From positions 62,001-126,000 of the forward strand of contig JAAYAX010000004.1 in the NCBI GenBank assembly GCA_012719175.1: DNA of 64,000 nucleotides. The letters are read 5' to 3'. The notes under the pieces are model-generated. The model saw only the letters and a program-made list of their open reading frames with translations, did no database searches and was not told where the DNA came from. This DNA comes from Methanomassiliicoccus sp. (GTDB lineage: Archaea > Thermoplasmatota > Thermoplasmata > Methanomassiliicoccales > Methanomassiliicoccaceae). The position numbers were made by a program, and so were the translations under genes. Positions 1-64,000 of the stretch are shown here, piece by piece. How positions within the stretch are numbered: position 1 is the first letter of the stretch; each line of letters starts with the position of its first letter.

Positions 1-233
1 TCCATAAGAGGACGGCGTCCAATGCCCCCGATCAGGACAGCGTCGATGCCTGCATCGGCCATCTTCCTCACCGGGATCATGCAGTTATGCTCGCCATTGT
101 TATCAATGGTCCAGACTGACTTGATCTGGCTCTCCTCGATCTCCACTGCAGTGAACAGCTCGCAGTGCCCAAAGTGTGCGGAGACGCCTGCGTCAAGTCC
201 GCCGGGGTTGTTGCTCGGTATGCCTACTTTCAT
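1..233 (-). CDS. NifX/NifB-type dinitrogenase cofactor family protein (partial)
   Basis: This reading frame runs leftward off the window; 77 codons are visible. The start is ATG at 233 after a purine-rich GAGGTAAGGAA. The peptide begins MKVGIPSNNPGGLDAGVSAH and continues FGHCELF, then GIDAVLIGGIGRRP. This matches the small dinitrogenase iron-molybdenum cofactor family (PF02579), whose members carry or bind Fe-S/Mo cofactors; in archaea most are stand-alone and are not proof of nitrogen fixation. The next gene upstream is a DUF134 gene in the same orientation, a pairing common in archaea, so the two are probably functionally linked. The C-terminus is not seen. Confidence 0.8.
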   Translation of the reverse strand, partial: MKVGIPSNNPGGLDAGVSAHFGHCELFTAVEIEESQIKSVWTIDNNGEHNCMIPVRKMADAGIDAVLIGGIGRRPLM

Positions 234-449
234 TTCCTTACCTCTTTTTCGATGCTTAGTGGTCCACTCTCGATCGCTGGACCTGAAATGCTGGATGTTA
301 GACCCTCTTGGGTCCGATGGGGCCTAAAGTGGATCCATATCCGCCCCTGGTTTCATCATTATGATAATGGCTTTCGGCATGTCTCTGTGACCATGCCTCC
401 ATTTTTGGATGAGGCCGGTCCGGAGAGGCATCGTTCGCCAACCATCCTC

Positions 450-959
450 TCACTCCTCTTCATAGTCCCAGCTCCGCGCACCATTATTCTCGTCATAGCG
501 GCATCGACATCTGTAGGTGGACCTCCTTTTGCCGACATCCTGCCCACTCCGCTGTCTCCTTACCTCATCCCGTCCGCAGCTAGGACAATGCGGCGGTTCG
601 AAGTCGCCATCTGATTCCTCCCCTTCGCCCTTGCCCTCATGGCAGGTGCAATTCCGCCCGCCATCCAAGGCATAGCTGCCTCCCTTGATCTCGATGGCCT
701 TCCCTGATACCAGGGCGTCCACGATCTTGCTTCTGGCACTTTGGAGGTCCTCCCAGAGAGCACGCCTTGATATGCCCATCCTATGCGCAGATTCCTCCTG
801 GTTCAACCCTTCCAGGTCTGTCAGCCTTACGGCCTCCAGCTCCTCTAGTGTGAGGGACGTTACTTCTAGCTCTTTTAGGGGCACTCCTCGAGGCTTGAAG
901 TATGTTACGACCGGCTCTGACTGGATCCTTCTTGGGCATCGTGGTCGTCCCGGCCTCAT
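450..959 (-). CDS. DUF134 family DNA-binding protein with C-terminal zinc ribbon
   Basis: The protein begins [12 protein letters not shown] when started at the ATG at 959; a TTG 12 nt upstream would add four residues, but the family normally starts with the M-x-RPR pattern. A sigma-70-region-4-like helix-turn-helix is visible ([20 protein letters not shown], then [15 protein letters not shown]), as expected for DUF134 (PF02001). The C-terminal third adds CTCHEG and CPSCGRDEV plus CRCRYDE, a probable zinc ribbon not present in every family member. The likely role is a transcription regulator. It lies just upstream of the NifX-like gene on the same strand, so co-transcription is plausible across the 216-nt gap. 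Confidence 0.85.
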
Positions 960-1150
960 AATTTCACTCAATGACGAGGAATTACTTAATCTTAACTATG
1001 CACCTTTTTCATAATTTTCACCATTATAGTTGGTTGTGGTGGTGGGATGACCGCTCACCACCTACGGAGGAAATCGAGCTTTCTTCGCTTTGAATGCTCT
1101 CCGCGGCCCTGTAGTCTATTCTTCGGCAATGGTGCTGAAAGGTGGAATCG

Positions 1151-1158
1151 TTTATAGG
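1151..1158 (+). promoter_or_regulatory. TATA box of the DUF2124 gene
   Basis: TTTATAGG lies about 40 nt before the ATG at 1197, leaving room for a short leader that contains GGTGATC as a ribosome binding site. Confidence 0.5.
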
Positions 1159-1196
1159 CAATATTCACAGTACCAGCCTATGAGCGGTGATCACAC

Positions 1197-1685
1197 ATGG
1201 AGAATGGTAAGATCGAGGGCATCGTGGGTTTGACCAAGCTGTTCCGGAACGAGACCATCGAACTATCGAAGGGAGATGTCATCATTTTCGCAGGTTCGGA
1301 GGCCGTGTGCGCTCCCTTCGCGGAGCTGTTGGGATACTCCGTACGGGACAAGGACCTCGCTCTCTACTTCTCACCGCTGGCGAGGGAGAAGGATTGTCGA
1401 CCGCTGCAGTGGAAGGATGGGACCGGGTACAATATCTCTTCCTCGGGTGAGGAGATCGCTGGAGCCGACCTTGTAGTGGTCCTGGGAGGACTGGCCATGC
1501 CCAAGTTCGGATGCCCTGTGGAGGCGGTGCAGCAGTTCATCGCAAAAGTGTCCAAGCCTGGAGGAACGAGGGTTGTCGGCGTAAGCTTCATGGACATCCT
1601 GAGAAGGTCTGGATGGCAACACCACATCAGGTTCGATTCTATCCTCAACGCGACCATGGAGACGGAAAAGGTATCTTTATCATGA
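1197..1685 (+). CDS. DUF2124 family protein
   Basis: This 162-residue soluble protein matches the methanogen-associated family DUF2124 (PF09897). Recognisable parts are KGDVIIFAGSEAVCAPFAEL near the N-terminus, GADLVVVLGGLAMPKFGCPV in the middle and VVGVSFMDILRRSGW near the C-terminus. The alternating hydrophobic strands and glycine turns suggest a Rossmann-like alpha/beta fold. The biochemical function is unknown. The family's restriction to methanogens and relatives is one pointer to the host lineage. The start is ATG 1197, preceded by GGTGATC at a good distance. It converges on the pyrophosphatase gene with an 81-nt gap. Confidence 0.8.
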   Translation: MENGKIEGIVGLTKLFRNETIELSKGDVIIFAGSEAVCAPFAELLGYSVRDKDLALYFSPLAREKDCRPLQWKDGTGYNISSSGEEIAGADLVVVLGGLAMPKFGCPVEAVQQFIAKVSKPGGTRVVGVSFMDILRRSGWQHHIRFDSILNATMETEKVSLS

Positions 1686-1766
1686 TATGTCGGACCGCGG
1701 CATTGTGGCCTTTGGACGTTGTACAGTGCCGGAGGGGAACGGCCCTCAATTATCCGATTTCCCTTA

Positions 1767-2312
1767 TCATCCCCTGGGAACGGTCCCGAAGTTCTTTTCG
1801 AACAGGGCGATGCCGTTCTTTACACACTCCAGACCACTCCTCTTATCCTCCCAGCCCAGGATCTCCGTGTTCTTTCCCTCTTCTAAGTGTTTGTAGGTCC
1901 GGAAGAACTCGGCGTACTCCTCGAGATAGTGCTTCGGCAGATCGTACAGATCATGATACTCACGGTTCCGGGGGTCCTTTATGGCCGCACACAGCACCTT
2001 ATCATCAGCTCCGTTCTCGTCCCGCATCCGCAGAAGGCCTATTGGCCGGGCCTCGATGACACAGCCGGGAAAGGTGGGCTCGGAGATTATTACCATCGCG
2101 TCCAGAGCATCCCCATCTTCGTAATATGTCTGGGGGATCATTCCATACTCCAGGGGAAAGACGACACTGGAGTGCAGCACACGGTCAAGGACTATGGCCT
2201 TGTAATTCTTCGATACCTCGCACTTGTTCTTGCTCCCCTTAGGAGTCTCGATGATGACGTTCACGATGTTGGGGGGGTCTCGACCGACAGGCAATGTCTT
2301 CCAAAGGGTCAT
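1767..2312 (-). CDS. ppa: family I inorganic pyrophosphatase
   Basis: It hydrolyses pyrophosphate to two phosphates in the cytoplasm and so pulls biosynthetic reactions forward. The 181-residue protein has the family I layout: NVIIETPKGSKNKCEVS near the N-terminus, FPLEYGMIPQTYYEDGD, the acidic metal site DGDALDAMV, and CAAIKDPRNREYHDLYDLP. The signature position usually occupied by Pro or Glu is Ala here (DGDALDA), a small departure from the PROSITE pattern. I prefer the ATG at 2312 because GGTGG lies 7 nt upstream; an in-frame ATG at 2351 would add 13 residues (MRGRHVPFSGGEN) that do not belong to the family. Confidence 0.93.
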   Translation of the reverse strand: MTLWKTLPVGRDPPNIVNVIIETPKGSKNKCEVSKNYKAIVLDRVLHSSVVFPLEYGMIPQTYYEDGDALDAMVIISEPTFPGCVIEARPIGLLRMRDENGADDKVLCAAIKDPRNREYHDLYDLPKHYLEEYAEFFRTYKHLEEGKNTEILGWEDKRSGLECVKNGIALFEKNFGTVPRG

Positions 2313-2511
2313 ATTTTCGCCACCAGAGAACGGTACGTGCCTCCCCCTCATAATCCTATGGCCTATTGTACGGGGAACCTACGGTAGGAGGCTGATCATT
2401 TGATAAAGCGGGCGCCAGTTTCTGCCAGCTAGGAACGGGACAGCAACATCATGATGGTCCGTTGATAGGCGGGGAAGGTACAACCTTAAACTTCGGTCGT
2501 TCGATGAGCAA

Positions 2512-2521
2512 TGTATATAAT
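2512..2521 (+). promoter_or_regulatory. TATA box of the GNAT gene
   Basis: TGTATATAAT ends 22 nt before the GTG at 2544. This is the spacing expected for a leaderless archaeal transcript and supports the GTG start. Confidence 0.65.
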
Positions 2522-2543
2522 CATTTACCTCGAATAATAATTT

Positions 2544-3323
2544 GTGGACCCCCTGATAGGCAGATGGCTGTGCAATGAGGCAGAGTACCTGCGCATACTT
2601 AGCGAGGTGACCAGTTCCCCAATGGAGGAGGACGATGAAGTCCTTATGGCCAGCATGAGGGGGACCCATCCGTTCTTTAACGAGGCCCTCATCAAGGACG
2701 CGTCCGCCGCACCGTCGCGCAGCTCGCTATGGACGATGGAGAGCTTCTACCGTCGCCATGATCAGCCATATATGGTCCATGCCTGCTGCACCCCCGATCC
2801 CGCGAGGTTCAGGAAAGTCATGTCTGATAACGGCTATGCCCTGGAGGCCATCAACACGGCCATGGCCGTGAACGCATCAACGTTGAACCCTGTGCCCCGG
2901 CCATCCGGGGTGCGCCTTCGGCCGGTGGGAACGTCCGAGGACCTGATGCGGTTCTGCCGGACAGCGTGCCGGGGGAACGAGCTCCCACCATCCCTGGAGG
3001 AGGAGCTGGTGCGTCTGATGTCAGGCATCGATCCTCGATCGGCATCCCGGCTGACGCCGTTCATAGCGGAACGGGGGAATGAGTCCGTGGCCACCTCCGT
3101 TCTCCTAGAGAGCGTGGATTGCGGCGTGTATTTCGTCTCCACCGTCCCCGAGGAGCGCGGGAGAGGCATCGGTGCATGGCTCACATACGAGACCGTCAGG
3201 CGAGGGCTGTCCGATGACTGCAGGTCGACCTTTGTGGAGGCTTCACCGGCCGGGTGCTCGATGTACCGCCGTCTGGGATTCACCGATATTGCCCTGGCCG
3301 ATGAGTACGTGAAACTGCGGTGA
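2544..3323 (+). CDS. GNAT family N-acetyltransferase
   Basis: This 259-residue protein starts at GTG. The C-terminal half is a GNAT acetyltransferase domain: LRPVGTSEDLMRFCRTACRG starts it, VYFVSTVPEERGRGIGAWLT is strand beta-4 plus the acetyl-CoA pyrophosphate-binding loop (R-G-R-G-I-G), and SPAGCSMYRRLGF is the typical end motif. The N-terminal half (about residues 1-110) resembles the degenerate N-terminal domain of two-domain GNAT proteins. The substrate cannot be told from sequence. No Shine-Dalgarno site is seen, and the TATA spacing indicates leaderless expression. Confidence 0.85.
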   Translation: MDPLIGRWLCNEAEYLRILSEVTSSPMEEDDEVLMASMRGTHPFFNEALIKDASAAPSRSSLWTMESFYRRHDQPYMVHACCTPDPARFRKVMSDNGYALEAINTAMAVNASTLNPVPRPSGVRLRPVGTSEDLMRFCRTACRGNELPPSLEEELVRLMSGIDPRSASRLTPFIAERGNESVATSVLLESVDCGVYFVSTVPEERGRGIGAWLTYETVRRGLSDDCRSTFVEASPAGCSMYRRLGFTDIALADEYVKLR

Positions 3324-3395
3324 TCTTGCACAGACCATATCCTCCTCATCAATTGACAGAACAGAGGATGGTTCAACCAGGCTCAAGATGCCCGC

Positions 3396-3406
3396 AAAAT
3401 AAAAAG
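3396..3406 (+). promoter_or_regulatory. TATA-like element of the DNA glycosylase gene
   Basis: AAAATAAAAAG ends 24 nt before the ATG at 3431. This argues for a leaderless start there rather than at upstream in-frame codons. Confidence 0.5.
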
Positions 3407-3430
3407 TACCGAGCACGGTTACCGCGGGTG

Positions 3431-3946
3431 ATGCATACGACCGGTCTCCCACCAGTCATCAACGGCTCGTCCCGTGTCATCGTGCTCGGGAGCATGCCGA
3501 GCATCATGTCTCTTAACCTGCATCAATACTACGGCAACCCCAGGAACCAGTTCTGGACGATCATGTACTCACTGTTCGGGATGGAGCCTCACCTGGATTA
3601 CGGGGAACGTATCGCCTTTCTGATGGAGAGGGGGATCGCCCTATGGGACGTGATAGAGAGCTGTGTGAGGAAGGGGAGCCTGGACAGTTCTATCGCACAG
3701 GAGAGGACCAACGACCTGAACCGCCTCTTCATGAGCTTTCCCGCCATCGGTCTCGTGGTCTTCAATGGCATCAAGGCCGAGAGGTCCTTCCGGACCAAGG
3801 CGGTCCTTGAAGACACCGTTGAAGGAAGACTGCAGTTCTATACAGTTCCTTCCAGTTCACCTGCCAATACTGCTAGGCTCGAAGTGAAAAGGAAAGAGTG
3901 GTCTACCATCAAGGCATATCTGGATGAGCGGAGGGACCGCTACTAG
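3431..3946 (+). CDS. hypoxanthine (deoxyinosine) DNA glycosylase, UDG superfamily family 6
   Basis: It is a base-excision repair enzyme that removes deaminated adenine (hypoxanthine) from DNA. The 171-residue protein has the uracil-DNA-glycosylase fold motifs of family 6: VLGSMPSIMSLNLHQYYGNP followed directly by RNQFW (active-site loop and base pocket), GIALWDVIESC, LVVFNGIKA and, near the end, VPSSSPAN (the DNA-intercalating loop). The start is set by the TATA box at 3396 and because the family begins only a few residues before the V-L-G-S motif; the open frame itself extends upstream to 3320. It ends with TAG. No partner gene is nearby. Confidence 0.88.
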   Translation: MHTTGLPPVINGSSRVIVLGSMPSIMSLNLHQYYGNPRNQFWTIMYSLFGMEPHLDYGERIAFLMERGIALWDVIESCVRKGSLDSSIAQERTNDLNRLFMSFPAIGLVVFNGIKAERSFRTKAVLEDTVEGRLQFYTVPSSSPANTARLEVKRKEWSTIKAYLDERRDRY

Positions 3947-4229
3947 ATCACGACATCCGAGCTCCGCGTTTTTCAATTCTGGAAGGCCTCAGCGCCCCTG
4001 CCACGATTCAGGCCTTCTTCTCAACAATAACGATCCTGCCGTCAGGGGTTCGTGACGAAGGGAGAATACGAGCATATATCATCGACATGAATATCGGCAT
4101 AGGCGAGATCGTGCTAGCAAGAAAGACCGCGGGCGTGCTGCAATGGAATCGATGTCGAGGCCTGCTCATGTCCATCGAACTGTATGATCACATTCTTTTG
4201 GAGGCATCTTCTCCCTTATGTGATATAGG

Positions 4230-4925
4230 ATGGGAGGTGGCGGACTGGCAAGTTCCATAGACACAGCAAAGGATATGCTGGTACGCACGAGGCTCATCAA
4301 CCAGCGCATCGATGGACTAATGGAGCTGCATAAGCAAGTGATAGGGCACAGGTCCCAGTTGGAAACGGGTCCTTTCACCAGGAACGATAGGCTCCGATCA
4401 GATTTATTGTTCAGGCTGGAGGGGATCGACAGGCTCATCAGGTCGGCTAATCATACTGAGGCCAGAGGTAGTTTGAACGCTTACGATCTGGCTTTCAAGT
4501 GGAGCCAACCTCTTTTGATCAGGATGTTGAGGGTCAAGGACCTATCCCAGGAGGGCGGTTCCGACACCCTTGGAAGGGTGGATGCCTCTCTGCAGGAGAT
4601 CGAGAACAAGATAATTCTCGAGGACTACCTAGGTGCAGACGATGCCCTGAAAGAGATGGAGGCCTTGATAGAGGAACCCTCGGCTGACGTCGAGGCCGTT
4701 GTATCACAGCCCACCTTACCCACACCAGAGGGCATCCGCCGTGGTGATACGGTATGCGGCCTCTGCGATGCGGAGATAGCTCTCGGAGCGATCATGTGCC
4801 CCGTTTGCGGTTATGATCTAAGATCGGCCATATCGGAATGCGGCAGCTGCGGTCGAAAAGTGTCCGAAGCATTCAACAACTGCCCATACTGCGGAGCGGG
4901 AACGTCGAGAGGGAGAAAGATTTGA
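4230..4925 (+). CDS. helical protein with two C-terminal zinc ribbons
   Basis: The 231-residue protein is of unknown function. Residues about 5-165 are strongly helical and charged (MLVRTRLINQRIDGLMELHK is typical), consistent with a coiled-coil or helical bundle. The C-terminus holds two zinc ribbons in a row, CGLCDAEIALGAIMCPVCG and CGSCGRKVSEAFNNCPYCG, each with CxxC...CxxC. This double zinc ribbon resembles that ending the NTPase at 7670-9910, so the two may belong to one system. It has no signal peptide or membrane segment. The ATG at 4230 has no obvious ribosome binding site; TGATATAGG lies immediately upstream. Confidence 0.7.
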   Translation: MGGGGLASSIDTAKDMLVRTRLINQRIDGLMELHKQVIGHRSQLETGPFTRNDRLRSDLLFRLEGIDRLIRSANHTEARGSLNAYDLAFKWSQPLLIRMLRVKDLSQEGGSDTLGRVDASLQEIENKIILEDYLGADDALKEMEALIEEPSADVEAVVSQPTLPTPEGIRRGDTVCGLCDAEIALGAIMCPVCGYDLRSAISECGSCGRKVSEAFNNCPYCGAGTSRGRKI

Positions 4926-4963
4926 CGCTTTTCAGGACCATCGCCCCTATGTTGAACGGGCGA

Positions 4964-5413
4964 TCATCCTCTCTTAAGATCTCTCATCAGCTGAGCGAGC
5001 CCTATACCATCTTCATCGATCTCTAGACCAACCTCTCTGGCCCTCTGCATTTTGGATGTCGTTGTGATAATCTCTGTCTCTAACTGCTTGGTTATGCCGT
5101 TCAGTTCTTCAGCCTCGCCCAACGCCTTGTCCGCCAGCTTCAAGCATCGATCGTAGTACTTACGCTGGAACAGGTCCTCGCACACGGACAACCTCTCCTT
5201 GAACTCCGGCCGGGCGAAATCTGCCATCTCATCGACAGCCTTGGCGAGGCTGACGATCCTCTCCTTCGCTATCGGCCTCCTCTTGACCTCATCATGTACG
5301 ATGAACCAGTACCCGATGGCGATGGCGCACAGGGAGATGACGAAAATGACGTAAATGTATGGCCAGAGCTCGTCTGAGATGAGTGCTGCTTCGACAGTGC
5401 TCAGAGCAAACAA
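4964..5413 (-). CDS. membrane-anchored coiled-coil protein
   Basis: The 149-residue protein is unrecognised. One hydrophobic segment at about residues 15-38 (YIYVIFVISLCAIAIGYWFI) is followed by a long charged helical region rich in Glu, Lys and Leu (KAVDEMADFARPEFKERLSV), so the predicted form is an N-terminal membrane anchor with a cytoplasmic coiled coil. It converges on the zinc-ribbon gene with 38 nt between the two stops and is divergent from the GTPase gene across a 398-nt gap. A role beside the GTPase/NTPase pair is possible but rests on position only. Confidence 0.6.
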   Translation of the reverse strand: MFALSTVEAALISDELWPYIYVIFVISLCAIAIGYWFIVHDEVKRRPIAKERIVSLAKAVDEMADFARPEFKERLSVCEDLFQRKYYDRCLKLADKALGEAEELNGITKQLETEIITTTSKMQRAREVGLEIDEDGIGLAQLMRDLKRG

Positions 5414-5811
5414 CGGTCCATAGCCTCCTTGTGTTTTGATAGAACGGGTGCGGGTGAGAGATGTCCGCTTATCGAGGGTGATGATCGGAGCAGGTCTGAT
5501 CTCATACTTCCTGGACGCCTTCCGATGAGGTCATGATCAGACCGTCTTGTCGCAGAAGCGACCATGGTGCGGTCAGATGTTGAAGGGGCGTTGCTTGCCC
5601 GCGGCCCCATGGAGATCGCATGAACTGTTCCCGGCATCTTAGACCCACCTAAATAAGGCACCATAAGAAATAATAGATGCGGTGCCGCGGCACGAGATCG
5701 GACTTTGGACCAGGGGATGGCCAGAAGTAACTTTTCTTCCGAGCGTCGGTCCTTACCTCCGGTAGGGACCTTTTTATTTTAATCATACATTCGATTGACC
5801 GGTGAACGGGG
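5414..5811. other. intergenic region before the GTPase operon
   Basis: No convincing gene is seen in these 398 nt. It holds a perfect 12-bp palindrome GTGCCGCGGCAC at 5682-5693 and an AT-rich stretch (TTTTTATTTTAA, about 5771-5782) that may be the TATA region for the GTPase gene. GGTGA at 5801-5805 is a fair ribosome binding site for the GTG at 5812. Confidence 0.4.
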
Positions 5812-7683
5812 GTGTCGGAAACAACCATCCAGACAGCGAGCGTCCAAGATGGCGGCTTCAACTGGAACACGGAGGAGGACCACTGCTTCCGCTACTCCGT
5901 GGGGAAGCACAGGACCAAGGTCTTCCTGGGCGGGGACCTGGTGACGTCGTTCGCCGACCACTCCCTGTCCAGGCTGAGAGAGCAGATCTCGAACGCCATG
6001 GATGGCTGGAAGAAGAACCTGGACTCCATCACCAGGGACCAATCCCTGACGGAAGCGCAGGCCAAGCGTAAGGGGTCCGATGCGGAGAAGGAGCTGGATA
6101 AGCTAAGGATCAAGATGGAGAGGTTGGACGCCCTTGCGCTGGACGATTATCTGTACGATGTCGTGAGAACGGTTTTCCTCGCGGACGCCGAGTTCGGCCA
6201 GATGACCCACCTCTTAAAGAAGAGCATCTCCGAAAGGAAGGGCCGTACGGAGAACGAGCTTCTGGTGAGGCATTGGGGCACCGTCGACGGCAACTTGAGC
6301 GATGAATGGGTATCGATCCTGAGCGTCAGGATACCTATCCGCTGCACCGACCTGATGGCCAGCGTCTGGGAGGCATCAGGAGCTGAAGAAAAAGGTCTGA
6401 ACGAGGACCGGTTCATGGAGAGCCGTATCGTACCGTTATTGTGGCTTATGGAACGTTTCATGTCCACCGAAGCCCTGGAGATAGAGATGGGGCAGATGGC
6501 CTTGAGGACATCCAAGGTGTTGGCAAGGTGGGATAAGGACCTCGATGGGGAGCTCGGGCAACTGCACCGGGATATTGTCAGAAGGGCGTGCTACGTGAAA
6601 GGCCTCATCGACTCCATAGACCTTGAGCGCAGTCCAAGGAGGAGCACGATGTTCCTGGCGCTGAGGGAGGACTACATCGCCTCGTTCCTGTCGTCCTTCC
6701 AGGAGTACCGGGGTCTTGCGGACCGCCTGAACCGCTCTAAGGCGATGGACCAGGCGGGATTGGTGGTGGTGGGGATGGGCGGTTCGGGAAAGACCACGTT
6801 CCTGCGCAGGTGCTACGAGGTGATGAAAGATGACTATGGGAACGGAGGCCTCGATGAGGACATTGATCCGAAGAGCACCGCTTTCGTGGTCGGACACATG
6901 TTCAAGGACATCGAGGTCCCCCTCTTCAGCAGCATGAAGAAACTTTCCTTATGCTGGATGGACACAGCAGGTTCCGAGGACTACCGTCTACTGGGCCAGC
7001 AGCTGACGATCTCGGTGAGGGAGATGAGGAAGAAGATGTTCCTCGAAAACCCCGTGGAGTACAACCTGCTGTTCGCGTGGTCCTGTGAGCCCAGCTATGA
7101 CCTGGTGAAGGACCTCCACGGGTTCGACGACGTCTTCGTCAAGTTCCTGGAGGAAGTGCACAACCTCTCGTTCTTCGACCTCGAGCTCCCGAACAAGATC
7201 TTTCTGCTGCTGAACAAGGCCGACAACGCGGAGAAGGCCGGCATCGCGGGGCAGTTCAAGAGCGATCACGAGCGGTGCTTCTTGACCGCCATCAGCGACC
7301 ATGGGGAGGGATTAACGGGTGAGAGCCTAGGATTCCTATCGACATTGAGCATGAATAAGGTCGAGATCTCCGGGAAACTGCTGATGGCGGTCTTCGGGAC
7401 GACCGATGACGACCGACGGAAGGCATTCACAGCGGTCCGACTGGGGATCAACCAGGGAGTGATAGGCAACCTGCTGCCGGGTGACGATGCCCAGAGCTTC
7501 AAGGAGGAGGTGTACGATGCACACGGCACCGAGGGGCCAGAGGAATATTTTACCGCCACAGTGGCCTGGATCGACCGATACATGTCAGGCCCAGGCCGGG
7601 AGAGGTCAGCGCTCACCAGAGCATTGCTCCTGAGCCTGAGGTCTTTCCTGGGAGAGATGAGGGAGGGGGATGAGATCGCTTAG
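5812..7683 (+). CDS. large P-loop GTPase with N-terminal helical region
   Basis: The 623-residue protein starts at GTG. The first 310 residues are mostly helical (coiled-coil stretch around residues 60-110) and match nothing I recognise. Then comes a GTPase-like P-loop domain: G1 GMGGSGKTT at 321-329, G3 DTAGSEDY at 384-391, G4 NKAD at 468-471, and a possible G5 (TAIS) near 490. It therefore probably binds and hydrolyses GTP as a switch. The final 120 residues are unassigned. No membrane segment is visible, so it should be cytoplasmic. Its 3' end overlaps the next gene by 14 nt, so the two proteins are translationally coupled and likely work together. I could not assign it to a named GTPase family. 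Confidence 0.8.
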   Translation: MSETTIQTASVQDGGFNWNTEEDHCFRYSVGKHRTKVFLGGDLVTSFADHSLSRLREQISNAMDGWKKNLDSITRDQSLTEAQAKRKGSDAEKELDKLRIKMERLDALALDDYLYDVVRTVFLADAEFGQMTHLLKKSISERKGRTENELLVRHWGTVDGNLSDEWVSILSVRIPIRCTDLMASVWEASGAEEKGLNEDRFMESRIVPLLWLMERFMSTEALEIEMGQMALRTSKVLARWDKDLDGELGQLHRDIVRRACYVKGLIDSIDLERSPRRSTMFLALREDYIASFLSSFQEYRGLADRLNRSKAMDQAGLVVVGMGGSGKTTFLRRCYEVMKDDYGNGGLDEDIDPKSTAFVVGHMFKDIEVPLFSSMKKLSLCWMDTAGSEDYRLLGQQLTISVREMRKKMFLENPVEYNLLFAWSCEPSYDLVKDLHGFDDVFVKFLEEVHNLSFFDLELPNKIFLLLNKADNAEKAGIAGQFKSDHERCFLTAISDHGEGLTGESLGFLSTLSMNKVEISGKLLMAVFGTTDDDRRKAFTAVRLGINQGVIGNLLPGDDAQSFKEEVYDAHGTEGPEEYFTATVAWIDRYMSGPGRERSALTRALLLSLRSFLGEMREGDEIA

Positions 7684-9910
7684 GGCCCTCGACAACGAGC
7701 TGGTGAAGCACGACCTGCTCTTTGGGAGGGGGATGGAGAAGCGAACGCTGTGCCAGCTTCTAGCCGACAGCAAGGACGGCGTTCTCCTGGCGGGGCTGGG
7801 AGGTATGGGGAAGACCACCCTGATGCTCCATGTCCTCAGGGACCTGGGAGGGGTACGGTCAAGGATCGGCTCATCCCAGCACACCTGCTCCGAGTCCGGC
7901 CACTCCCTGTACTTCGAGGACCTGGAGTCCTTCGTCCAGTTCCTCAGAGTGAGAGGAAAACCGGTCCGGCGCTGCGCAGCCACCATAGTCGTGAAGTGGG
8001 ATGCGGACGGTGCCAGAGAGGAGAGGAGCTTCCAGTTGAGTAGGGAGAACAACGGGGATGAGAGGTCGAACGTCACCACCATCCACGGGGCCTCCACCCT
8101 GATGCAAATGGACAGGACGCTCGTAGAGGTCCATCTGGAGGCCAACATCGAGCAGAGGTTCGATGATGCCCAGGTGACCAAGCTGGCATCATCGTCCCTG
8201 GTGCGGTTCTCCGAGGGATTGGCGCGGGCGGTCTGTGATGCCAAGAGGGCCCCGGAGATGCTTGACGATGAGCAACGCCCTCGTCGTGGAATGATTGAGG
8301 ACGAATGGGGGCATATCCCGGCGCTGCTCGTCGACCACTTGAGGGGTTCCGACGCGACCTCGGACAGGAGGTACGCGATGCTTCTGAACCTCCTCGATGA
8401 GCGTGTAGGCTCGCTGGTCGAGGACATCAACAAGCATGTGTACATGTCCGCATCCACCTACCTACGGTCCGAGGACAAGCTCCGGCGCCGAATATCCCTC
8501 CACGAGTTCGAGGAGGAACTGACCGTCTTCCTGGAGAGCATCAACCTGGACAGGCTCATCCCCGGCGATTCCACGTTCTGGCGCTGGTACATCGGCATCG
8601 ATCACCTGGAGCGAGGATCGTTCGGATGGACGCTGGACACCAAGAGGGAGGCGGTGAGGGTGCTGTACGAGAAGATCATGGGGATGGACGGTTTCCGCCT
8701 CATGACCGCCATCGAGAACAATCCCCGAACCCTCTTTCGTCATGTTGAGGATGGCGCCGGTACGGCCAGTTTCGTACAGGGAGGAAGGAAGATCAGGATG
8801 CTGAGCTTAGGGATGCCGGACCAGACCCAGTTCGTCCAGGAGGCCTCGTCCCTCATTACCGATGAGGTCGAGGACCTGGAAGGGTTGTCGCCGTCCGTTG
8901 TGGGCAGGAGCATTGCTCAATTATATGAACGATGTTCGGGCCGGATGCGCCTGTACTTCCTGGTGAGGAGCATCAAGAACCTGCCGTCGATCGCCCAGCG
9001 CGGTGTCGATGACATATCGCCAGACACTTCGTTCCTGGACAGGCAGATAAGCGAGGCGCTGTTACACCTGGGCATCCTGTACGAGTACGACCGCAGCATG
9101 GAGAACATCCCTGCGGTGCAGCCCCTGATCGTTCTAGCTCACATCATGAAGGATGATCGGTCTCCGAGCTCAAGGAGAGGGATCTCAAGAAGGGTGATGG
9201 CATGGCTTCTGGAGACCTTCGAGAACGTCCATACCATGGAGATCGAGCAGTACCTGGAGGCGATGGAGCTGTACGGTGTGCTGTCCGGGAATGGAGACAG
9301 GGTCGAGTTCTTCGACCCCGTGATCGAGCGGGAGTTCGATGGACTATCGGAGAAGAGGGCGATCATAATGCTCCCGTTGATCCGCACCTTCCAGTCGCGC
9401 TCGCGTCTAAGGGAGTTCTTGAGCTCGATGACAGTGGAAGACCTGAGCGATATCTCCGGTTATGCGGAAAAGTTCTTCACGAACACCTCCCAGACCTTCA
9501 GGCCGGACAACGGACCGTACGAACTGATGCTGGCCGAGCTCGACGCCGACGACGGCCAGCAGAAGTGGAAGGAGAAGATATCGATACTTCTGTCCCTGGC
9601 GGTGCTGGGGAAGGTACCCTTCTCCCCGAGCCAAAAGAAGGAACAATCGACCAGGACGGCCAAGCTCATCAGCGAGATGTTAGACAGCGTTAACGATAGT
9701 AAACTATCTTCCAACTTTTCCAGGGTTCTGCTCTTGCTAATGCAGGAAGGTTCGTCGAGGGCCTGTGTTAGCTGTGGTCAGCTCCTCGAAGAAGGCCATT
9801 TTTTCTGTCCTGCATGCCACACCGATCACAGGCCGGTGTGCGGCGGCTGCGGCGCCCGCAACTCCCCCATCTTCATGTTCTGCACCAACTGCGGCTTAAA
9901 GCTCAAATGA
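7670..9910 (+). CDS. STAND-like P-loop NTPase with C-terminal double zinc ribbon
   Basis: The 746-residue protein has an N-terminal P-loop GLGGMGKTT at residues 42-50, in the style of STAND/NB-ARC ATPases (sensor proteins that switch by nucleotide-dependent oligomerisation). A long helical middle follows, with no TIR, nuclease or protease domain that I can identify. The C-terminus has paired zinc ribbons: CVSCGQLL with FFCPACHTDH, and CGGCGAR with FCTNCG. The start ATG lies inside the end of the GTPase gene (14-nt overlap). Its ligand and effector are unknown. The pairing of a GTPase with a STAND-like NTPase and a nucleic-acid-style zinc ribbon recalls NTP-driven conflict or signalling modules, but this is inference only. 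Confidence 0.78.
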   Translation: MRSLRALDNELVKHDLLFGRGMEKRTLCQLLADSKDGVLLAGLGGMGKTTLMLHVLRDLGGVRSRIGSSQHTCSESGHSLYFEDLESFVQFLRVRGKPVRRCAATIVVKWDADGAREERSFQLSRENNGDERSNVTTIHGASTLMQMDRTLVEVHLEANIEQRFDDAQVTKLASSSLVRFSEGLARAVCDAKRAPEMLDDEQRPRRGMIEDEWGHIPALLVDHLRGSDATSDRRYAMLLNLLDERVGSLVEDINKHVYMSASTYLRSEDKLRRRISLHEFEEELTVFLESINLDRLIPGDSTFWRWYIGIDHLERGSFGWTLDTKREAVRVLYEKIMGMDGFRLMTAIENNPRTLFRHVEDGAGTASFVQGGRKIRMLSLGMPDQTQFVQEASSLITDEVEDLEGLSPSVVGRSIAQLYERCSGRMRLYFLVRSIKNLPSIAQRGVDDISPDTSFLDRQISEALLHLGILYEYDRSMENIPAVQPLIVLAHIMKDDRSPSSRRGISRRVMAWLLETFENVHTMEIEQYLEAMELYGVLSGNGDRVEFFDPVIEREFDGLSEKRAIIMLPLIRTFQSRSRLREFLSSMTVEDLSDISGYAEKFFTNTSQTFRPDNGPYELMLAELDADDGQQKWKEKISILLSLAVLGKVPFSPSQKKEQSTRTAKLISEMLDSVNDSKLSSNFSRVLLLLMQEGSSRACVSCGQLLEEGHFFCPACHTDHRPVCGGCGARNSPIFMFCTNCGLKLK

Positions 9911-10249
9911 GCACCAGGTCCACACGGGAGCGTTATTGAAGGTGGATGTTAGGCCGCTCATTCTCGACAACCATCAGACCTTCATAGCTTAAGGGTTCGT
10001 TCGAGAAGGGCCCTCAATATGTGAGGCACGGACCTTGAATGCAGAAGGTCGGCCCGACTTCTAATTTTGTTATCGTTCACCGGGCCTTCCATTTATCTAG
10101 ACCTGTGGAACGAGCGGGGAGGGCTTGTTCTGGCGACATGATGGGAGTCATAAGGGTCTGGAGGAAGCGAAAAGGAACAAAGTGAGAGAAAACGGGACAT
10201 GGGGGAGAACGATGGAAAAAAGAATAGGCGAGATGAAGGGAGGAATAAA
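9911..10249. other. intergenic region after the GTPase operon
   Basis: No gene is seen. An imperfect hairpin at 10043-10062 (arms AGAAGGTCG and CGACTTCT with one bulged G) followed by AATTTTGTT could terminate the operon. The exported-protein gene that follows has its ribosome binding site GGGAGGAA just before 10250. Confidence 0.4.
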
Positions 10250-11779
10250 ATGGACAAGAAGTTGATCGCGACCGCAATCGTCGCGGTATTGATGATAGGT
10301 TCTGTAGGCGTTTTCGCAAGCGCCTCATTAACAGGCAAAAATGGCACTTCGATAGCTCTGACACCGGTAGCGTCGGTCATTGAGATTGGTGAATCCATCC
10401 ACATAGATGGAAAACTGCGGTCGGGTGGGGGCATGCCCGACACCATGGTGACCCTGATGATCACCAAGCCGGACGGAACGAGCGACTACCCTGTGCAGGG
10501 TGCTAACGTGAGGACTGACAGCTCAGGGGATTTCGACATCGACTATGTGGCGGCCAGTGAGGGAACGTACAAATTCACGGCGGCATTCGCTGAGACCGAA
10601 TCCTACAAGGGATGCTCTGTCATCACTCAGGTATTAGTGGAGAAGAACCCTCTCCCCGTAGGAGATAAGAGAGAGACCACAGTAGTGCTGACCCTAGCGG
10701 CTTACGATGTTGACATCGGTAAGAACATGCATGCAGATGGACAGCTCACAGGTACTTCAGGCATTGCAGGAGTGACCATGACGCTGAACGTAAAGAAGCC
10801 TGACGGAAGCTCCGCCAACCCCTCTCAGGGGAAGAGTGTTGTCACTGATAGCTCAGGCAAGTTCTCAATTGATTATGTACCGACCGCGGTCGGTTCATAC
10901 CAGTTCACCGCCACGTTCGCGGGAAATGATGAAAACAAGGGGTCGACGAAGACTGTTTACTTCACTGCGAACGAGGGGGGTAATAAGGTCTGCGCTATGC
11001 CGTGGCCATCCAAGATTGATATGATCCAGGTGCCGACCTCGATGATCGCCGGCGAGACCTACACTTTCAAGTGCCAGCTGTTCGTCAAGACGTACGATGA
11101 GTACTGCAAGGTATCTCCTTGGAAACCGGGTGCGGACGCGGAGATCACCTGGACCTTCAAGAACAGTAACGGGGTCTCGGTAAGCATCGAATCCACATCA
11201 TCGCTTAAAGAAGGGATAGCGACAGTTGAGTTCCCCTGCTACATGGCGGGCCAGTGGAGCGTGGAAGCCCACTTCCCAGGCAACGAGAAGTACCTGAAGG
11301 TGGACGGGCACGCGAGCACCAAGGCTACTGGGAACACAGTTTACTGGCATGGCCTATGGATAACTGTCGAGAAATGGTACATAACCGCCGATCCCAGTAA
11401 ATACCCGACCGATTTCGGCTGGGATATCGGATACATGTACGATCCCGTGTTCGTTCTGCTGAAGGTCAAGAACGCTCAGGACACCATCAACACGAACATG
11501 GTTGTCCAAGACCTATATGTGACGGACACTGACGGACAGGCCTACTGGGGCATGTCTGGCAATTTCATCGGAACGAACTTTTTCACCAGCGGTCTAGCCC
11601 CTGGCGGTGAGGCCAAGGTTTGGGTCTGCTTCTGGGTCCCTAACACTCAGTCACTGGTGATCAACGGACTGTACGGCGTGGTGCACACAAGCAGCGATTG
11701 GTACTACCAGGACTTCGGATACCTAGGTCCTAAAACCTACAATGTGAACATCCCGTTACCGGTGCAGTCACCTGCATAA
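10250..11779 (+). CDS. secreted protein with two Ig-like repeats
   Basis: The 509-residue exported protein starts MDKKLIATAIVAVLMIG, a clear signal peptide ending near FASAS. The start is ATG 10250 behind GGGAGGAATAAA; earlier in-frame codons lack this. Two related beta-sandwich repeats follow at about residues 27-110 and 120-210 (each with SVIEIGESIHIDGKL or YDVDIGKNMHADGQL, then TDSSGDFDIDYV or TDSSGKFSIDYV), like bacterial Ig-like surface domains. The remaining 290 residues contain further beta-rich segments rich in Trp and Tyr. There is no C-terminal membrane anchor, so it may be released or held by partners. A poly-T terminator follows the gene. Confidence 0.8.
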   Translation: MDKKLIATAIVAVLMIGSVGVFASASLTGKNGTSIALTPVASVIEIGESIHIDGKLRSGGGMPDTMVTLMITKPDGTSDYPVQGANVRTDSSGDFDIDYVAASEGTYKFTAAFAETESYKGCSVITQVLVEKNPLPVGDKRETTVVLTLAAYDVDIGKNMHADGQLTGTSGIAGVTMTLNVKKPDGSSANPSQGKSVVTDSSGKFSIDYVPTAVGSYQFTATFAGNDENKGSTKTVYFTANEGGNKVCAMPWPSKIDMIQVPTSMIAGETYTFKCQLFVKTYDEYCKVSPWKPGADAEITWTFKNSNGVSVSIESTSSLKEGIATVEFPCYMAGQWSVEAHFPGNEKYLKVDGHASTKATGNTVYWHGLWITVEKWYITADPSKYPTDFGWDIGYMYDPVFVLLKVKNAQDTINTNMVVQDLYVTDTDGQAYWGMSGNFIGTNFFTSGLAPGGEAKVWVCFWVPNTQSLVINGLYGVVHTSSDWYYQDFGYLGPKTYNVNIPLPVQSPA

Positions 11780-11787
11780 ACCCTCTC

Positions 11788-11815
11788 CTTTTTCCCTTTT
11801 TTTATTTTTTATTAC
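11788..11815 (+). terminator. poly-T terminator
   Basis: A pyrimidine tract with runs of T (CTTTTTCCCTTTTTTTATTT) just after the stop codon at 11779 is typical of archaeal intrinsic termination. Confidence 0.6.
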
Positions 11816-12075
11816 ACTGTTATTTATAAATTCAGAGATGGCCAACAACATCAATTCATCCTCGCTCGAACCCAGTATGAACCTCAGCTATCTGAGTGCT
11901 TACTCATTTTCGTAGAAGGTTCGTGGACCTTCGATTTTCAATAACCTTCCGTGGGACATCAAGATATCTAGCTCAAGGGATCGTAACATCGATCACTGAT
12001 AAGCTGGAACAGGTGAAAAGCGTTCAGGGATCCTCGGGATGAGACCTTGATGAAATAGTAACAAGCGAAGGGGGA

Positions 12076-12192
12076 ATGGTGTTGAAAATGGTGAGACTTT
12101 CAGCGCATTTGGTGGCCACCATAGCCATCATAATCACCGCTGCTTTTGTACTGGTGATGTTCATCGGCCGAAGATTTGGATCAAAGACCTGA
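12076..12192 (+). CDS. 38-residue single-pass membrane peptide
   Basis: A short gene not overlapped by any good longer gene. It encodes MVLKMVRLSAHLV, then a hydrophobic helix (ATIAIIITAAFVLVMFIG), and ends RRFGSKT. Basic residues on both sides of one transmembrane helix fit a small membrane protein. GAAGGGGGA directly precedes the ATG. An antisense open frame on the other strand (12024-12536) looks like a shadow. It lies between two exported proteins. The function is unknown. Confidence 0.45.
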   Translation: MVLKMVRLSAHLVATIAIIITAAFVLVMFIGRRFGSKT

Positions 12193-12435
12193 AAGGCATG
12201 AGCGGGATGTTGCCAGCGTTCTGTAGACGCATGAAATGATTTTAGTGATGTCAGGTGAACGACCAAAATGAATAGGGAGATATGTGGCATTAGGCAGGTC
12301 GACCAATAAACAACTCTATCTTTATGCCTTCGAGGACGATACACCATCTCATACGGGTCAGACCGTTGAGGTTCCCTAGGTGCATCACAGGGACTGTCAG
12401 GCTCTGCCCCAGCAAGGTCGGTCCGAGTCGATTGC

Positions 12436-13191
12436 ATGAAGGGCGATGGCACAAGTATTTGGAAATGGGGTTTTCTCGCTGTAATGGTGTTCGTGGCCTT
12501 GGCAGCTACCACATTGCTTCTGCCATCGATCTCCATGGCGTTGGTCTACGATGATCCACTCACCACCAGCAATGTGAGGATAAGGTCCGGCACCGGCTCT
12601 TTCTCGTCCTTAACTGACGAGGTCAAGCGTGTGAACGCCCAGCCCGGTGCCACCCTGTCGGGGACGATACGCCTGGACACCTCTAATGGGATGGACTCGG
12701 CCTTCGTCGCCCCCCTTATCTGGACCCGTTCCTGGGGTGCGCACTATGCGAGCTTCGAGACCATCGAGCCGTGGATAGGTACCGGGGTCCGCGAGCACAC
12801 GGTCGATATTTCTTTCACCGCACCGGAGGAACCGGGTACATACTACCTCATCTTCGCCTTCAACGCTGAATACAATGGATCGCAGGTCGCCTCCCTCACG
12901 AACTGGCGTTATTATGATGAGAAAGGGAGCGTTTCCTGGGGCGATGGGAATGACGTGGCCGATCTGTCAAGTTCCAAGATCGCGGAGGTGCAGGCGAACG
13001 GCCGCACCAACGTCAGCTACCAGTTCAACGGGTGGTCGCAGGGGTGGACGCTGCCCGCGGACGCCGTCACCATCGTTGTCGGTGGGAGAAGTGATGGCGC
13101 TACTACGTTCCCGGACTGGGTGCCGATCGCCTTCGGTCTGACGGCGATAGCCTTCGTCGGGGTCATGCTCATGATCCGAAGGTCATTGTAA
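12436..13191 (+). CDS. exported, membrane-anchored beta-rich protein
   Basis: The 251-residue protein has an N-terminal hydrophobic helix (FLAVMVFVALAATTLLL) and a C-terminal one (WVPIAFGLTAIAFVGVMLMI) followed by Arg-Arg, so the middle 190 residues should face outside. The middle is rich in Ser, Thr, Trp and Gly and looks like a beta-sandwich (EHTVDISFTAPEEPGTYYLI is typical of Ig-like C-terminal strands). No family can be named. It is a likely surface or S-layer associated protein of the same set as 10250-11779. Confidence 0.7.
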   Translation: MKGDGTSIWKWGFLAVMVFVALAATTLLLPSISMALVYDDPLTTSNVRIRSGTGSFSSLTDEVKRVNAQPGATLSGTIRLDTSNGMDSAFVAPLIWTRSWGAHYASFETIEPWIGTGVREHTVDISFTAPEEPGTYYLIFAFNAEYNGSQVASLTNWRYYDEKGSVSWGDGNDVADLSSSKIAEVQANGRTNVSYQFNGWSQGWTLPADAVTIVVGGRSDGATTFPDWVPIAFGLTAIAFVGVMLMIRRSL

Positions 13192-13350
13192 TGGGGGGCG
13201 GTGATATGCTTTAATGAACTATTCTCCGTGATAGTTCTGAAACAAGGTCCTTTTTAACACATTACGTTTGACAACGTTCTCGATCAGCCAACAACTCCGC
13301 TGTTCGACCTTCCAGCCCATGAAATTTTTCATCGCGATGGAACGAGGTCG

Positions 13351-14841
13351 TTATCGTCTATCGTGTTCCACAATCTTGAAAGCGGGTTCCACGTCCTTCC
13401 TGCGGTAGATCAGCAGCTTGATGTGATGGAGGGGGTGGGCAAGAAATTTGGTGCTCTGGGCGGCGGCCCGGGCCAGCACCGCCTCGGTGGAAAGGAACGC
13501 CGCCTTAGCAGCGGCCAGCTCCTTCTTGGGCGAGAAGAACATGTATATAGGGACACCCACTGTAAGCAGGACCATGGATACCAGGATCTCCCACGGTCCT
13601 GTTAGGAATATCAGTAGGAGGGAGAATGCTGCGCCAGCAATAGGTACCGCTAGCTTCCCTCTGAACGACCTCCCCCGTTCGGGATATTTTTTCATCAGTC
13701 CGATGGTGGACAGGCACGTGCTCAGGTAGACGAAGGATAGCAGGAACACGGACGCGTTGATGAGGGACGACAACCCTCCAAAGACGCTGATGATGAACGC
13801 GCTGGAACAGAGGACGATGATGGCGACGTACGGAGCATCGCTCCTCTTGCCCTTTCTAGCCAATGAATGGGGCAGGAGACCGTCCAGGGACATGGCGTAG
13901 GCCAGTTGAGTGGAGCCAATGGTGCCTGACTCGTCCGCCCCCATGATGGAGAACAGGGCCCCTATGCCTACGATCGCCAGGAGGATCGGGGCTACGGCAG
14001 TGAAAGGATCGAACAACAGATGGGCGGTGGTGATGAGCGGTGTGCCTGAACTTATCAGAGCTTCCTGGCTGACGCTACCGACCACTACCAGGTTGGTCAG
14101 TAGGTAGAAGGCGATCACGATCATCATTCCGATCATAATGGAGCGAGGGATGGTCCGCTCCGGCCGTTCCACGTTCTCCGCCGGCAGCGTCGAGAGCTCG
14201 AACCCCGCGTAAGCCCAGAACACTAGCACTAGGGCGTTGCCAAACGACCCGGCATCACCGGTGAAAAATGGGCTCAGGTTGTCGCCCACCGTCGATGGAT
14301 GGATGAACATGAAGAACAAGCCACCTATCACAATCATCACCAGCGGGAGCAACTTTATGATGGTGAGGACATCGTTCGCCCGTCCCGCCGCTTTAACGCT
14401 GACTATGTTGGTGACCATGATGAACGTGACGAAGCCGGCTTTCAGCAGTATGACACCGAAGGCATCGACGCCCGGTACCAAGGTCGTGAAGTACTGGGCG
14501 AAGGCCACCGGGAACACCGCTAGGGAGAACCACTGAGCCAAGAGCAGGCTCCACCCAACCATGAAGCCAGCGAAGGGAGTGGATACGTCCTTCACGTAGG
14601 CGTATGGGCCTCCCACCCGGGGGAGCAGGGTAACGCAGTAGGAGAAGCTCAGGGCGATGACCATGGCGATTACGCCGGCGATTACCCATATTACAAGCGC
14701 AGCAGGACCAACCAGATGGGCCGAGAGCCCCGTAGCTATGTATATGTCCGCCCCGATGATGGAACCGACCACCATGTTCGTCACATCGAAGGTATTGAGC
14801 TTCCTGGTGAGCACGACCTTCTCCTTTGTCGGTGGTCCCAT
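13351..14841 (-). CDS. APC family amino acid/polyamine permease
   Basis: The 496-residue protein has about 12 membrane helices and carries amino acids or amines across the cell membrane by proton- or exchange-coupling. It starts MGPPTKEKVVLTRKLNTFDV; the next helix contains MVVGSIIGADIYIA, the unwound TM1 GSIIG motif of the APC superfamily, and PRVGGPYAYVKD matches the conserved loop after TM2. TM6 has FWAYAGFELSTLPAENVERP, also typical. A 75-residue charged tail follows the last helix. The start is ATG 14841 because the TATA box ends 25 nt upstream; a longer frame upstream adds 22 non-family residues. The substrate is unknown. The Lrp regulator at 15035 is divergent and may control it. Confidence 0.88.
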   Translation of the reverse strand: MGPPTKEKVVLTRKLNTFDVTNMVVGSIIGADIYIATGLSAHLVGPAALVIWVIAGVIAMVIALSFSYCVTLLPRVGGPYAYVKDVSTPFAGFMVGWSLLLAQWFSLAVFPVAFAQYFTTLVPGVDAFGVILLKAGFVTFIMVTNIVSVKAAGRANDVLTIIKLLPLVMIVIGGLFFMFIHPSTVGDNLSPFFTGDAGSFGNALVLVFWAYAGFELSTLPAENVERPERTIPRSIMIGMMIVIAFYLLTNLVVVGSVSQEALISSGTPLITTAHLLFDPFTAVAPILLAIVGIGALFSIMGADESGTIGSTQLAYAMSLDGLLPHSLARKGKRSDAPYVAIIVLCSSAFIISVFGGLSSLINASVFLLSFVYLSTCLSTIGLMKKYPERGRSFRGKLAVPIAGAAFSLLLIFLTGPWEILVSMVLLTVGVPIYMFFSPKKELAAAKAAFLSTEAVLARAAAQSTKFLAHPLHHIKLLIYRRKDVEPAFKIVEHDRR

Positions 14842-14865
14842 TGAGAGTGGATTCGCCTCATAGGG

Positions 14866-14875
14866 TATTTTTAAA
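14866..14875 (-). promoter_or_regulatory. TATA box of the APC permease gene
   Basis: On the minus strand this reads TTTAAAAATA, 25 nt before the ATG at 14841, which implies a leaderless transcript. Confidence 0.65.
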
Positions 14876-15034
14876 CATCCATGGTGCTCTCTTTGACAAG
14901 TAAACAACTTTCTTGGTAACTATTAGGCTGTTCTGAAAAAGGGAGGGACAATATCTAGTACCGACAGCAGAAAAGTTTGGTCTTCAGAACGTGGACGCCT
15001 CCTTTATCTTCGCCAAGGTCATTAGGGGCCGGCG

Positions 15035-15931
15035 ATGGACGAGACGGACGTTCTTATAATCAAGGAACTGGCGATCGACGCTCGACTGCCGTACCGGGAC
15101 CTCGCCGACCGCCTGTCCCTTTCCGTAAACGGACTTCATAAGCGCATCCAGCAGCTAATCTCCAAGGGCATCATCGTGGGATTTCGGGCCAACATCACTC
15201 CGCTGGTGACCGGCGGGAGCGTCATCGGCCTGTGCGGCCGGTCCTCCTCCACCGACCTGTCCGCTACCATCGAACACCTTGGCGGCCATGAATGCACCGC
15301 CAGGGTCATCGCCACCGGAGGCCAGTTCCTCTACGTGGACGCCTTCCTTCGCAACAATCAGGAACTGTTCGATTACCAGTCCTTCGCCCGTGAGGTTGGT
15401 AAGATCGACGACCTGAAGACCCTAGCATTGTTCACCATCGGGGAGCCGCCGTCGAAGGATCCCTTGACCAAGCTAGACTACCGCATCGTGCGAGCGTTGT
15501 CGGACGATTGCCGCCGCCCCCTGCAGGAAGTGGCCGCTGATATAGGCTCAACCGCCAAGACCGTGAAGCGGAGGATCGAGCACATGGAGGCCAACCACTA
15601 TGTGAGCTTCAACATCGACCTCATCCTATGCTCCTCCGGAGACCTCATATCCATCGTCCACGCCAAGCTACGGCCGGACCGCCGCCTGGAGGACATGTTC
15701 CCGGTATTGATCAACAGGAAGGACCCCCACACCCTGGGGATATCCGCATCGAACGTGGAACCGGGCATGATGATATTCTCCATGTGGGCGCGGGACCTCA
15801 AGGAGCTGCGGGAGGCGGAAAGAAGCCTCAACTCCGGCGACGACTTTGAGTCCATGTTCTCGAACCTGTACTACGACATGCGCATCTACCCCACTTGGTC
15901 GAAAAAGCTCGTCGAGGCGCGAGCGAAGTGA
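15035..15931 (+). CDS. Lrp/AsnC-type regulator with two helix-turn-helix domains
   Basis: The 298-residue protein has two AsnC-type winged helix-turn-helix units: residues 1-50 (MDETDVLIIKELAIDARLPY) and about 148-200 (LTKLDYRIVRALSDDCRRPL). Each is followed by an alpha/beta region like the Lrp ligand-sensing domain (AHAKLRP-style strands; the second is ISIVHAKLRPDRRLEDMF). Such duplicated Lrp proteins are known in archaea. A TATA-like CCTTTATCTTC about 25 nt before the ATG suggests leaderless expression. It is divergent from the APC permease with a shared promoter region of 193 nt, so that transporter is a candidate target. Confidence 0.82.
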   Translation: MDETDVLIIKELAIDARLPYRDLADRLSLSVNGLHKRIQQLISKGIIVGFRANITPLVTGGSVIGLCGRSSSTDLSATIEHLGGHECTARVIATGGQFLYVDAFLRNNQELFDYQSFAREVGKIDDLKTLALFTIGEPPSKDPLTKLDYRIVRALSDDCRRPLQEVAADIGSTAKTVKRRIEHMEANHYVSFNIDLILCSSGDLISIVHAKLRPDRRLEDMFPVLINRKDPHTLGISASNVEPGMMIFSMWARDLKELREAERSLNSGDDFESMFSNLYYDMRIYPTWSKKLVEARAK

Positions 15932-16078
15932 CTGGCATTATGGCCGGTCGTCGTTCCGTACCCTGCCGGGGGGACGAACTGACCATATTTATGTCAAAGA
16001 TGACGCTTTCCGTTGGCCGCCAGGGTACATGACCTCAAGAGCCCGCCCCTCGGTTCGATGTTCCAGAGAGTTGAGCAC

Positions 16079-17011
16079 ATGGAAGCTATCATCATCGAGG
16101 ACCTGGTAAAGAAGTATGGACAGTTCACGGCCGTGGACCGCGCCACCCTGAGGGTGGACGAGGGTACTGTCTACGGGCTTATTGGGCCGAACGGAGCAGG
16201 CAAGTCGACCATCATCCGCTCCCTGCTGGGGCTCATCCCCTACCAGAGCGGGAAGGTGATAGTGTCGGGGACGGACATGAGCGGCCCTGATGCCCAGAGG
16301 AAGATCAGGGTGGGCTACCTTCCCCAGAAGGCGGCGTTCCAGGAGTGGAGGACCTGCGAGCAGGCCCTCCTGACCCTCGGGCGTCTCTCCGGCCTGGAAG
16401 GCGAGACCTTATCCACGAGAGTGGACGAGGTATTAGCCCAGCTGGGCCTGGAGGAGCACCGGAAGAGGAAGGTCAACAAACTTTCCGGGGGGACGCTGCA
16501 GAAGCTGGGGCTGGCCCAAGCGATGCTGCACGAGCCATCCGTGCTGATTTTAGACGAGCCCATGGCCTCCCTGGACCCGGCCAGTCGGTTCATGTTCAAG
16601 AAGATCATCAGGGAGCTGAGGGATTCTGGGACCACTATCCTATTCTCGTCCCACATATTGTCTGACGTTGAGGACCTGGCCGATGCCGTGGGACTCCTAC
16701 AGAACGGAAGGGTGCGCTACTCCGGACCGATTGACGGGCTGGAGAGGATGGTGTCCCTGCGCTCGGAGCTGGTGGTGGAGCTGGCGGACGATAAAGGGGA
16801 GTGGAGGTCGGTGAGCGTCCCCGGGACGGACATCCGTCAACCCTCGCCCGGCTGGCTTGTTGTGCACATCGAGGATGCCGCGCAGTGGGATGCTCTGGCA
16901 TCGAGGATCGTGGAGGCTCTGATGAAGGCTGGCTGCCACATCCGGGCGTTCAACCGCCACGACCCCAAGCTCGAGGACGTGTACATGGCCTACGTGGGGG
17001 GATCGCAATGA
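16079..17011 (+). CDS. ABC transporter ATP-binding protein
   Basis: The 310-residue ATPase subunit starts MEAIIIEDLVKKYGQFTAV. It has Walker A GPNGAGKST, Q-loop YLPQKAAF, signature LSGGTLQKLGLAQAML, Walker B VLILDEPMASLDP and the H-loop FSSH. About 80 residues follow the core domain, as in ABC-2 type exporters. The stop overlaps the start of the permease (ATGA), so the pair forms one transporter. The start at 16079 is chosen because the family begins there; the frame is open upstream from 16013, and a TATA-like ATATTTATG at about 15985 would allow a longer protein. The substrate is not evident. Confidence 0.9.
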   Translation: MEAIIIEDLVKKYGQFTAVDRATLRVDEGTVYGLIGPNGAGKSTIIRSLLGLIPYQSGKVIVSGTDMSGPDAQRKIRVGYLPQKAAFQEWRTCEQALLTLGRLSGLEGETLSTRVDEVLAQLGLEEHRKRKVNKLSGGTLQKLGLAQAMLHEPSVLILDEPMASLDPASRFMFKKIIRELRDSGTTILFSSHILSDVEDLADAVGLLQNGRVRYSGPIDGLERMVSLRSELVVELADDKGEWRSVSVPGTDIRQPSPGWLVVHIEDAAQWDALASRIVEALMKAGCHIRAFNRHDPKLEDVYMAYVGGSQ

Positions 17012-17658
17012 GCCTCGGCCTGCTGTTCAGGGACGAGGTCAACGGATTCTACCGCTCCAAGGTCATGATAGCCCTGCTGGTCGGTATGCCCCTTATCGCC
17101 GTTCTAATGTACCTCCTGTCCCCGGACCTGGAGGGGATGCCCCTGGGCGCCTTCACCGCAGTGACCATATCGTCGATGGCAGGGCTGCTGGCCTCGACCA
17201 CGCTCGCTGTGAGCATCATCAACGAGAGGACGCAGGGCGTGTACGACCTCTTCCTGGTGCGGCCGGTGAAGCGCTCTCACCTCCTGCTGGCAAAGTACCT
17301 GGCAGTGGTGGCCTGTGTCATCGCAGCGGCCATCTTCGCTCTGCTGGTGGCGAACGCCTATGACTGGTCCGTCTTAGGTTATGTGGAGCTGGATGGGCTG
17401 GGGCAGCCGGCGCTGGTCGTGGTGACCATGGCGGCCGTGTCCTGCGCGGTAGCGGTGCTGGTCGGCACCCTCGTGAGGTCAGTGCTGCTGGGCGTGATCC
17501 TCACCATCTACGGAGGGAACCAGCTCTCGGCGGTGATAGTCCTCAGCTCGCTGGAGAACGTGGTGTCTATGGAGATGGCGGCGATGATCGGCCTGGCGCT
17601 GGCAACGATCGTACTGGCATCGGCCCTGGTGCTCTTCTCCCGCAAGGTCAGCAGCTGA
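17008..17658 (+). CDS. ABC-2 type permease
   Basis: The 216-residue membrane subunit has about six helices (IALLVGMPLIAVLMYLLS is the first). A cytoplasmic segment INERTQGVYDLFLVRPVKRS is the conserved coupling region of ABC-2 exporters. It overlaps the ATPase gene by 4 nt, so subunits should be made in balance. It is somewhat shorter than the usual 240-260 residues. The operon lies beside a PocR kinase but has no sign of linkage to it. Confidence 0.85.
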   Translation: MSLGLLFRDEVNGFYRSKVMIALLVGMPLIAVLMYLLSPDLEGMPLGAFTAVTISSMAGLLASTTLAVSIINERTQGVYDLFLVRPVKRSHLLLAKYLAVVACVIAAAIFALLVANAYDWSVLGYVELDGLGQPALVVVTMAAVSCAVAVLVGTLVRSVLLGVILTIYGGNQLSAVIVLSSLENVVSMEMAAMIGLALATIVLASALVLFSRKVSS

Positions 17659-17848
17659 GGATTGGACCCGATGATCCCTGGGAGGGTGAGGGTTTTTCCT
17701 GGTGATTTTTAGAACACATCTACGCGCCGTTGACTTTCTCTTTCCTTCTTGAACGAGATCCGGTCGAGGTCGGGTCCTAATGAGACAGGTGGTCCAGATA
17801 CCTTATTCCCTCATCATCTGGAAATTGAGTTTCACGGACGATTGTTGA

Positions 17849-17857
17849 TATATAAAG
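17849..17857 (+). promoter_or_regulatory. TATA box of the PocR kinase gene
   Basis: TATATAAAG ends 19 nt before the ATG at 17877, a textbook leaderless archaeal promoter. Confidence 0.75.
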
Positions 17858-17876
17858 AAAATATGAGATTTAATGC

Positions 17877-19208
17877 ATGGCGATGTCCAAAGGCTCCAAG
17901 AATGGAACTATCACCATCGTGACAAGCCCCGTCACGGAGCATGAGAAGGCCATCAGCATAGATGCTCCTATCGTGCTAAGGGACATCATTGAGCTAGACC
18001 GACTGCAGAAGATCATGGACGATTTCTTCGAGCTCACCAATATGGGCATCTCCATCATGGACATGAACGGTGAGCTCCTGGTCCAGTCAGGATGGCACAA
18101 TATCTGCACCCAGTTCCACAGGAAGAACCCTGAGTCGCTGAAGAACTGCATCTACAGCGAGATCCATCCCACCAGATCATTGAAGGTGGGCGAGACGGTC
18201 GGATACAAGTGCAGGAACCACATGTGGCATGTCGTCACCCCCATCATCATCGAGGGACACCACCTAGGTAACGTCTTTCTTGGACAGTTCTTCTACGACG
18301 ATGAGGACCTCGACATCAACGTGTTCGCCGATCAGGCGGACAAGTTCGGGTTCGAGAAGGAGGAGTACTTGGAGACACTGGAGAGCGTTCCTCGATATAG
18401 CAGGAACAAGGTAGAGACATCGATACGTTTCTGCGTCAATCTTACCACGCTCATCTCCATGCTCAGCCTGGGCAAGTTGAACCTGCTGAGGGAGAACGCC
18501 GAGCGGAGACGGATAGAGGAAGCGTACCGGCGGACGAACGAGAAGCTGAACCTGTTGTCCAACATCACCAGGCACGATATCAATAACCAGCTTCTCGTCC
18601 TGAGAGGCAACCTCGAGCTGGCCCAGAAGGGGACCACCGAACCCGGCATGCTCTCCAGGATGGCGAAGATCGAGAAGGCCACGGACAACATCTGGGCACA
18701 GATCCGTTTCACCAAGGACTACCAGGAGCTGGGGTCGACCGCCTCCCGCTGGCAAAGGGTCGGGGACCTCGTGGCCGAGCGCGGGCGGGCGCTGGATATC
18801 AAGGAGATCAACTTGTGCGAACAAGTGCTAAGACTGGAGCTCTTCGCCGATCCCATGCTCGGCAAGGTGTTCTATAATCTCATGGAGAACAGCGCGAAGT
18901 ATGGCGGAAAGGCGATCACCGCGCGATTCTGTTGCCATGATGACAAAGAGGACCTGCTGCTCATATATGAGGACGATGGCAACGGCATATCGGCCGCGGA
19001 CAGGGAGCACCTGTTCAAGCGGGGCTTCGGCAAAGGGACGGGGCTCGGACTCTTCCTTTCAAAAGAGATCCTAGGCATAACGGGCATCACCATCCAGGAG
19101 ACCGGCGAGTACGGCAAGGGAGCAAGATTCGAGATGAGAGTCCCCAAGGGCATGTTCCGGTTCGCTCAAGGGGACCCGGGACGAGATCCGCGAGAAAAGA
19201 CTGGTTAA
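17877..19208 (+). CDS. PocR-domain sensor histidine kinase
   Basis: The 443-residue cytoplasmic sensor kinase has an N-terminal PocR sensory domain (about residues 38-200): LQKIMDDFFELTNMGISIMD, SGWHNICTQFH, NCIYSE, and GYKCRNHMWHVVTPIIIEG. A phospho-acceptor helix follows (NITRHDINNQLLVLRGNLEL, His in RHD), then a HATPase domain with N-box NLMENSAKYGG, G1 EDDGNGIS and G2 GKGTGLGLFLSKEI. PocR domains are thought to bind small hydrocarbon derivatives or to report redox state through conserved Cys. In methyl-using methanogens such kinases often sit near methyltransferases; here the nearest are 14 kb away. No response regulator is adjacent. Confidence 0.9.
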   Translation: MAMSKGSKNGTITIVTSPVTEHEKAISIDAPIVLRDIIELDRLQKIMDDFFELTNMGISIMDMNGELLVQSGWHNICTQFHRKNPESLKNCIYSEIHPTRSLKVGETVGYKCRNHMWHVVTPIIIEGHHLGNVFLGQFFYDDEDLDINVFADQADKFGFEKEEYLETLESVPRYSRNKVETSIRFCVNLTTLISMLSLGKLNLLRENAERRRIEEAYRRTNEKLNLLSNITRHDINNQLLVLRGNLELAQKGTTEPGMLSRMAKIEKATDNIWAQIRFTKDYQELGSTASRWQRVGDLVAERGRALDIKEINLCEQVLRLELFADPMLGKVFYNLMENSAKYGGKAITARFCCHDDKEDLLLIYEDDGNGISAADREHLFKRGFGKGTGLGLFLSKEILGITGITIQETGEYGKGARFEMRVPKGMFRFAQGDPGRDPREKTG

Positions 19209-19436
19209 TCTTGATGGTTAATGTCTCTAACCATACCTTATGATACGGCTGTTGTCGATCATGAGCATGTCGCTCGTTTGCGGTATAGCTAATCACCTTA
19301 TGGATATGGGTGTGTCGATACCAGCAGAGAGCAAGTCCTTGAGCGACGAGCTACGTCATGAACGATAGGCCTGTGGATCCTGTTCAAACGCGAATCTTGA
19401 TCCCATCAGATTGAGGCCCAGGGTAGGTCACGGGCG

Positions 19437-19880
19437 TCAGCTCACCGCTCTCCTCACGAGATCGGCGATCTTTTTCTCCTCAGCGGCGGTCAGCTCCGTC
19501 AGCGCGTAAGCGACCGGCCACATATTCCCTTCGTCGAGGTTAGCCACATCGTCGAAACCGAACGTCATGTACCTCTCCTCGAACTTGTTCCCGCCGCGGA
19601 AGAAGCAGACGACCTTCCCGTCCTTGGAGTACGCGGGCATTCCGTACCAGAGTCTCGGCACCAGGGCCGGTGCCGTGGTCCTGATAATGGCATGGATCCG
19701 CTCTCCCATTGACCGATATGGCTGTGGCATCTTGGCGATGGCCTCGAGGACGGCGCTCTCCCCGTCCGCTTTGCCCGCGCCCGGGCCGGGGGATTTGGTC
19801 AATCCCTTCACGCCCACGTCGGCAGAACCCTCGCTTGACCTATGCACCCCTTTGCGAGATGGCTGTGGTGTATTCGCCAT
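19437..19880 (-). CDS. DUF1801 family protein
   Basis: The 147-residue protein has an unstructured N-terminus (residues 1-42, rich in Gly, Ser, Pro) and then a DUF1801 domain (PF08818, YdhG/iron-chaperone-like fold): [37 protein letters not shown] and [20 protein letters not shown] are recognisable. Members of this fold bind small ligands, and the function is not well defined. It is a single gene with its own promoter region in the 383-nt gap to the right. Confidence 0.82.
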
Positions 19881-20263
19881 TTCTTACCTCGGCATTTACC
19901 TAGTGTTCACAAAGACTATTAGTTTTCTTTCGATCTCATCTAGGCTACATTGTAGGTTAATACCGGATGTCTGGTCGTTGAAAACATTCGATTTTCTTAT
20001 CTCCCGGGTGCCCCCTAAAAATAGACTCGTAATTATGAGGACCATCAATGGCTGGTTACGGCCCCAGGTGACTTCCAGCGAGGCCGTTGAACTCGACACC
20101 TAACATGATGTTCACGCCGGCAGCAGCAAGGGAAGTGGCTTTCACAGCGTTCGACTTTCAATCGATCGGGAATGGACCTTGAACGATGATGTGGTGGATG
20201 GCTCGTTATAACAGTCTTCAGGAGAACATCGGGGAAAAGGGCGGTTTACTTAGGGTTCCCCAT
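19881..20263. other. intergenic region without a convincing gene
   Basis: I see no supported gene here. A 67-codon minus-strand frame (19896-20099) starts MSSSTASLEVTWG but lacks a recognisable domain and a ribosome binding site, so I do not call it. The left part should hold the promoter of the DUF1801 gene. Confidence 0.3.
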
Positions 20264-20500
20264 TCATCTCATCGGAGTTGCTTCCTTCCTCCACATCTTG
20301 ACACCATAGGCTGATATAACAAAGTACGCCAGCCACATCGGGAGCTGCCCGAGCATGGACGGTTCAAGGATGCACAGCGCACCCCACGCCCCGCTGGTGA
20401 GCATCCAGACGTAGAATCCCTCTATCCGCCCTCTCGCGTTGATGATGCCCCCGATCACCGAGGTGATAGAAAGCAAGAGGCCAAGCCAGATCGGTATCAT
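20264..20500 (-). CDS. small three-helix membrane protein
   Basis: The 78-residue hydrophobic protein starts MIPIWLGLLLSITSVIGGI and ends AYFVISAYGVKMWRKEATPM. Three membrane segments are likely, and the pattern (W-x-A-Y-F, then Y-G) is reminiscent of PnuC/SWEET-like half transporters, though I cannot place it. The ATG at 20500 has AAAGGAGAG as a ribosome binding site; the frame upstream is not needed. It is the second gene of an operon with the tautomerase (106 nt apart). Confidence 0.65.
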   Translation of the reverse strand: MIPIWLGLLLSITSVIGGIINARGRIEGFYVWMLTSGAWGALCILEPSMLGQLPMWLAYFVISAYGVKMWRKEATPMR

Positions 20501-20606
20501 GTCACATCTCTCCTTTCTTACAAGGGTTAAGAAAAAAGGGGTAAGCGTTTCATGCCCCTGGAGCTCATGCATTCCATCGCGGTACCTCGGTCTGACCACA
20601 TGGCCA

Positions 20607-20801
20607 TCATCGCCTAACGTTCATAGAGGACAGCTGGTGGCCGCCCACGCCCATATTCTCCCTGCTGAGCTCACGTATGAGCACGACCATCGCCTCCGGC
20701 GGCATGCCTGTCACGTCGCAGACATCCCGGGTGAATGAGATGATCAGCTTCTCCTTCTGTTCGCTCGACAGCGGCCCCATTTCCAGTGTAATTATTGGCA
20801 T
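20607..20801 (-). CDS. 4-oxalocrotonate tautomerase family enzyme
   Basis: The 64-residue protein starts MPIITLEMGPLSSEQKEKLI. After removal of Met, Pro1 is the catalytic base of this family, and the short beta-alpha-beta fold (size 60-65) fits. MPPEAMVVLIRELSRENMGV is the usual second half, including an Arg near 45. The start is fixed by Pro1 and by AAGGAGAGATG just upstream. It probably tautomerises a small 2-oxo or enol compound. It is divergent from an HxlR regulator whose likely operator sits between the two genes. Confidence 0.9.
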   Translation of the reverse strand: MPIITLEMGPLSSEQKEKLIISFTRDVCDVTGMPPEAMVVLIRELSRENMGVGGHQLSSMNVRR

Positions 20802-20895
20802 CGGTTCATCTCTCCTTGTCCATTTTCCATGCATCCTTTTACATCTTTTTTCAGGCAGCGGAAGATTAACGGTTCGCTGCAACACAGGATATGCG

Positions 20896-20905
20896 GTATC
20901 GATAC
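20896..20905. promoter_or_regulatory. palindrome in tautomerase/hxlR promoter region
   Basis: GTATCGATAC is a perfect 10-bp palindrome between the divergent genes. It is a possible second regulator site. Confidence 0.35.
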
Positions 20906-20926
20906 ATAGCGTGAACAGAATACACC

Positions 20927-20943
20927 TTGGTATTAGCTACCAA
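20927..20943. promoter_or_regulatory. inverted repeat, candidate HxlR operator
   Basis: TTGGTA-TTAGC-TACCAA is a perfect 6-bp inverted repeat with 5-nt spacer in the 177-nt divergent promoter, 36 nt before the HxlR start. Winged-helix dimers bind such sites, so autoregulation and control of the tautomerase operon are likely. Confidence 0.55.
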
Positions 20944-20978
20944 ATTGTATACTGGTGGTCGATAGGGGAGCTTTGCCT

Positions 20979-21347
20979 ATGCGTCAGAAGAAGTACCATG
21001 GTCCGGTCGAAGCGACCGTTGACATTCTAGCCGGCCGGTGGAAACCGCTGATCCTCTGGGCTCTCCGGGACGGAACGCTCCGGTTCGGGCAGATCGCTGA
21101 CGAGCTCTCTATCGTCACTCCGAACATCACTCAGAGGATGCTCACCAAGCAGCTTCGCGAGCTGGAGGACGATGGGCTCGTTGCCAGGAAGGTGTACCCT
21201 GAGGTGCCGCCCAGAGTGGAGTACACGCTCACCGAAAGATACAGGACGCTAATGCCAATAGTTGAGATGATGTACATCTGGGGAAATGAGCACATGGCCG
21301 ACCGGATCGGAAGTGGAAGCGAAGATAAGGATCCTCAGCAACGGTGA
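20979..21347 (+). CDS. HxlR family winged-helix regulator
   Basis: The 122-residue regulator starts MRQKKYHGPVEATVDILAGR, and the family core WKPLILWALRDGTLRFGQIA follows directly, then TQRMLTKQLRELEDDGLVAR (recognition helix) and RVEYTLTE, the wing. The typical N-terminal Cys before the V-E-A-T segment is replaced by His (KKYHGPVE), so redox sensing through that Cys is not available. The start is ATG 20979 with AGGGGAG upstream rather than the in-frame codon at 20955. It most likely controls the divergent tautomerase and membrane-protein genes. Confidence 0.9.
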   Translation: MRQKKYHGPVEATVDILAGRWKPLILWALRDGTLRFGQIADELSIVTPNITQRMLTKQLRELEDDGLVARKVYPEVPPRVEYTLTERYRTLMPIVEMMYIWGNEHMADRIGSGSEDKDPQQR

Positions 21348-21577
21348 TGTTTCCATTATTGTTGGATCACCATACCGAGGTTCGCTCGAAGATCGCCTCG
21401 CATGACATGAGGATGCTGGCCTAGATATCGTTAACATCAATGGAACTAACTTCAGGGTCAACAACTAAAGGTTCGATTTTTCTCGTAGATTAGAGCGCTC
21501 ATCCTTTTATTCTATGGATTGATAATGTTTTGATTCTGTCGAGGGAACTCTAAACAGAGTCATAGGGGAGAGGAAAA

Positions 21578-23650
21578 ATGAGGCATAATAGGGAATGTGC
21601 TGTCTTGTTTTTGGCACTAATGATGGCCATCTCGGCAGGTGCGTCCATCGTTGTGTCCATACCTGGAACGGCAGAGGCTGCGGATGCGGGGGACCCATCG
21701 ATCCTGACGATCGACTCCGTGGGGGACGTTGGCGAGCGGAGCTCGATAGCCATCGATTCAAAGGGTTACGTCCACATCTGCTACTATGATTACGACAATG
21801 GGGACCTAATATGGGCCACCAATGTGAGCGATTCGTGGGCCAAGTGGATCATCGACACCGAGGGAGATGTAGGCTACAATCCCTCGATCGCGATAGATTC
21901 ACAGGATAACGTCCATATAAGCTACTACGACGCCACCAACATGGACCTGGACTATGCTACCAATGTAGGTGGTTCGTGGAACCGCTGGATAGTCGACGGC
22001 GATGGGGATGTGGGGGTGGACTCGGCTATCGCCATCGACTCTCAGGACAATGTCCACATCAGCTACTGGGACTATACGAACGAGACTCTTAGATATGCCA
22101 CCAATTCTGGGGGTCCATGGAGCATAGATATCATCGACAGCGAGGTGGCGGTCGGCTACCATTCGGCGATCGCCATCGACTCCAAGGATGGCGTCCACAT
22201 CAGCTACTATGACGCCGATAACATGGACCTGAGGTACGCCAACAACACTGCAGGTACATGGCAGAAGTTCATCGTGGATCCAGAGGGGGATACGGGGTAC
22301 GACTCCTCTATCGCCATCGACTCCAAGGACGGGATCCACATAAGCTACAGTGACGCCGAGAACGGGGACCTCCTGTACGCGACCAATTCCGAGGGCGATT
22401 GGAAGCTCTATATTATGGAGGATACGGTAGAGGTGGGATATCACTCCTCCATAGCCATAGATTCGCTTGACCAGTTCCACATCAGCTACTATAGCTAAGA
22501 GGAGGGGGTGCTCTGCTATGTTACCAACCCAGGCGGAGAACCAAGCTACTGGGTGATCGACAGCGAGGGTGATGTGGGAGAAGACTCGGCCATCGCCATC
22601 GGTCCTGATGACGGGGTCCACATCAGCTACTACGACTATATCAATGGGGACCTCAAGTATGCCACCTTCTCATCGGTGGGGTCGCCATCTCTTGGGCCTC
22701 CGATCGGACTGACCGCTACCCCAGGGCTCGGTCAGGTCCAGCTCGATTGGACCGCCCCGATGAATGATGGAGGTTCGGAGGTGGACCACTACGTGGTCTA
22801 TCAGAACGGGACTGCCGTGACGACGGTGACGAACACCACCGTGGTCATTGACGGCCTCATCAACGGCGTCAGCTATGATTTCGCCGTAGCCGCCAACAAC
22901 TCTCTGGGGGAGGGTCCGGTCAGCGGAACGGTGAGCGCCACGCCCTCAGCGATGCCATCACCCCAATACACGGTTCCGGGAGCTCCTGACCAGCTGAACG
23001 TCACACCCGGAAGCGGTCAGGTGCAGCTCTCGTGGAACGAGCCTGCGAGCGCCGGTGGTGCGTCGATAACCGGCTACGTGCTCTACTGGAGCCTGAACCC
23101 GCACGCGGACTTCAAAAGCATACCGGTCCAGGGAACGAGCTTCCTGCACACCGGCCTGCAGGGCGGTGAGACGTACTACTACTATGTCACCGCCCAGAAC
23201 CAGGTAGGCGAGGGCGAGCCCAGCGGCCAGGTGAACGCGACTCTGGTGAATGAGACCATGGTCCCGTCGGAGCCCACGAACCTCACCGCCGGCGTGGTCG
23301 GCGGCGACATCAAGCTAACGTGGGATGCGCCCTCGGACGACGGAGGCTCACCGGTGATCGAGTACACCGTCTACCGTGGGAACGACTCAGCAAACATGAC
23401 GCAGGTCGCGACCGTCACTGACACCACGTTCGTGGACACCAACGTGAGCGAGGGCGTCGATCACTTCTATCAGGTCAACGCCAAGAACGCCAACGGCCTG
23501 GGGCAGTCGTCGAGCAAGGTGACCGCGTCGGTTGGCGGCACCACCGGTACGAGCATCCCGCTGGAGTACGTGGCGGTGGCCGGCGTGGGAGGAGCGGCAG
23601 TGATCGGAGCGGCAGCGGTAATGCTCAGCAGGAAGAGGAGGGCACCATAG
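21578..23650 (+). pseudogene. surface repeat/FN3 protein gene interrupted by an in-frame TAA
   Basis: A 691-codon frame encodes a signal peptide (MRHNRECAVLFLALMMAISA), about eight 35-residue repeats of the pattern IAIDSxDxVHISYYDxxNxD, three fibronectin type III domains and a C-terminal membrane helix ending RKRRAP. The repeats suggest a beta-propeller and the whole protein a cell-surface adhesin or binding protein. The frame is broken once by TAA at 22496-22498, inside a repeat; the alignment resumes in the same frame with no length change. GGAGGGGGTG right after the stop could allow re-initiation at 22508, but that product would lack the signal peptide. So the gene is a fresh pseudogene, phase-variable, or a sequencing error. 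Confidence 0.75.
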
Positions 23651-23776
23651 GAGAGAGACCTCCAGAAGAGACAACTCTACACCCGCTTCAATCCTTTTCA
23701 ATTCTTTTTTTCCTTTTTTACAAAAAGAAACACTTTGGCATAATGGTGTGCATAGATCCAGGGAGGGAGAAGTACG

Positions 23777-26071
23777 ATGGCACGGGAGGTCTTGGTCCTC
23801 ACATTCACAATGGCAATCATCATCACCACGGTCGGTCCGATGCTCATAGTCTCAATGGACGTCGTGTCAGGGTATCAGCAGAGCGATTACAACTTCGAGG
23901 TGAGGGACGGCGAGGTCACCGTGACCAGGTACACCGGCAGCGCCAGTTCTGTAGAGGTCCCGAGCGAGCTAGGGGGATACCCGGTGGTAGGCATCGGGTT
24001 CTACTCCTTCAAGGAAACCAAGGTGACATCTGTAGTCATTCCCAAAGGCGTCACATGGATCGGGGACGATGCGTTCTACAACTGCATCGACCTCACTTCA
24101 GTGGCCATACCGGACACTGTAACGTTCGTTGGGGACTACACGTTCTTTCAATGCTCCTCCCTGCAGTCAATAACGATCCCTGAAAACGTGACCAGTATAG
24201 ACAACGGGACCTTTCGTGGCTGCTCCGCCTTGAACTCCGTGATCATCCCGGGCAATGTGACATACATCGGAAACCTCGCTTTCTCCAACTGCATCGGTCT
24301 GACACAGATGACTATACCCCAGAGCGTCACGTGGATCGGCTATATGGCCTTTGACGGCTGCCGCTCCCTGACCGACATCGATGTGGAGGTAGGCAATCCG
24401 AACTATACTAGCGTTGAAGGCGTGGTGTACAACAAGAACCTCAGCGTGCTATCCGTATGTCCCGGAGGAAAGAGCGGATCGTTCACCGTCCCTCACGGGG
24501 TGTCCACCATCGGGTACAGGGCTTTCTTCCAGTGCTCCGCTCTGACCTCCGTGAACATCTCTGGAAGCGTGACGGGCATCTATAACTTCGCGTTCGAGGA
24601 GTGTTCGCTCACATCGGTGGACATTCCTGACAGCGTGACTAGCATTGCCTTGGGGGCGTTCAAGAACTGCCGCAATCTGACGTCGGTGAACATTCCGGAC
24701 AGCGTCACGAGCATAGCGGACGGTGTGTTCTACGGCTGTTCCGCCCTAACTTCGGTGAACTTGCCGGTCAGCTTGAATTTCATAGAGGACCATGCGTTCT
24801 TAGGCTGCGGGTCCCTGACGTCCATCACGATCCCTGAGAGCGTCACATCCATAGGGTATTCCGCATTCGCCATGTCCGGCCTGACCTCGATAACCGTACC
24901 GGACAGCGTCGTTCACATGGGGTACGATGCGTTCAACGAGTGCCCTCTGACGACGGTATCAATTGGACAGGGAATGGAGGCGATACCGAACGGCACGTTC
25001 GCCAAGTGCAGTTCACTGAGCACGATCACCATCCCCACCGGCGTCACTACCATCGGAGGATGGGCGTTCTCCGAGAGCGGCCTAACCTCAATATCTTTAC
25101 CTGAGGGCTTAACACACATCGGGGAGGGGGCTTTCAGCTACTGCCCTCTTGAATCGATATCCATCCCTTACGCCGTTACCTACATCGGAGAGGCGGCGTT
25201 CCTAGGCTGTCCGTCCCTGACCTACTTAGTCATTCCAGAGGGAGTGACGTCCATCGAGGGGTACACGTTCTGGAACTGTTCCTCACTTAGCCACTTATTC
25301 ATTCCGGAGAATGTCACTACCGTCGGATATGGCGCGTTCGCCTACTGCGGGTCCCTGAACGCTCTAAACATCCCCGACAACGTAACGGATATCGGAGGTT
25401 ACGCCCTTTACGAGAGCGGTCTGACATCGGTGACGCTGGGGAGCGGTCTAAAGTCCATAGGGGACATGGCGTTCTCTGGCTGCATCGATCTGACCTCTAT
25501 CTCCTTTTTGGGTTCGGTCGCACCAACCCAGATCGGTCAGAACTGGATCAATAACACATCGGCGGAGATAAGGGGTCATGCGTTCGCGGCCTCAGATTTC
25601 CCTTCGCCGGGAGAGGTGTGGCATGGGTTGACCATGGGCGACAACATCGAGAGGCTCTCACCTCCCAGCGAGCCTTCCGGTCTGACCGCGGTCCCCGGTG
25701 ATGCTGATGTTACCCTGACATGGAACGATACGATGGCCGACGGAGGCTCACCGACGATCGGATATCACATCTACTGGAGCACAGAGATCGATGGTGATGT
25801 TGCAGTCATTACCACCAACAGCACGAACTATACCCATCAGGGACTTGACGAAGGGAGCACCTACCATTACCAGGTCAGCGCCTTCAACTCGAACGGTGAG
25901 AGTGAGCGAAGCAGCATCGTGAACGTTACGTTGTCCACAACATCTGCTCCGTCAACACCAGCACCGTTCTTGAATACCATCGAGGGTCAAGTTGCGCTTG
26001 CCGGTCTGGTGATCCTCAGCGCGGGGGTCGGGACGCTCTCACTGTGGCGATGGAGGCGTCATGGTCATTGA
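23777..26071 (+). CDS. surface LRR_5 (BspA-like) and FN3 protein
   Basis: The 764-residue surface protein has a signal peptide (residues 1-35), then about 25 BspA-type leucine-rich repeats (LRR_5; unit like LTSVNIPDSVTSIADGVFYG), one fibronectin type III domain (about residues 630-720, SEPSGLTAVPGDADVTLTWN) and a C-terminal membrane helix (VALAGLVILSAGVGTLSLW) followed by RWRRHGH. Such repeats mediate binding to proteins or other cells and are abundant in gut and biofilm archaea. AGGGAGGGAGAAG precedes the ATG. Its FN3 domain shares DGGSPxIxYxxY with the preceding gene, and both genes have the same anchor layout. Confidence 0.85.
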   Translation: MAREVLVLTFTMAIIITTVGPMLIVSMDVVSGYQQSDYNFEVRDGEVTVTRYTGSASSVEVPSELGGYPVVGIGFYSFKETKVTSVVIPKGVTWIGDDAFYNCIDLTSVAIPDTVTFVGDYTFFQCSSLQSITIPENVTSIDNGTFRGCSALNSVIIPGNVTYIGNLAFSNCIGLTQMTIPQSVTWIGYMAFDGCRSLTDIDVEVGNPNYTSVEGVVYNKNLSVLSVCPGGKSGSFTVPHGVSTIGYRAFFQCSALTSVNISGSVTGIYNFAFEECSLTSVDIPDSVTSIALGAFKNCRNLTSVNIPDSVTSIADGVFYGCSALTSVNLPVSLNFIEDHAFLGCGSLTSITIPESVTSIGYSAFAMSGLTSITVPDSVVHMGYDAFNECPLTTVSIGQGMEAIPNGTFAKCSSLSTITIPTGVTTIGGWAFSESGLTSISLPEGLTHIGEGAFSYCPLESISIPYAVTYIGEAAFLGCPSLTYLVIPEGVTSIEGYTFWNCSSLSHLFIPENVTTVGYGAFAYCGSLNALNIPDNVTDIGGYALYESGLTSVTLGSGLKSIGDMAFSGCIDLTSISFLGSVAPTQIGQNWINNTSAEIRGHAFAASDFPSPGEVWHGLTMGDNIERLSPPSEPSGLTAVPGDADVTLTWNDTMADGGSPTIGYHIYWSTEIDGDVAVITTNSTNYTHQGLDEGSTYHYQVSAFNSNGESERSSIVNVTLSTTSAPSTPAPFLNTIEGQVALAGLVILSAGVGTLSLWRWRRHGH

Positions 26072-26492
26072 ATTTATCCCTAATGTCAATCCATTTGAGT
26101 GAGATGGTGCTGACTCCGGGCAGATCGTCCTTCACCACTGTGGTCAGCCTAAATGGCGTGGATGCAGTTAGGCATCCTAGAGTTCATTCGTGAACTAGAC
26201 CATCGTGCTCAGAGACCAGATCAAGTTCAGGACCTTCTCTTGTGACGAGTTTTTCCAGTAAGTCATTATGAATGCTTTCTCGACCGGTCGGAGAGTATCA
26301 AGCTCATGACCTGATCTTAGAAGGAGGCGGGTTCTTCTATTTTTTTTATGTTTCCTCAGGGCCTTTCGAGGTCATGTCCTCAGAACGGGACTGGACAGGC
26401 GCCTCCCAGTTAACTCAGGAAGGGACATTGATGGAAGTTGGATGTTTGAAACTGGATTTATAGGTGAGGATGTGAGACAGAGAGGTATTGAC
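26072..26492. other. intergenic region without a convincing gene
   Basis: These 421 nt carry no supported gene. A 63-codon frame at 26272-26463 looks random. A run of T at 26338-26347 (TATTTTTTTTAT) may be a terminator or promoter part. Confidence 0.3.
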
Positions 26493-26693
26493 ATGAAATG
26501 TCCGGAATGTGGGGAGTACAAATTCGGCAACCCTGGTGGGAGCAGCGATAGATGGTGTCCGAAGTGTGGAACTAGGATGAGAACCCTACCGGTCAAGAGA
26601 TCGGAAGACCGACAATGCCATAGTGGTATGCGATTCAGTTTGGGAGATTTCGAGGATCGTCATTTTAAAATTAAGAATAGAGTTGTGAGATGA
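26493..26693 (+). CDS. small zinc-ribbon protein
   Basis: The 66-residue protein starts MKCPECGEYKFGNPGGSSDR and continues WCPKCGTRM, one zinc ribbon with CxxC-x16-CxxC spacing. A basic tail follows (RSEDRQC to KIKNRVVR). The start is ATG 26493 with AGAGGT 7 nt before it; the frame is open further upstream. Such mini zinc ribbons usually touch nucleic acid or a larger complex, and the target is unknown. Confidence 0.65.
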   Translation: MKCPECGEYKFGNPGGSSDRWCPKCGTRMRTLPVKRSEDRQCHSGMRFSLGDFEDRHFKIKNRVVR

Positions 26694-27156
26694 CGAGACC
26701 AATTTGGACGGTTTGAAGAACATCCGAGAGCGGACCGGTCGTACGCTCTCCGACCATTTCCTAAAAAATTCGGTCACCAAGGGACGACATTAATTAGGAT
26801 CTCCAAACAGATTGAAGTTTTACTCAAAGAGATCGTATTAGAGCCCGACCTGACGGCATCTTCGGTAAGGCCTATTGCCTTGATAGAGTTGATCAAGAAA
26901 TCATATGCTGTCACCTCGATACCTCCATATTCAGGATCTAAAGTATCTGATCCAACCCACTTCTAAACCGGCCCTTTGAAATTATCTCAGATTGAGTATA
27001 TCTTATCGCGGATCAGGATTGAATACAGGTGGTATCAATTATGATAGCCAGATTTTATTGTTTTTCATAATTTTTTTTCAATAGATATATATAATTTAAC
27101 CTGCAAATATCATTATCAAATCTAACTATCAGGAATCAAAATCAGGAGAATAGAAG
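26694..27156. other. AT-rich intergenic region with strong promoter
   Basis: No gene is seen. The right end is strikingly AT-rich and carries the promoter of the Cys-Pro repeat protein (TATA at 27086 and ribosome binding site AGGAGA at 27144-27149), with an estimated 40-nt leader. Confidence 0.5.
27086..27095 (+). promoter_or_regulatory. TATA box of the Cys-Pro repeat protein gene
   Basis: TATATATAAT in an AT-rich tract about 62 nt before the ATG implies transcription start near 27115-27120 and a leader containing AGGAGA. Confidence 0.65.
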
Positions 27157-28014
27157 ATGAGAAAGAAGGCAGTACTAAGCGTAACAGTAACGATGATGCT
27201 GATGTTCAGCATGGCCGCCGTCTATGTTTTTAGCTCCCCCGGTCCCAATCCGGAGGGTCTGGTCGTTGGCCCGCTGCCGAACATCACCACGACCGACGAC
27301 ACGCCCAGCCCTGTGAGCGAAGAGAAGGCCATAAACAACTTTGACAGCTACAGCGGCGACGCCGAAGACCAGGGATCGACAGAGGGCGATGATTGCGAGG
27401 TCCCACCCGAGGATGAGTGCGGGAACAGCGACCCATGTGATCCCTGCAACCCTTGCGACCCTTGCAACCCATGTGATCCCTGCAACCCTTGCGACCCTTG
27501 CAACCCATGTGATCCCTGCAACCCTTGCGACCCTTGCAACCCATGTGATCCCTGCAACCCTTGCGACCCCTGCGATGATGAGTGCGGATGCACTTACACC
27601 ATCGGCTACTGGAAGAACCACGCTGGCATTGGGCATGGTAACCAGGCCGACCTCGTGACCCCGCTGATCGCATCGGCCGGTGGGGTCATCTGGCTGGGAG
27701 ACAAGGACGGCACAAAGAGCGTTCAGGTGAGCACTGCCGCCGAGGCTAAGAACATCCTCGACCGCCAGGGCGTCTCCTCCAACGGGATCAACCGCCTCTA
27801 CGCTCAACTGCTCGCCGCCAAGCTAAACATACTGAACGGAGCAGGCGACAACGCTGTGGATGAGACCATCGCCGCTACTGAAGCGTTCCTCGCGGAGCAT
27901 GGGTCCGCGGACTGGGATGGACTAAGCTCAGAGGATCAGCAGAAGGTCAACGAATGGAAGGATGTGCTGGACAACTACAACAATGGGCTCATTGGACCGG
28001 GCCATTGCGACTGA
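27157..28014 (+). CDS. secreted protein with PCDPCN repeats and a YTIGYWKNH domain
   Basis: The 285-residue exported protein starts [19 protein letters not shown], a signal peptide. A Ser/Thr/Asp/Glu-rich spacer is followed by about 45 residues of Cys-Pro repeats (unit [12 protein letters not shown]) and then a 145-residue domain starting [20 protein letters not shown], known from many extracellular bacterial and archaeal proteins as the TQGYWKNH-type domain. The repeat tract could bind metal or form disulfide cross-links. The 12-residue units come from 36-bp near-identical DNA repeats, so length variation by slippage is likely. A poly-T terminator follows. Confidence 0.8.
27433..27569 (+). 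repeat. 36-bp tandem repeat inside a coding region
   Basis: Three identical 36-bp units start at 27433, 27469 and 27505, each beginning CCATGTGATCCCTGCAACCC. A fourth, partial copy starts at 27541. Each unit encodes [12 protein letters not shown]. There are no spacers, so this is not a CRISPR array. Confidence 0.9.
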
Positions 28015-28611
28015 TGGCACAAACCTCTTCCTAATTTTTTTATTACTTTTTGCACTGGTGTCACCTGTTCACATCATTTTTCTCTCACAGGGACTAAAGA
28101 CTTTTTTCTGATAAGCTGGCAAAAGGCGAGCTTAACAAGGAGAAATGCAGCAAGGAAAACAACAGAGCCCTGGCCAGCTACTGCCCTTGGGGAGGTGAAG
28201 TAGAGGTGAACAGATGATCGCAAGACCCATCCATCACTTTCCTGGCAACAGGGCAATGAATGAACAACGATTATCTATAAAAAGAATTTTCCTAATTGAT
28301 CAGATGGGGCACCACTCTCAGGTCATGTCTGCAAAGTGAAATAGGCCGTCGCCGCGCTCGCGTTGCCGATGACGTCCACTACCTGCACCGTTACGGCATG
28401 TGCTCTAGCGTTCACTTACAATGTCGAGGCGCCCTACTCGATGAGGTTCGCATATTATGAGGCTCGCATGAAACTGCCGCGTAGGCGACCTTTCTCCAAC
28501 CGCTCTCGAGGATGAGGCGGGATTAAATATGATGAGGTGCTGGCCGAGAGGCCGGGCTGTCCGAGCCGGTGCGTGGTCCACATCCACGAGAGCAACACGG
28601 AATGATCCACT
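28015..28611. other. intergenic region with terminator and an Ig-domain remnant
   Basis: A poly-T stretch (ATTTTTTTATTACTTTTT) at about 28034-28051 should end the preceding transcript. The rest holds no intact gene; a short decayed coding fragment is listed separately at 28323-28415. Confidence 0.5.
28323..28415 (-). pseudogene. remnant of an Ig-like surface domain
   Basis: On the minus strand 30 open codons end in TGA and read AHAVTVQVVDVIGNASAATA, then YFTLQT. This is the typical last strands of an Ig-like domain in exported proteins. A stop codon lies directly upstream, and no start or signal peptide exists, so it looks like the 3' end of a lost gene. Confidence 0.35.
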
Positions 28612-29274
28612 ATGATATCTGTCAAGGTCTGTAGGAAGTGCGACAAGCAGTATCCGTCCAATATCATGTTCTGCCCCGACTGCGGAAGCCTCATAATGAA
28701 GATTAAGGAACCGGAGCCCGAGCCTCGGCCAAAGGCGGTTAAGGTGAAGCGCGCCCCCATGGTCGCGCCCACCATCAGGGAGGAGCCGAGACCTCGGCCT
28801 CCCAAGGTACGAACGGAGCACACCCGGGACGACTTCTTCAGGGCTTTGGCCGAGAACTCCATCCCCCAGGAGGACCTCGAGACCATCAGGGAACTGATGG
28901 CGTGGTCAGAGGGACTCGCATGCTCGGTGTCCTTCGGTGACAGCGTCACCGACTATGGAAGGATGGTCTTCCGGCCGGCGGTGCGCCTGGGCGAGAGAGA
29001 GGTCAGCCTTTTCTGCGTCGGCACCAACGGCGGAATCGACATCCACTTCAAGGATTGGGTCGACCTGCCTCCGTTCGACTCCCGCGAGAAGAGGATGGAG
29101 ATGCTCAGCATGCTAAACCGGATCAAGGGTGTGAAGATACCGGAGGCCAGGATAATCGAGCGCCCTCCGATGCCGGTCAGGGCGCTGAGGGACAAGGATG
29201 GCCTTGACAGGTTCGTCGGTACCTACCGCTGGTTCCTGGAGATGGCCGGCGGGCAGTGCGGCTCCAGCGCCTAA
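28612..29274 (+). CDS. zinc-ribbon protein with C-terminal alpha/beta domain
   Basis: The 220-residue protein has an N-terminal zinc ribbon (VCRKCDKQYPSNIMFCPDCG), then a Pro/Glu/Lys/Arg-rich linker (residues 30-70, KEPEPEPRPKAVKVK) and a 150-residue soluble domain beginning DDFFRALAENSIPQEDLETI, with SLFCVGTNGGIDIHFKDWVD in the middle. I do not recognise the second domain. It could be a nucleic-acid or protein adaptor. No partner gene is evident; the neighbouring ABC operon converges on it. Confidence 0.65.
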   Translation: MISVKVCRKCDKQYPSNIMFCPDCGSLIMKIKEPEPEPRPKAVKVKRAPMVAPTIREEPRPRPPKVRTEHTRDDFFRALAENSIPQEDLETIRELMAWSEGLACSVSFGDSVTDYGRMVFRPAVRLGEREVSLFCVGTNGGIDIHFKDWVDLPPFDSREKRMEMLSMLNRIKGVKIPEARIIERPPMPVRALRDKDGLDRFVGTYRWFLEMAGGQCGSSA

Positions 29275-29472
29275 TGAGATGAACATCACCGCAACGGGCT
29301 CTTTGAGCGAGCATCTGCGATGGTCCTGGCAGCACCCCATCCACTTTTTTTTCGACGAGCCACCAAATCACTTCCCGGTGAGCTGACCGGTCATTTCTAT
29401 TTTTCCAATGGTGCACAACATCGACCACCCCCCCCTTCTCAGTTAAGGACCAACATGTTCCGCACCGCTCCG

Positions 29473-30258
29473 TCATCGAGAGACAGCCCTCCTGAAGAGG
29501 GCGATGCTCGCTCCCAAGCTGACAATCCCAATTAAAATTATGACGATAATGGCGTTGCCGATCGACTCCCACTCAAAGCCGCGGATAATCAACCCCTGAA
29601 TCGCATTGGCAATATAGGATATGGGATTGACAGCTGCGACTGTTTGCACCCAATTTGGAAGTAGCTCTTTAGGCATGACCGCCGTGGAGAGGAACAGCAG
29701 TGGAAAGGTGGTCAGCAAACCTACCGATAGAGTCGTCTCGGTGCTCTTGGTCCGAAGACCGACGAACAGAGAGATGCCAGACCATGCTATGCCAAAGGCC
29801 ATCGCAAGAAGAAGTAACAACGCTATTCCGACCACTCCGGTAGCGATGTTCACCCCGACGATCAAGGCCAATGCAACAATGATGCCTACCTGTATCAAAA
29901 TGCTGATGCCATCGCTTAATACCTTGCCGAGCAGGATCGAGGACTTGCGGATGGGTGCGACCTTCATCTTATCCAGATAGCCGCTGTCCAGGTCGTTGAC
30001 CATACCGATCCCGGACTGCAACGCCGACGACGCCACGGTCTGGATGATGACAGCCGCGGTGAAGAAGGTGATGTAGTTGTTGGTACCCGTGATCTGCTCA
30101 AAGTCTGGTATGTTACCTATGGCCGAGAAGGCCTGGGTGAACAGCAAGAACCACACCAGCGGTTGGATCAGGGAGAAGAACAGGTAGATAGGCTTCCTCC
30201 GCAGCTTTATTATCCACCTATAGAAGACCACCCCGATCTCAGAGACCCATTCCATCAT
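29473..30258 (-). CDS. ABC-2 type permease of a drug-type exporter
   Basis: The 261-residue membrane subunit has six helices and resembles DrrB/ABC-2 permeases: RRKPIYLFFSLIQPLVWFLL near the N-terminus, DLDSGYLDKMKVAPIRKSSI (the conserved coupling segment) and LLFLSTAVMPKELLPNWVQT before the last helices. Its ATG overlaps the stop of the ATPase gene (ATGA), so they form one exporter. Possible substrates are drugs, lipids or peptides. The gene lies at the promoter-distal end of the two-gene operon. Confidence 0.9.
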   Translation of the reverse strand: MMEWVSEIGVVFYRWIIKLRRKPIYLFFSLIQPLVWFLLFTQAFSAIGNIPDFEQITGTNNYITFFTAAVIIQTVASSALQSGIGMVNDLDSGYLDKMKVAPIRKSSILLGKVLSDGISILIQVGIIVALALIVGVNIATGVVGIALLLLLAMAFGIAWSGISLFVGLRTKSTETTLSVGLLTTFPLLFLSTAVMPKELLPNWVQTVAAVNPISYIANAIQGLIIRGFEWESIGNAIIVIILIGIVSLGASIALFRRAVSR

Positions 30259-31274
30259 AATCGGGCTCGCCTCCTGCGCTTGCTCATCAGATCACCGTTC
30301 GCCTTCTCGCTCACCTTAAGCGTTTTGCCGGTGAGGCTGAGGAACACATCATCGAGGGTAGGTGTGGAGAGGGTCAACTTACCCACCTCAACGCTCGCGG
30401 CATCCAATGCCCTGACGACCTGTGGCATGATCGAGGAACCGTCCCCAATCGTCAGCACCAGCCCATTCTCGCATATGTCATCGAGCTGGCACTCCCGGAT
30501 TTCCTTTATGCCGGTAATGGAACCCAGGGCATTTTTAGCCCGCTCGAGCACCGCAGCATCATACTCCCGGAGGCTCATCGTGATGGTGTCCGCCCCTATC
30601 TTGGCCTTTAGCTCCTCTGGTGCTCCCTCCGCCACAATCCTGCCCTCATCGATTATGCACAGCCGGTCAGCCAGCTGATCGGCCTCCTCCATGTACTGGG
30701 TGGTGAGGAAAATCGTGGTGCCCTTCTTGTTCAGCCCCCGAATATAGTCCCAGAGCTCCTTGCGGCTCTTAGGGTCCAGTCCGGTCGTCGGCTCGTCCAG
30801 GAAAAGTATCCTGGGATCGGACACTAACGCCGTGGCGAGGTCTAGGCGCTTTCTCATTCCTCCAGAGTATGTCGATAGCTTCCTATCCCCGGCCTCCACA
30901 AGATTGACGGTCCTTAGCAGATCCTCCACTTTTTCCCGTGACTTCTCTTTAGGGATGTGGTAGTACCGGCACTGGATGAAGAGGTTCTCCCGTGCCGTAA
31001 GGTCGTTATCGACGCCGACCTCCTGGGACGCGTAGCCGATGATGCGTCTAACCTCATCGGCTTGCGCGTCCAGGTCCAAGCCGTCGATGGTAATCGTTCC
31101 GGAGCCCTTCCCGATCAGGGTGGTCAGGATCTTGATGGTGGTGGATTTCCCTGCTCCGTTGGGGCCGAGGAATCCAAATATCTCCCCTCGTCCAACATCG
31201 AAGGAGATGTTTTCGACCGCCTTGATGTCCCCAAAGGATTTCACTAGCTCTCTGACCTCGATGATGGTATCCAT
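30255..31274 (-). CDS. ABC transporter ATP-binding protein, DrrA-like
   Basis: The 339-residue ATPase subunit has Walker A GPNGAGKST, Q-loop YASQEVGVD, signature YSGGMRKRLDLATAL, Walker B ILFLDEPTTGLDP and TTQYMEEADQLADRL with a Gln at the usual switch-histidine site (as in several DrrA-type proteins). The roughly 100-residue C-terminal extension matches the DrrA type. It is the first gene of the operon; GGAGGGG lies about 16 nt upstream of the ATG. Confidence 0.92.
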   Translation of the reverse strand: MDTIIEVRELVKSFGDIKAVENISFDVGRGEIFGFLGPNGAGKSTTIKILTTLIGKGSGTITIDGLDLDAQADEVRRIIGYASQEVGVDNDLTARENLFIQCRYYHIPKEKSREKVEDLLRTVNLVEAGDRKLSTYSGGMRKRLDLATALVSDPRILFLDEPTTGLDPKSRKELWDYIRGLNKKGTTIFLTTQYMEEADQLADRLCIIDEGRIVAEGAPEELKAKIGADTITMSLREYDAAVLERAKNALGSITGIKEIRECQLDDICENGLVLTIGDGSSIMPQVVRALDAASVEVGKLTLSTPTLDDVFLSLTGKTLKVSEKANGDLMSKRRRRARL

Positions 31275-31780
31275 CGGACGGCCTCAACCCCTCCTTTTCC
31301 TTTTGTTCACCAATGGTCTTTGATATAACTGTTATGATTTTTATCCCAACGATGCGGTGAGAGAGTCTCCACCCTGAGGACGGGGGCTCCAAAGGTTCCA
31401 TCGATCCGCTCGAGGTTCTCCGCACCATCAACTATCTTGGTCACCTTCACTGGTAGTTAAAGACGACAAATGATGGCCGTGCATTTTTTGCTCTGTGGAG
31501 CCTGCTTCCGCTAGCCAGGTTGCTGTCGAACAAGAGCATTATGAGGGCCTGCATGTTTTGTCCCGCAGGCCTAGAAGCCACAGAGGCCTGATCATATCCC
31601 CTCGTTAATTCGGAAAATCCGCAACCGATCGTTTGTTATTCACGTGCCGGTCGTTCTTCAATCTCATCATTATTGGCCGTCCGACGGAGTCGTAAGTTTT
31701 TAGGAACTCAACGGGGTCCTCTGCATACTTTTTATAAAAATTCACAGCGATTGTTCGACGGATGTGAGCATATCGTTTGG
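31275..31780. other. intergenic region without a convincing gene
   Basis: The left end carries the promoter of the ABC operon. Nothing else is supported in these 506 nt; open frames here are short and random-looking. Confidence 0.3.
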
Positions 31781-32104
31781 TTATCTCGAAAGCGAATGTT
31801 TCTTCGTATCCTGGACGACCTTTCTTGGACCGGCCTCATGGACATGCTTCGGTGAAATGAGGTAGTTGGTTTCGAGATTCTTGTAAGTAGCACCGGCGGC
31901 TACCCAAAGATCATCGGCATTGCGATAATAATCCTTGGCGACTGTCAACGTGAGTAGAAGGACATGTTCCAACGAGCCCTTTTCACACCTTTGACATTGC
32001 ATCATCTGGCATTTCGGTTCGATCGTGGATCCCGGTGGAGGTGAACAGGGAAAATAATTCGGGGGCATTGGTCCTTCGCGTTCGACATCGATGGTAAGTG
32101 CCAA
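31781..32104 (-). CDS. hypothetical protein (doubtful)
   Basis: A 107-codon frame encodes a protein with one CxxC (QCQRCEKGSLEH) followed by a helical segment LLLTLTVAKDYYRNADDLWV. The amino acid make-up is not unlike a real protein, but there is no recognised domain and no good ribosome binding site, and the other strand is also partly open. It may be a remnant of a larger gene. Confidence 0.25.
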   Translation of the reverse strand: MALTIDVEREGPMPPNYFPCSPPPGSTIEPKCQMMQCQRCEKGSLEHVLLLTLTVAKDYYRNADDLWVAAGATYKNLETNYLISPKHVHEAGPRKVVQDTKKHSLSR

Positions 32105-32194
32105 CGATAGCTCTCATTTAACCTATTGATCCTCAAATATCTAGCAAATAAAAAAATCAAAATGTATGGCAAACACAGGAAATGCCAAATCTGG

Positions 32195-32797
32195 TTAGGT
32201 TCTCTCAAAGAAGGTGACCGCGAAGTCGCAGAAGTCGATGATGGTCTGCCTATCGAGCTTGAACTCCTTTCGATAACCAAGATAGTTCTTCGACGAGGGA
32301 GATATCTCCATTCCAGCTTTGAGCTCCCAGAAGGAGATGCATTTTATGTGTTTCTTCGAGACTATTACGAAGTAGGTGTTCTCATATGGATAGTTGGATG
32401 GTAGATCCGCTATGCTGTACTCTTCGCTGGAGCGATATTTGACCTCGATGAAATAGACCTTATCGCCTCGTTGTACAACGAAATCAGGCATCAATCGGAT
32501 ATTATCGGCCACATCGTTCCTCATGCCCTTGAGCAGATCCAAAATGCCTGGAACGGTGTTCTCCATTCCGTACCTGAACACGTTGTATCCCAGAGATAGG
32601 AAGAGCTCCTCTATGAGGGTCTCAGCGATCCTGCCTTTGATCATGTTGTATCGGAAGTTAAGCTCCTCCCCAGAGAGCCCATTTTCTTCCTGAGAGGTGA
32701 CTGATTCTTTCTTCGACCCTTTCGATCTGAAACAACTGAGGCAGAGATCATGATGTCCATTAAGGGTCTCTGAACCGCATACCCTGCAGGAAGTCAT
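32195..32797 (-). CDS. zinc-finger PD-(D/E)XK nuclease-like protein
   Basis: The 200-residue protein begins with a zinc finger (CRVCGSETLNGHHDLCLSCF). After a linker comes a nuclease-like core: IKGRIAETLIEELFLSLGYN (helix with Glu), MPDFVVQRGDKVYFIEVKYR (D-x12-ExK, the metal-binding pattern of the PD-(D/E)XK fold) and a final strand-helix part. It is thus a likely DNA endonuclease or a restriction-like enzyme. The gene is visibly richer in A and T than its neighbours, which hints at transfer. It has no methyltransferase or other defence gene beside it. Confidence 0.72.
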   Translation of the reverse strand: MTSCRVCGSETLNGHHDLCLSCFRSKGSKKESVTSQEENGLSGEELNFRYNMIKGRIAETLIEELFLSLGYNVFRYGMENTVPGILDLLKGMRNDVADNIRLMPDFVVQRGDKVYFIEVKYRSSEEYSIADLPSNYPYENTYFVIVSKKHIKCISFWELKAGMEISPSSKNYLGYRKEFKLDRQTIIDFCDFAVTFFERT

Positions 32798-32977
32798 GAA
32801 TATTATAATTAAATTATAACGATAAAACTACGCTGGAGATTATCAAGAAACGTTCTCTCAGTATAGCATTCGTAACAGATCATGTCATACTGATCGAAAG
32901 CTCATATCCGCACGTTCGAATAAGGTGGTTATTGATATACATTATCGATTTATGCTCCCAATAATCATTCTAATCGT

Positions 32978-34063
32978 TCAATGTCTCTTCCATTCCGGCC
33001 CTTCGGCGAAATCGCGTGCCGCTCTCACCATGGCGTGAACATTCACCGGAGAGCTCAGTGCAGGGAGTTCACAGCCCGGAGCGACCATGTATCCCTTGGG
33101 ACAGCGGTTAGCCGCCATCCTCAATTTAGTCATGGCCTTATTGTAGATCCAATCCACGTCACCTAGCGTGAATTGGATGCACTCGATATTGCCAATGATC
33201 ATAGCGTCCTTGCTAAACCTGGAGACACCCGTCTCCAGGGGAGTACGAAAGTCGAAGCTGGTGGCGAAGGTCCCCGGCATCTGGGCCCAATACTCGATGT
33301 TCTTGGTCTGATTTCCACATGGATGAGAGATGAATTTGGTAGCACCGGCTTTCATTGCCTTTCGGCGGTATGACATCATGGGAGGCAAAGCGAACTTTTC
33401 GAACTGCTTAGACGTGATGAGGTCGTTGGAGTCACTAGGCCCGCCATCAAAGAAGTAGATGTCCCCGACATGGGTCAAGGCATATTTCACCAGCTCGACC
33501 TGGAACTCGCTGACCTTGTCCAAAAGTTTCTTGGCAAGATCAGGTTCGTTCTGCAGCCAAATGAGTAGGGTATCAAGACCGACGATGTTACCGGCCCATG
33601 TGAACGTGTCGCCTGTCACCAGGATGGGGTTCCTATACCCTTTCGGGTAAGAGTCCATGACGAACTTCGCACCTGCAATTTCTTTGGGGATATCTCCCGC
33701 CTTGTGCGGGTCAGGGACCTCCAGCTTGTCGACATCCTCCGGTTTGTTCACCGGCCTCCGTGTTATAACGGGAAAGAGTGCCCGGGAGTTGCTGCGAGGG
33801 TACGATAGTCTGCCGCCGAACTCCTTGACCGCGAACGCTGGGTGTCCGAACAACGGCCCCGAATCGAAGCCCAGCATCTGCTGTACGCTATGAAAGGCCT
33901 TAGCGTATCGGATCGGATATTCATAGCACTCTCCGATCGTCAGGTTCCCGGTCATCTTGGGTATGAAGCCGGTGGCCAGAACGAAAGCTCCAGGGCGGTC
34001 GGCGAAGCCTGTTTCATGGAGTGATTCCATTCGCTCCGATGGTGTCATTTTCTCGTGGAACAT
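32978..34063 (-). CDS. UroD-type (MtaA/MtbA/CmuA family) corrinoid methyltransferase
   Basis: The 361-residue protein has the uroporphyrinogen decarboxylase barrel fold as used by methylcobalamin:thiol methyltransferases. Zinc-ligand motifs are visible: SHPCGNQ (H-x-C) at about residue 247 and APGCE near 330; YFFDGGPSDSNDLITSKQFE is the usual core. It probably moves a methyl group between a corrinoid protein and coenzyme M, or from a methylated substrate to the corrinoid. It lies last in an operon with the corrinoid protein, a paralogue and a membrane transporter. ATG 34063 follows AGGAGAG. Confidence 0.85.
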   Translation of the reverse strand: MFHEKMTPSERMESLHETGFADRPGAFVLATGFIPKMTGNLTIGECYEYPIRYAKAFHSVQQMLGFDSGPLFGHPAFAVKEFGGRLSYPRSNSRALFPVITRRPVNKPEDVDKLEVPDPHKAGDIPKEIAGAKFVMDSYPKGYRNPILVTGDTFTWAGNIVGLDTLLIWLQNEPDLAKKLLDKVSEFQVELVKYALTHVGDIYFFDGGPSDSNDLITSKQFEKFALPPMMSYRRKAMKAGATKFISHPCGNQTKNIEYWAQMPGTFATSFDFRTPLETGVSRFSKDAMIIGNIECIQFTLGDVDWIYNKAMTKLRMAANRCPKGYMVAPGCELPALSSPVNVHAMVRAARDFAEGPEWKRH

Positions 34064-34324
34064 CTAGGACTCTCCTGGGCGGTTCAGCCGAGGTTCCCCA
34101 AACAACATCTTTCGATCGATGCTCCCCATACCTCGCCCAATGTTGGAATTCTGCATAAGTTTAGAGGTATTTCATCGTTGTTAATTTCCCACTCCGTCGA
34201 TCGTGCGTCCCATGATCATTGATGTATGGAGAGGGCGGGGGACGCGGTGCCCCCTAAGAGGTTTAGAGGAGGGTGGGAAAGGAGGAACCCTCGTTCTTCA
34301 TGTTAGATCTCATTCCGATCGGCC

Positions 34325-34930
34325 TTATTTCTTCACCTCGCACATCATGAGGGGGAGAGCCATTTTGCCGTACACTGTGTTCAGGGTAATGGCGCATCCA
34401 GTGTACAGGGCGAGCACACCGACGAACATTCCCCAGATGCCCCAGACCAGTTGCAGGGTGTCACCGCCAAGAACTGCATGGAGGCCTACCATGAAGAAAA
34501 GCAGAGAGGCGGAGAAGATGGTGATGCTCAGGAGACGGCAGGGCATCTTCAAGGTGATGAATCCGAGCACTCCTACAAAGGATGCGAACACCATCAGGAA
34601 CGCCGCCACCTCACTCGCCGTCGGCGCCGGTATTATGCCAGTACCGGGCAGCAGGGAAAAGCTGGAGAAGGCCCACACGAACACCGCTATCGCTCCGAAG
34701 GCGAACAGGGTGAACATCTCTCCTCTCCTGTACCCTATGAACGAGACGAACAAGAAGCCAAACCCTGAGAAGAAGACGGTAAGGAGGACCATTCCACCCA
34801 TCGGAACGACGTTAAAGGCGGTAAGGGCCAGCAGTACGGTCACCCATCCCAGCAGCATCGAGCCAAGCGCGTCCGGGCTTGCAGTTGTGTCTACCAATCT
34901 GACGTTAGTTTCCACTACATTTTCGACCAT
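34325..34930 (-). CDS. AceTr (GPR1/FUN34/YaaH, SatP-like) family transporter
   Basis: The 201-residue protein has six membrane helices. ASPDALGSMLLGWVTVLLAL stands where family members have N-P-x-P-L-G-L, and PCRLLSITIFSASLLFFMVG begins a later helix. The family transports acetate, succinate and other small acids or ammonium. Between two methyltransferase genes in one operon, it may bring in the methylated substrate or export the demethylated acid. The family's N-P-A-P-L-G motif is altered to S-P-D-A-L-G here. TTGAGGTATCAAA precedes the ATG. Confidence 0.75.
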   Translation of the reverse strand: MVENVVETNVRLVDTTASPDALGSMLLGWVTVLLALTAFNVVPMGGMVLLTVFFSGFGFLFVSFIGYRRGEMFTLFAFGAIAVFVWAFSSFSLLPGTGIIPAPTASEVAAFLMVFASFVGVLGFITLKMPCRLLSITIFSASLLFFMVGLHAVLGGDTLQLVWGIWGMFVGVLALYTGCAITLNTVYGKMALPLMMCEVKK

Positions 34931-35001
34931 TTTGATACCTCAAGTCCATTTATTTTTTACAAAATAAAAAAATGATGGAGGGACCAACGGTCCCTCGATG
35001 C

Positions 35002-36096
35002 TCACCGCGGACGCCTCTCCTGCCACTCTTTGCTTTGGGCATAGTCCCTGGTGGCCTGAAGCATAGCACCAACATGTAGAGCTGGGGTGTCGGTCGGTAT
35101 CTCGCAGCCGGGGCCGACCATGTAGCCATGCGGACAGTTGGTGGCGGCGATCTTCATGTAATCCATGGTGGTCTTGTAGATGTAGTCGTAGTCGCTGTAC
35201 TGGAACTTTGCTGGTTCGATGTTCCCGATGATCATTGACTTCGGGCCGAACACCTTGACCACCTTCTCCAATGGAGTGCGGAAATCGAAGTTGACGGCAA
35301 AGTTACCTGGCGCTTCAGCCCACATCTCTATGTTCCCGTTCTGATCGCCACAGGGATGGCACAGGAATCCGGGAATACCGGCCTTTAGCGCTCCCTCGCG
35401 GACCTTCTTCAGGTAGGGCAGGGCAAAGGTCTCGAACTGCTTGGGGCTGATGAGATCATTGGCCTCGGTCGGGCCACCGTCGAACAGCATTATCGGACCA
35501 ACGTTGGCGACGATGTACTTGGCCTTCTCGATGAGGAACTCGCTCATCCTGTCCATGACCTTGTGGACCAGATCCGGCTCTTCGATCATCCACAGCAGCA
35601 TCTGCTCCACGCCGATGGCGTTCCCTCCCAGGGAGAAGGGCGAACCACAAACGATGGACGGACCATTGAAGCCTGCAGGATAGTTCTCCACGACCCAGTT
35701 CGCGCCCTTGCATTCGGAGACCACTTCCTTGACCTTAGAGATCTCGGGCACCTCCATGGCGTCGACCTTCTCTGGAGTGTCGATTGGATGCTTCCTCACC
35801 ATCGGCGACTGTGCTCTCGAGTTCGGAGCTGGATAGCTCAGCTCGCCGCCGAACTCGGCCGCACCTAGCGAGGCATGGCCGAACATGGGGCCAGAATCGA
35901 ACCCAAGCGTCTGCTGCACTCGAATATACGCCCTGGCAAACTTTTCTGGGTCCAGGTAGCACTCCCCGATGCTGAGCCCAGGGGTCATCTTGGCGATCAG
36001 GCCCATAGCGAATGTACCCGCTCCGGGACGATCCGCCCAGCCGGTTCCATAGAGAGAGCCTAGCCTCTCCCCTGGCGTCATTGACTCGGACCACAT
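35002..36096 (-). CDS. UroD-type corrinoid methyltransferase, paralogue
   Basis: The 364-residue protein is a paralogue of 32978-34063: CHPCGDQ and GPGCEIP are the zinc-ligand motifs, MLFDGGPTEANDLISPKQFE and AVNFDFRTPLEKVVKVFGPK the shared core. The start is the ATG at 36096, two bases after the corrinoid gene stop (TGA-AC-ATG), with GAGGTG 7 nt upstream; a TTG two codons earlier is less likely. The tight coupling to the corrinoid gene makes it the natural partner of that protein. The substrate may be a methyl ether, thiol or amine. Confidence 0.88.
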   Translation of the reverse strand: MWSESMTPGERLGSLYGTGWADRPGAGTFAMGLIAKMTPGLSIGECYLDPEKFARAYIRVQQTLGFDSGPMFGHASLGAAEFGGELSYPAPNSRAQSPMVRKHPIDTPEKVDAMEVPEISKVKEVVSECKGANWVVENYPAGFNGPSIVCGSPFSLGGNAIGVEQMLLWMIEEPDLVHKVMDRMSEFLIEKAKYIVANVGPIMLFDGGPTEANDLISPKQFETFALPYLKKVREGALKAGIPGFLCHPCGDQNGNIEMWAEAPGNFAVNFDFRTPLEKVVKVFGPKSMIIGNIEPAKFQYSDYDYIYKTTMDYMKIAATNCPHGYMVGPGCEIPTDTPALHVGAMLQATRDYAQSKEWQERRPR

Positions 36097-36098
36097 GT

Positions 36099-36752
36099 TC
36101 AAGCACCTCTGAATAGGGTGGTGGCCAACTTAACGGCGGTCTCAGCATTGGTGGCGGTCATATCCGCACCGATGCGCTTTCTGAAGTCCTCATTGACAGG
36201 AGCGCCTCCGACGGCCACCTTGTAACTGTCGCGGACGCCCTTGCTATTGAGCATGGACACGACATCTTCCATTCCCGCCATGGTGGATGTCATCAACGTG
36301 CTCATGGCGATCATGTCCACATTGTCCTTTTCGGCGGTCTCGATTATCGTGGTGAGGGGTACGTCAGCTCCCAGATCGTTGATCTCATAACCGGCGACCT
36401 TCAGCAAGGTTCCCACAATGGTCTTACCGATGGAATGCACATCCCCCTCGACCGTGCATATCTGGATCTTCTTCTTGACATCAACGCTGCCATCGGCCTT
36501 GAGGTGAGGCATAAGAATGTCCAGAGCGGCGTACATGGCCTTTGACGCAGCCATTACCTCTGGGAGGTACATCTGCCGGTTCTCATAGCGCTCTCCTACG
36601 ACATTCATCCCTTCGCTCAGTCCGGACGCGATGGCCTCCTTAGCATCGATGCCCGCAGCGACAGCCTGGTTGGCCATGCTCACGGCTTTCTTGGTATCGT
36701 GACTCACCACGCTGTCCATCAATCCAGCTAATATCGCTTTCTTGTCGGTCAT
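36099..36752 (-). CDS. corrinoid (B12-binding) methyl carrier protein
   Basis: The 217-residue protein has a helical cap domain (residues 1-85; ASGLSEGMNVVGERYENRQM) and a B12-binding Rossmann domain with the lower-axial-ligand motif EGDVHSIGKTIVGTLL (D-x-H-x-x-G) at about residue 103, then AMSTLMTSTM and KVAVGGAPVN. The cobalt of the bound corrinoid carries the methyl group. It is the first gene of the operon; AGGAGGAAAAAC precedes the ATG. It resembles MtmC/MtbC/MttC and MtsB type carriers, but no MtmB, MtbB or MttB gene accompanies it. The upstream region has several inverted repeats. Confidence 0.92.
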   Translation of the reverse strand: MTDKKAILAGLMDSVVSHDTKKAVSMANQAVAAGIDAKEAIASGLSEGMNVVGERYENRQMYLPEVMAASKAMYAALDILMPHLKADGSVDVKKKIQICTVEGDVHSIGKTIVGTLLKVAGYEINDLGADVPLTTIIETAEKDNVDMIAMSTLMTSTMAGMEDVVSMLNSKGVRDSYKVAVGGAPVNEDFRKRIGADMTATNAETAVKLATTLFRGA

Positions 36753-36780
36753 GTTTTTCCTCCTGTTGTTTTATTAATGG

Positions 36781-36825
36781 CTCATGTCAGCAAACGGATC
36801 TCCATAGCGTTTGCTAGTACATGAG
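36781..36825. promoter_or_regulatory. large interrupted inverted repeat upstream of the corrinoid operon
   Basis: Left arm CTCATGT-c-AGCAAACG (36781-36796), 11-nt spacer, right arm CGTTTGCT-agt-ACATGAG (36808-36825); 15 of the arm bases pair perfectly. It lies 29-73 nt before the corrinoid gene start and could be an operator or a leader stem-loop. Confidence 0.55.
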
Positions 36826-36855
36826 CAAGTTGATATGTTGGCTTTTTCAATGCCT

Positions 36856-36883
36856 GGCAAGCCCATGTTTTATTGAACTTGCC
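36856..36883. promoter_or_regulatory. inverted repeat upstream of the corrinoid operon
   Basis: GGCAAG (36856-36861) and CTTGCC (36878-36883), separated by 16 nt with the TATA-like TTTTATTG between them. Confidence 0.35.
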
Positions 36884-36902
36884 TCATAATTCCTGTAGTT
36901 AT

Positions 36903-36915
36903 AGTGTATTACACT
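36903..36915. promoter_or_regulatory. palindrome, candidate RHH operator
   Basis: AGTGTA-T-TACACT is a perfect 13-bp palindrome in the divergent region between the corrinoid operon and the RHH regulator gene. It fits a dimeric ribbon-helix-helix repressor. Confidence 0.5.
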
Positions 36916-37006
36916 TGTATCATTTAATACTTTCTCGTCTTGCTTAGAAGGGGTTGAGAACCATGGAAAGATTATTATTAAATGCTGGGACGTTAGGGGG
37001 GACGAC

Positions 37007-37252
37007 ATGCCAAGGAAATCTGTCAACCAGGAAGAGTCCAAGATCGTTAATCTTCGGATGCAACCAGCCCTGGTGGCGGAGATCGATGAGTTGGTGGCGA
37101 GAAAAGGTTTCATGTCCCGTTCTGATTTCATCCTGACCGCTGTAAGATACTACATGGATAGGGTGACGTACCGTGAAGAGTACCTGCAGAACATGCAGGA
37201 AAGGGGCATGATCAAGAAAATACCTCCACCCCCAGAGGAAGAGGAGCCTTAA
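37007..37252 (+). CDS. ribbon-helix-helix (CopG/NikR-like) regulator
   Basis: The 81-residue protein has KIVNLRMQPALVAEIDELVA then RKGFMSRSDFILTAVRYYMD: a beta-strand with hydrophobic-polar alternation and two helices of a ribbon-helix-helix DNA-binding domain. No nickel-binding ACT domain is present. The Pro/Glu-rich C-terminal tail (PPPPEEEEP) is likely flexible. It is divergent from the corrinoid/methyltransferase operon, and the region between (254 nt) has three inverted repeats, so it most likely regulates that operon. GGGGGGACGAC lies before the ATG. Confidence 0.85.
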   Translation: MPRKSVNQEESKIVNLRMQPALVAEIDELVARKGFMSRSDFILTAVRYYMDRVTYREEYLQNMQERGMIKKIPPPPEEEEP

Positions 37253-37286
37253 GCTGGATTTCTTCAATCGGATGGATGTATATCCT

Positions 37287-37586
37287 TCACTCTTCCCCCT
37301 TCCAGTTTGCCACCACAGCACCGCACTTCGGGCACCGATGTGGGAAGCAATCCCCTTCCAGGTACACGGTCAACCGCATGGGGCCAGTCCAGTTGCACTT
37401 TGTACAGTAGGTCGGCCGGTCGCTCTCCTGCCATATCTCGTTGACCGGGTATCCATCCTCATCGAATACCCACTGCCAGCCCTTGATATATCGCCTACTG
37501 CAGAGAGGGCAGCGAACGTTCTGTCCCTGGACTTCCTGCTGCAGGATGCTAATGATAATGTGACATTGAGGGCAAGCTGGTGACAT
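37287..37586 (-). CDS. zinc-ribbon protein with three CxxC pairs
   Basis: The 99-residue protein has CPQCHIIIS with CPLCSRRY, and later CTKCNW with CPKCGAVV, so two zinc ribbons are nested or in a row. Trp- and Tyr-rich linker segments (GWQWVFDEDGYPVNEIW) lie between them. The function is unknown. It converges with the RHH gene. Confidence 0.6.
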   Translation of the reverse strand: MSPACPQCHIIISILQQEVQGQNVRCPLCSRRYIKGWQWVFDEDGYPVNEIWQESDRPTYCTKCNWTGPMRLTVYLEGDCFPHRCPKCGAVVANWKGEE

Positions 37587-38032
37587 CCGTAATCCTTACC
37601 TTTTGACCTTAGTCGCGCATTATGGGCAAAGCCTAATGTCCAGCGGGATCATCCTGTCGGAATTTCCACAATGGAACTTAGGAGCTACATGTTAGCGAGG
37701 AAGATCAATCCAGCGGCGATCAAATATACTAATGATGCATAAATATTTCAAATTGTGTTATATTTGTAGCGTTAATTCTGCAGACCTTTAGACAAAGATA
37801 TACTTGATCGCAACCTGCATTGCTCATGAGACCAGCGTTCTAATCGTTAATACCATCGAACCGGGAATGGAACGACCATTTCATGTCCAGCCCGAGGTCT
37901 TCAGGGCTTCGCAGAAATGATGACTAAAGCAAAATAATCTTCACCCAAGACGCTCTAGGCCATCAGAAGTTTTCCTACTATTCGAACAACTCCATGTAAT
38001 ATTCATGCCAAGTGACAAATACTAAATAAACG
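37587..38032. other. AT-rich intergenic region without a gene
   Basis: I see no gene here. It holds AT-rich stretches (GCATAAATATTTCAAATTG around 37737) that could be promoters for the minus-strand zinc-ribbon gene. Confidence 0.3.
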
Positions 38033-38560
38033 AGCACTGGAGCGATCCTCTACGATGACTTCGAGGACATGGACTCATCTGATTGAACTGGTAGCCCGAC
38101 ATATGGTACAAAATCATTCGATGCCGGAGCTGCTCCTTACTCTCCGACAGTAAAGCTGACCTGCCCCGGAAGCGGCTCACCGTACGTTGAGCGCTCCTTC
38201 ACGGCGCAGACCGGCGATTCGATCATATAGGCGGAGGTCAAGGCGAACGAGTTGACCAGGAGCTATTTCGAGGCATATGATGGAAGCTATGCAAGAGCTC
38301 GCTCGAGCATCAACAATGGATACCTCCAATGGTACACTGGAAGCGCCTGGACGAACCTCGCACCCTGTTCCTTGAAAACCTGGTGTGATGTCGGCATGTA
38401 CATCCATCCACCATCAAATATGATATCATTCTCGACGGAAAACTGGTGAATACCCGTTCACCTTTGCTAAGCATCGGCAATATAGGCAAGCTGCATTTCA
38501 CGGTCAGCGCGACAACTCAGAACAACATATGGTTCAATGATTGCCGAAATCATCATTCCC
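38033..38560 (+). pseudogene. decayed surface (concanavalin-like) protein gene
   Basis: A coding trace starts STGAILYDDFEDMDSSD and then meets TGA (38084-38086), continues TGSPTYGTKSFDAGAAPYSP to a TAG (38228-38230), continues AEVKANELTRSYFEAYDGSY, and then changes frame near 38405-38416 to KYDIILDGKLVNTRSPLLSI and HFTVSATTQNNIWFND. The pattern YDIxLDGKLV with the final VSATTxxNIWFND fits LamG/concanavalin-like domains of exported archaeal proteins. Two stops and one frameshift show an old inactivation. Confidence 0.6.
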
Positions 38561-38619
38561 GAAAATAATTTAAACACTGGCTTCCAAATAAACAGCTTAG
38601 GTAATAAGGAGGAGTTCGT

Positions 38620-39036
38620 ACGGACGACATTGTTGATGCAGCCGTTAAGGCAGGAAAATTCAACACGCTTGTCGCGGCAGTACAGGCGGCCGGCCTCGTG
38701 GACACGTTGAAGGGCGCAGGACCGTTCACGGTCTTCGCTCCAACCGATGAAGCATTCGCGAAACTGCCAGAGGGGACCGTGGACAGCCTCTTGAAGGATG
38801 TTCCGAAGCTGAAGAACATATTGCTTTATCATGTGGTCCCCGGAAAACTGATGGCCGCCGATGTGATCAAAGAAAAGAGGCTAAAGACCGCCCAGGGGGA
38901 GGAACTGAAGATCGATGCTGTACGATGGCATCTTCATAAGAATGTGAAGGTGAACAATGCGGACATCATCCAAACAGATATTGCGGTTAGTAACGGAGTC
39001 TGCCACGCTATCGATAAGGTCCTCATACCCAAGTAG
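38620..39036 (+). CDS. fasciclin domain protein with ACG start codon
   Basis: The 138-residue fasciclin (FAS1) domain protein reads [20 protein letters not shown] after the start, then [20 protein letters not shown] (H1 motif), [13 protein letters not shown] (H2 motif) and [10 protein letters not shown]-type end ([19 protein letters not shown]). The domain begins right at ACG 38620, which stands 7 nt after a perfect GGAGGA; no ATG, GTG or TTG exists between the upstream TAA and that point. The next start, GTG 38698, would cut off the first helix pair. It has no signal peptide, so it is probably cytoplasmic or exported by another route. AATTTAAAC at about 38567 may be the TATA box. Confidence 0.75.
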
Positions 39037-40118
39037 ATAAGAATGGATTTTCGTGATCCTCTCATCTTCCCACCTTTATTTTTTTCATTATTTTTGAAAT
39101 ATAACTTCTCCCAGATGTTCCTCGCGGACCGTTAAAAAGAACGGGATGAACGCTGGACCCCTACCTGCAGTTCGTATATGAAAGCAGGCTTTATTGCACC
39201 ATCAATTTTCGGCACATGGGACATCACCAAATGTATAAAAAAGTAGTGGGAGACAGCCATTCTAAAAGGTGACCAGCAATAGAGATGGAAGAGAGGACCA
39301 GAAGGCGGTGAAACATCCGGATATGGGAGCCATGTACATGGTAATGCTAGGTGGCTATTTCCTCCTGGACCATGCGTTCTCAATATCGCGTGCAGTAACA
39401 AATTATGATCAGTGAATGGCAAAAATTTGTTATTAACATTTTTATTCAACGATCTAGGGTGTAGCATTTCTCCCCTGGTGATCTTGTGAACCCAGGTGTC
39501 CAAAAAATATGACATATGGACCACATTAGGATTCACCTCCAACATCCCATCGATTTGGAAACGGAAGGTACGAGATTGTGAAGTTCGTTCAGAGATCATG
39601 TCATCCCGTCGAATGTGACGATGTCAGGAGTATTGGTGTAGTCCAATCCAGAGGTGAATGGTCGTACCTAATCCCCATCAAACCTCGCGAGTTGGGTAAA
39701 GAACTCATCCTTTGTCGATGGATCGTTCAGCCGAACTATCATTTTAAAGGCAAATATCATCAGATATCCCCATGTACCAATCGACCTCAGGTTCGTTCAG
39801 GTTGCTTTTCACCAACCGATCGATTCTCTTTTCACGATCCGTGGGGATGCATCGATACTGCTCGGAATGGAACTAATTGGTGGTGGACCGCCGCGCGCTC
39901 GAGCGCGAACGTATCCAGGTGAGCTTGCCAGGAAAACTTGAACGCGTCGTTCGGCATCACTATTATCGTGCCTTCCAATCTTTCTGGAGATAAAAATTAG
40001 CATCAAAGACGACCAGGTGAGCCTCATCTCGGCCATTATCTCCGGGCGCTCCATTTAAGGGTAGTTCGATCATGATCTTTGCTATTCTATTTTGAACTGC
40101 AACTTCCTACCGGACGGC
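39037..40118. other. long intergenic region before the heliorhodopsin gene
   Basis: The start has a poly-T terminator (TTTATTTTTTTCATTATTTT, about 39074-39093). After it, open frames of up to 155 codons exist on both strands, but none has a known motif, ribosome binding site or protein-like composition. A short frame at about 39309-39416 (KHPDMGAMYMVMLGGYFLLD) could be a small or broken membrane gene. The far end should hold the promoter of the heliorhodopsin gene. Confidence 0.35.
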
Positions 40119-40895
40119 ATGGTGGTGGAAGAGGACAAACAGATTGAAGGGCTTCGTCGTTTCAACCTGGTCACCGGCCTGGCGCATGCGGTCCAGGCGA
40201 CACTCTTACTGGCCTTCAGTAATGATCTGGCGCTGCCGATCCAGACCTATTTTCTGAGATATGATCCAACGACTTCGACGATGCTGCCGAGCCCGGAGAC
40301 CTGGTTCTATCTGCCCATCGGTCCAACCATCGCCCTGTTCATGTATCTGACCGCCGCATCGCACCTACTGGTGTCCACTGTCGGATATCACTGGTATCGC
40401 CGGAACATCATCAGGCATCGCAACCCCGCCCGATGGTACGAGTACTCCATCACATCGTCGATCATGATCCTGGTCATCGCGCTGTTGTGTGGCATCAACG
40501 ACTTAGCGGCGCTCATTCCCCTAATGGGCATCAACGCCACTATGAACCTGTTCGGCGATCTGATGGAACTTCACAACCAGACGACGGAACGGACCGACTG
40601 GACCTCCTTTCTGTACGGTACCTTCGCCGGGGTGGTCCCCTGGATGGCAATCATCCTGTACTACCTGGGAGCGGTGATACCCTCCTCGGACGCCATCCCT
40701 GGGTTCGTGCTCCTTATCGTCCTCTCAATGATGGCGTTCTGGATTCGCTTTCCCATCAACATGATACTGCACTATAAGAAGGTGGGAAACTGGAAAGATT
40801 ACTTGTACGGCGAGAAGGGGTACATCATATTGAGCCTGGTCTCCAAGAGCGCGCTGGCCTGGCAGATGTGGTTCGGCCTACTGAGAGGGGGATAA
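40119..40895 (+). CDS. heliorhodopsin
   Basis: The 258-residue seven-helix membrane protein matches the heliorhodopsin family: RRFNLVTGLAHAVQATLLLA (helix A, His23), ARWYEYSITSSIMILVIALL (helix C, Glu108 as the Schiff-base counterion) and ILSLVSKSALAWQMWFGLL (helix G, Lys243 for retinal). These positions lie within two residues of those known in heliorhodopsin 48C12 (His23, Glu107, Lys241). Heliorhodopsins have inverted topology and slow photocycles, and their role is debated. The start is ATG 40119; in-frame TTG 40092 would add nine residues. No retinal synthesis gene is in the window. The gene sits 250 nt left of an integrase remnant. Confidence 0.9.
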   Translation: MVVEEDKQIEGLRRFNLVTGLAHAVQATLLLAFSNDLALPIQTYFLRYDPTTSTMLPSPETWFYLPIGPTIALFMYLTAASHLLVSTVGYHWYRRNIIRHRNPARWYEYSITSSIMILVIALLCGINDLAALIPLMGINATMNLFGDLMELHNQTTERTDWTSFLYGTFAGVVPWMAIILYYLGAVIPSSDAIPGFVLLIVLSMMAFWIRFPINMILHYKKVGNWKDYLYGEKGYIILSLVSKSALAWQMWFGLLRGG

Positions 40896-41151
40896 GGTCG
40901 AGGGCCGGAGAGTGATGTTGGATAGAAGTTCATCGCCTTCTCCCCACACATCCCTCTCACATTATCTTTCGTTTACCGCAAGCTGTGCTGACGACCGATA
41001 TGGTGACAATTCCGACCCGCTCCTCCGTTCGGGTAGTAAGCGTGCGTTGCCCGATACCTACGAGGTGATCTACTACACCTTCGTGTCCATACACAGCCAT
41101 TCATGTAAGTTCGTTAAATGATCCTGTATCGAAGGAACTAGGCCACGACGG

Positions 41152-41500
41152 GGCGGTGAGCTCCGCCCCTACAAGCGGACGGCGGTCGATGAGCTGGTGA
41201 AGGCCTTCTCGGAGCGCACCGGGTTACCGTACACCAACCACGTCCTACGAAGGCAGTTCGCCAAAGACCTACACCTATCTGGCGTGCCCATCGAGACCAT
41301 ATTCTGAGTGTTGGGACACAATGACCTGAAAACGACCTAGATATACCTTGGGATCGATTTGGACGATAATTAAAACGCCATGCTGTAGGCGGCACAATTC
41401 CGGGCTTTCGTCGGAGCGGTAAATGTTTACCGAGCCAGTAGAAAAAGTGGACAGAGCGGGATTTATGCCCACGAAACCATCTGGATTCCTTCAAATCTGC
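41152..41500 (+). pseudogene. remnant of a tyrosine recombinase (3' part)
   Basis: The trace reads GGELRPYKRTAVDELVKAFS, ERTGLPYTNHVLRRQFAKDL, HLSGVPIETIF-stop (TGA 41305), VLGHNDLKTT-stop (TAG), IYLGIDLDDN-stop (TAA). It aligns closely to the end of the intact integrase at 48284-49360, including H-x-x-R, LGH and the nucleophile Tyr. The frame then runs across the 16-bp core at 41446 (ASRKSGQSGIYAHE). Three stops and the missing N-terminus show it is dead. It marks the end of an older element. Confidence 0.8.
41446..41461. repeat. attachment-site core, copy A
   Basis: AGTGGACAGAGCGGGA, identical at 49265 and 61814. Here it is followed by TTTATGCCCAC. The complement reads like a tRNA T-arm plus acceptor end (GGGCATAAATCCCGC then TCTGTCCA). 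Confidence 0.7.
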
Positions 41501-41588
41501 CCCGAGTCAGGGCACCATAAACTCATTCTACCGCATCACTCGGGGACATAAGACAGAGGGCATAGACCCTGAAATCCAATCGAATAGC

Positions 41589-41631
41589 GATAGGGCGTTG
41601 TTCGCTCTATCCGTTATTCCTTTCTTTTTTC
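41589..41631 (+). terminator. hairpin with poly-T tail
   Basis: GATAGGGCG-TTGTT-CGCTCTATC forms a 9-bp stem with one G:T pair (41589-41611), followed by CGTTATTCCTTTCTTTTTT. It lies just inside element E2. Confidence 0.55.
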
Positions 41632-41644
41632 TATCTAAAAGATA

Positions 41645-41707
41645 CTGTTCTCCTGTTCATCTGTTCAAACATACCTTACTGGCCATTGTGAACAGGAGGT
41701 GAACAGA
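41645..41707. repeat. TGAACAG-type repeat cluster near the left end of E2
   Basis: CTGTTC (41645), CCTGTTCA (41652) and CTGTTCA (41661) face TGAACAGG (41689) and TGAACAGA (41700). The same 8-mer recurs at 48177-48228. It could be replication iterons or a repressor site. Confidence 0.5.
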
Positions 41708-42150
41708 GCAGCGGGTTACTGTTAAAAACCCTCTAAAAACGTGCTTTTGCTTTTGCCGTGGGGGGTCCCTGCCGCTGGGCTAGTATGTTGTCTCGTTCAC
41801 CGTCATGGAGTCCGGGCCCGGGCGATCTAAGCAACTAACCCAATCGTATATTATTTCTACAAGTGTGCCTAACTAGCGGGATCACCCGGGGGGGCCGATC
41901 GCCCGTCGCCATGATGAGCGAGGACAAGGACAAATAGAATTATTCTGGTACTTCTTATAATTGTAAATAACCCCTAATGCCAGTAATTAATTCTCATTGT
42001 GATATTTAGAAAGCAGGGTTTATAAACCTGGCCCCCAATACCTTTACGTTAGTGGGGCGTATTTTTTCCATCCCCACCGGGACCGGGACCGATCCCCCGG
42101 ACACAGTTTCAGGACGCCAGCATCAGATGTTAAAAATGAGGTTTTAGAGC
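41708..42150. promoter_or_regulatory. E2 leader and promoter region
   Basis: No gene is seen. It contains the TATA box embedded in the palindrome GGTTTATAAACC (42017-42028), then a possible leader hairpin GTGGGG (42052-42057) with CCCCAC (42072-42077) enclosing six T, and finally AAATGAGGTTTTAGAGC as ribosome binding region before the ATG at 42151. The hairpin with its T-run could act as an attenuator. Confidence 0.45.
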
Positions 42151-42414
42151 ATGTTAGATGATGTTTCATTAGCCCTGGCCCTAGAGAGATTCCTGGCCAA
42201 TGGGCAGACCTGTATAACCAGATACGAATGCCCCGATGGTATGCGCAGGGGCCTCAAAGGGACCATCACCGCCTATACTGACCGCAACGTGACGGTCCAG
42301 CGCCCCAAGGGGGAGATCGTGGAGCTGCCATTGAGGTGTGTTCTTGAGATCGTCACCCCCAGGGAGCCCAGGCAGAGGACCCCCGGCAGCAGGAGAGATT
42401 GGCATGGGCCTTGA
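42151..42414 (+). CDS. E2 small protein, beta-rich
   Basis: The 87-residue protein starts MLDDVSLALALERFLANGQT. The middle GTITAYTDRNVTVQRPKGEI with LPLRCVLEIV resembles strands of an SH3- or Sm-like barrel, but no family can be named. The C-terminal tail is basic. It is the first gene of the E2 operon; its end overlaps the next start by 11 nt. Confidence 0.6.
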   Translation: MLDDVSLALALERFLANGQTCITRYECPDGMRRGLKGTITAYTDRNVTVQRPKGEIVELPLRCVLEIVTPREPRQRTPGSRRDWHGP

Positions 42415-42790
42415 GGACCACCAATGTCAATTCATCAACCCCGAGACCGGCGAGCGCTGCAAGGCTTACGCTCTCCACTCATCCACTCAAGGTCATTGCT
42501 TCCACCATGACGAAGCGAGCGCAGACCTCGCAAACGAAGCACGATCACGAGGGGGCAAGAGAGGCTATTCGGTCACGGTCCCAAAGAACGCTGTTCAAGA
42601 GGTCCAGACTTTAGAGGATCTCAAAGAATACATGAGTGAGATTTTGATAGCCACTCGTGCTGGCAAGCTGGCACCCCCGATCGCTCAAGCGTGTTCATCC
42701 TGCGCGGGGCAGATGGCTAAGATACTCGACCTGGGCGAGCTATCTTCGAGGCTCGAAGCGGTCGAGCGCAAGATCGACGGTGGCCGCTGA
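42404..42790 (+). CDS. E2 protein with N-terminal zinc finger
   Basis: The 128-residue protein starts MGLEDHQCQFINPETGERCK, and AYALHSSTQGHCFHHD completes a C...C...C-x2-H zinc finger, similar to small fingers found in many phage and mobile-element proteins. Then comes a Ser/Arg linker and a helical part (LEDLKEYMSEILIATRAGKL) with a coiled-coil end. The start is ATG 42404 behind AGGAGAG. Its stop overlaps the next start (TGATG). It could be a DNA-binding regulator or packaging factor. Confidence 0.6.
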   Translation: MGLEDHQCQFINPETGERCKAYALHSSTQGHCFHHDEASADLANEARSRGGKRGYSVTVPKNAVQEVQTLEDLKEYMSEILIATRAGKLAPPIAQACSSCAGQMAKILDLGELSSRLEAVERKIDGGR

Positions 42791-43026
42791 TGGTCGAGCG
42801 ATCGCGCATCCGGCAACTCAGCAGGAAGCTAGCCCCCTTAACCGAGGACGAGATCCTTCACCTGAACGTCTTTAGCAACTATCACCCCCCGGTGACATGC
42901 TGGAAGAGCGCCGAGGTCGTCACCCTGGCCGAGTGCCAGGAGTGCCACAGCGGGGCATGTAGGGCCATCCATCTAAGAAGGATCGACAGGGACGGGAACG
43001 AGTGCCTCCCGGGGGCCAGCGAATGA
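42790..43026 (+). CDS. E2 small Cys-containing protein
   Basis: The 78-residue protein starts MVERSRIRQLSRKLAPLTED, with VTLAECQECHSGACRAIHLR as a possible metal site (C-x2-C-x4-C). It is unrecognised. It overlaps its upstream neighbour by 1 nt and its downstream neighbour by 4 nt, so it is clearly a gene of the operon. Confidence 0.55.
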   Translation: MVERSRIRQLSRKLAPLTEDEILHLNVFSNYHPPVTCWKSAEVVTLAECQECHSGACRAIHLRRIDRDGNECLPGASE

Positions 43027-43235
43027 GGGCCGACAAGCTGAGGGCCATCGAACGCAGAACATCGGCTCATAAGCCCCGCGTACACGTTCTGTTTACTATC
43101 GAGCACGATGACCATACCGAGGTTTCTGGATGCATCCCCGAGGACGCCCATGAACATGATACATGTCTTAGAATTTTATGGGATTTTACCGATACTAACG
43201 AGGCACAAACATATGATATCAGCAGCAGTCAATAG
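43023..43235 (+). CDS. E2 small protein
   Basis: The 70-residue protein starts MRADKLRAIERRTSAHKPRV, acidic in its second half (EHDDHTEVSGCIPEDAHEHD). It overlaps the previous gene by ATGA and the next by 23 nt. No family is known. Confidence 0.5.
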   Translation: MRADKLRAIERRTSAHKPRVHVLFTIEHDDHTEVSGCIPEDAHEHDTCLRILWDFTDTNEAQTYDISSSQ

Positions 43236-43743
43236 AGTAAATGATCTAAAAAGAGAGCTAGCCATCGCGGAGAATGCGGTTATAGAGGCCACCAGAGCCC
43301 AGGAGCGCCTCTGTTCGACCCGCCCTTGTCCGGAGGATGGGACATCTCTCAACATAGGCCCCCTGCCCGATAAAGAGGGTCCACAAGGCGCCCGTACCAA
43401 TACCGCAGAGTGTGAGAAGTGCGGCCGCTTGTGGTCCGTGCATATCGTGTACTCAGGCGGAGATCGCCTAGAGCCGAAATCGTACTTTTGCGATTTCGAC
43501 CACCGGGGCTATATTTGGGACGATGCCCCGGTCTCGAAGCTAACCAATGAGCAGCTCCAGCTAAGTAAGGACCATATCGCCCAGTTAGGTGAGGCCGCGA
43601 TCCCGGCGCAGAGGGACCGCCTGAACGCTTTGATTCATGAGGAAATTCTGCGCCTGGATGCTAGAAAATTAGACATGATTCAAAGCCAAAACGCTTCAAT
43701 TATTGAATTACTAAAGCAAGCTATATTCAAGGATGGGAATTAA
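43213..43743 (+). CDS. E2 coiled-coil protein with zinc ribbon
   Basis: The 176-residue protein starts MISAAVNRVNDLKRELAIAE, a coiled coil. A zinc ribbon CEKCGRLWSVHIVYSGGD...CDF follows at about residue 72, then a second helical part with LDMIQSQNASIIELLKQAIF at the end. The start at 43213 is chosen because the upstream part of this frame overlaps the preceding gene; GAGG lies 9 nt before it. The function is unknown. Confidence 0.5.
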   Translation: MISAAVNRVNDLKRELAIAENAVIEATRAQERLCSTRPCPEDGTSLNIGPLPDKEGPQGARTNTAECEKCGRLWSVHIVYSGGDRLEPKSYFCDFDHRGYIWDDAPVSKLTNEQLQLSKDHIAQLGEAAIPAQRDRLNALIHEEILRLDARKLDMIQSQNASIIELLKQAIFKDGN

Positions 43744-43744
43744 A

Positions 43745-44044
43745 ATGACAGACCCTGTATACACCATAACCAATATCAGCACGAGAGTGACAGGCGATCT
43801 TCGCCTAAAGCACCTGAAATTCACGGTCTCGAAATACGTGACAGGTGGCATCGCCATTGACCCAACTAACGATCTTGGGTTTATCGAAGGAAGCTTCGTC
43901 TCCACCCTCGGAAATGGGTTTAGCCCCGGCAAGGGCTTCTTTGTGTATGATGGCGAGTTGCTGAAAGTATACACCACCGCCGATACTGAGGCCGAGGACG
44001 GTTCCGACGTGGGAAGTTGTGAAATGTTCATGTGGGGCAAGTAA
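43745..44044 (+). CDS. E2 small beta-rich protein, possible virion component
   Basis: The 99-residue protein starts MTDPVYTITNISTRVTGDLR and is rich in Thr, Gly, Val and Phe; GFIEGSFVSTLGNGFSPGKG and FFVYDGELLKVYT look like beta-strands and glycine turns of a small structural or tail-like protein. ATG 43745 is preceded by GGATGGGAATTAAA; an ATG four codons upstream is also possible. No database family can be named. It is the only E2 protein that might be structural. Confidence 0.5.
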   Translation: MTDPVYTITNISTRVTGDLRLKHLKFTVSKYVTGGIAIDPTNDLGFIEGSFVSTLGNGFSPGKGFFVYDGELLKVYTTADTEAEDGSDVGSCEMFMWGK

Positions 44045-44218
44045 ATGGCCGGAATAAAAGGGGCGGTCTCGGAGGTGAGTGGGGGGCCGGAATCGATAAA
44101 AATAGCTATCGACGCCATGATCGGGGCTATATCTGTGGCCAGTGGCACCGTGCCTAGCATAGCGATTGTAGGATCCCTCCCCCGCTTCGAGGTCATATTC
44201 GTTTACCGCGAGGCTTGA
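44045..44218 (+). CDS. E2 57-residue protein
   Basis: A short gene starting directly after the previous stop codon (TAA-ATG). It encodes MAGIKGAVSEVSGGPESIKI, then AIDAMIGAISVASGT and ends LPRFEVIFVYREA. A single amphipathic helix and two strands are likely. The tight packing between two genes on the same strand supports it; the function is unknown. Confidence 0.5.
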   Translation: MAGIKGAVSEVSGGPESIKIAIDAMIGAISVASGTVPSIAIVGSLPRFEVIFVYREA

Positions 44219-44220
44219 GC

Positions 44221-44841
44221 ATGACAGAATATCTCAAGATTCAGCGGCTCAACGCCTTAGAGAGCAGGACCAAGGGCAGGCTCGAAGAGCGTAAAAAACA
44301 GAACCTACCGCCTAAAATGAAGGAACTTCTGGACATGATGGACCGTGAGCAGCTCGCCATGATCGCCAATGACCGCAAGGAAGCCCAGTGGGAAAAGCGA
44401 GAGCTGGAGCGCCTGTATAAGAAGGGAGAACCGGGGGACCTTTTTGACCCCCACCCCGAGCTACATCAAGGAAAATATACAGAAGAACAGCGCGAGCAGA
44501 TCCGGGTCCGGTGGGGTCTCCCTAAGTATATCCAAGAGATCAGGGGACTGAGCCTGGACAAGGTCCTAAGCATCGGCGCTTCGTTCTCTAAGGCGGTGGA
44601 CGAGTTCAACGCCAGTGGGCAAAAGATAGACTCTAGTGAGTTCGAGGTCCTCAAGGTGGCCGTCCAGATGCTCAATCAGCACGTTGGCGATTATGCCGAG
44701 GAATATACCAAGCGTTACGACGAGATAGCGCAAATGCAGGACCACGGGGCGAGAAACTTAGGTCGTTCAAGGCCAGCCCCTCAACCTCTAAAAAGGATGC
44801 TGGCCGACAGCGGCAGACCATCTAACAAGAGGGACTACTAA
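44221..44841 (+). CDS. E2 charged helical protein
   Basis: The 206-residue, highly charged protein starts MTEYLKIQRLNALESRTKGR. Most of it is helical, with coiled-coil segments (MDREQLAMIANDRKEAQWEK and EVLKVAVQMLNQHVGDYAEE). The Arg/Pro-rich tail (RSRPAPQPLKRML) might bind nucleic acid. The start at 44221 follows GAGGCTTGAGC. It resembles scaffold or adaptor proteins of mobile elements in composition only. Confidence 0.55.
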   Translation: MTEYLKIQRLNALESRTKGRLEERKKQNLPPKMKELLDMMDREQLAMIANDRKEAQWEKRELERLYKKGEPGDLFDPHPELHQGKYTEEQREQIRVRWGLPKYIQEIRGLSLDKVLSIGASFSKAVDEFNASGQKIDSSEFEVLKVAVQMLNQHVGDYAEEYTKRYDEIAQMQDHGARNLGRSRPAPQPLKRMLADSGRPSNKRDY

Positions 44842-45002
44842 TGGACGACACCGAGGCCCACCGCGACGAGCTGGAGGGGGGCATCCTGGCCGCTTCCAAG
44901 GTCCTTATGTTCTCAGCCCCCAACACCGGAAGCTACCGGGCCGCATTGAGGAAGTTAAAGGACCTCATAATGAAGCTGGACCTAATGGAGCCAGCAAAGT
45001 GA
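44841..45002 (+). CDS. E2 53-residue helical protein
   Basis: A short gene overlapping the previous stop by one base (TAATG). It encodes MDDTEAHRDELEGGILAASK and ends with LRKLKDLIMKLDLMEPAK, two helices. Its place at the end of the packed operon supports it. The function is unknown. Confidence 0.5.
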   Translation: MDDTEAHRDELEGGILAASKVLMFSAPNTGSYRAALRKLKDLIMKLDLMEPAK

Positions 45003-45357
45003 CGCTCGCTGGCCCTTCCTGTCGTTGGTCGTCACATCCCAGCGTCAGCGGGGCTTCGAGAGGGGCTGATGGCCTGATGTCCTTCCAAGACGGTCTAGGC
45101 TCCTGGCCGTCAGGGTGTACCTTCTCCGGCATCCTGGCGGCCAAAACCCACTTTCAGTCACCCCATAACAAAGCATTTACTATCCGTTCAGATTAGGAAA
45201 CATGTCAATAACACTGGGTTTAAAGCGAAAGGTGCTGGGGTACTCCCCCATCACCCGTGGAACCAGATAGGGATGTTATTGGAACCAATGAGGAAGGAGG
45301 AGATGATTTGGAGTGAAAAAAGAATAAAAATGTAAAAATTTTAAGGATTAGATATAC
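45003..45357. other. E2 intergenic region with two hairpins
   Basis: No gene is supported. TGGCCGTCAGG (45104-45114) pairs with CCTGGCGGCCA (45133-45143) in an 11-bp stem with one G:U. GGTG-CT-GGGG-TACT-CCCC-CAT-CACC forms a second hairpin at 45231-45255. One may be a terminator or a small RNA. The A-rich end (about 45315-45345) should be the promoter for the replication genes. Confidence 0.4.
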
Positions 45358-45528
45358 ATGCCAAACAATGACAACAACAGATCATCCCAGACGTTTGGGG
45401 TTGTGTTAGAAACCGATATTTTGAACGTGCCTGCGATTTTGGACGCCCTTAACACCATTCCTGGCGTGAGGATAAGAAGCCAACGCATATCTTCTGGAAG
45501 GCTTCGCTTCGTTGAGCTAGATAAGTAA
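45358..45528 (+). CDS. E2 56-residue protein before the primase gene
   Basis: A short gene starting MPNNDNNRSSQTFGVVLETD and going on ILNVPAILDALNTIPGVRIR, then SGRLRFVELDK. The beta-alpha-beta pattern (VVLETDILNVPAILDALN) looks like a small ferredoxin-like or ACT-like fold. AAGGATTAGATATAC precedes the ATG. It stands 13 nt before the primase gene and is surely co-transcribed with it. Confidence 0.55.
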   Translation: MPNNDNNRSSQTFGVVLETDILNVPAILDALNTIPGVRIRSQRISSGRLRFVELDK

Positions 45529-45541
45529 AGGGGGCGTCAAG

Positions 45542-48223
45542 ATGGGGAAGGAAAATTCGCTATCCTCAGTGGATACTCTCAAGCCGAACGATGGTCCCCC
45601 AGAGGACCAGAAGAACTGGCTTATGGTGCTGGATATAGAGGCCAGGGCTCTCCATCATCCCATTATGGTTCAAAGGGCTCCCGACTTCAAGGATGGGAGG
45701 TGGCTATTCTGCGATGATATTGGAAGAGGATTCATCCACGCCCGGACGATCCTTCCCAATGAGCTTGTCTTTGATTTCGACACTGAGGACTGGCTAATCG
45801 TCAAGGAGGAAGGCGACAAGCTCTTGAAATTCATGGACGGGCAAGATATCCCATACCTTCTTACATATACCGGAGGCAAGGGAATCCATGTCCATGTATT
45901 CTTCGACATCAACGCTTTAGGTCTGCCACCGGAGCTGTTGCCGGGAAGGGAGGGCAGAAGTAAGACCGGAGTTGATACGTTTAACGAACTCCGGGTCTGG
46001 CTCTACAAGAACATAGTTAAAGCAGCCAATGTCGATGGGAAACGGGCCAAGCTTGACGCAACCCGATATAAGTGGGGTGCGGATAAGAGTGGCCAGCTCA
46101 TAAGAGAATTGGGGTGCGTCCGAATCGATGGGGGGCGAAAGGTGATTTTACCTTCGATACCGGACCACCGACCATCAACGGGTGAATATCCAGTCTGGTT
46201 TCCCGATGATGTAAAGTTGTGGGACCCTGGGGTTCTTTCACAAAGTGCATTGGAAGAGCTGGCTAAGAAGGATAAGAAGGTTAAAAAAGAGTCTCTGTCG
46301 GTGAATGCCATCACCTCCCCCCTGATGGCTTTTCCCTGCTATCGTTACATAATGGAGAACGGAGCCCCGAAGGGTCACCGCCATAATGGGGCTTTAACCT
46401 TGGCATTGATGAACCGATACAAGGGCCGTAGTGAGGCCGAGGCCGCAGAAGATATCAAGACATTTACAAAGGTATCCTTCGAACCCTCTCCTGAGCAGGA
46501 AGTCGAGAACCTGGAGACCCTTTCCAACATCTATAAGTCAGACATGGGTTGGAGTTGTGTCCTTATCCGGGATGCGTTCGAGAAGTCCTGTAATAAGAGC
46601 TGGTGCCCCTTGTGCCAAGCTCCGAAGGTTGAAGGGAAGGACGAACAACTGGAAAAGGACATACCATCCAGGATAGTAGAAATTGCGTTAAATGGGGAGG
46701 AAAACACCCTATTCCACGATGATTATGGAGACCCATATATCAGAGCCCGTCAGAACGGGCATTGGGAGATAATGCCGATAAACGGCTCCCTGGGCAAGTG
46801 GTTGTCATATCAATATTGGAAAAAATATAATAAAGTGCCGGGGTCCGATGGCATCAATTCGGCGCTTACCGTTCTCAAGGGGCGGGCGATCCACGAGGGA
46901 GAACAATATTCTCTTCATGTTCGAGTGGCAGAGCATGACGGGGCTTTCTGGTATTATCTCAGTGACGAGCAGAGACGGGCGATAAGGATAGATGGCAACG
47001 GCTGGAATATCGTTGAGCCCCCGATTCTGTTCAAGCATTATGCCCATATGCTCCCCCAGGACGAACCGGAACGTTCGACCAGGGGTGGGCATCTCGATGA
47101 TTTCCTTAAGCTATTGAACCTAAAAAAGACCGACAGGGACTTTTTCAAAGTAATGCTCGTGGTCGATCTGGTCCCCGGCATACCTCAGATAGGGTTAAAC
47201 CTGACCGGCCAGCAGGGGTCCTGTAAGACCACCGCAATGAAACTTGAAAAGATGCTGATCGACCCGTCGAGCGTCGTTGTCGTCTCCAAGATCAAGGATG
47301 AGGATGAGCTGATCCGCATCTTCGCCAAACACCATATCGTCGCCTTCGATAATGTTTCTCGCATCCCTGGAGACATTGGCGATCTGTTCTGTCAGGCCAT
47401 CACCGGAGGGGCCATGACCACCAGGGCCAAATACACCGATGACGACGATTTCATTCGCTCCTTTAAGATCATATTGCGTCTAAACGGGATAAGCAACGAG
47501 GCGCGAAAATCGGACCTATTGGAGCGGCTCATAATCCTCGACCTGGACCGCATTAAGGATGATGAAAGACGGTCTGAGGAAGAGATATGGTCAGACTTCT
47601 ATACAGATCGCAAGTACGTTCTAGCTGAACTATTGGACCTATTATCTGAGGCCATACGAAAGAAAAAAGATATGGCGAGATCCACAGCCCCCCGGATGGC
47701 CGATTGGTTCCATTGGGGGGAGGCCGTCGGCATGGCAATGGGCCATGAACGAGAGTGGTTCCGTGAAAAGTTCAAAACATACGAGGACCGCCAGGACAAT
47801 GAGGCCATAGAACAATCCATATTGGCCACCCTCATCGAGGAAATTGTTAGGGTGGGGGAGCCATTCATTGGGACCGCTACCGATCTCCTTTCTGCGCTAA
47901 AAAACCAAGCGGATATGGATGGGATAAACACCAAGGTCCGAGAATGGCCTTCGGATGGCGTTGTCCTCGGAAAACGTCTAACCCCTCTTATCCCGAATCT
48001 TGAAAAAAATGGCATCCATGTAGAGCGGATAAGATATGATAAGCTATCCATGGAACAAGAGGAGGATTTGGGCAACAGGGACCCCAACCGGATATATCGC
48101 CCCCAGGATAGGATAGTCGTTATCGAGCGGCCACCGGAACAGGACAAGAACAAACCGGGTTCTGAAAAGAAAGCTACCTGTTCAGGGAAGCCAGATGCTA
48201 ATTTTAAACAGATGAACAGGTGA
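45542..48223 (+). CDS. E2 primase-helicase replication protein (AEP plus SF3/AAA+-type helicase)
   Basis: The 893-residue protein is the probable replication initiator of E2. The N-terminal third is an archaeo-eukaryotic primase domain: FDFDTED (metal-binding D78 and D80), GGKGIHVHV (111-119, catalytic His). A Cys cluster SWCPLCQAP (near 355) may be a zinc site. The C-terminal half is a helicase-type ATPase with Walker A GQQGSCKTT (556-564), Walker B AFDN (D603) and sensor region FKIILRLNGIS. This primase-helicase fusion is typical of plasmid and virus replication proteins. TGAACAGG repeats overlap and follow its 3' end. Confidence 0.88.
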   Translation: MGKENSLSSVDTLKPNDGPPEDQKNWLMVLDIEARALHHPIMVQRAPDFKDGRWLFCDDIGRGFIHARTILPNELVFDFDTEDWLIVKEEGDKLLKFMDGQDIPYLLTYTGGKGIHVHVFFDINALGLPPELLPGREGRSKTGVDTFNELRVWLYKNIVKAANVDGKRAKLDATRYKWGADKSGQLIRELGCVRIDGGRKVILPSIPDHRPSTGEYPVWFPDDVKLWDPGVLSQSALEELAKKDKKVKKESLSVNAITSPLMAFPCYRYIMENGAPKGHRHNGALTLALMNRYKGRSEAEAAEDIKTFTKVSFEPSPEQEVENLETLSNIYKSDMGWSCVLIRDAFEKSCNKSWCPLCQAPKVEGKDEQLEKDIPSRIVEIALNGEENTLFHDDYGDPYIRARQNGHWEIMPINGSLGKWLSYQYWKKYNKVPGSDGINSALTVLKGRAIHEGEQYSLHVRVAEHDGAFWYYLSDEQRRAIRIDGNGWNIVEPPILFKHYAHMLPQDEPERSTRGGHLDDFLKLLNLKKTDRDFFKVMLVVDLVPGIPQIGLNLTGQQGSCKTTAMKLEKMLIDPSSVVVVSKIKDEDELIRIFAKHHIVAFDNVSRIPGDIGDLFCQAITGGAMTTRAKYTDDDDFIRSFKIILRLNGISNEARKSDLLERLIILDLDRIKDDERRSEEEIWSDFYTDRKYVLAELLDLLSEAIRKKKDMARSTAPRMADWFHWGEAVGMAMGHEREWFREKFKTYEDRQDNEAIEQSILATLIEEIVRVGEPFIGTATDLLSALKNQADMDGINTKVREWPSDGVVLGKRLTPLIPNLEKNGIHVERIRYDKLSMEQEEDLGNRDPNRIYRPQDRIVVIERPPEQDKNKPGSEKKATCSGKPDANFKQMNR

Positions 48224-48228
48224 ACAGG
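48177..48228. repeat. TGAACAGG repeats before the E2 integrase gene
   Basis: CCTGTTCA at 48177-48184, TGAACAGG at 48213-48220 and 48221-48228. The same 8-mer occurs near the left end of E2 (41652, 41689). They end 55 nt before the integrase start. Confidence 0.55.
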
Positions 48229-48283
48229 AAAAATGGCATTGTAAGAGGTCCCATGTCCGTTCTTATATCTTCGCAGCTCCATA

Positions 48284-49360
48284 ATGGGGTTCACTGAGAT
48301 GCCGTCGAAAGAGCGTCGTCTCGGTGATGCGGTAGAAAACTTCTTAGAAACCAAGAGAAAGAAGAAGAGGCCTGAGCAAACGATCAAAGGATATAGATGG
48401 ATGATAAAGAAAGTGAACCGTGCCCTCACGGAAGCGGGATATGACCCCTATCCCAACAAATGGACAGAGGACACGGTGAACTTTCTGCTCGATGATGTCT
48501 ATTGCGAATCGCAACCCGGGGTCGTGAGGCGGGAGTTCAGCATCCTGAATTCTTACCTAATGTTCCACGGGAACGACATCAAGGAGAAAATGGAGCTGGA
48601 ATGGCAGGAAGATGAACGTAAGAACGTGCATTGGCTGACATTCGCTCAGGCCCGGACGATCGAGCAAGAGGCAAAGGGGTTTGAACGTATCGTAGTCCAT
48701 CTGGAGCTTCACATCGGGCTAAGGCGCGTGGAAGTGCTAAGGCTCACCGTGAAGGATATCCAGATGGGTTACTTCAACGTCCTGGGCAAGGGGCGACGGG
48801 GCGGGAAGTGGAGACAAAACCCCTTCGACCCCGAAACCAACGCCGAGCTAAACCATTTCTTCGAGCTTAGGGACATGGAGATCAGGAAGGCCAGGGCAAA
48901 GAATCCCGCCGTGGTCGTTCCTGATAACCTCTTGATCTATGAGAGAGGGGGGGAATTATTCCCATATAAGCGGACCGCTGTGGATGGTATGCTAAAACGT
49001 ATTCAAGAGCGGACCGGGGTTGAGTTCTCGAACCATGTCCTTAGACGGCAGTTCGCCAAAGAGCTGCATATGTCCGGGGAACCTATCTCCAAGATAAGCG
49101 AACTGTTAGGACATAAGGACGAAAAAACGACCAAGCTCTATATCGGGATCGACATGGACCAAAAGGTAGATTCCATGAACCGCCTCGCCCAATGGAGGGC
49201 GCAACAAACGGCCCAAATGGGCTTGCCCCAAAATCGGGGCATTTTTGACGAAGCCAGTAAAGTGAGTGGACAGAGCGGGAATCACCACTCCATTGAGCCA
49301 GATGGTCCGTTTTCAAATGTCAATAACCTATGGCCGTTCGTACTGGCAGCTGCTTGCTAA
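48284..49360 (+). CDS. int: E2 tyrosine recombinase (integrase)
   Basis: The 358-residue integrase has an N-terminal SAM-like core-binding domain (residues 20-105) and a catalytic domain with Arg147 (IGLRRVEVLRL), His251 and Arg254 (NHVLRRQ), His277 (LLGHKD) and Tyr286 (KLYIGID). It should catalyse integration and excision of E2. A TATA-like TCTTATATC about 24 nt before the ATG suggests a leaderless gene; a second ATG lies 15 nt downstream. The 16-bp core at 49265-49280 falls inside its last codons (SGQSGN), so excision would alter or retain the C-terminus depending on the crossover point. Confidence 0.92.
   Translation: MGFTEMPSKERRLGDAVENFLETKRKKKRPEQTIKGYRWMIKKVNRALTEAGYDPYPNKWTEDTVNFLLDDVYCESQPGVVRREFSILNSYLMFHGNDIKEKMELEWQEDERKNVHWLTFAQARTIEQEAKGFERIVVHLELHIGLRRVEVLRLTVKDIQMGYFNVLGKGRRGGKWRQNPFDPETNAELNHFFELRDMEIRKARAKNPAVVVPDNLLIYERGGELFPYKRTAVDGMLKRIQERTGVEFSNHVLRRQFAKELHMSGEPISKISELLGHKDEKTTKLYIGIDMDQKVDSMNRLAQWRAQQTAQMGLPQNRGIFDEASKVSGQSGNHHSIEPDGPFSNVNNLWPFVLAAAC
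49265..49280. repeat. attachment-site core, copy B
   Basis: AGTGGACAGAGCGGGA inside the 3' end of the E2 integrase gene. Here the following bases are ATCACCACTCC. It is the E2/E3 boundary. Confidence 0.7.
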
Positions 49361-49792
49361 ACCCATTACATCTTTTTTTCTTTGAACCTTATAAAATGGG
49401 GGCAAATCTCCTCATCTATCTTTTTCTTGGGATGTTGGGATGACATACTACTCTACTACTACTGGATAGGAAGAAAGTAACGTCCCAACTATGGGTTGGG
49501 ATGGGGTTGGGACGTTTGGATAGGCCGGGGAGCGGACGTTGTGATTCAATCACGCCTTCTCCTCGACCCCCTCTTCGGAAGCAGCACATAGTGCAGAATT
49601 CAAAACCATCAGCATCGAGGCCGCCCGGAGCGGCCGGGGGAGTCGGTAGGTTGTATGGGCTATAGGGCATTTGTTATCAGATTCCTCCATCGTTCCCTGC
49701 GAGGGCCCGCCACCTCTGACATATAGTCGCTAATAGTGTTATGAAAGCTGTGAGCGCTTGCCATTTAAGATGTTCATGGTATTTTTCGGGCT
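49361..49792. other. left end region of E3
   Basis: A T-rich tract (TCTTTTTTTCTTT) just after the integrase may terminate it. GTTGGGA motifs occur at 49434, 49495 and 49506 and the reverse TCCCAAC at 49483; AACGTCCCAAC and GTTGGGACGTT (49479-49489, 49506-49516) form a perfect 11-bp inverted repeat with 16-nt loop. An 84-codon minus frame (49416-49670) is not convincing. It may be an origin or regulatory region. Confidence 0.45.
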
Positions 49793-50662
49793 GTGTGTTT
49801 TAAAGCCAAATTATTAATTTTGTGTATTTCCTGCTATACTGCCGTGCCCGTTCCATCAGGCCTATTAGAAAGCTATTTGGGCTATGCCTATGTCCAGAGC
49901 AATTATTTTACATCGGGCGCTATAGACCTCAGTGGGATTAGTTGGATTTATCCTACAACACTACTGCCTTCAATTGGTTTGTTGGTAAATCATCCAGACG
50001 CTACCTATGTCCCACCTAGAGATCCAAACGTTGCGACATACATAGATACCATGTTGATGCGGGATTTTCACCATGTATCTAGTAGCGCTTCTTATGTCCC
50101 AATCGTCGCACTTCCAGAGAACGAGAAAGAACTTGATCCTGTCCTTCGTCGTTTATATGGATTAAATAAAGATGGCAAAGACTACGGTGGTCAAAATGCC
50201 TTTAAATACCTAGTTGGCGAGCTAGTAACGAACGTATATGAGCACTCTGGCTTTTCACATGCATTAGTGATGGCACAAAAATACCAAAGCAAGGGTTTTG
50301 TTGACATCAGTTTTTACGATGATGGTAGAACAATACCAGGTAGCTTAAGCGCAGCAGGCATGATTTTTAATAACGACGTTGAGTCTATCGTAGAGGCCGT
50401 TAACGGTCTTTCTTCGAAAGAAACCGAAGGACGGGGTTATGGGCTCCAAACCAATGTTCGAATTTGCACGGAAGGGCTGGGTGCAAAAATACTAATTGTT
50501 TCCAGAAACGGAGCTCTCTCATTTGAAAGCCCTGAACCGAAAGGATATATGCTTAGAGATGCATACAAACTACAAGGCACAAGCATAAATATAAGATTGC
50601 CATACCCGGCGCAGGAGGTCGACATCATTGAGTATATCGAAGGAGAAAGAGTTCGAGATTAG
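49793..50662 (+). CDS. GHKL-type ATPase of a GHKL/STAS-like pair
   Basis: A protein of up to 289 residues. The second half is a histidine-kinase-like (GHKL) ATP-binding domain: N-box ELVTNVYEHS (Glu143, Asn147, His151 counted from the GTG at 49793), G1 DDGRTIPGS, G2 EGRGYGLQT. The first half (IDLSGISWIYPTTLLPSIGL) is typical of the companion N-terminal region. There is no phospho-acceptor domain, so it is not a normal kinase; it likely works with the STAS-like protein next to it, as anti-sigma/anti-anti-sigma-like pairs do. The true start is uncertain (GTG 49793 or GTG 49844). The AT-rich codon use differs from the rest of E3. Confidence 0.75.
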   Translation: MCFKAKLLILCISCYTAVPVPSGLLESYLGYAYVQSNYFTSGAIDLSGISWIYPTTLLPSIGLLVNHPDATYVPPRDPNVATYIDTMLMRDFHHVSSSASYVPIVALPENEKELDPVLRRLYGLNKDGKDYGGQNAFKYLVGELVTNVYEHSGFSHALVMAQKYQSKGFVDISFYDDGRTIPGSLSAAGMIFNNDVESIVEAVNGLSSKETEGRGYGLQTNVRICTEGLGAKILIVSRNGALSFESPEPKGYMLRDAYKLQGTSINIRLPYPAQEVDIIEYIEGERVRD

Positions 50663-50945
50663 GGCTTATCTCTCCGAGGATTTAGCTACAAGGAACAGGG
50701 CAATCCAGTTCTTCGACATTATAGAATCGACCGACGCAGAGAACATTGTCGTTAACTTCGCAAACACTCTCTCGATATCTCGATCCTTTGCTGATGAATA
50801 TGCGAAGAGGAAAAGGGCTTTTAAGGCTCCAATTAGGGAGATAAATGTTCCTACCAACATCCAAAAAATGTTTGATGTTGTTAACTCTCCAGCTAAGAAG
50901 AAACAGGTTGTCAACACAGAGAAGTTAAAAATTATGATGCTGTGA
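50628..50945 (+). CDS. STAS-like DUF4325 protein
   Basis: A protein of about 105 residues that overlaps the GHKL gene by 35 nt. ENIVVNFANTLSISRSFADE is the core of the STAS-like DUF4325 family (PF14213); a positively charged end (SPAKKKQVVNTEKLKIMML) follows. DUF4325 proteins are often encoded directly after GHKL ATPases in bacteria and archaea and are thought to act as a switch. The start may be TTG 50628 or a codon further in. Confidence 0.72.
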   Translation: MSISKEKEFEIRAYLSEDLATRNRAIQFFDIIESTDAENIVVNFANTLSISRSFADEYAKRKRAFKAPIREINVPTNIQKMFDVVNSPAKKKQVVNTEKLKIMML

Positions 50946-51042
50946 GCGGTGACCTTTTGAATATTTTTCATCGAATTAAATGACTCAGGGCATCCATTTG
51001 AAAAGGAAGTTAAAGGAAGGGTTGAGGTTTTACGGAATGTGA

Positions 51043-53961
51043 TTAGGGTGAGGATGAAGGCATATGTACGCAATCGTCCGAAGTGAATCCCTCTTCCCCT
51101 TCACAGAATGTTGGAAGACCTGGGCCGAATATTTTTTTCCCCTCTTTTTCAAGGGCTCCACACTTTTGGTTCAGCTCGAACAGTAATTTTAATTCCTGGG
51201 TCTTTTTGTACGTTTTTGATTTAGGATATGTATATGCTTTTAACACCGCCTTATCTAGCCTCTCGTGAGCATCTCGGAGCGGATTGTTACCTGGCATTTC
51301 GAGAGTTCTATAGAGTTCCCTCAATGACCAATTATGCTCCAATCTTAATTCGTTTCTAATTTTTCGTAAATCTCTTCCCGCAACAGCTATTTCTTGAGCA
51401 ATTGATACGCATCTAGAGAATGGTTCAGGAATTGAAGGATCGTGATACTCAATATCTATCCCCCATTGTGGCCATGGGTATGAGTCAAAGACTGTCTCTG
51501 TAGTATACCTAAACCTCTCAGTAAGGGTTGAGCATCTAGCTTTAAACCATGCCCAGTGAAACGAACTTTGGAGAATTCCATAAGAGTAGTCATCTTGAAG
51601 TGGAAATGCAATGAGAGCGGCATTAGGATGTATCTCCGATGAGACAAATTCGAAGATAGGGCGCTTTGTGACCTGCCCACATGCGACATAACGATCGATA
51701 CTTGCGATTTTCTTCATGAGATCTCCCCTTCCCCTCCAGAGGAGCCACCACTTCTCTAAATGCAGCTGCCTAGCTTTCACCTTCCTTTTAGTGACTTTAA
51801 ACTCCTCAGTCTCTTGTTGCGCGTTCTCAATCATTTTTGGTAATACACGCTCTTGAATAATTTTGAATGTTTTTGGGTATCGCATCACATCAGGCAAAGT
51901 CTCCCTAGGTTGAAAGTCAATAACATAGCGTTTAGGTAGGGAATCCTGATCGCCTATCAGCTCCTCCGCAATAAGAAATGGAAAGGTAATTTCTTTAGCC
52001 ATGGGCTCTTCTGATACAAGAGTTTCTCGCTCCTCAGGTGTTAGCAGAAAACCTTCATGACCTTGTGTCTGGCCTTGATAACAAAATCTCGGTTCTAGGT
52101 TGGCTTTCAATACCAAGGCTTTTGTGACATCAAAATCCGCAGATAACGTTGGTGGAATGACATCCAACTCCCATTCTTCCCAAACCCCCTTTTTCTTTTC
52201 GCCTAATAATCGCCTTAACTTCTTTTTCCCGACAGAATCAGTTGGCGATTTTATCCAATTGACAATAGATACATGTACTGCTGCTGAGCCGCTCCAAGGC
52301 ATGGTTGAAATTGCATCACAAATAACACCGCCATTAGATACAATATAATCTAATCCTCCAATCCTTGAGTATGTCTCACGGATAGTGTTGGTTCCTACAA
52401 GGCCAGCCCTACCATCAGCAGGCAGTAAATCATGAGCCTTCCTGAACCAGTAAACGCAATAATCAGCTCGCCCTGGCATTTCTGGAAAGACCTCATGGAG
52501 ATGCTCGACATACTCTGGACTGTACTCATCCTGCATCTTATTTTTTGATTGATATGGTGGGTTTCCGATGATTGCATTAGCTAGTGGCCAAGGAATCAAC
52601 AGTGCATCTTTCTGGATAAAATTGTCATCTAGATTATCGAACGGTAGCGGGTCTTCTACCTCGAATAGTCGATCGATTTTGGTGAACTTGTTGAACTCTT
52701 CGATTGTTATCTTCTTTGCCATGGCTAATGTGATCTTAGCAAGCTCGATACCGAGCGGATTTAGATCTATACCATAGAATTGGTTGCACTTTATTTTTGA
52801 ATGTAAGCTATGAAGCGAGACTGAGTATTCAGTAACAATTTTTTTAAGAAGATGAATCTCCAGAGCTCGAAACTCACGATATGCGACATAAAGGAAGTTA
52901 CCGCTCCCACATGCGGGATCAAGCACAATGAACTTGCCCATTTCGTCATGTATTTGATAAAGTTCTTTGAGTGTCTTCGCCCCTTCTATTCTTTCCCTCC
53001 AGGGTCGTAATATCGTTGGCTCAACTACACTCATGATCTCGGATAATAACGTGTAGTGAGCTCCTGTAACGTGCCTTTCCTCTTTTCCCAAACTATCTTC
53101 AAAGATGGTCCCGAAAATCGAGGGTTGCACTTTCGACCAGTCCGAAACAGAAGCTTCTTTCAAAATTTGCAGTTCGTCAGGGTTAAGTTCGATAGGATAA
53201 ACGGTGGAGAATATGCCTCCGTTGAAATATTTAACACCCTTGTATTTGCCTCCTGAGGCTACTTCCTGGTTGTTCATCTGCTTAAATAAACCCTGAAATA
53301 AATCATAAGTTGATTGACCATTCAGACAATCCTCAATAAGGGATGTAAATAAGGTGCTATCTGGAAACATTCCAGAATCCTCTGCGAATAGACAGACAAG
53401 ACATTGAAGAGAAAATCTCCTTGCTTTAACATGATCAATTTTTCGTTTAACTAGGCTGTTATATAGTTGGGCAATCTTATCGGCGGCCTCTTCGGTGACT
53501 TCAACGAGATTATTACCAAAAATGGGCTTAACCGGTTCTGGACAAAGAAATGCCAATGCTTTCCATCGTTCTTTCAGTTGTTTTAATGGAACTTTATCAA
53601 GGGGTTCCCTCTGAACGTTCCAATCATATATCCAGAATTCGTCAAAGTTACACAAAATAACATACTTGGGACGGTTCCCATATGTATTATCCCAATAGAT
53701 CTTTGCCTGTTGAAAGTGGTCGGCAAGCTTCTCACCGCGCGCCTTCATCTCGAATAAGACGATATGGGGCCAGAGTAGATCACAAAATTTAGTCCTCATA
53801 TCGACGACAATCTGTTTCTCCAGAGCTGCTCCAGCTTCAATTACTCCCTTATTACCATATGCGATAAATAATCGGTCGAGGAATAAATGAGCTTCACCCT
53901 TCTCATATCCACTCAGTCCAGAAGCATACTCAATAAATTCAACGACCTTCCCCTCTTCCAT
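51043..53961 (-). CDS. MmeI-like type IIG restriction-modification enzyme
   Basis: The 972-residue protein combines restriction and methylation in one chain. The N-terminal nuclease domain has D61...FEMKAR (E71, K73) of the PD-(D/E)XK fold. The helical linker follows, and the N6-adenine methyltransferase domain has motif I DPACGSGNF (348-356) and motif IV NPPY (467-470). A target recognition domain and a C-terminal helical domain (LRKIRNELRLEHNWSLRELY) complete the MmeI layout. It would methylate one strand of an asymmetric site and cut unmodified DNA at a fixed distance. It is transcribed against its neighbours and is AT-richer than the rest of E3. Confidence 0.9.
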   Translation of the reverse strand: MEEGKVVEFIEYASGLSGYEKGEAHLFLDRLFIAYGNKGVIEAGAALEKQIVVDMRTKFCDLLWPHIVLFEMKARGEKLADHFQQAKIYWDNTYGNRPKYVILCNFDEFWIYDWNVQREPLDKVPLKQLKERWKALAFLCPEPVKPIFGNNLVEVTEEAADKIAQLYNSLVKRKIDHVKARRFSLQCLVCLFAEDSGMFPDSTLFTSLIEDCLNGQSTYDLFQGLFKQMNNQEVASGGKYKGVKYFNGGIFSTVYPIELNPDELQILKEASVSDWSKVQPSIFGTIFEDSLGKEERHVTGAHYTLLSEIMSVVEPTILRPWRERIEGAKTLKELYQIHDEMGKFIVLDPACGSGNFLYVAYREFRALEIHLLKKIVTEYSVSLHSLHSKIKCNQFYGIDLNPLGIELAKITLAMAKKITIEEFNKFTKIDRLFEVEDPLPFDNLDDNFIQKDALLIPWPLANAIIGNPPYQSKNKMQDEYSPEYVEHLHEVFPEMPGRADYCVYWFRKAHDLLPADGRAGLVGTNTIRETYSRIGGLDYIVSNGGVICDAISTMPWSGSAAVHVSIVNWIKSPTDSVGKKKLRRLLGEKKKGVWEEWELDVIPPTLSADFDVTKALVLKANLEPRFCYQGQTQGHEGFLLTPEERETLVSEEPMAKEITFPFLIAEELIGDQDSLPKRYVIDFQPRETLPDVMRYPKTFKIIQERVLPKMIENAQQETEEFKVTKRKVKARQLHLEKWWLLWRGRGDLMKKIASIDRYVACGQVTKRPIFEFVSSEIHPNAALIAFPLQDDYSYGILQSSFHWAWFKARCSTLTERFRYTTETVFDSYPWPQWGIDIEYHDPSIPEPFSRCVSIAQEIAVAGRDLRKIRNELRLEHNWSLRELYRTLEMPGNNPLRDAHERLDKAVLKAYTYPKSKTYKKTQELKLLFELNQKCGALEKEGKKIFGPGLPTFCEGEEGFTSDDCVHMPSSSP

Positions 53962-54217
53962 ACAACCATAATTGATATTATACCGATAAAACTAGGCGCC
54001 CTGGTTCCTCGTTAATGAGATAGGTATGGAGAAGTCGTCAGATATTAAAAGAGTCGAAGAAAAGGACACAAAAGGGCTTTTTTACAACCAGCTTAGAAAG
54101 AAGATTCCTCCGCCGTAACGAGCTTTACCAGCTAGCTTCAAGTTCATCCTAAACTAGGGCTACTTTAGGATTGCTGGACCAAGATTCATTAGTACCATAC
54201 GACATGATTACGACATC

Positions 54218-54814
54218 ATGCCAGATGGGGATATTTGGAAGCGACTGGAGGACGAACCTCCGAGAGCATATCAGGCCTTCGAGCAGCACCTCAACCTCGG
54301 ACCCGGGAGGTCAGTGGTGGAGCTCTCCAAGACCGATAAGGTGAACGTTTCCCTTCGACAGCTCCAGCGGTATTCGGTCGATTACTCTTGGAGCGAGAGA
54401 GCTCTCGCCTGGGATGATCACTGTTTTGAACTCTCCCGACAGGCCAGCGAGCGGGAATATGTGAAGATGTCCCAATATCACGCCGAGGCCTCGCGAGCTC
54501 TCATCAAAAAGGGCATGAAGCGACTTGAGCAATTGGATTCGGAGAAACTCACCCCGGCCGACGCTGGACGTTTTATCGTAGATGGCATCAAGGCCGAGAG
54601 ACTGGCCCGAGGCCTAACCACGGAGAGCACGAGTACGAGCCTAAACGCCAACATGAAGGTAGAACATGACCGCTTCCTCACCATCCGAGCCCTCCAGGAC
54701 CCTGGAGTATCAGCAACCATCGACCAGCTCCTCGAACAGCTCGCTAACCCTAGCCAGACTCTCCCCGGCCGGACTAGCGATAATGGCCAGCCGTGGGAAG
54801 TGGATTCCCGCTAA
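54218..54814 (+). CDS. terminase small subunit-like protein
   Basis: The 198-residue protein starts MPDGDIWKRLEDEPPRAYQA. The following FEQHLNLGPGRSVVELSKTD with LRQLQRYSVDYSWSERALAW and DDH matches the N-terminal helix-turn-helix pattern of small terminase subunits of tailed viruses, which recognise the packaging site. It overlaps the large subunit gene by 32 nt. The central part is helical. The function is inferred from the motif and from its partner. Confidence 0.75.
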   Translation: MPDGDIWKRLEDEPPRAYQAFEQHLNLGPGRSVVELSKTDKVNVSLRQLQRYSVDYSWSERALAWDDHCFELSRQASEREYVKMSQYHAEASRALIKKGMKRLEQLDSEKLTPADAGRFIVDGIKAERLARGLTTESTSTSLNANMKVEHDRFLTIRALQDPGVSATIDQLLEQLANPSQTLPGRTSDNGQPWEVDSR

Positions 54815-56150
54815 ACATCTGAGGCTCCTGGACCACAAGCTCCGGGACGTGGCTACGGGATACTGCCCGAGGCTTATCATCACCATGCCTCCCCGTCATG
54901 GGAAGTCCATGCTCGTAAGCCAATACTTTCCGCCCTGGTTCCTGGGCACGTTCCCGGATAAGCGGGTCATGCTCGCCTCCTACGAGGCCGGATTCGCGAG
55001 CTCCTGGGGCCGGAAGGCCAGGGACATCATGGAGGCATACGGTCCAGCCGTGTGGGGGATCCAGGTCAGAGAGGATTCCAAGGCCTCCGACCGATGGGAC
55101 CTCAAGGGACACCCAGGAGGCATGGTCACGGCCGGAGTGGGGGGACCTCTCACCGGGAAGGGAGCGGATGTCCTCATCATTGATGACCCCATCAAGAACG
55201 CGGAGGAGGCGAGCTCCAAGGTCATCCGGGAGAAGGCCTGGGAATGGTATCAATCGACCGCCTACACGAGGCTAGAACCGGGAGGAGCGGTCATCCTGAT
55301 TCAAACGCGATGGCATAAGGACGACCTCGCCGGGAGGCTCCTGAGCCAGAAGGCCAGGGGAGGGGAGAAATGGGACGTGCTCAACCTTCCCGCCATCGCC
55401 CCGGAGGGAGACATCCTCGGCCGAGTTCCCGGAGCTCCGCTCTGGCCGGAGCGGTTCGACCTACCCCGCCTCCGAGCCATCAAGGACACCGTGGGGACCT
55501 ATTTCTGGATGGCCATGTATCAACAATCACCGACCGAGCCAGGAGGGAATATCCTCAAGCGGGAATGGTTCACATACTACCGCGATGTCCCCGAGCTCCA
55601 TTTCATCGTTCAATCCTGGGATTGTGCCTTCAAGTCCGGGAAGGCATCGGACTATTCGGCATGTACGACCTGGGGCCAGACGCCCGGAGGCTACTGCCTC
55701 CTGGACGTATGGCGAGGCCGAGTAGAATACCCGGACCTCATCCGTATGGCACGAGCTCAATACGACAAGCACCGCCCCCACGCGGTCATCATCGAGGACG
55801 CCGGGAGCGGCCAGTCGCTCCTCCAGGACCTTCGCCGGGAGTCGATCATTCCCGCTCTGCCCATCAAGGCGACCAAGGACAAGGAAACGAGGGTCAATGT
55901 CATATCCCCGCTCTTTGAGTCCGGCCGGGTCCACTTCCCCGAGAGACACGAGCTCCTGGCCGACCTCCAGGAAGAGCTCTTGAACTTCCCCAACGCAGAG
56001 CATGACGATATGGTCGATTCCATTTCCCAGGCTCTCGCCTACCTCAAGGACGGCGAGAGCGTGAGCTCGGGGTGTTCCGACGTGCTCCTATGCAATGATA
56101 CCGGACTGGATGACCTCTTTGAGAACCGTCGCTGGAGGGAGATATTTTAG
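54783..56150 (+). CDS. terminase large subunit
   Basis: The 455-residue packaging motor has an ATPase domain with Walker A PPRHGKS (36-42), Walker B VLIIDD (Asp134-Asp135) and coupling motif QTRWHKDD. The C-terminal RNase H-like nuclease starts at QSWDCAFKSGKASDYSA (Asp280) and ends with AEHDDMVDSISQAL. It cuts concatemers and pumps DNA into a procapsid of a tailed virus. The start is ATG 54783, the first codon before the family begins. It is full length for the family. No portal or capsid gene follows, which is unusual. Confidence 0.92.
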   Translation: MASRGKWIPAKHLRLLDHKLRDVATGYCPRLIITMPPRHGKSMLVSQYFPPWFLGTFPDKRVMLASYEAGFASSWGRKARDIMEAYGPAVWGIQVREDSKASDRWDLKGHPGGMVTAGVGGPLTGKGADVLIIDDPIKNAEEASSKVIREKAWEWYQSTAYTRLEPGGAVILIQTRWHKDDLAGRLLSQKARGGEKWDVLNLPAIAPEGDILGRVPGAPLWPERFDLPRLRAIKDTVGTYFWMAMYQQSPTEPGGNILKREWFTYYRDVPELHFIVQSWDCAFKSGKASDYSACTTWGQTPGGYCLLDVWRGRVEYPDLIRMARAQYDKHRPHAVIIEDAGSGQSLLQDLRRESIIPALPIKATKDKETRVNVISPLFESGRVHFPERHELLADLQEELLNFPNAEHDDMVDSISQALAYLKDGESVSSGCSDVLLCNDTGLDDLFENRRWREIF

Positions 56151-56197
56151 TCTGATTAGCGGAATAGTAATAACCTCTAGCAAATTTAACATGTATA

Positions 56198-56371
56198 ATG
56201 AAGCGAATCCTCTTGTCCATCACGCTCCCCCCGAGCGTCCTTTCTAGGGTCGATAACGAGCGGGGACTAATTCCCCGGACCCGGTATATCGAGAGCCTAA
56301 TCACCTATGCCATGAAAGAGAACGCCCCCATGCCCAAGGCCTCCACCGCCATACCGGGGGCGAGCTCGTGA
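56198..56371 (+). CDS. E3 ribbon-helix-helix protein
   Basis: A 57-residue gene. MKRILLSITLPPSVLSRVDN then ERGLIPRTRYIESLITYAMK is a classic ribbon-helix-helix domain (strand, then two helices). It probably regulates E3 genes. The end overlaps the next start by GTGA, and its last five codons (GASS-stop) share 16 bases with the 58334 gene end. Confidence 0.65.
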   Translation: MKRILLSITLPPSVLSRVDNERGLIPRTRYIESLITYAMKENAPMPKASTAIPGASS

Positions 56372-56916
56372 TAGGCCGGGAGGATATCGACTTCCTGGCT
56401 AAGAAGCTCGGATATGGGGACATGAACGCCCTCCAGGAAGAACGCAAGGCCGAGGCTCGAGCTCGTGCCGAGGCGAAGCGAGCGGAGGAGGAGCGAGCCC
56501 GTATGGAGGAGGCCAGACGCTATCAGGAGGCCATCGACCGGGAGATCGTTGAGGGATTCCCCCGGATGACCGTCACCATCAACGGCCAGAACGTCGAGCT
56601 CCAGGATATCAAGGACCTGGGGAAGATGACCTGCCCGGAGTGCGAGAAACCCCTATCTTATGCTCGGGACCTCATGCTCCAGGCCGTTCGCGGAGCTAAC
56701 CTACACGGCGATGATTACCGCAATCTCCTTAACAAGCCGTTCGGCCACTACTTGACCACCATATCGGCCGATAACGACCGCCTCCCCCAGATACCCGAGG
56801 TTATCACCTTCCAGGGGAAGTGCCGTTGTCCCGAGTGTAAGGCATCCTTCCCCATTTACATTCGGGCCCTCTGCGTCCACGATGGCGAGCTCGTGCGGAG
56901 GCCCTCATGTCCGTAA
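56368..56916 (+). CDS. E3 coiled-coil and zinc-ribbon protein
   Basis: The 182-residue protein starts at GTG inside the previous stop. An N-terminal part (MIGREDIDFLAKKLGYGDMN) is followed by an Ala/Glu/Arg coiled coil (residues 23-55) and then a CPECEKPL ... CRCPECKASF zinc ribbon, with the two CxxC-type pairs about 65 residues apart. The function is unknown; it may be a DNA- or packaging-related factor. It overlaps its downstream neighbour by 10 nt. Confidence 0.6.
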   Translation: MIGREDIDFLAKKLGYGDMNALQEERKAEARARAEAKRAEEERARMEEARRYQEAIDREIVEGFPRMTVTINGQNVELQDIKDLGKMTCPECEKPLSYARDLMLQAVRGANLHGDDYRNLLNKPFGHYLTTISADNDRLPQIPEVITFQGKCRCPECKASFPIYIRALCVHDGELVRRPSCP

Positions 56917-57137
56917 TCGAGTTCACCCCTGAGGAGGCCCGGACGGGCCGTTTCCGAGGCCCTGTGGCCATGCTCCACGGACCGACATCTTCCACCGAGA
57001 GGACATCGCCCCCAACGATCGACCTAAGCGATAAGGAGGTCCTGGAGCTCCTGAACGCTGGCCAGTGGGAGGAATACGTCGCACTAAAGAAACTAATCTT
57101 CGCCCTCATTAACGAAGCCAGGAGGATATCCATCTGA
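56907..57137 (+). CDS. E3 small helical protein
   Basis: The 76-residue protein starts MSVIEFTPEEARTGRFRGPV and has a helical end (LSDKEVLELLNAGQWEEYVA). The start lies in the end of the previous gene. No family is known. Confidence 0.5.
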   Translation: MSVIEFTPEEARTGRFRGPVAMLHGPTSSTERTSPPTIDLSDKEVLELLNAGQWEEYVALKKLIFALINEARRISI

Positions 57138-57387
57138 CCATGACCGGGGAGTTGGGCAATCGTCCTTCTGGTTCATCTCCCCGGCCGTTCAAACCTCTAT
57201 TTGATATCTCTGGACCATCATACGGTCCTGGGGGAGGTGGCGTCCATCGGACCCTGCCCCCACCATACTCTTGGACCGGGAGGCGATGCGGTCTGGGGGA
57301 GAGCACCTGGGGACTCCTCCCCCCAACAACTTTTACAACCAGTTCGGTTAAAAAGAATGATGAAGAACAGATCTCCGTGAGGGAGGG

Positions 57388-57561
57388 TCAGCGCCTTTCC
57401 TTAGATTCTTGCCGTTCCTTATCTTCTGCCATCATTGCAAGGACAGCCTTCTCGACCGCAAAAGACCGACTTGCGAAAGTACGGTCCTCCACCTTCCTAT
57501 CGAGCCATTCTAAGACCTCTGGGGGTAGGGTCAAGGATATGGTTTCGCGCTTTCTCTTCAT
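57388..57561 (-). CDS. E3 ribbon-helix-helix repressor
   Basis: The 57-residue protein starts MKRKRETISLTLPPEVLEWL and goes on DRKVEDRTFASRSFAVEKAV. It is a ribbon-helix-helix protein and strongly similar to the one at 62796-62966 (LPPEVLxWLDxKVxDRTFAxRS shared). It is divergent from the gene at 57658. The inverted repeat at 57622-57640 in the region between is the likely operator. Confidence 0.75.
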   Translation of the reverse strand: MKRKRETISLTLPPEVLEWLDRKVEDRTFASRSFAVEKAVLAMMAEDKERQESKERR

Positions 57562-57621
57562 GCAATGCAAGATAGTGCACGACAGTTTAATATTCATCTA
57601 TTGTGTAATGGTGTATTGCCA

Positions 57622-57640
57622 TGTTATGCACGACATAACA
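57622..57640. promoter_or_regulatory. inverted repeat, likely RHH operator
   Basis: TGTTATG-CACGA-CATAACA is a perfect 7-bp inverted repeat with 5-nt spacer, directly before the ribosome binding site GGAGG of the 57658 gene. CATAAC also occurs beside the paralogous RHH gene at 62973-62978. Confidence 0.6.
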
Positions 57641-57657
57641 ATATGGAGGAAATGAAC

Positions 57658-57873
57658 ATGACACGACAAGACACCTCAATGGTGAGGAAAGCCCTGTTCC
57701 AGGAAGGCCTCGGAAAGGACCTGGACCGCACAACCAAAGAACTGTTGGACAGCGCCGAGCGCCTGTCTTGGACAAACGGCATGAGCATTGTTGCTATCGA
57801 ACGCTGGCTAGACTATGTGGAAGCCGCTGTGAGGATACTGCGGGCTGCACGACTCAGTAACGGAGGGAGTTGA
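57658..57873 (+). CDS. E3 small helical protein
   Basis: The 71-residue protein starts MTRQDTSMVRKALFQEGLGK, then helices (LLDSAERLSWTNGMSIVAIE) and ends LRAARLSNGGS. ATG 57658 lies 8 nt after GGAGG; ATG 57652 two codons earlier is possible. It starts the second E3 operon, running to the AAA+ protein. Confidence 0.55.
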   Translation: MTRQDTSMVRKALFQEGLGKDLDRTTKELLDSAERLSWTNGMSIVAIERWLDYVEAAVRILRAARLSNGGS

Positions 57874-57875
57874 AC

Positions 57876-58019
57876 ATGGTGATACTAGCCATAAGGATCG
57901 AGGAACACGATTTGACCTTACTTAAAAACAAGGCAGAGGAGCTTCGCATACCTTTCACCGTCCTAGCCAGATCATTGATCGTGACCGCCTTGAATGAGAA
58001 AGAGTCCATTGGACCTTAA
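57876..58019 (+). CDS. E3 47-residue RHH-like protein
   Basis: A short gene two bases after the previous stop. MVILAIRIEEHDLTLLKNKA then EELRIPFTVLARSLIVTALN is consistent with a small ribbon-helix-helix fold (strand and two helices). It overlaps the next gene by 26 nt. Confidence 0.5.
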   Translation: MVILAIRIEEHDLTLLKNKAEELRIPFTVLARSLIVTALNEKESIGP

Positions 58020-58329
58020 GCATCAAGGTTACGAGAACAAACCCGGGGCCGTGGTGTCACGCCGGCAAGCAGAAACACCCCGGACCGGGCGGCCAAACCC
58101 CTTCACGAAACCACAACGAGCGAGGTTAAGGCAAATGTATGTTAGAGACAAGTTGGAACATAAAGGTGTCGAGGACCCAAACGAGCCCCGCGGCACCATT
58201 GCTGTTGTAGCGCGAATGTACTTGAAGGACATGCCCGCCTTCGTCCAATCGGTTGAGGGAATCCCAGGGGCACGGCTAATATATCAGAGGACCAGCGCCG
58301 GTAAGTTGCGCATTGTGCCTGAGGAGTGA
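57994..58329 (+). CDS. E3 basic protein
   Basis: The 111-residue protein starts MRKSPLDLKHQGYENKPGAV. It is Arg/Lys-rich with a disordered first half (RRQAETPRTGRPNPFTKPQR) and a folded second half (GTIAVVARMYLKDMPAFVQS). It is probably nucleic-acid binding. The function is unknown. Confidence 0.5.
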   Translation: MRKSPLDLKHQGYENKPGAVVSRRQAETPRTGRPNPFTKPQRARLRQMYVRDKLEHKGVEDPNEPRGTIAVVARMYLKDMPAFVQSVEGIPGARLIYQRTSAGKLRIVPEE

Positions 58330-58333
58330 GCTC

Positions 58334-58540
58334 ATGCATCAGGATGGGAGAGAACGCCGCCGGCGAGGCGTGATCTACGCGGTAGCCAATCGCTATAACG
58401 TCCTCATCGAATCCGAGCTCCTCGATGCCCTACTGGACCTATTCAGCGATCCAGTCGAGGCTGTGGGCGAGGCTGTCGGCAATATGCGGCCGGATGAGAT
58501 CGTGCTCAACATCGACCACTTCATGGGGGCGAGCTCGTGA
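58334..58540 (+). CDS. E3 small protein before the AAA+ gene
   Basis: The 68-residue protein starts MHQDGRERRRRGVIYAVANR, with helices YNVLIESELLDALLDLFSDP. ATG 58334 lies after GAGGAGTGAG. It ends GASS-stop, overlapping the next start as GTGA, the same junction as at 56356-56371. The helical pattern recalls N-terminal helices of replication-protein subunits, but I cannot name it. Confidence 0.5.
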   Translation: MHQDGRERRRRGVIYAVANRYNVLIESELLDALLDLFSDPVEAVGEAVGNMRPDEIVLNIDHFMGASS

Positions 58541-60636
58541 CGTCTGATGAGACACTATTCTCTAAGGTGGAGGCCTACCTGGAGGAGGTGCCAGGAGCTG
58601 ATCCCCGCTGCTGGGTAAATGTACTCCGTCCGGGTATGAAGAAGGCAGAAGAGATCAGCTATCGCGAGCTACTGGCCCGTCCGTCGGTCATCCCTGAGGA
58701 CAAGATCATCAAGCAGGAGGCGAGCAAGCAGTACAGGGCGCTAATCAAGGAGTGGAGGCTCAAGGCCGTCGAAATCAAGCCGGTCGCCCCTACCTTCGAG
58801 ATCAGGAGCGTACAATCGGACCGCTCTCCCCATGCCAAAGGCTTCGACCTCACGAAGCACATAACGATTTACTACATCCTTGACGGGAAGGAGCACCAGG
58901 ACGTGCCGTCCTCACTGGACCGCATGATCAGGGAATCGCCCGAGAGGTTCCCTCCAGATGTGGCGGCGATCGCGCGGAAAGCCGTTCTCGACAAGGTGAA
59001 GAGCCTCCGGGAGCAATGCAAGCCCATAGAGACGGCCGCCAGCGTGTCCGAGGCCGAGGAGGTCCAGGACATCGCCCAGGCACCGGAGGACGTGCCAGCG
59101 GCCATGACAGAGGCCTCGGCGCCGGACATAGAGACGCCAGCCGAGCCGGTTCCAGGAGCAGAGGTGACAGAGCCGCAAGCTGTCTGTGAGGCAGAGAGCA
59201 TCAACCGATTTCTGAAGATCTCCCGGGAGCAGGGAGAGGGGCCCGCGATCGCAGCCAAGCGGGCGGAGGAAGCCCCGCGAGTGGCATTACAAGAACAGAA
59301 GGCCGAGAAGGTTCGGGCAGAAGATGAGGAGCTTCTCCGGAACGGAGGATGGTGGGACGTGATCGATCAGGCGATTAATGAGTTCTTAGCAGGGGAGCCA
59401 CAGCTGAGGAAAGCCCTCATTTACTCCGCCCTCTCCTCCAGCTTGGAAGATAATAAGTTCCATATGATGGCAATCGGGGACTCGCAGATAGGTAAATCCT
59501 ACGCCATGAGGACGATCGGAACCAAACTCTTTCCCGACCGCTTCATGAGCGTCGCCAGCATGAGCGGCAAGGCACCGTTCTATGCTGCGAAGGATGCCGG
59601 CAATCCTCAACTGTTCAAGGGGAAGGTGCTGTTCGTCGATGAGTTCGCGGATCAATCAGAGGCGACACAGGACTTCGTGAAGGCGGGGATGTCTCCCGGT
59701 GTGAAGAAGCTCACCAACATGACCCTTGATGAGCATAGGAAGTCAAGCGTCCAGGACCTTGATGGGCTCCCGGTCTTTTGGTTAACCGCGGCGGAGGTCC
59801 TGGAGGATGCCGAGGGGCAGATCATGAACCGGCCATTCGTCGTGAATCCTGACGAATCGCGGGACCAGACTGAGAACGTCCTCAAATTCCAGCGGGAAGC
59901 TGCCTCCGTTAAGCTCATTGAGTTCATCGAGTCAAAGATCCCCCAGGCCCAACGGCTACTGGAGCGCGTCCTGGAAGAGAAGAACCTCATCGTCTACAAT
60001 CTATTCGTCGATCATGTCAAGATCGGAGGGAAGGATGCAAAGGCCAGGAACACTCTCCCGATGTTCTTCAACCTGGTGGCCGCTGTTGCCTATGCTCACA
60101 GATTCGCCCGGCCGGTGATCGAGCTCCCTGATGGTCGTAAGCTTTTATTCGCCAACTATCAGGACAACGTCGAGGCGGCGGAGCTTTGGGGATGGGCGAG
60201 CGGTCCCAAGTCCACTGGGCTACCGGCGCGGCATATCGAACTGCTGAAGATCCTCCCAGTCTTCGCCGGGTCCATCACCGGCGGGCTGCTGCTCGATGAC
60301 ATTGTGGAGATCTACACCTCCAAGACCGGACGGAAAGTAAGCCATAAGACCGTCCTTAACTACCTCTCCGACCTGTCGAGCAAGGACAAGGCGACCTATT
60401 ACGAGACCGAGGATGAACATGGTAAAAAGCTTCATTTATGGTATTCGACAGGCTCATCCCACACCTTCCCAATGGCTTCCCAACTGCTAATTGGGATGGA
60501 ATCCAAGGAGGGAAATAAATTACTGGATGAAGCGCTAAAATCGTTAATAACTGCCTCATCCCAACTTCCCAACGAAATTAGAAAAAGAATAGATGGATTG
60601 AGAGAAGAGCTCCTCGGGCAAAAAAACGGCTTCTAG
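58537..60636 (+). CDS. E3 AAA+ replication ATPase/helicase
   Basis: The 699-residue protein starts at GTG. Residues 1-260 are a variable region with a long Ala/Glu/Pro-rich linker (about 165-215). The ATPase core has Walker A GDSQIGKSY (314-322), Walker B VLFVDEFAD (Asp368-Glu369) and an MCM-like downstream part (TLDEHRKSSVQDLDGLPVFW). The C-terminal part looks like a winged helix (TSKTGRKVSHKTVLNYLSDL). It is the probable replicative helicase of E3. TCCCAAC motifs occur three times near its 3' end (60478, 60559, 60567). Confidence 0.8.
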   Translation: MTSDETLFSKVEAYLEEVPGADPRCWVNVLRPGMKKAEEISYRELLARPSVIPEDKIIKQEASKQYRALIKEWRLKAVEIKPVAPTFEIRSVQSDRSPHAKGFDLTKHITIYYILDGKEHQDVPSSLDRMIRESPERFPPDVAAIARKAVLDKVKSLREQCKPIETAASVSEAEEVQDIAQAPEDVPAAMTEASAPDIETPAEPVPGAEVTEPQAVCEAESINRFLKISREQGEGPAIAAKRAEEAPRVALQEQKAEKVRAEDEELLRNGGWWDVIDQAINEFLAGEPQLRKALIYSALSSSLEDNKFHMMAIGDSQIGKSYAMRTIGTKLFPDRFMSVASMSGKAPFYAAKDAGNPQLFKGKVLFVDEFADQSEATQDFVKAGMSPGVKKLTNMTLDEHRKSSVQDLDGLPVFWLTAAEVLEDAEGQIMNRPFVVNPDESRDQTENVLKFQREAASVKLIEFIESKIPQAQRLLERVLEEKNLIVYNLFVDHVKIGGKDAKARNTLPMFFNLVAAVAYAHRFARPVIELPDGRKLLFANYQDNVEAAELWGWASGPKSTGLPARHIELLKILPVFAGSITGGLLLDDIVEIYTSKTGRKVSHKTVLNYLSDLSSKDKATYYETEDEHGKKLHLWYSTGSSHTFPMASQLLIGMESKEGNKLLDEALKSLITASSQLPNEIRKRIDGLREELLGQKNGF
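60478..60573. repeat. TCCCAAC repeats before the E3 integrase gene
   Basis: Exact TCCCAAC at 60478-60484, 60559-60565 and 60567-60573, all inside the AAA+ gene. The same heptamer (both orientations) clusters at 49434-49512 at the left end of E3. Confidence 0.4.
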
Positions 60637-60646
60637 GGTAGGTACG

Positions 60647-61813
60647 ATGAAAACTCCTTTACCTCCTAGCCGGCTACCGTCCTCCGAGGCTAAACCTCAT
60701 GCAAAACGCAAGAGGCGCCTCAGCTGCACGGCCGCGGAGGTTGAAGCGTTGAGATTAGGACGCTATCCTTTCGCCGCTGCGATTCGGTATTATCTTGAGC
60801 GGAGATATGGGACGGTAGCCGAATCTACGTTCAAGGAGGAGGAGCGGAAATTGAGGTATATTGCCGGGATATTTGAACAGCTCAAGGTCGAGGCAGACCA
60901 ACGGGACGCCGAGACCGCAGGCAAGGCTAGGGGCTTCGAGAACCTCAGGCCGTTCACTACCGATCCCCGGCACATCGGACGGAGGGAAATCCAGGACTTC
61001 ATGGCATGGATGAGGAAGCAAGGCCTAGACCCCAACACCCAAGCGAAATATCTGGCCCACATGAGGTCTTTCCTTAAGATCTTCAAGAACCACACTATTG
61101 CCGATATGGACGCGGACGGGGTCCGGTTCCCCAAGGGAAACAAGAAGCCGATCAGGGTCCTGAGCACCGAGGACCTCCAAGCCATATTCACCACCCTGGA
61201 TGATATGCTGGGTTGGAGAGGATCAGTGGCGCGGGGGATGATCGCTCTCTCCTTCGCAACAGGCACTCGACCAAAGGAGTTCCGGCTCTCTCACCTGGAG
61301 GACCTCGATCTAAAGAAGATGACGTTCTTCGTCCGCCACCCCAAGGGCGAGGGCTCTTGGGCATCGGCAACGGAGATCGACATCATCCGAGAAGATATGG
61401 TCCCCTTCCTGGAGCGCTACCTCCGGGAGAGAACTGCCTATCTCAAGGAGCATGGCATCTCCAAGGCGGTGCCCATGTTCCCTAACCTCTATCGGGGGCT
61501 GGATGAGTTCTACTCGGCAAACGCCTTCTACATCATCAAGCACGATGTCGAGCTCGCCTCGGGCGTGGACTTCAAGTTGAAGGACTTCCGCTCGACGCTG
61601 ACCTCGATCACCGTGAACAGTGACATGAGCCTCCTCCCCGCCATGTCCGCGCAGCTGAGGCATAAGACGATTGGCCAAACCCAAAAATCATACTACCGCA
61701 TGGAACAGGGGGCGGCCGGCAAGCAGTTAAGGAATGCCTGGAAGAACGGTCCTGCAATAGTTCCCCAAAAAGGGGTTATTGACTCGAAATACGAACCATC
61801 TGGATATAATTAG
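60647..61813 (+). CDS. int: E3 tyrosine recombinase (integrase)
   Basis: The 388-residue integrase has an N-terminal basic region, a core-binding domain (IQDFMAWMRKQGLDPNTQAK) and a catalytic domain: Arg208 (TGTRPKEF), Lys in RHPKGEG, Arg315 (KLKDFRST; the first His of H-x-x-R is Lys), His339 (LRHKT) and Tyr349/Tyr350 (KSYYRM). It is clearly different from the E2 integrase in sequence. Its stop codon TAG is the base pair next to the 16-bp core at 61814, the same gene-to-att layout as in E2. It should act at the same type of site. Confidence 0.9.
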   Translation: MKTPLPPSRLPSSEAKPHAKRKRRLSCTAAEVEALRLGRYPFAAAIRYYLERRYGTVAESTFKEEERKLRYIAGIFEQLKVEADQRDAETAGKARGFENLRPFTTDPRHIGRREIQDFMAWMRKQGLDPNTQAKYLAHMRSFLKIFKNHTIADMDADGVRFPKGNKKPIRVLSTEDLQAIFTTLDDMLGWRGSVARGMIALSFATGTRPKEFRLSHLEDLDLKKMTFFVRHPKGEGSWASATEIDIIREDMVPFLERYLRERTAYLKEHGISKAVPMFPNLYRGLDEFYSANAFYIIKHDVELASGVDFKLKDFRSTLTSITVNSDMSLLPAMSAQLRHKTIGQTQKSYYRMEQGAAGKQLRNAWKNGPAIVPQKGVIDSKYEPSGYN

Positions 61814-61829
61814 AGTGGACAGAGCGGGA
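61814..61829. repeat. attachment-site core, copy C
   Basis: AGTGGACAGAGCGGGA directly after the integrase stop codon, followed by TTTTAAACCG and AAACTGTCTGGAT. It shares TCTGGAT with copy A at the same distance. Confidence 0.7.
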
Positions 61830-61956
61830 TTTTAAACCGAAAAACTGTCTGGATAGAGTCTGATTTGTACCATGGCCAGTACAAAGAACAAACTCGAAGG
61901 AACGCTGCTATTGATCGGGGGAAACTTCTTTGAACAAACCTCTTCCCTTTCTTTTT

Positions 61957-61987
61957 CTTAACTTTTTTAACTTTTTTAACTTTTTTA
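61957..61987. repeat. AACTTTTTT short tandem repeat
   Basis: Three copies of a 10-nt unit (TTAACTTTTT) in a T-rich tract after the E3 end. It may act as terminator. Confidence 0.6.
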
Positions 61988-62055
61988 CGAAGAGGATAGG
62001 ATACTGGCTCATTGAAAAATGGAGTTGTGTTTCAGGTTAAAAGGAGGTTAATTTG

Positions 62056-62694
62056 GTGAAAGTTGCTCTATACGCGAGGGTTTCCACAGAGGACCAAGAC
62101 ACCGACGTTCAAAAGTTCAGACTTGAAGAGTATGCCAGGCTCCAGGGGTGGGAGGTCTTCGGGTATTTCAAGGATGAGGCATCCGGAGCTGACGATTCCC
62201 GGCCGGGACTGGACCTTATGCTTGAAGCAGCAGGGATATCGAAGGACGGCAAATCTTCCAGGCCCAGGTATGACGCGATCGTCATAACAAAGCTAGACCG
62301 CATAATGAGATCTCTCGTTTCCTTGGAGCTGCTAATCTCGAAACTCGATAAACAAAAGGTATCATTGATAGTCATGGACCAGGGGATAGACACAGGGGCA
62401 GATGGCAACGACGAGACAAAGAAGCTGATCCGGCGCATCCTAGGGGCCGTTGCGGAGTGGGAACGGCAGATGATCCGGACTAGGGTCAAGGAAGGCATGG
62501 AGAAGGCCCGGAAACACGGCACAAGGAGTGGGGAGCCTATCGGACGGCCGAGAGCTCGCGTTCCCCCCGAGGCCCTTACTGCCGTCCGATCGGGTAGGCC
62601 CTTGAGGGAAGTAGCAACCGAGTATCACCTTTCACTTGCTACTCTGCAAAGGCGTTCCAAAAAGGACGGGTCCCTTTCTTTAAATAAGAACTAG
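62056..62694 (+). CDS. serine recombinase (resolvase/invertase type)
   Basis: The 212-residue protein starts MKVALYARVSTEDQDTDVQK with the catalytic Ser10; KLDRIMRSL and EWERQMIRTRVKEGMEKARK (the E-helix) are typical. The C-terminal part is a resolvase-type helix-turn-helix (EVATEYHLSLATLQRRSK). It should cut and rejoin DNA at a short site as a resolvase, invertase or small transposon recombinase. The start is GTG 62056, 8 nt after AAGGAGG. It lies just right of the third core copy. Confidence 0.9.
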   Translation: MKVALYARVSTEDQDTDVQKFRLEEYARLQGWEVFGYFKDEASGADDSRPGLDLMLEAAGISKDGKSSRPRYDAIVITKLDRIMRSLVSLELLISKLDKQKVSLIVMDQGIDTGADGNDETKKLIRRILGAVAEWERQMIRTRVKEGMEKARKHGTRSGEPIGRPRARVPPEALTAVRSGRPLREVATEYHLSLATLQRRSKKDGSLSLNKN

Positions 62695-62795
62695 CCCAAA
62701 CCACCTTGTTTCACAACCTTTAGGTTATGAGACACACACAGGGCAATAAGCCCGGTAATACATACTCATTATTTTTTTAGGTGCTTCGCACAACT

Positions 62796-62966
62796 TTAAG
62801 TCCGATGCTCTTTGGCTTGCTCCTGTTCTGCCTGCATCATCCGTCTTATCGTTACCTCTATTCCGTGGGAACGGTGGGCGAAGGTCCGGTCCTTGACCTT
62901 ACTATCCAACCATGCGAGGACCTCTGGGGGGAGGGTGATCGTTACCTGTTCCCTCTGTCGTGTCAT
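62796..62966 (-). CDS. ribbon-helix-helix repressor, paralogue of the E3 repressor
   Basis: A 56-residue minus-strand gene encoding MTRQREQVTITLPPEVLAWL then DSKVKDRTFAHRSHGIEVTI. It aligns along its length with the RHH protein at 57388-57561. The start lies inside the palindrome GTCATATATGAC, and the A/T-rich box at about 62989-63000 is 23 nt upstream, so the gene is leaderless and may bind its own start. Confidence 0.75.
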   Translation of the reverse strand: MTRQREQVTITLPPEVLAWLDSKVKDRTFAHRSHGIEVTIRRMMQAEQEQAKEHRT

Positions 62967-62978
62967 ATATGACATAAC
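62962..62978. promoter_or_regulatory. palindrome over the RHH start codon
   Basis: GTCATATATGAC (62962-62973) is a perfect 12-bp palindrome; CATAAC follows at 62973-62978 as in the operator near 57.6 kb. Confidence 0.55.
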
Positions 62979-62988
62979 CTTATACCAA

Positions 62989-63001
62989 CATATATATTTT
63001 A
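62989..63001. promoter_or_regulatory. TATA region between divergent genes
   Basis: CATATATATTTTA may serve as TATA box in both directions: 23 nt before the RHH start at 62966 and about 50 nt before the ATG at 63052. Confidence 0.5.
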
Positions 63002-63021
63002 GTAATGTTATATAGTCTCTT

Positions 63022-63038
63022 GTAAGGTGATACCTTAC
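63022..63038. promoter_or_regulatory. 7-bp inverted repeat before the 63052 gene
   Basis: GTAAGGT-GAT-ACCTTAC is a perfect inverted repeat 13 nt before the ATG; it could be an operator or a hairpin hiding the ribosome binding site. Confidence 0.5.
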
Positions 63039-63051
63039 GAAGGTCGATTAA

Positions 63052-63252
63052 ATGAGTGAAAATCGGGTCGGTATGGATGCCAGGAGCATCGAATATGTGC
63101 TAGGAGTGGAGGACTGCGCCGGGATGGTCTACGATATGCTTGAGGAAGGCAAGAACCAGGAAGAGCTCAAGAGGGTCCTTCATAAGCTAATGGTGGTCGC
63201 AGGGAACGTCAGGAGCCAGCGGTTCATGGAGGATAACGGCCTACTTCAATAA
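63052..63252 (+). CDS. small helical protein
   Basis: The 66-residue protein starts MSENRVGMDARSIEYVLGVE. It is acidic and helical (AGMVYDMLEEGKNQEELKRV). No family is known. It is divergent from the RHH gene and probably controlled by it. ACGAAGGTCGATTAA before the ATG may hold the ribosome binding site (AAGG). Confidence 0.55.
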   Translation: MSENRVGMDARSIEYVLGVEDCAGMVYDMLEEGKNQEELKRVLHKLMVVAGNVRSQRFMEDNGLLQ

Positions 63253-63454
63253 TCCTTCTTTAATGCCGGAGTGTTCCGGCGACCCCCCATCCCTCCTTTC
63301 TTAATGTTCCTTCTTAACAAATAAATGTAATAGCTTTATTTTGTGTGTGGTAAGCTTTACATTCATATCAGACTACTTTCATATTGTCCTTCGGACAACT
63401 ATCGAAGTAAGAACCTCTGGCCTCGCAACATTAGCCAGGCAATGATAATATGTC

Positions 63455-64000
63455 TCAGATCCCTTTTGTCTTGTCTTGCTTCTCCTTCTTCCTTTGTTTA
63501 GAATCCTTAGATGCTGAATCCAGTTCTTCGATGACCTTCATAAAATACCACTTCCATTCCGGGAGACTAGGGTATATGATAACATATAATTCGTTGTTAG
63601 TAAACTCGGGATTTAGGTATAAGCGATCCTCCTTTTCATTCACTCCTTCAATATCTGCCCCGGCGATCTTGACTGGTATTCCTCCAGTACCTCTGAGGTC
63701 CTTCCATCCGAAGAGCCCCTTCCAAAGTGGAGGGTTTTCCTTCTCGAAAAAATGCCAGGGTAAGGTTAGGGAATAGCCTAGACTTTCCAGATACGCTATA
63801 TGACCTATCACTGGGCGTATTTCATTGCATATTTTCCGTATCTTCCTTTTATTCTTCCAGGCGTCGTCCTTCTCAATGGCTTCAACGATTTCCTTTGCCT
63901 GATCAATAACCATCGAGACGAGAACCCCCTTTGAGACCGGGAGAGTCGCTTCCTCTTTTGAAAGATCTATCTCCTGTGTGTTCGGAGGTAATAAAAGTTC
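63455..64000 (-). CDS. hypothetical protein, runs off the right edge
   Basis: The C-terminal 152 residues are read from an ATG at 63913, but the same frame stays open upstream to the window end (29 more codons, LLLPPNTQEIDLSKEEATLP), so the true start is probably beyond the window. The visible part is soluble and rich in Lys, Glu and Trp (LPWHFFEKENPPLWKGLFGW and LYVIIYPSLPEWKWYFMKVI). I do not recognise it. The C-terminal tail is strongly basic (KDSKQRKKEKQDKTKG). Confidence 0.6.
   Translation of the reverse strand, partial: ELLLPPNTQEIDLSKEEATLPVSKGVLVSMVIDQAKEIVEAIEKDDAWKNKRKIRKICNEIRPVIGHIAYLESLGYSLTLPWHFFEKENPPLWKGLFGWKDLRGTGGIPVKIAGADIEGVNEKEDRLYLNPEFTNNELYVIIYPSLPEWKWYFMKVIEELDSASKDSKQRKKEKQDKTKGI

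Follow-up and report, generated by a model that had tools for sequence, protein, structure and literature searches.

The window analysed here, a 64-kb stretch of DNA, comes from a methanogenic, mcrA-carrying archaeon (Methanomassiliicoccus sp., genome G000). A 16-mer core, AGTGGACAGAGCGGGA, occurs in exact form on the plus strand at positions 41446, 49265, and 61814, as the preliminary description had it. At up to three mismatches, the core gives four matches in the window versus 0.69 expected by chance. A fourth copy, again exact, is found 4.5 kb past the window edge, at window coordinate 68467 (G000:C4:130467), where it forms the 3' end of a tRNA-Ala(CGC) gene on the minus strand (L004:1502-1575), identified with ARAGORN. 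An Rfam scan of the 64-kb window yields no match; a D-loop origin of the core, suggested by its sequence, was dropped because ARAGORN puts the core at the tRNA 3' end. Displaced fragments of tRNA-Ala(CGC), exact copies of 16-19 bp, are present at all three junctions, with the intact tRNA at one end of the array. Given that the fourth core is the tRNA-Ala(CGC) 3' end, the array begins with the decayed remnant of an integrase and continues through element A (7.8 kb, with IntA), element B (12.5 kb, with IntB), and element C (6.7 kb, with IntC) to the tRNA gene. Each element has its own PF00589 integrase. Neither the target gene nor the third element, which lies partly past the window edge, had been spotted in the preliminary description.

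The remnant, element A, and element C

Window features are on the plus strand unless stated otherwise. The integrase remnant (41152..41460) comprises the C-terminal ~100 aa of an integrase, is interrupted by four in-frame stops, and has the core at its end. The remnant matches IntC (E=3.1e-19) and appears to be the stub of an older, mostly lost element. Beside it, DNA homology between the heliorhodopsin flank and genome G012 ends at 41148; the heliorhodopsin block sits at a different locus in G012, which counts against a clear left chromosomal boundary. Methyltransferases are the only genes in common with the left flank in G007, and their order is inverted.

Element A (41462..49264) spans ~7.8 kb between exact cores and consists of small ORFs, RepA, and IntA. 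Its left end is att core 1 (41446..41461), followed by a CTGG arm at offset 35 (41481). RepA (45542..48223, 893 aa) possesses a primase-like N-terminal part and a P-loop region. Its primase matches are weak (PHROG 16345, E=0.004; LigD Prim-Pol, E=0.05), and RepA homologs are present in other elements. The tyrosine recombinase IntA (48284..49360; PF00589, E=5e-17) has aligned catalytic residues. The final 80 nt of its ORF (49281-49360) extend into element B, and the core lies inside the ORF. That core, att core 2 (49265..49280), is both the right end of A and the left end of B, and it carries the IntB-type CCAGATGG arm at offset 33 (49298).

Att core 3 (61814..61829) likewise joins the right end of B to the left end of C and has a CTGG arm at offset 35 (61849). 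The left part of element C (61830..64000) encodes a serine recombinase (62053-62694) and small ORFs. The remainder, outside the window, includes a Prim-Pol/helicase gene, RepC (L009:4109-6325), and IntC (L009:6438-7487), and the element ends at the tRNA-Ala(CGC) core. Relatives of element C modules occur in G007, with the serine recombinase at 86% and the primase part at 91%.

Element B and its terminase genes

Element B (49281..61813) occupies ~12.5 kb between cores and contains AT-rich cargo, a TerS-TerL pair, small ORFs, RepB, and IntB. The cargo includes a HATPase-domain protein (49793-50662) and a STAS-like DUF4325 protein (50628-50945), both identified by domain search, and, on the minus strand, an MmeI-like type IIG restriction-methyltransferase of 972 aa (51043..53961; PADLOC REase_MTase_IIG, 1120 bits). 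The terminase small subunit (TerS, 54218..54814; PHROG 6299, E=1.8e-20) overlaps the large subunit (TerL, 54666..56150; PHROG 38, E=2.5e-117), in which alignment reveals intact Walker A, Walker B, and nuclease motifs. RepB (58537..60636) is a P-loop protein of 699 aa with no Pfam, PHROG, or NCBIfam match. Its position upstream of the integrase gene, as in other elements, suggests that RepB is a replication helicase. PDB searches with RepA and RepB returned nothing useful, and an AlphaFold model of the RepB helicase part, built with no alignment, was discarded at pLDDT 35. The tyrosine recombinase IntB (60647..61813; PF00589, E=2.5e-6) has a stop codon that adjoins the core; the right arm is CTGGATAT.

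The preliminary description credited each interval with a complete replication-plus-integration set. This assignment suits A, and C as well, each of which pairs a primase-like or Prim-Pol gene with an integrase; for B it depends on the presumed role of RepB. The description likewise placed the core at the 3' ends of recombinase genes. This holds for the remnant and for intact IntA and IntB, with the refinement that the core lies inside the IntA ORF but just after the IntB stop.

What kind of element is B? There is about an even chance that it derives by decay from a head-tailed provirus whose structural genes are gone, rather than being its own kind of element. TerS and TerL are virus hallmark genes, and in the same-genus contig G009:C27 a TerL at 51-53% is followed by portal-like and capsid-like ORFs. 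Among the element B ORFs scanned, no portal or capsid genes are recognised. Against decay, TerS and TerL are intact with their catalytic motifs kept; the element is compact, with a replication gene, an intact integrase, and matched att ends; and a comparable terminase-only element, NitKor-E1, has already been published in Thaumarchaeota (PMC6563490). A bolder notion, which we regard as doubtful, would make B an archaeal virus satellite of an autonomous kind: it would bring TerS-TerL, a replication gene, and a restriction enzyme of its own and borrow the capsid of a head-tailed virus, and stacking with A and C would permit integrase swaps. No G009-type portal is found in the G000 genome, and no helper virus was identified.

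Integrase families, att arms, and stepwise accretion

A BLASTP comparison of IntA with IntB gives no significant match, bearing out the earlier view that the two intact recombinases are clearly different. IntA and IntC are 37.5% identical. Calling the elements unrelated is apt for the integrase of B versus those of A and C but not for A versus C, whose integrases are distant relatives. Across the order, IntA/C-type and IntB-type homologs adjoin the 3' ends of tRNAs for Ala, Pro, Arg, Lys, Ile, Val, and Met, and for the IntB relatives the gap to the tRNA 3' end is mostly 0-2 nt.

The left end of each element displays an arm motif at fixed spacing that lies, in this array, 7-13 kb from the element's integrase and whose type matches the integrase family. 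Specifically, IntA/C-type left ends have CTGG at offset 35 in 9 of 11 cases (0 of 5000 shuffles), and IntB-type left ends have CCAG at offset 33 in all four. Arm type at the left end agrees with the family of the right-hand integrase in 11 of 11 elements (7 + 4; Fisher p=0.003).

Among 147 genomes of the order, the 16-mer core is present in 10, restricted to two genera. Each of the 10 has one copy, except G000 with four and G004 with three, and at the loci examined the single-copy cores sit at tRNA-Ala(CGC). As the preliminary description anticipated, relatives have empty sites: tRNA-Ala(CGC) lacks an adjacent integrase in two other genera of the same family (G007 C12:336410 and G008 C6:79266), and in both a right-flank gene is shared with G000 in synteny. 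No same-genus empty site with a left flank was found among the same-genus loci examined, because those loci hold an integrase or a remnant at tRNA-Ala(CGC), or break there. The array is known from one assembly of G000; similar tandems exist in independent genomes, namely G004, G007 (at Ala-GGC), G125, and G126, with other tRNA sites and other families included.

Taken together, these features make it very probable that the locus holds three integrated mobile elements and the stub of a fourth, in tandem at the 3' end of tRNA-Ala(CGC). Stepwise accretion at one att site with the integrase beside it, as originally proposed, is backed by the tRNA core, the integrase families, and the arms. The cores, the tRNA, the integrase families with their arm motifs, the unoccupied sites in relatives, and the comparable arrays elsewhere are all apparent in the DNA itself. 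The notion is that attP on each element circle would consist of 16-19 bp of the tRNA 3' end with an arm motif on both sides, and that the element's own tyrosine integrase would recombine attP with the tRNA end. The incoming copy would restore the tRNA, and the old copy would become the left end. Every insertion would leave a functional core beside the tRNA, and therefore later elements would enter between older ones and the tRNA. By this logic the distal elements are likely the older, and the elements may still be mobile.

It is very improbable that one element was tandemly duplicated and later diverged, in place of separate arrivals. The homology of IntA and IntC and the arm layout common to the A and C left ends would fit such a history. 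However, no two of RepA, RepB, and RepC are significantly similar, IntB belongs to another family, and each module has its nearest relatives in other genomes, as with those of element C modules in G007. Also very improbable is an assembly artefact in which separate contigs were joined via a short repeat: a 16-bp repeat does occur at every join, but the joins are internal to a 665-kb contig, the repeat is much shorter than usual assembly overlaps, and four other genomes have such arrays. Finally, the idea that the core is a mere conserved integrase coding tail, duplicated with its genes and bounding no elements, draws on the in-frame SGQSG(I/N) across the core in the remnant, IntA, and IntC (SGQSGI) but is refuted by the tRNA identity of the core and by the IntB junction, where an unrelated integrase stops ahead of the core and the core nonetheless comes next; the agreement of the left-end arm with the integrase at the opposite end also speaks against it, as does the codon preceding the common TGG, whose positions 1-2 vary while its last base is always C, the reverse of coding constraint.

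RepB modules are paired with IntA-, IntB-, and IntC-type integrases, and a C-type primase is paired with an IntB-type integrase. We infer that recombination among elements residing together reassorts replication and integrase modules. Since the same replication modules recur beside different integrases, tandem arrays are likely places for modules to be exchanged. Relatives of RepA, RepB, and RepC were absent from viral contigs.

Comparison with known systems

PICIs and other phage satellites resemble element B in size class, integrase, replication gene, terminase gene, and defence cargo. Such satellites have a terminase or another gene for hijacking packaging but lack a complete capsid set; B has TerS and TerL, and the B ORFs scanned give no portal or capsid match. 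Among the A, B, and C proteins scanned (all larger ones by Pfam, some by PHROGs or NCBIfam), there are no conjugation genes (relaxase, VirB4/TraD-like ATPase) of the kind that define integrative and conjugative elements. SSV-type (suicidal) integrases have attP in the catalytic part, and the gene is split on integration; here, unlike there, the core coincides with the final integrase codons or follows them, and the catalytic domain is intact when integrated.

In Nitrosopumilus koreensis, the cryptic integrated element NitKor-E1 (PMC6563490) has a gene content comparable to that of B: TerS and TerL, a restriction enzyme, a tyrosine integrase, and no other virus genes. B differs in its type IIG restriction-methyltransferase, large P-loop protein, and HATPase/DUF4325 pair, in its placement in a tandem array, and in its archaeal lineage. 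The Thaumarchaeota case, the one earlier example of the terminase-only kind, was judged a likely relic (PMC6563490). Element B is a second archaeal case and a possible satellite.

Tandem islands targeted to tRNA genes are already known, and the present array is a rich new example. Islander lists 125 tandems of at least two islands, and four of at least three, among 3919 islands (PMC4383910). As in those tandems, the islands are stacked at one tRNA gene, and every island comes with an integrase and a displaced tRNA fragment of its own. The array described here differs in combining three islands and a remnant stub; on its one core, two integrase families act with opposite arm polarity, and the methanogen lineage offers repeated examples.

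Arrays of mobile elements at archaeal tRNA genes have been reviewed (PMC8371274) and surveyed in Thaumarchaeota (PMC6563490). They share with ours a tyrosine recombinase beside att, a tRNA 3' end as target, and re-use of one site, and modular gene exchange has been proposed to arise in tandem arrays (PMC8371274, PMC6563490). Methanomassiliicoccales are absent from the text of the review (PMC8371274). Unlike that literature, our analysis finds concordance of arm and integrase and specific module reassortments. Nucleotides flanking the core are reported to matter at archaeal att sites (PMC8371274). Here, the same 16-bp tRNA core serves two unrelated integrase families whose arm layouts are opposite, a well-bounded natural case that therefore makes attP recognition by archaeal integrases directly testable.

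A tandem array anchored at tRNA-Ala(CGC)

Exact copies of the 16-bp core AGTGGACAGAGCGGGA, the proposed attachment site, lie at 41446, 49265, and 61814, as the preliminary description claimed; chance predicts 0.69 matches in the window with up to three mismatches. The array stands as first read, but its anchor, which lies beyond the window, was missed. The window corresponds to G000:C4:62001-126000. Specifically, a whole-genome search reveals a fourth exact core at C4:130467, 4.5 kb past the window end, and ARAGORN identifies it as the 3' terminus of a tRNA-Ala(CGC) gene on the minus strand. From left to right, the cores are separated by 7819, 12549, and 6653 bp. Leading into core 1 is an integrase remnant (41152-41460) that four in-frame stops interrupt. 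Element A (cores 1 to 2) encodes RepA and IntA. Element B (cores 2 to 3) harbors cargo, TerS, TerL, small ORFs, RepB, and IntB. Element C (core 3 to core 4, the tRNA end) encodes a serine recombinase, a Prim-Pol protein, and IntC.

The 16-mer is present in 10 of the 147 genomes of the order, spanning two genera, once per genome except in the source genome (four copies) and G004 (three); at the loci examined, single copies sit at tRNA-Ala(CGC). The gene at window-equivalent 82496 forms the right flank of this tRNA gene in G007, G008, G011, G012, G014, and others, and in G007 and G008, from other genera of the family, no integrase adjoins it; several of the comparison genomes are draft assemblies with the site at a contig end. 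Further tandems exist in G004 (three cores), at tRNA-Ala(GGC) of G007 (an IntB-type element, then an IntC-type element), at tRNA-Ala-CGC of G125 (an IntB-type right end, then an IntC-type element), and in G126, where a tRNA-Ile-like site has two cores. G010 and G014 retain decayed left ends. At tRNA-Pro(TGG) on G014:C4, an IntB-type element has its left end (L156:16234) preceded by an IntB-type right-end motif (CTGGATGGGAA), which suggests another tandem array. The source genome itself carries a second IntB-type element of about 16.7 kb, with a RepA-like gene, at tRNA-Pro(GGG) (L155:17358 to L150:14098; G000:C5:67358-84098).

The host genome possesses mcrA, and methyltransferase and corrinoid-protein-like genes occupy 32978-36752. 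An order of ~147 species agrees with Methanomassiliicoccales, the probable lineage of the host. Directly left of the array in this mcrA-bearing archaeon are a fasciclin gene (38698-39036) and then a heliorhodopsin gene (40092-40895, plus strand; PF18761, E=3e-90). The homologous block of G012, 78% identical at the DNA level, sits some 17 kb from a tRNA-Ala(GGC) bearing an IntB-type remnant; thus, the heliorhodopsin block may be the cargo of a lost element.

Two integrase families and their arms

IntA and IntC share 37.5% identity. IntB has no significant match to IntA and matches IntC only at E=0.006. Across the order, relatives of both families abut tRNA 3' ends. At most such loci, a gap of 0-2 nt separates the end of the IntB-like gene from the tRNA gene (Pro, Ala, Lys, or other). 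IntA/C-like genes mostly run 20-22 nt into tRNA-Ala(CGC, GGC, TGC), and others stop close to tRNAs for Ile, Val, Pro, or Met. IntC, an intact tyrosine recombinase, reads into the tRNA gene, and the antisense of the T-loop (AGTGGACAGAGCGGGATTTGA) supplies its TGA stop, giving 349 aa (382 aa predicted in the circle). IntA is 358 aa in the present array because it reads into element B; 333 aa are predicted at the tRNA and 351 aa in the circle.

At a constant spacing from the core, and kilobases away from the element's own integrase, left ends carry an arm motif. Of the 11 IntA/C-type left ends, nine have CTGG at offset 35 (0 of 5000 shuffles), and all four of the IntB type have CCAG at offset 33. 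Motif type agrees with the far-right integrase in all 11 elements for which both are known (seven IntA/C, four IntB; Fisher p=0.003, a guide only, because the elements share ancestry). The right arm is GCCAG, 6-8 nt before the core, in the IntA/C type, and CTGG(A/C)TAT, immediately before the core, in the IntB type. The arms of the two families are therefore roughly mirror images about one core. In the codon preceding the shared TGG, the first two bases vary but the third is invariably C, a pattern that points to DNA recognition rather than coding.

Replication modules

No pair among RepA, RepB, and RepC exhibits significant similarity. A Prim-Pol domain is recognized in RepC (E=3e-20); RepA gives weak primase matches only. 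No primase match was found for RepB, so its putative role in replication is one we infer from its P-loop and position. In G013 the neighbor of a RepB-like gene is an IntA-like gene (74%), and in G126 it is an IntC-like one. In the G007 IntB-type element, both the serine recombinase (86%) and the primase part (91%) are C-like. These pairings fit a swapping of modules among elements residing together, a process already put forward for archaeal arrays (PMC8371274); the route itself is inferred. The small serine recombinase of element C (62053-62694, plus strand) lies immediately within that element's left end, and its 86% identical counterpart occupies the equivalent position at the left end of the G007 element, which has a different integrase. 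Could it resolve circles or dimers?

Element B and known arrays

The element B cargo block (49793-53961) is AT-rich (about 42% GC) and encodes, besides a HATPase protein and a STAS-like DUF4325 protein, an MmeI-like type IIG restriction-methyltransferase; the block may be a defense module. Alongside TerS, element B encodes a TerL whose Walker A, Walker B, and nuclease motifs are all intact; no portal or capsid gene was recognized in the element. TerL relatives in IMG/VR contigs share 43-47% identity, and in one such contig (L123) a portal-like ORF follows downstream. Within the genus of the source genome, G009:C27 (L145, 6804-13496) carries a block resembling a head-tailed provirus: a small terminase-like ORF and a TerL relative (51-53% to that of element B), then portal-like, head-morphogenesis-like, and capsid-like ORFs; the portal-like and capsid-like assignments in this block come from reading rather than family search. 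The G009 portal-like protein has no relative in the source genome.

One thaumarchaeal element combining TerS and TerL with a restriction enzyme and an integrase has been reported, and it was judged a likely relic (PMC6563490). That element B is a relic is at least as likely as that it is a satellite. Because two such terminase cases exist in different archaeal lineages, the satellite reading is worth testing. Finally, Islander lists 125 tandems of two or more among 3919 islands, four of them of three or more (PMC4383910), and arrays formed by re-use of a site are on record in archaea (PMC6563490). Thus, the array is of a known kind, and the present case is an unusually informative one.
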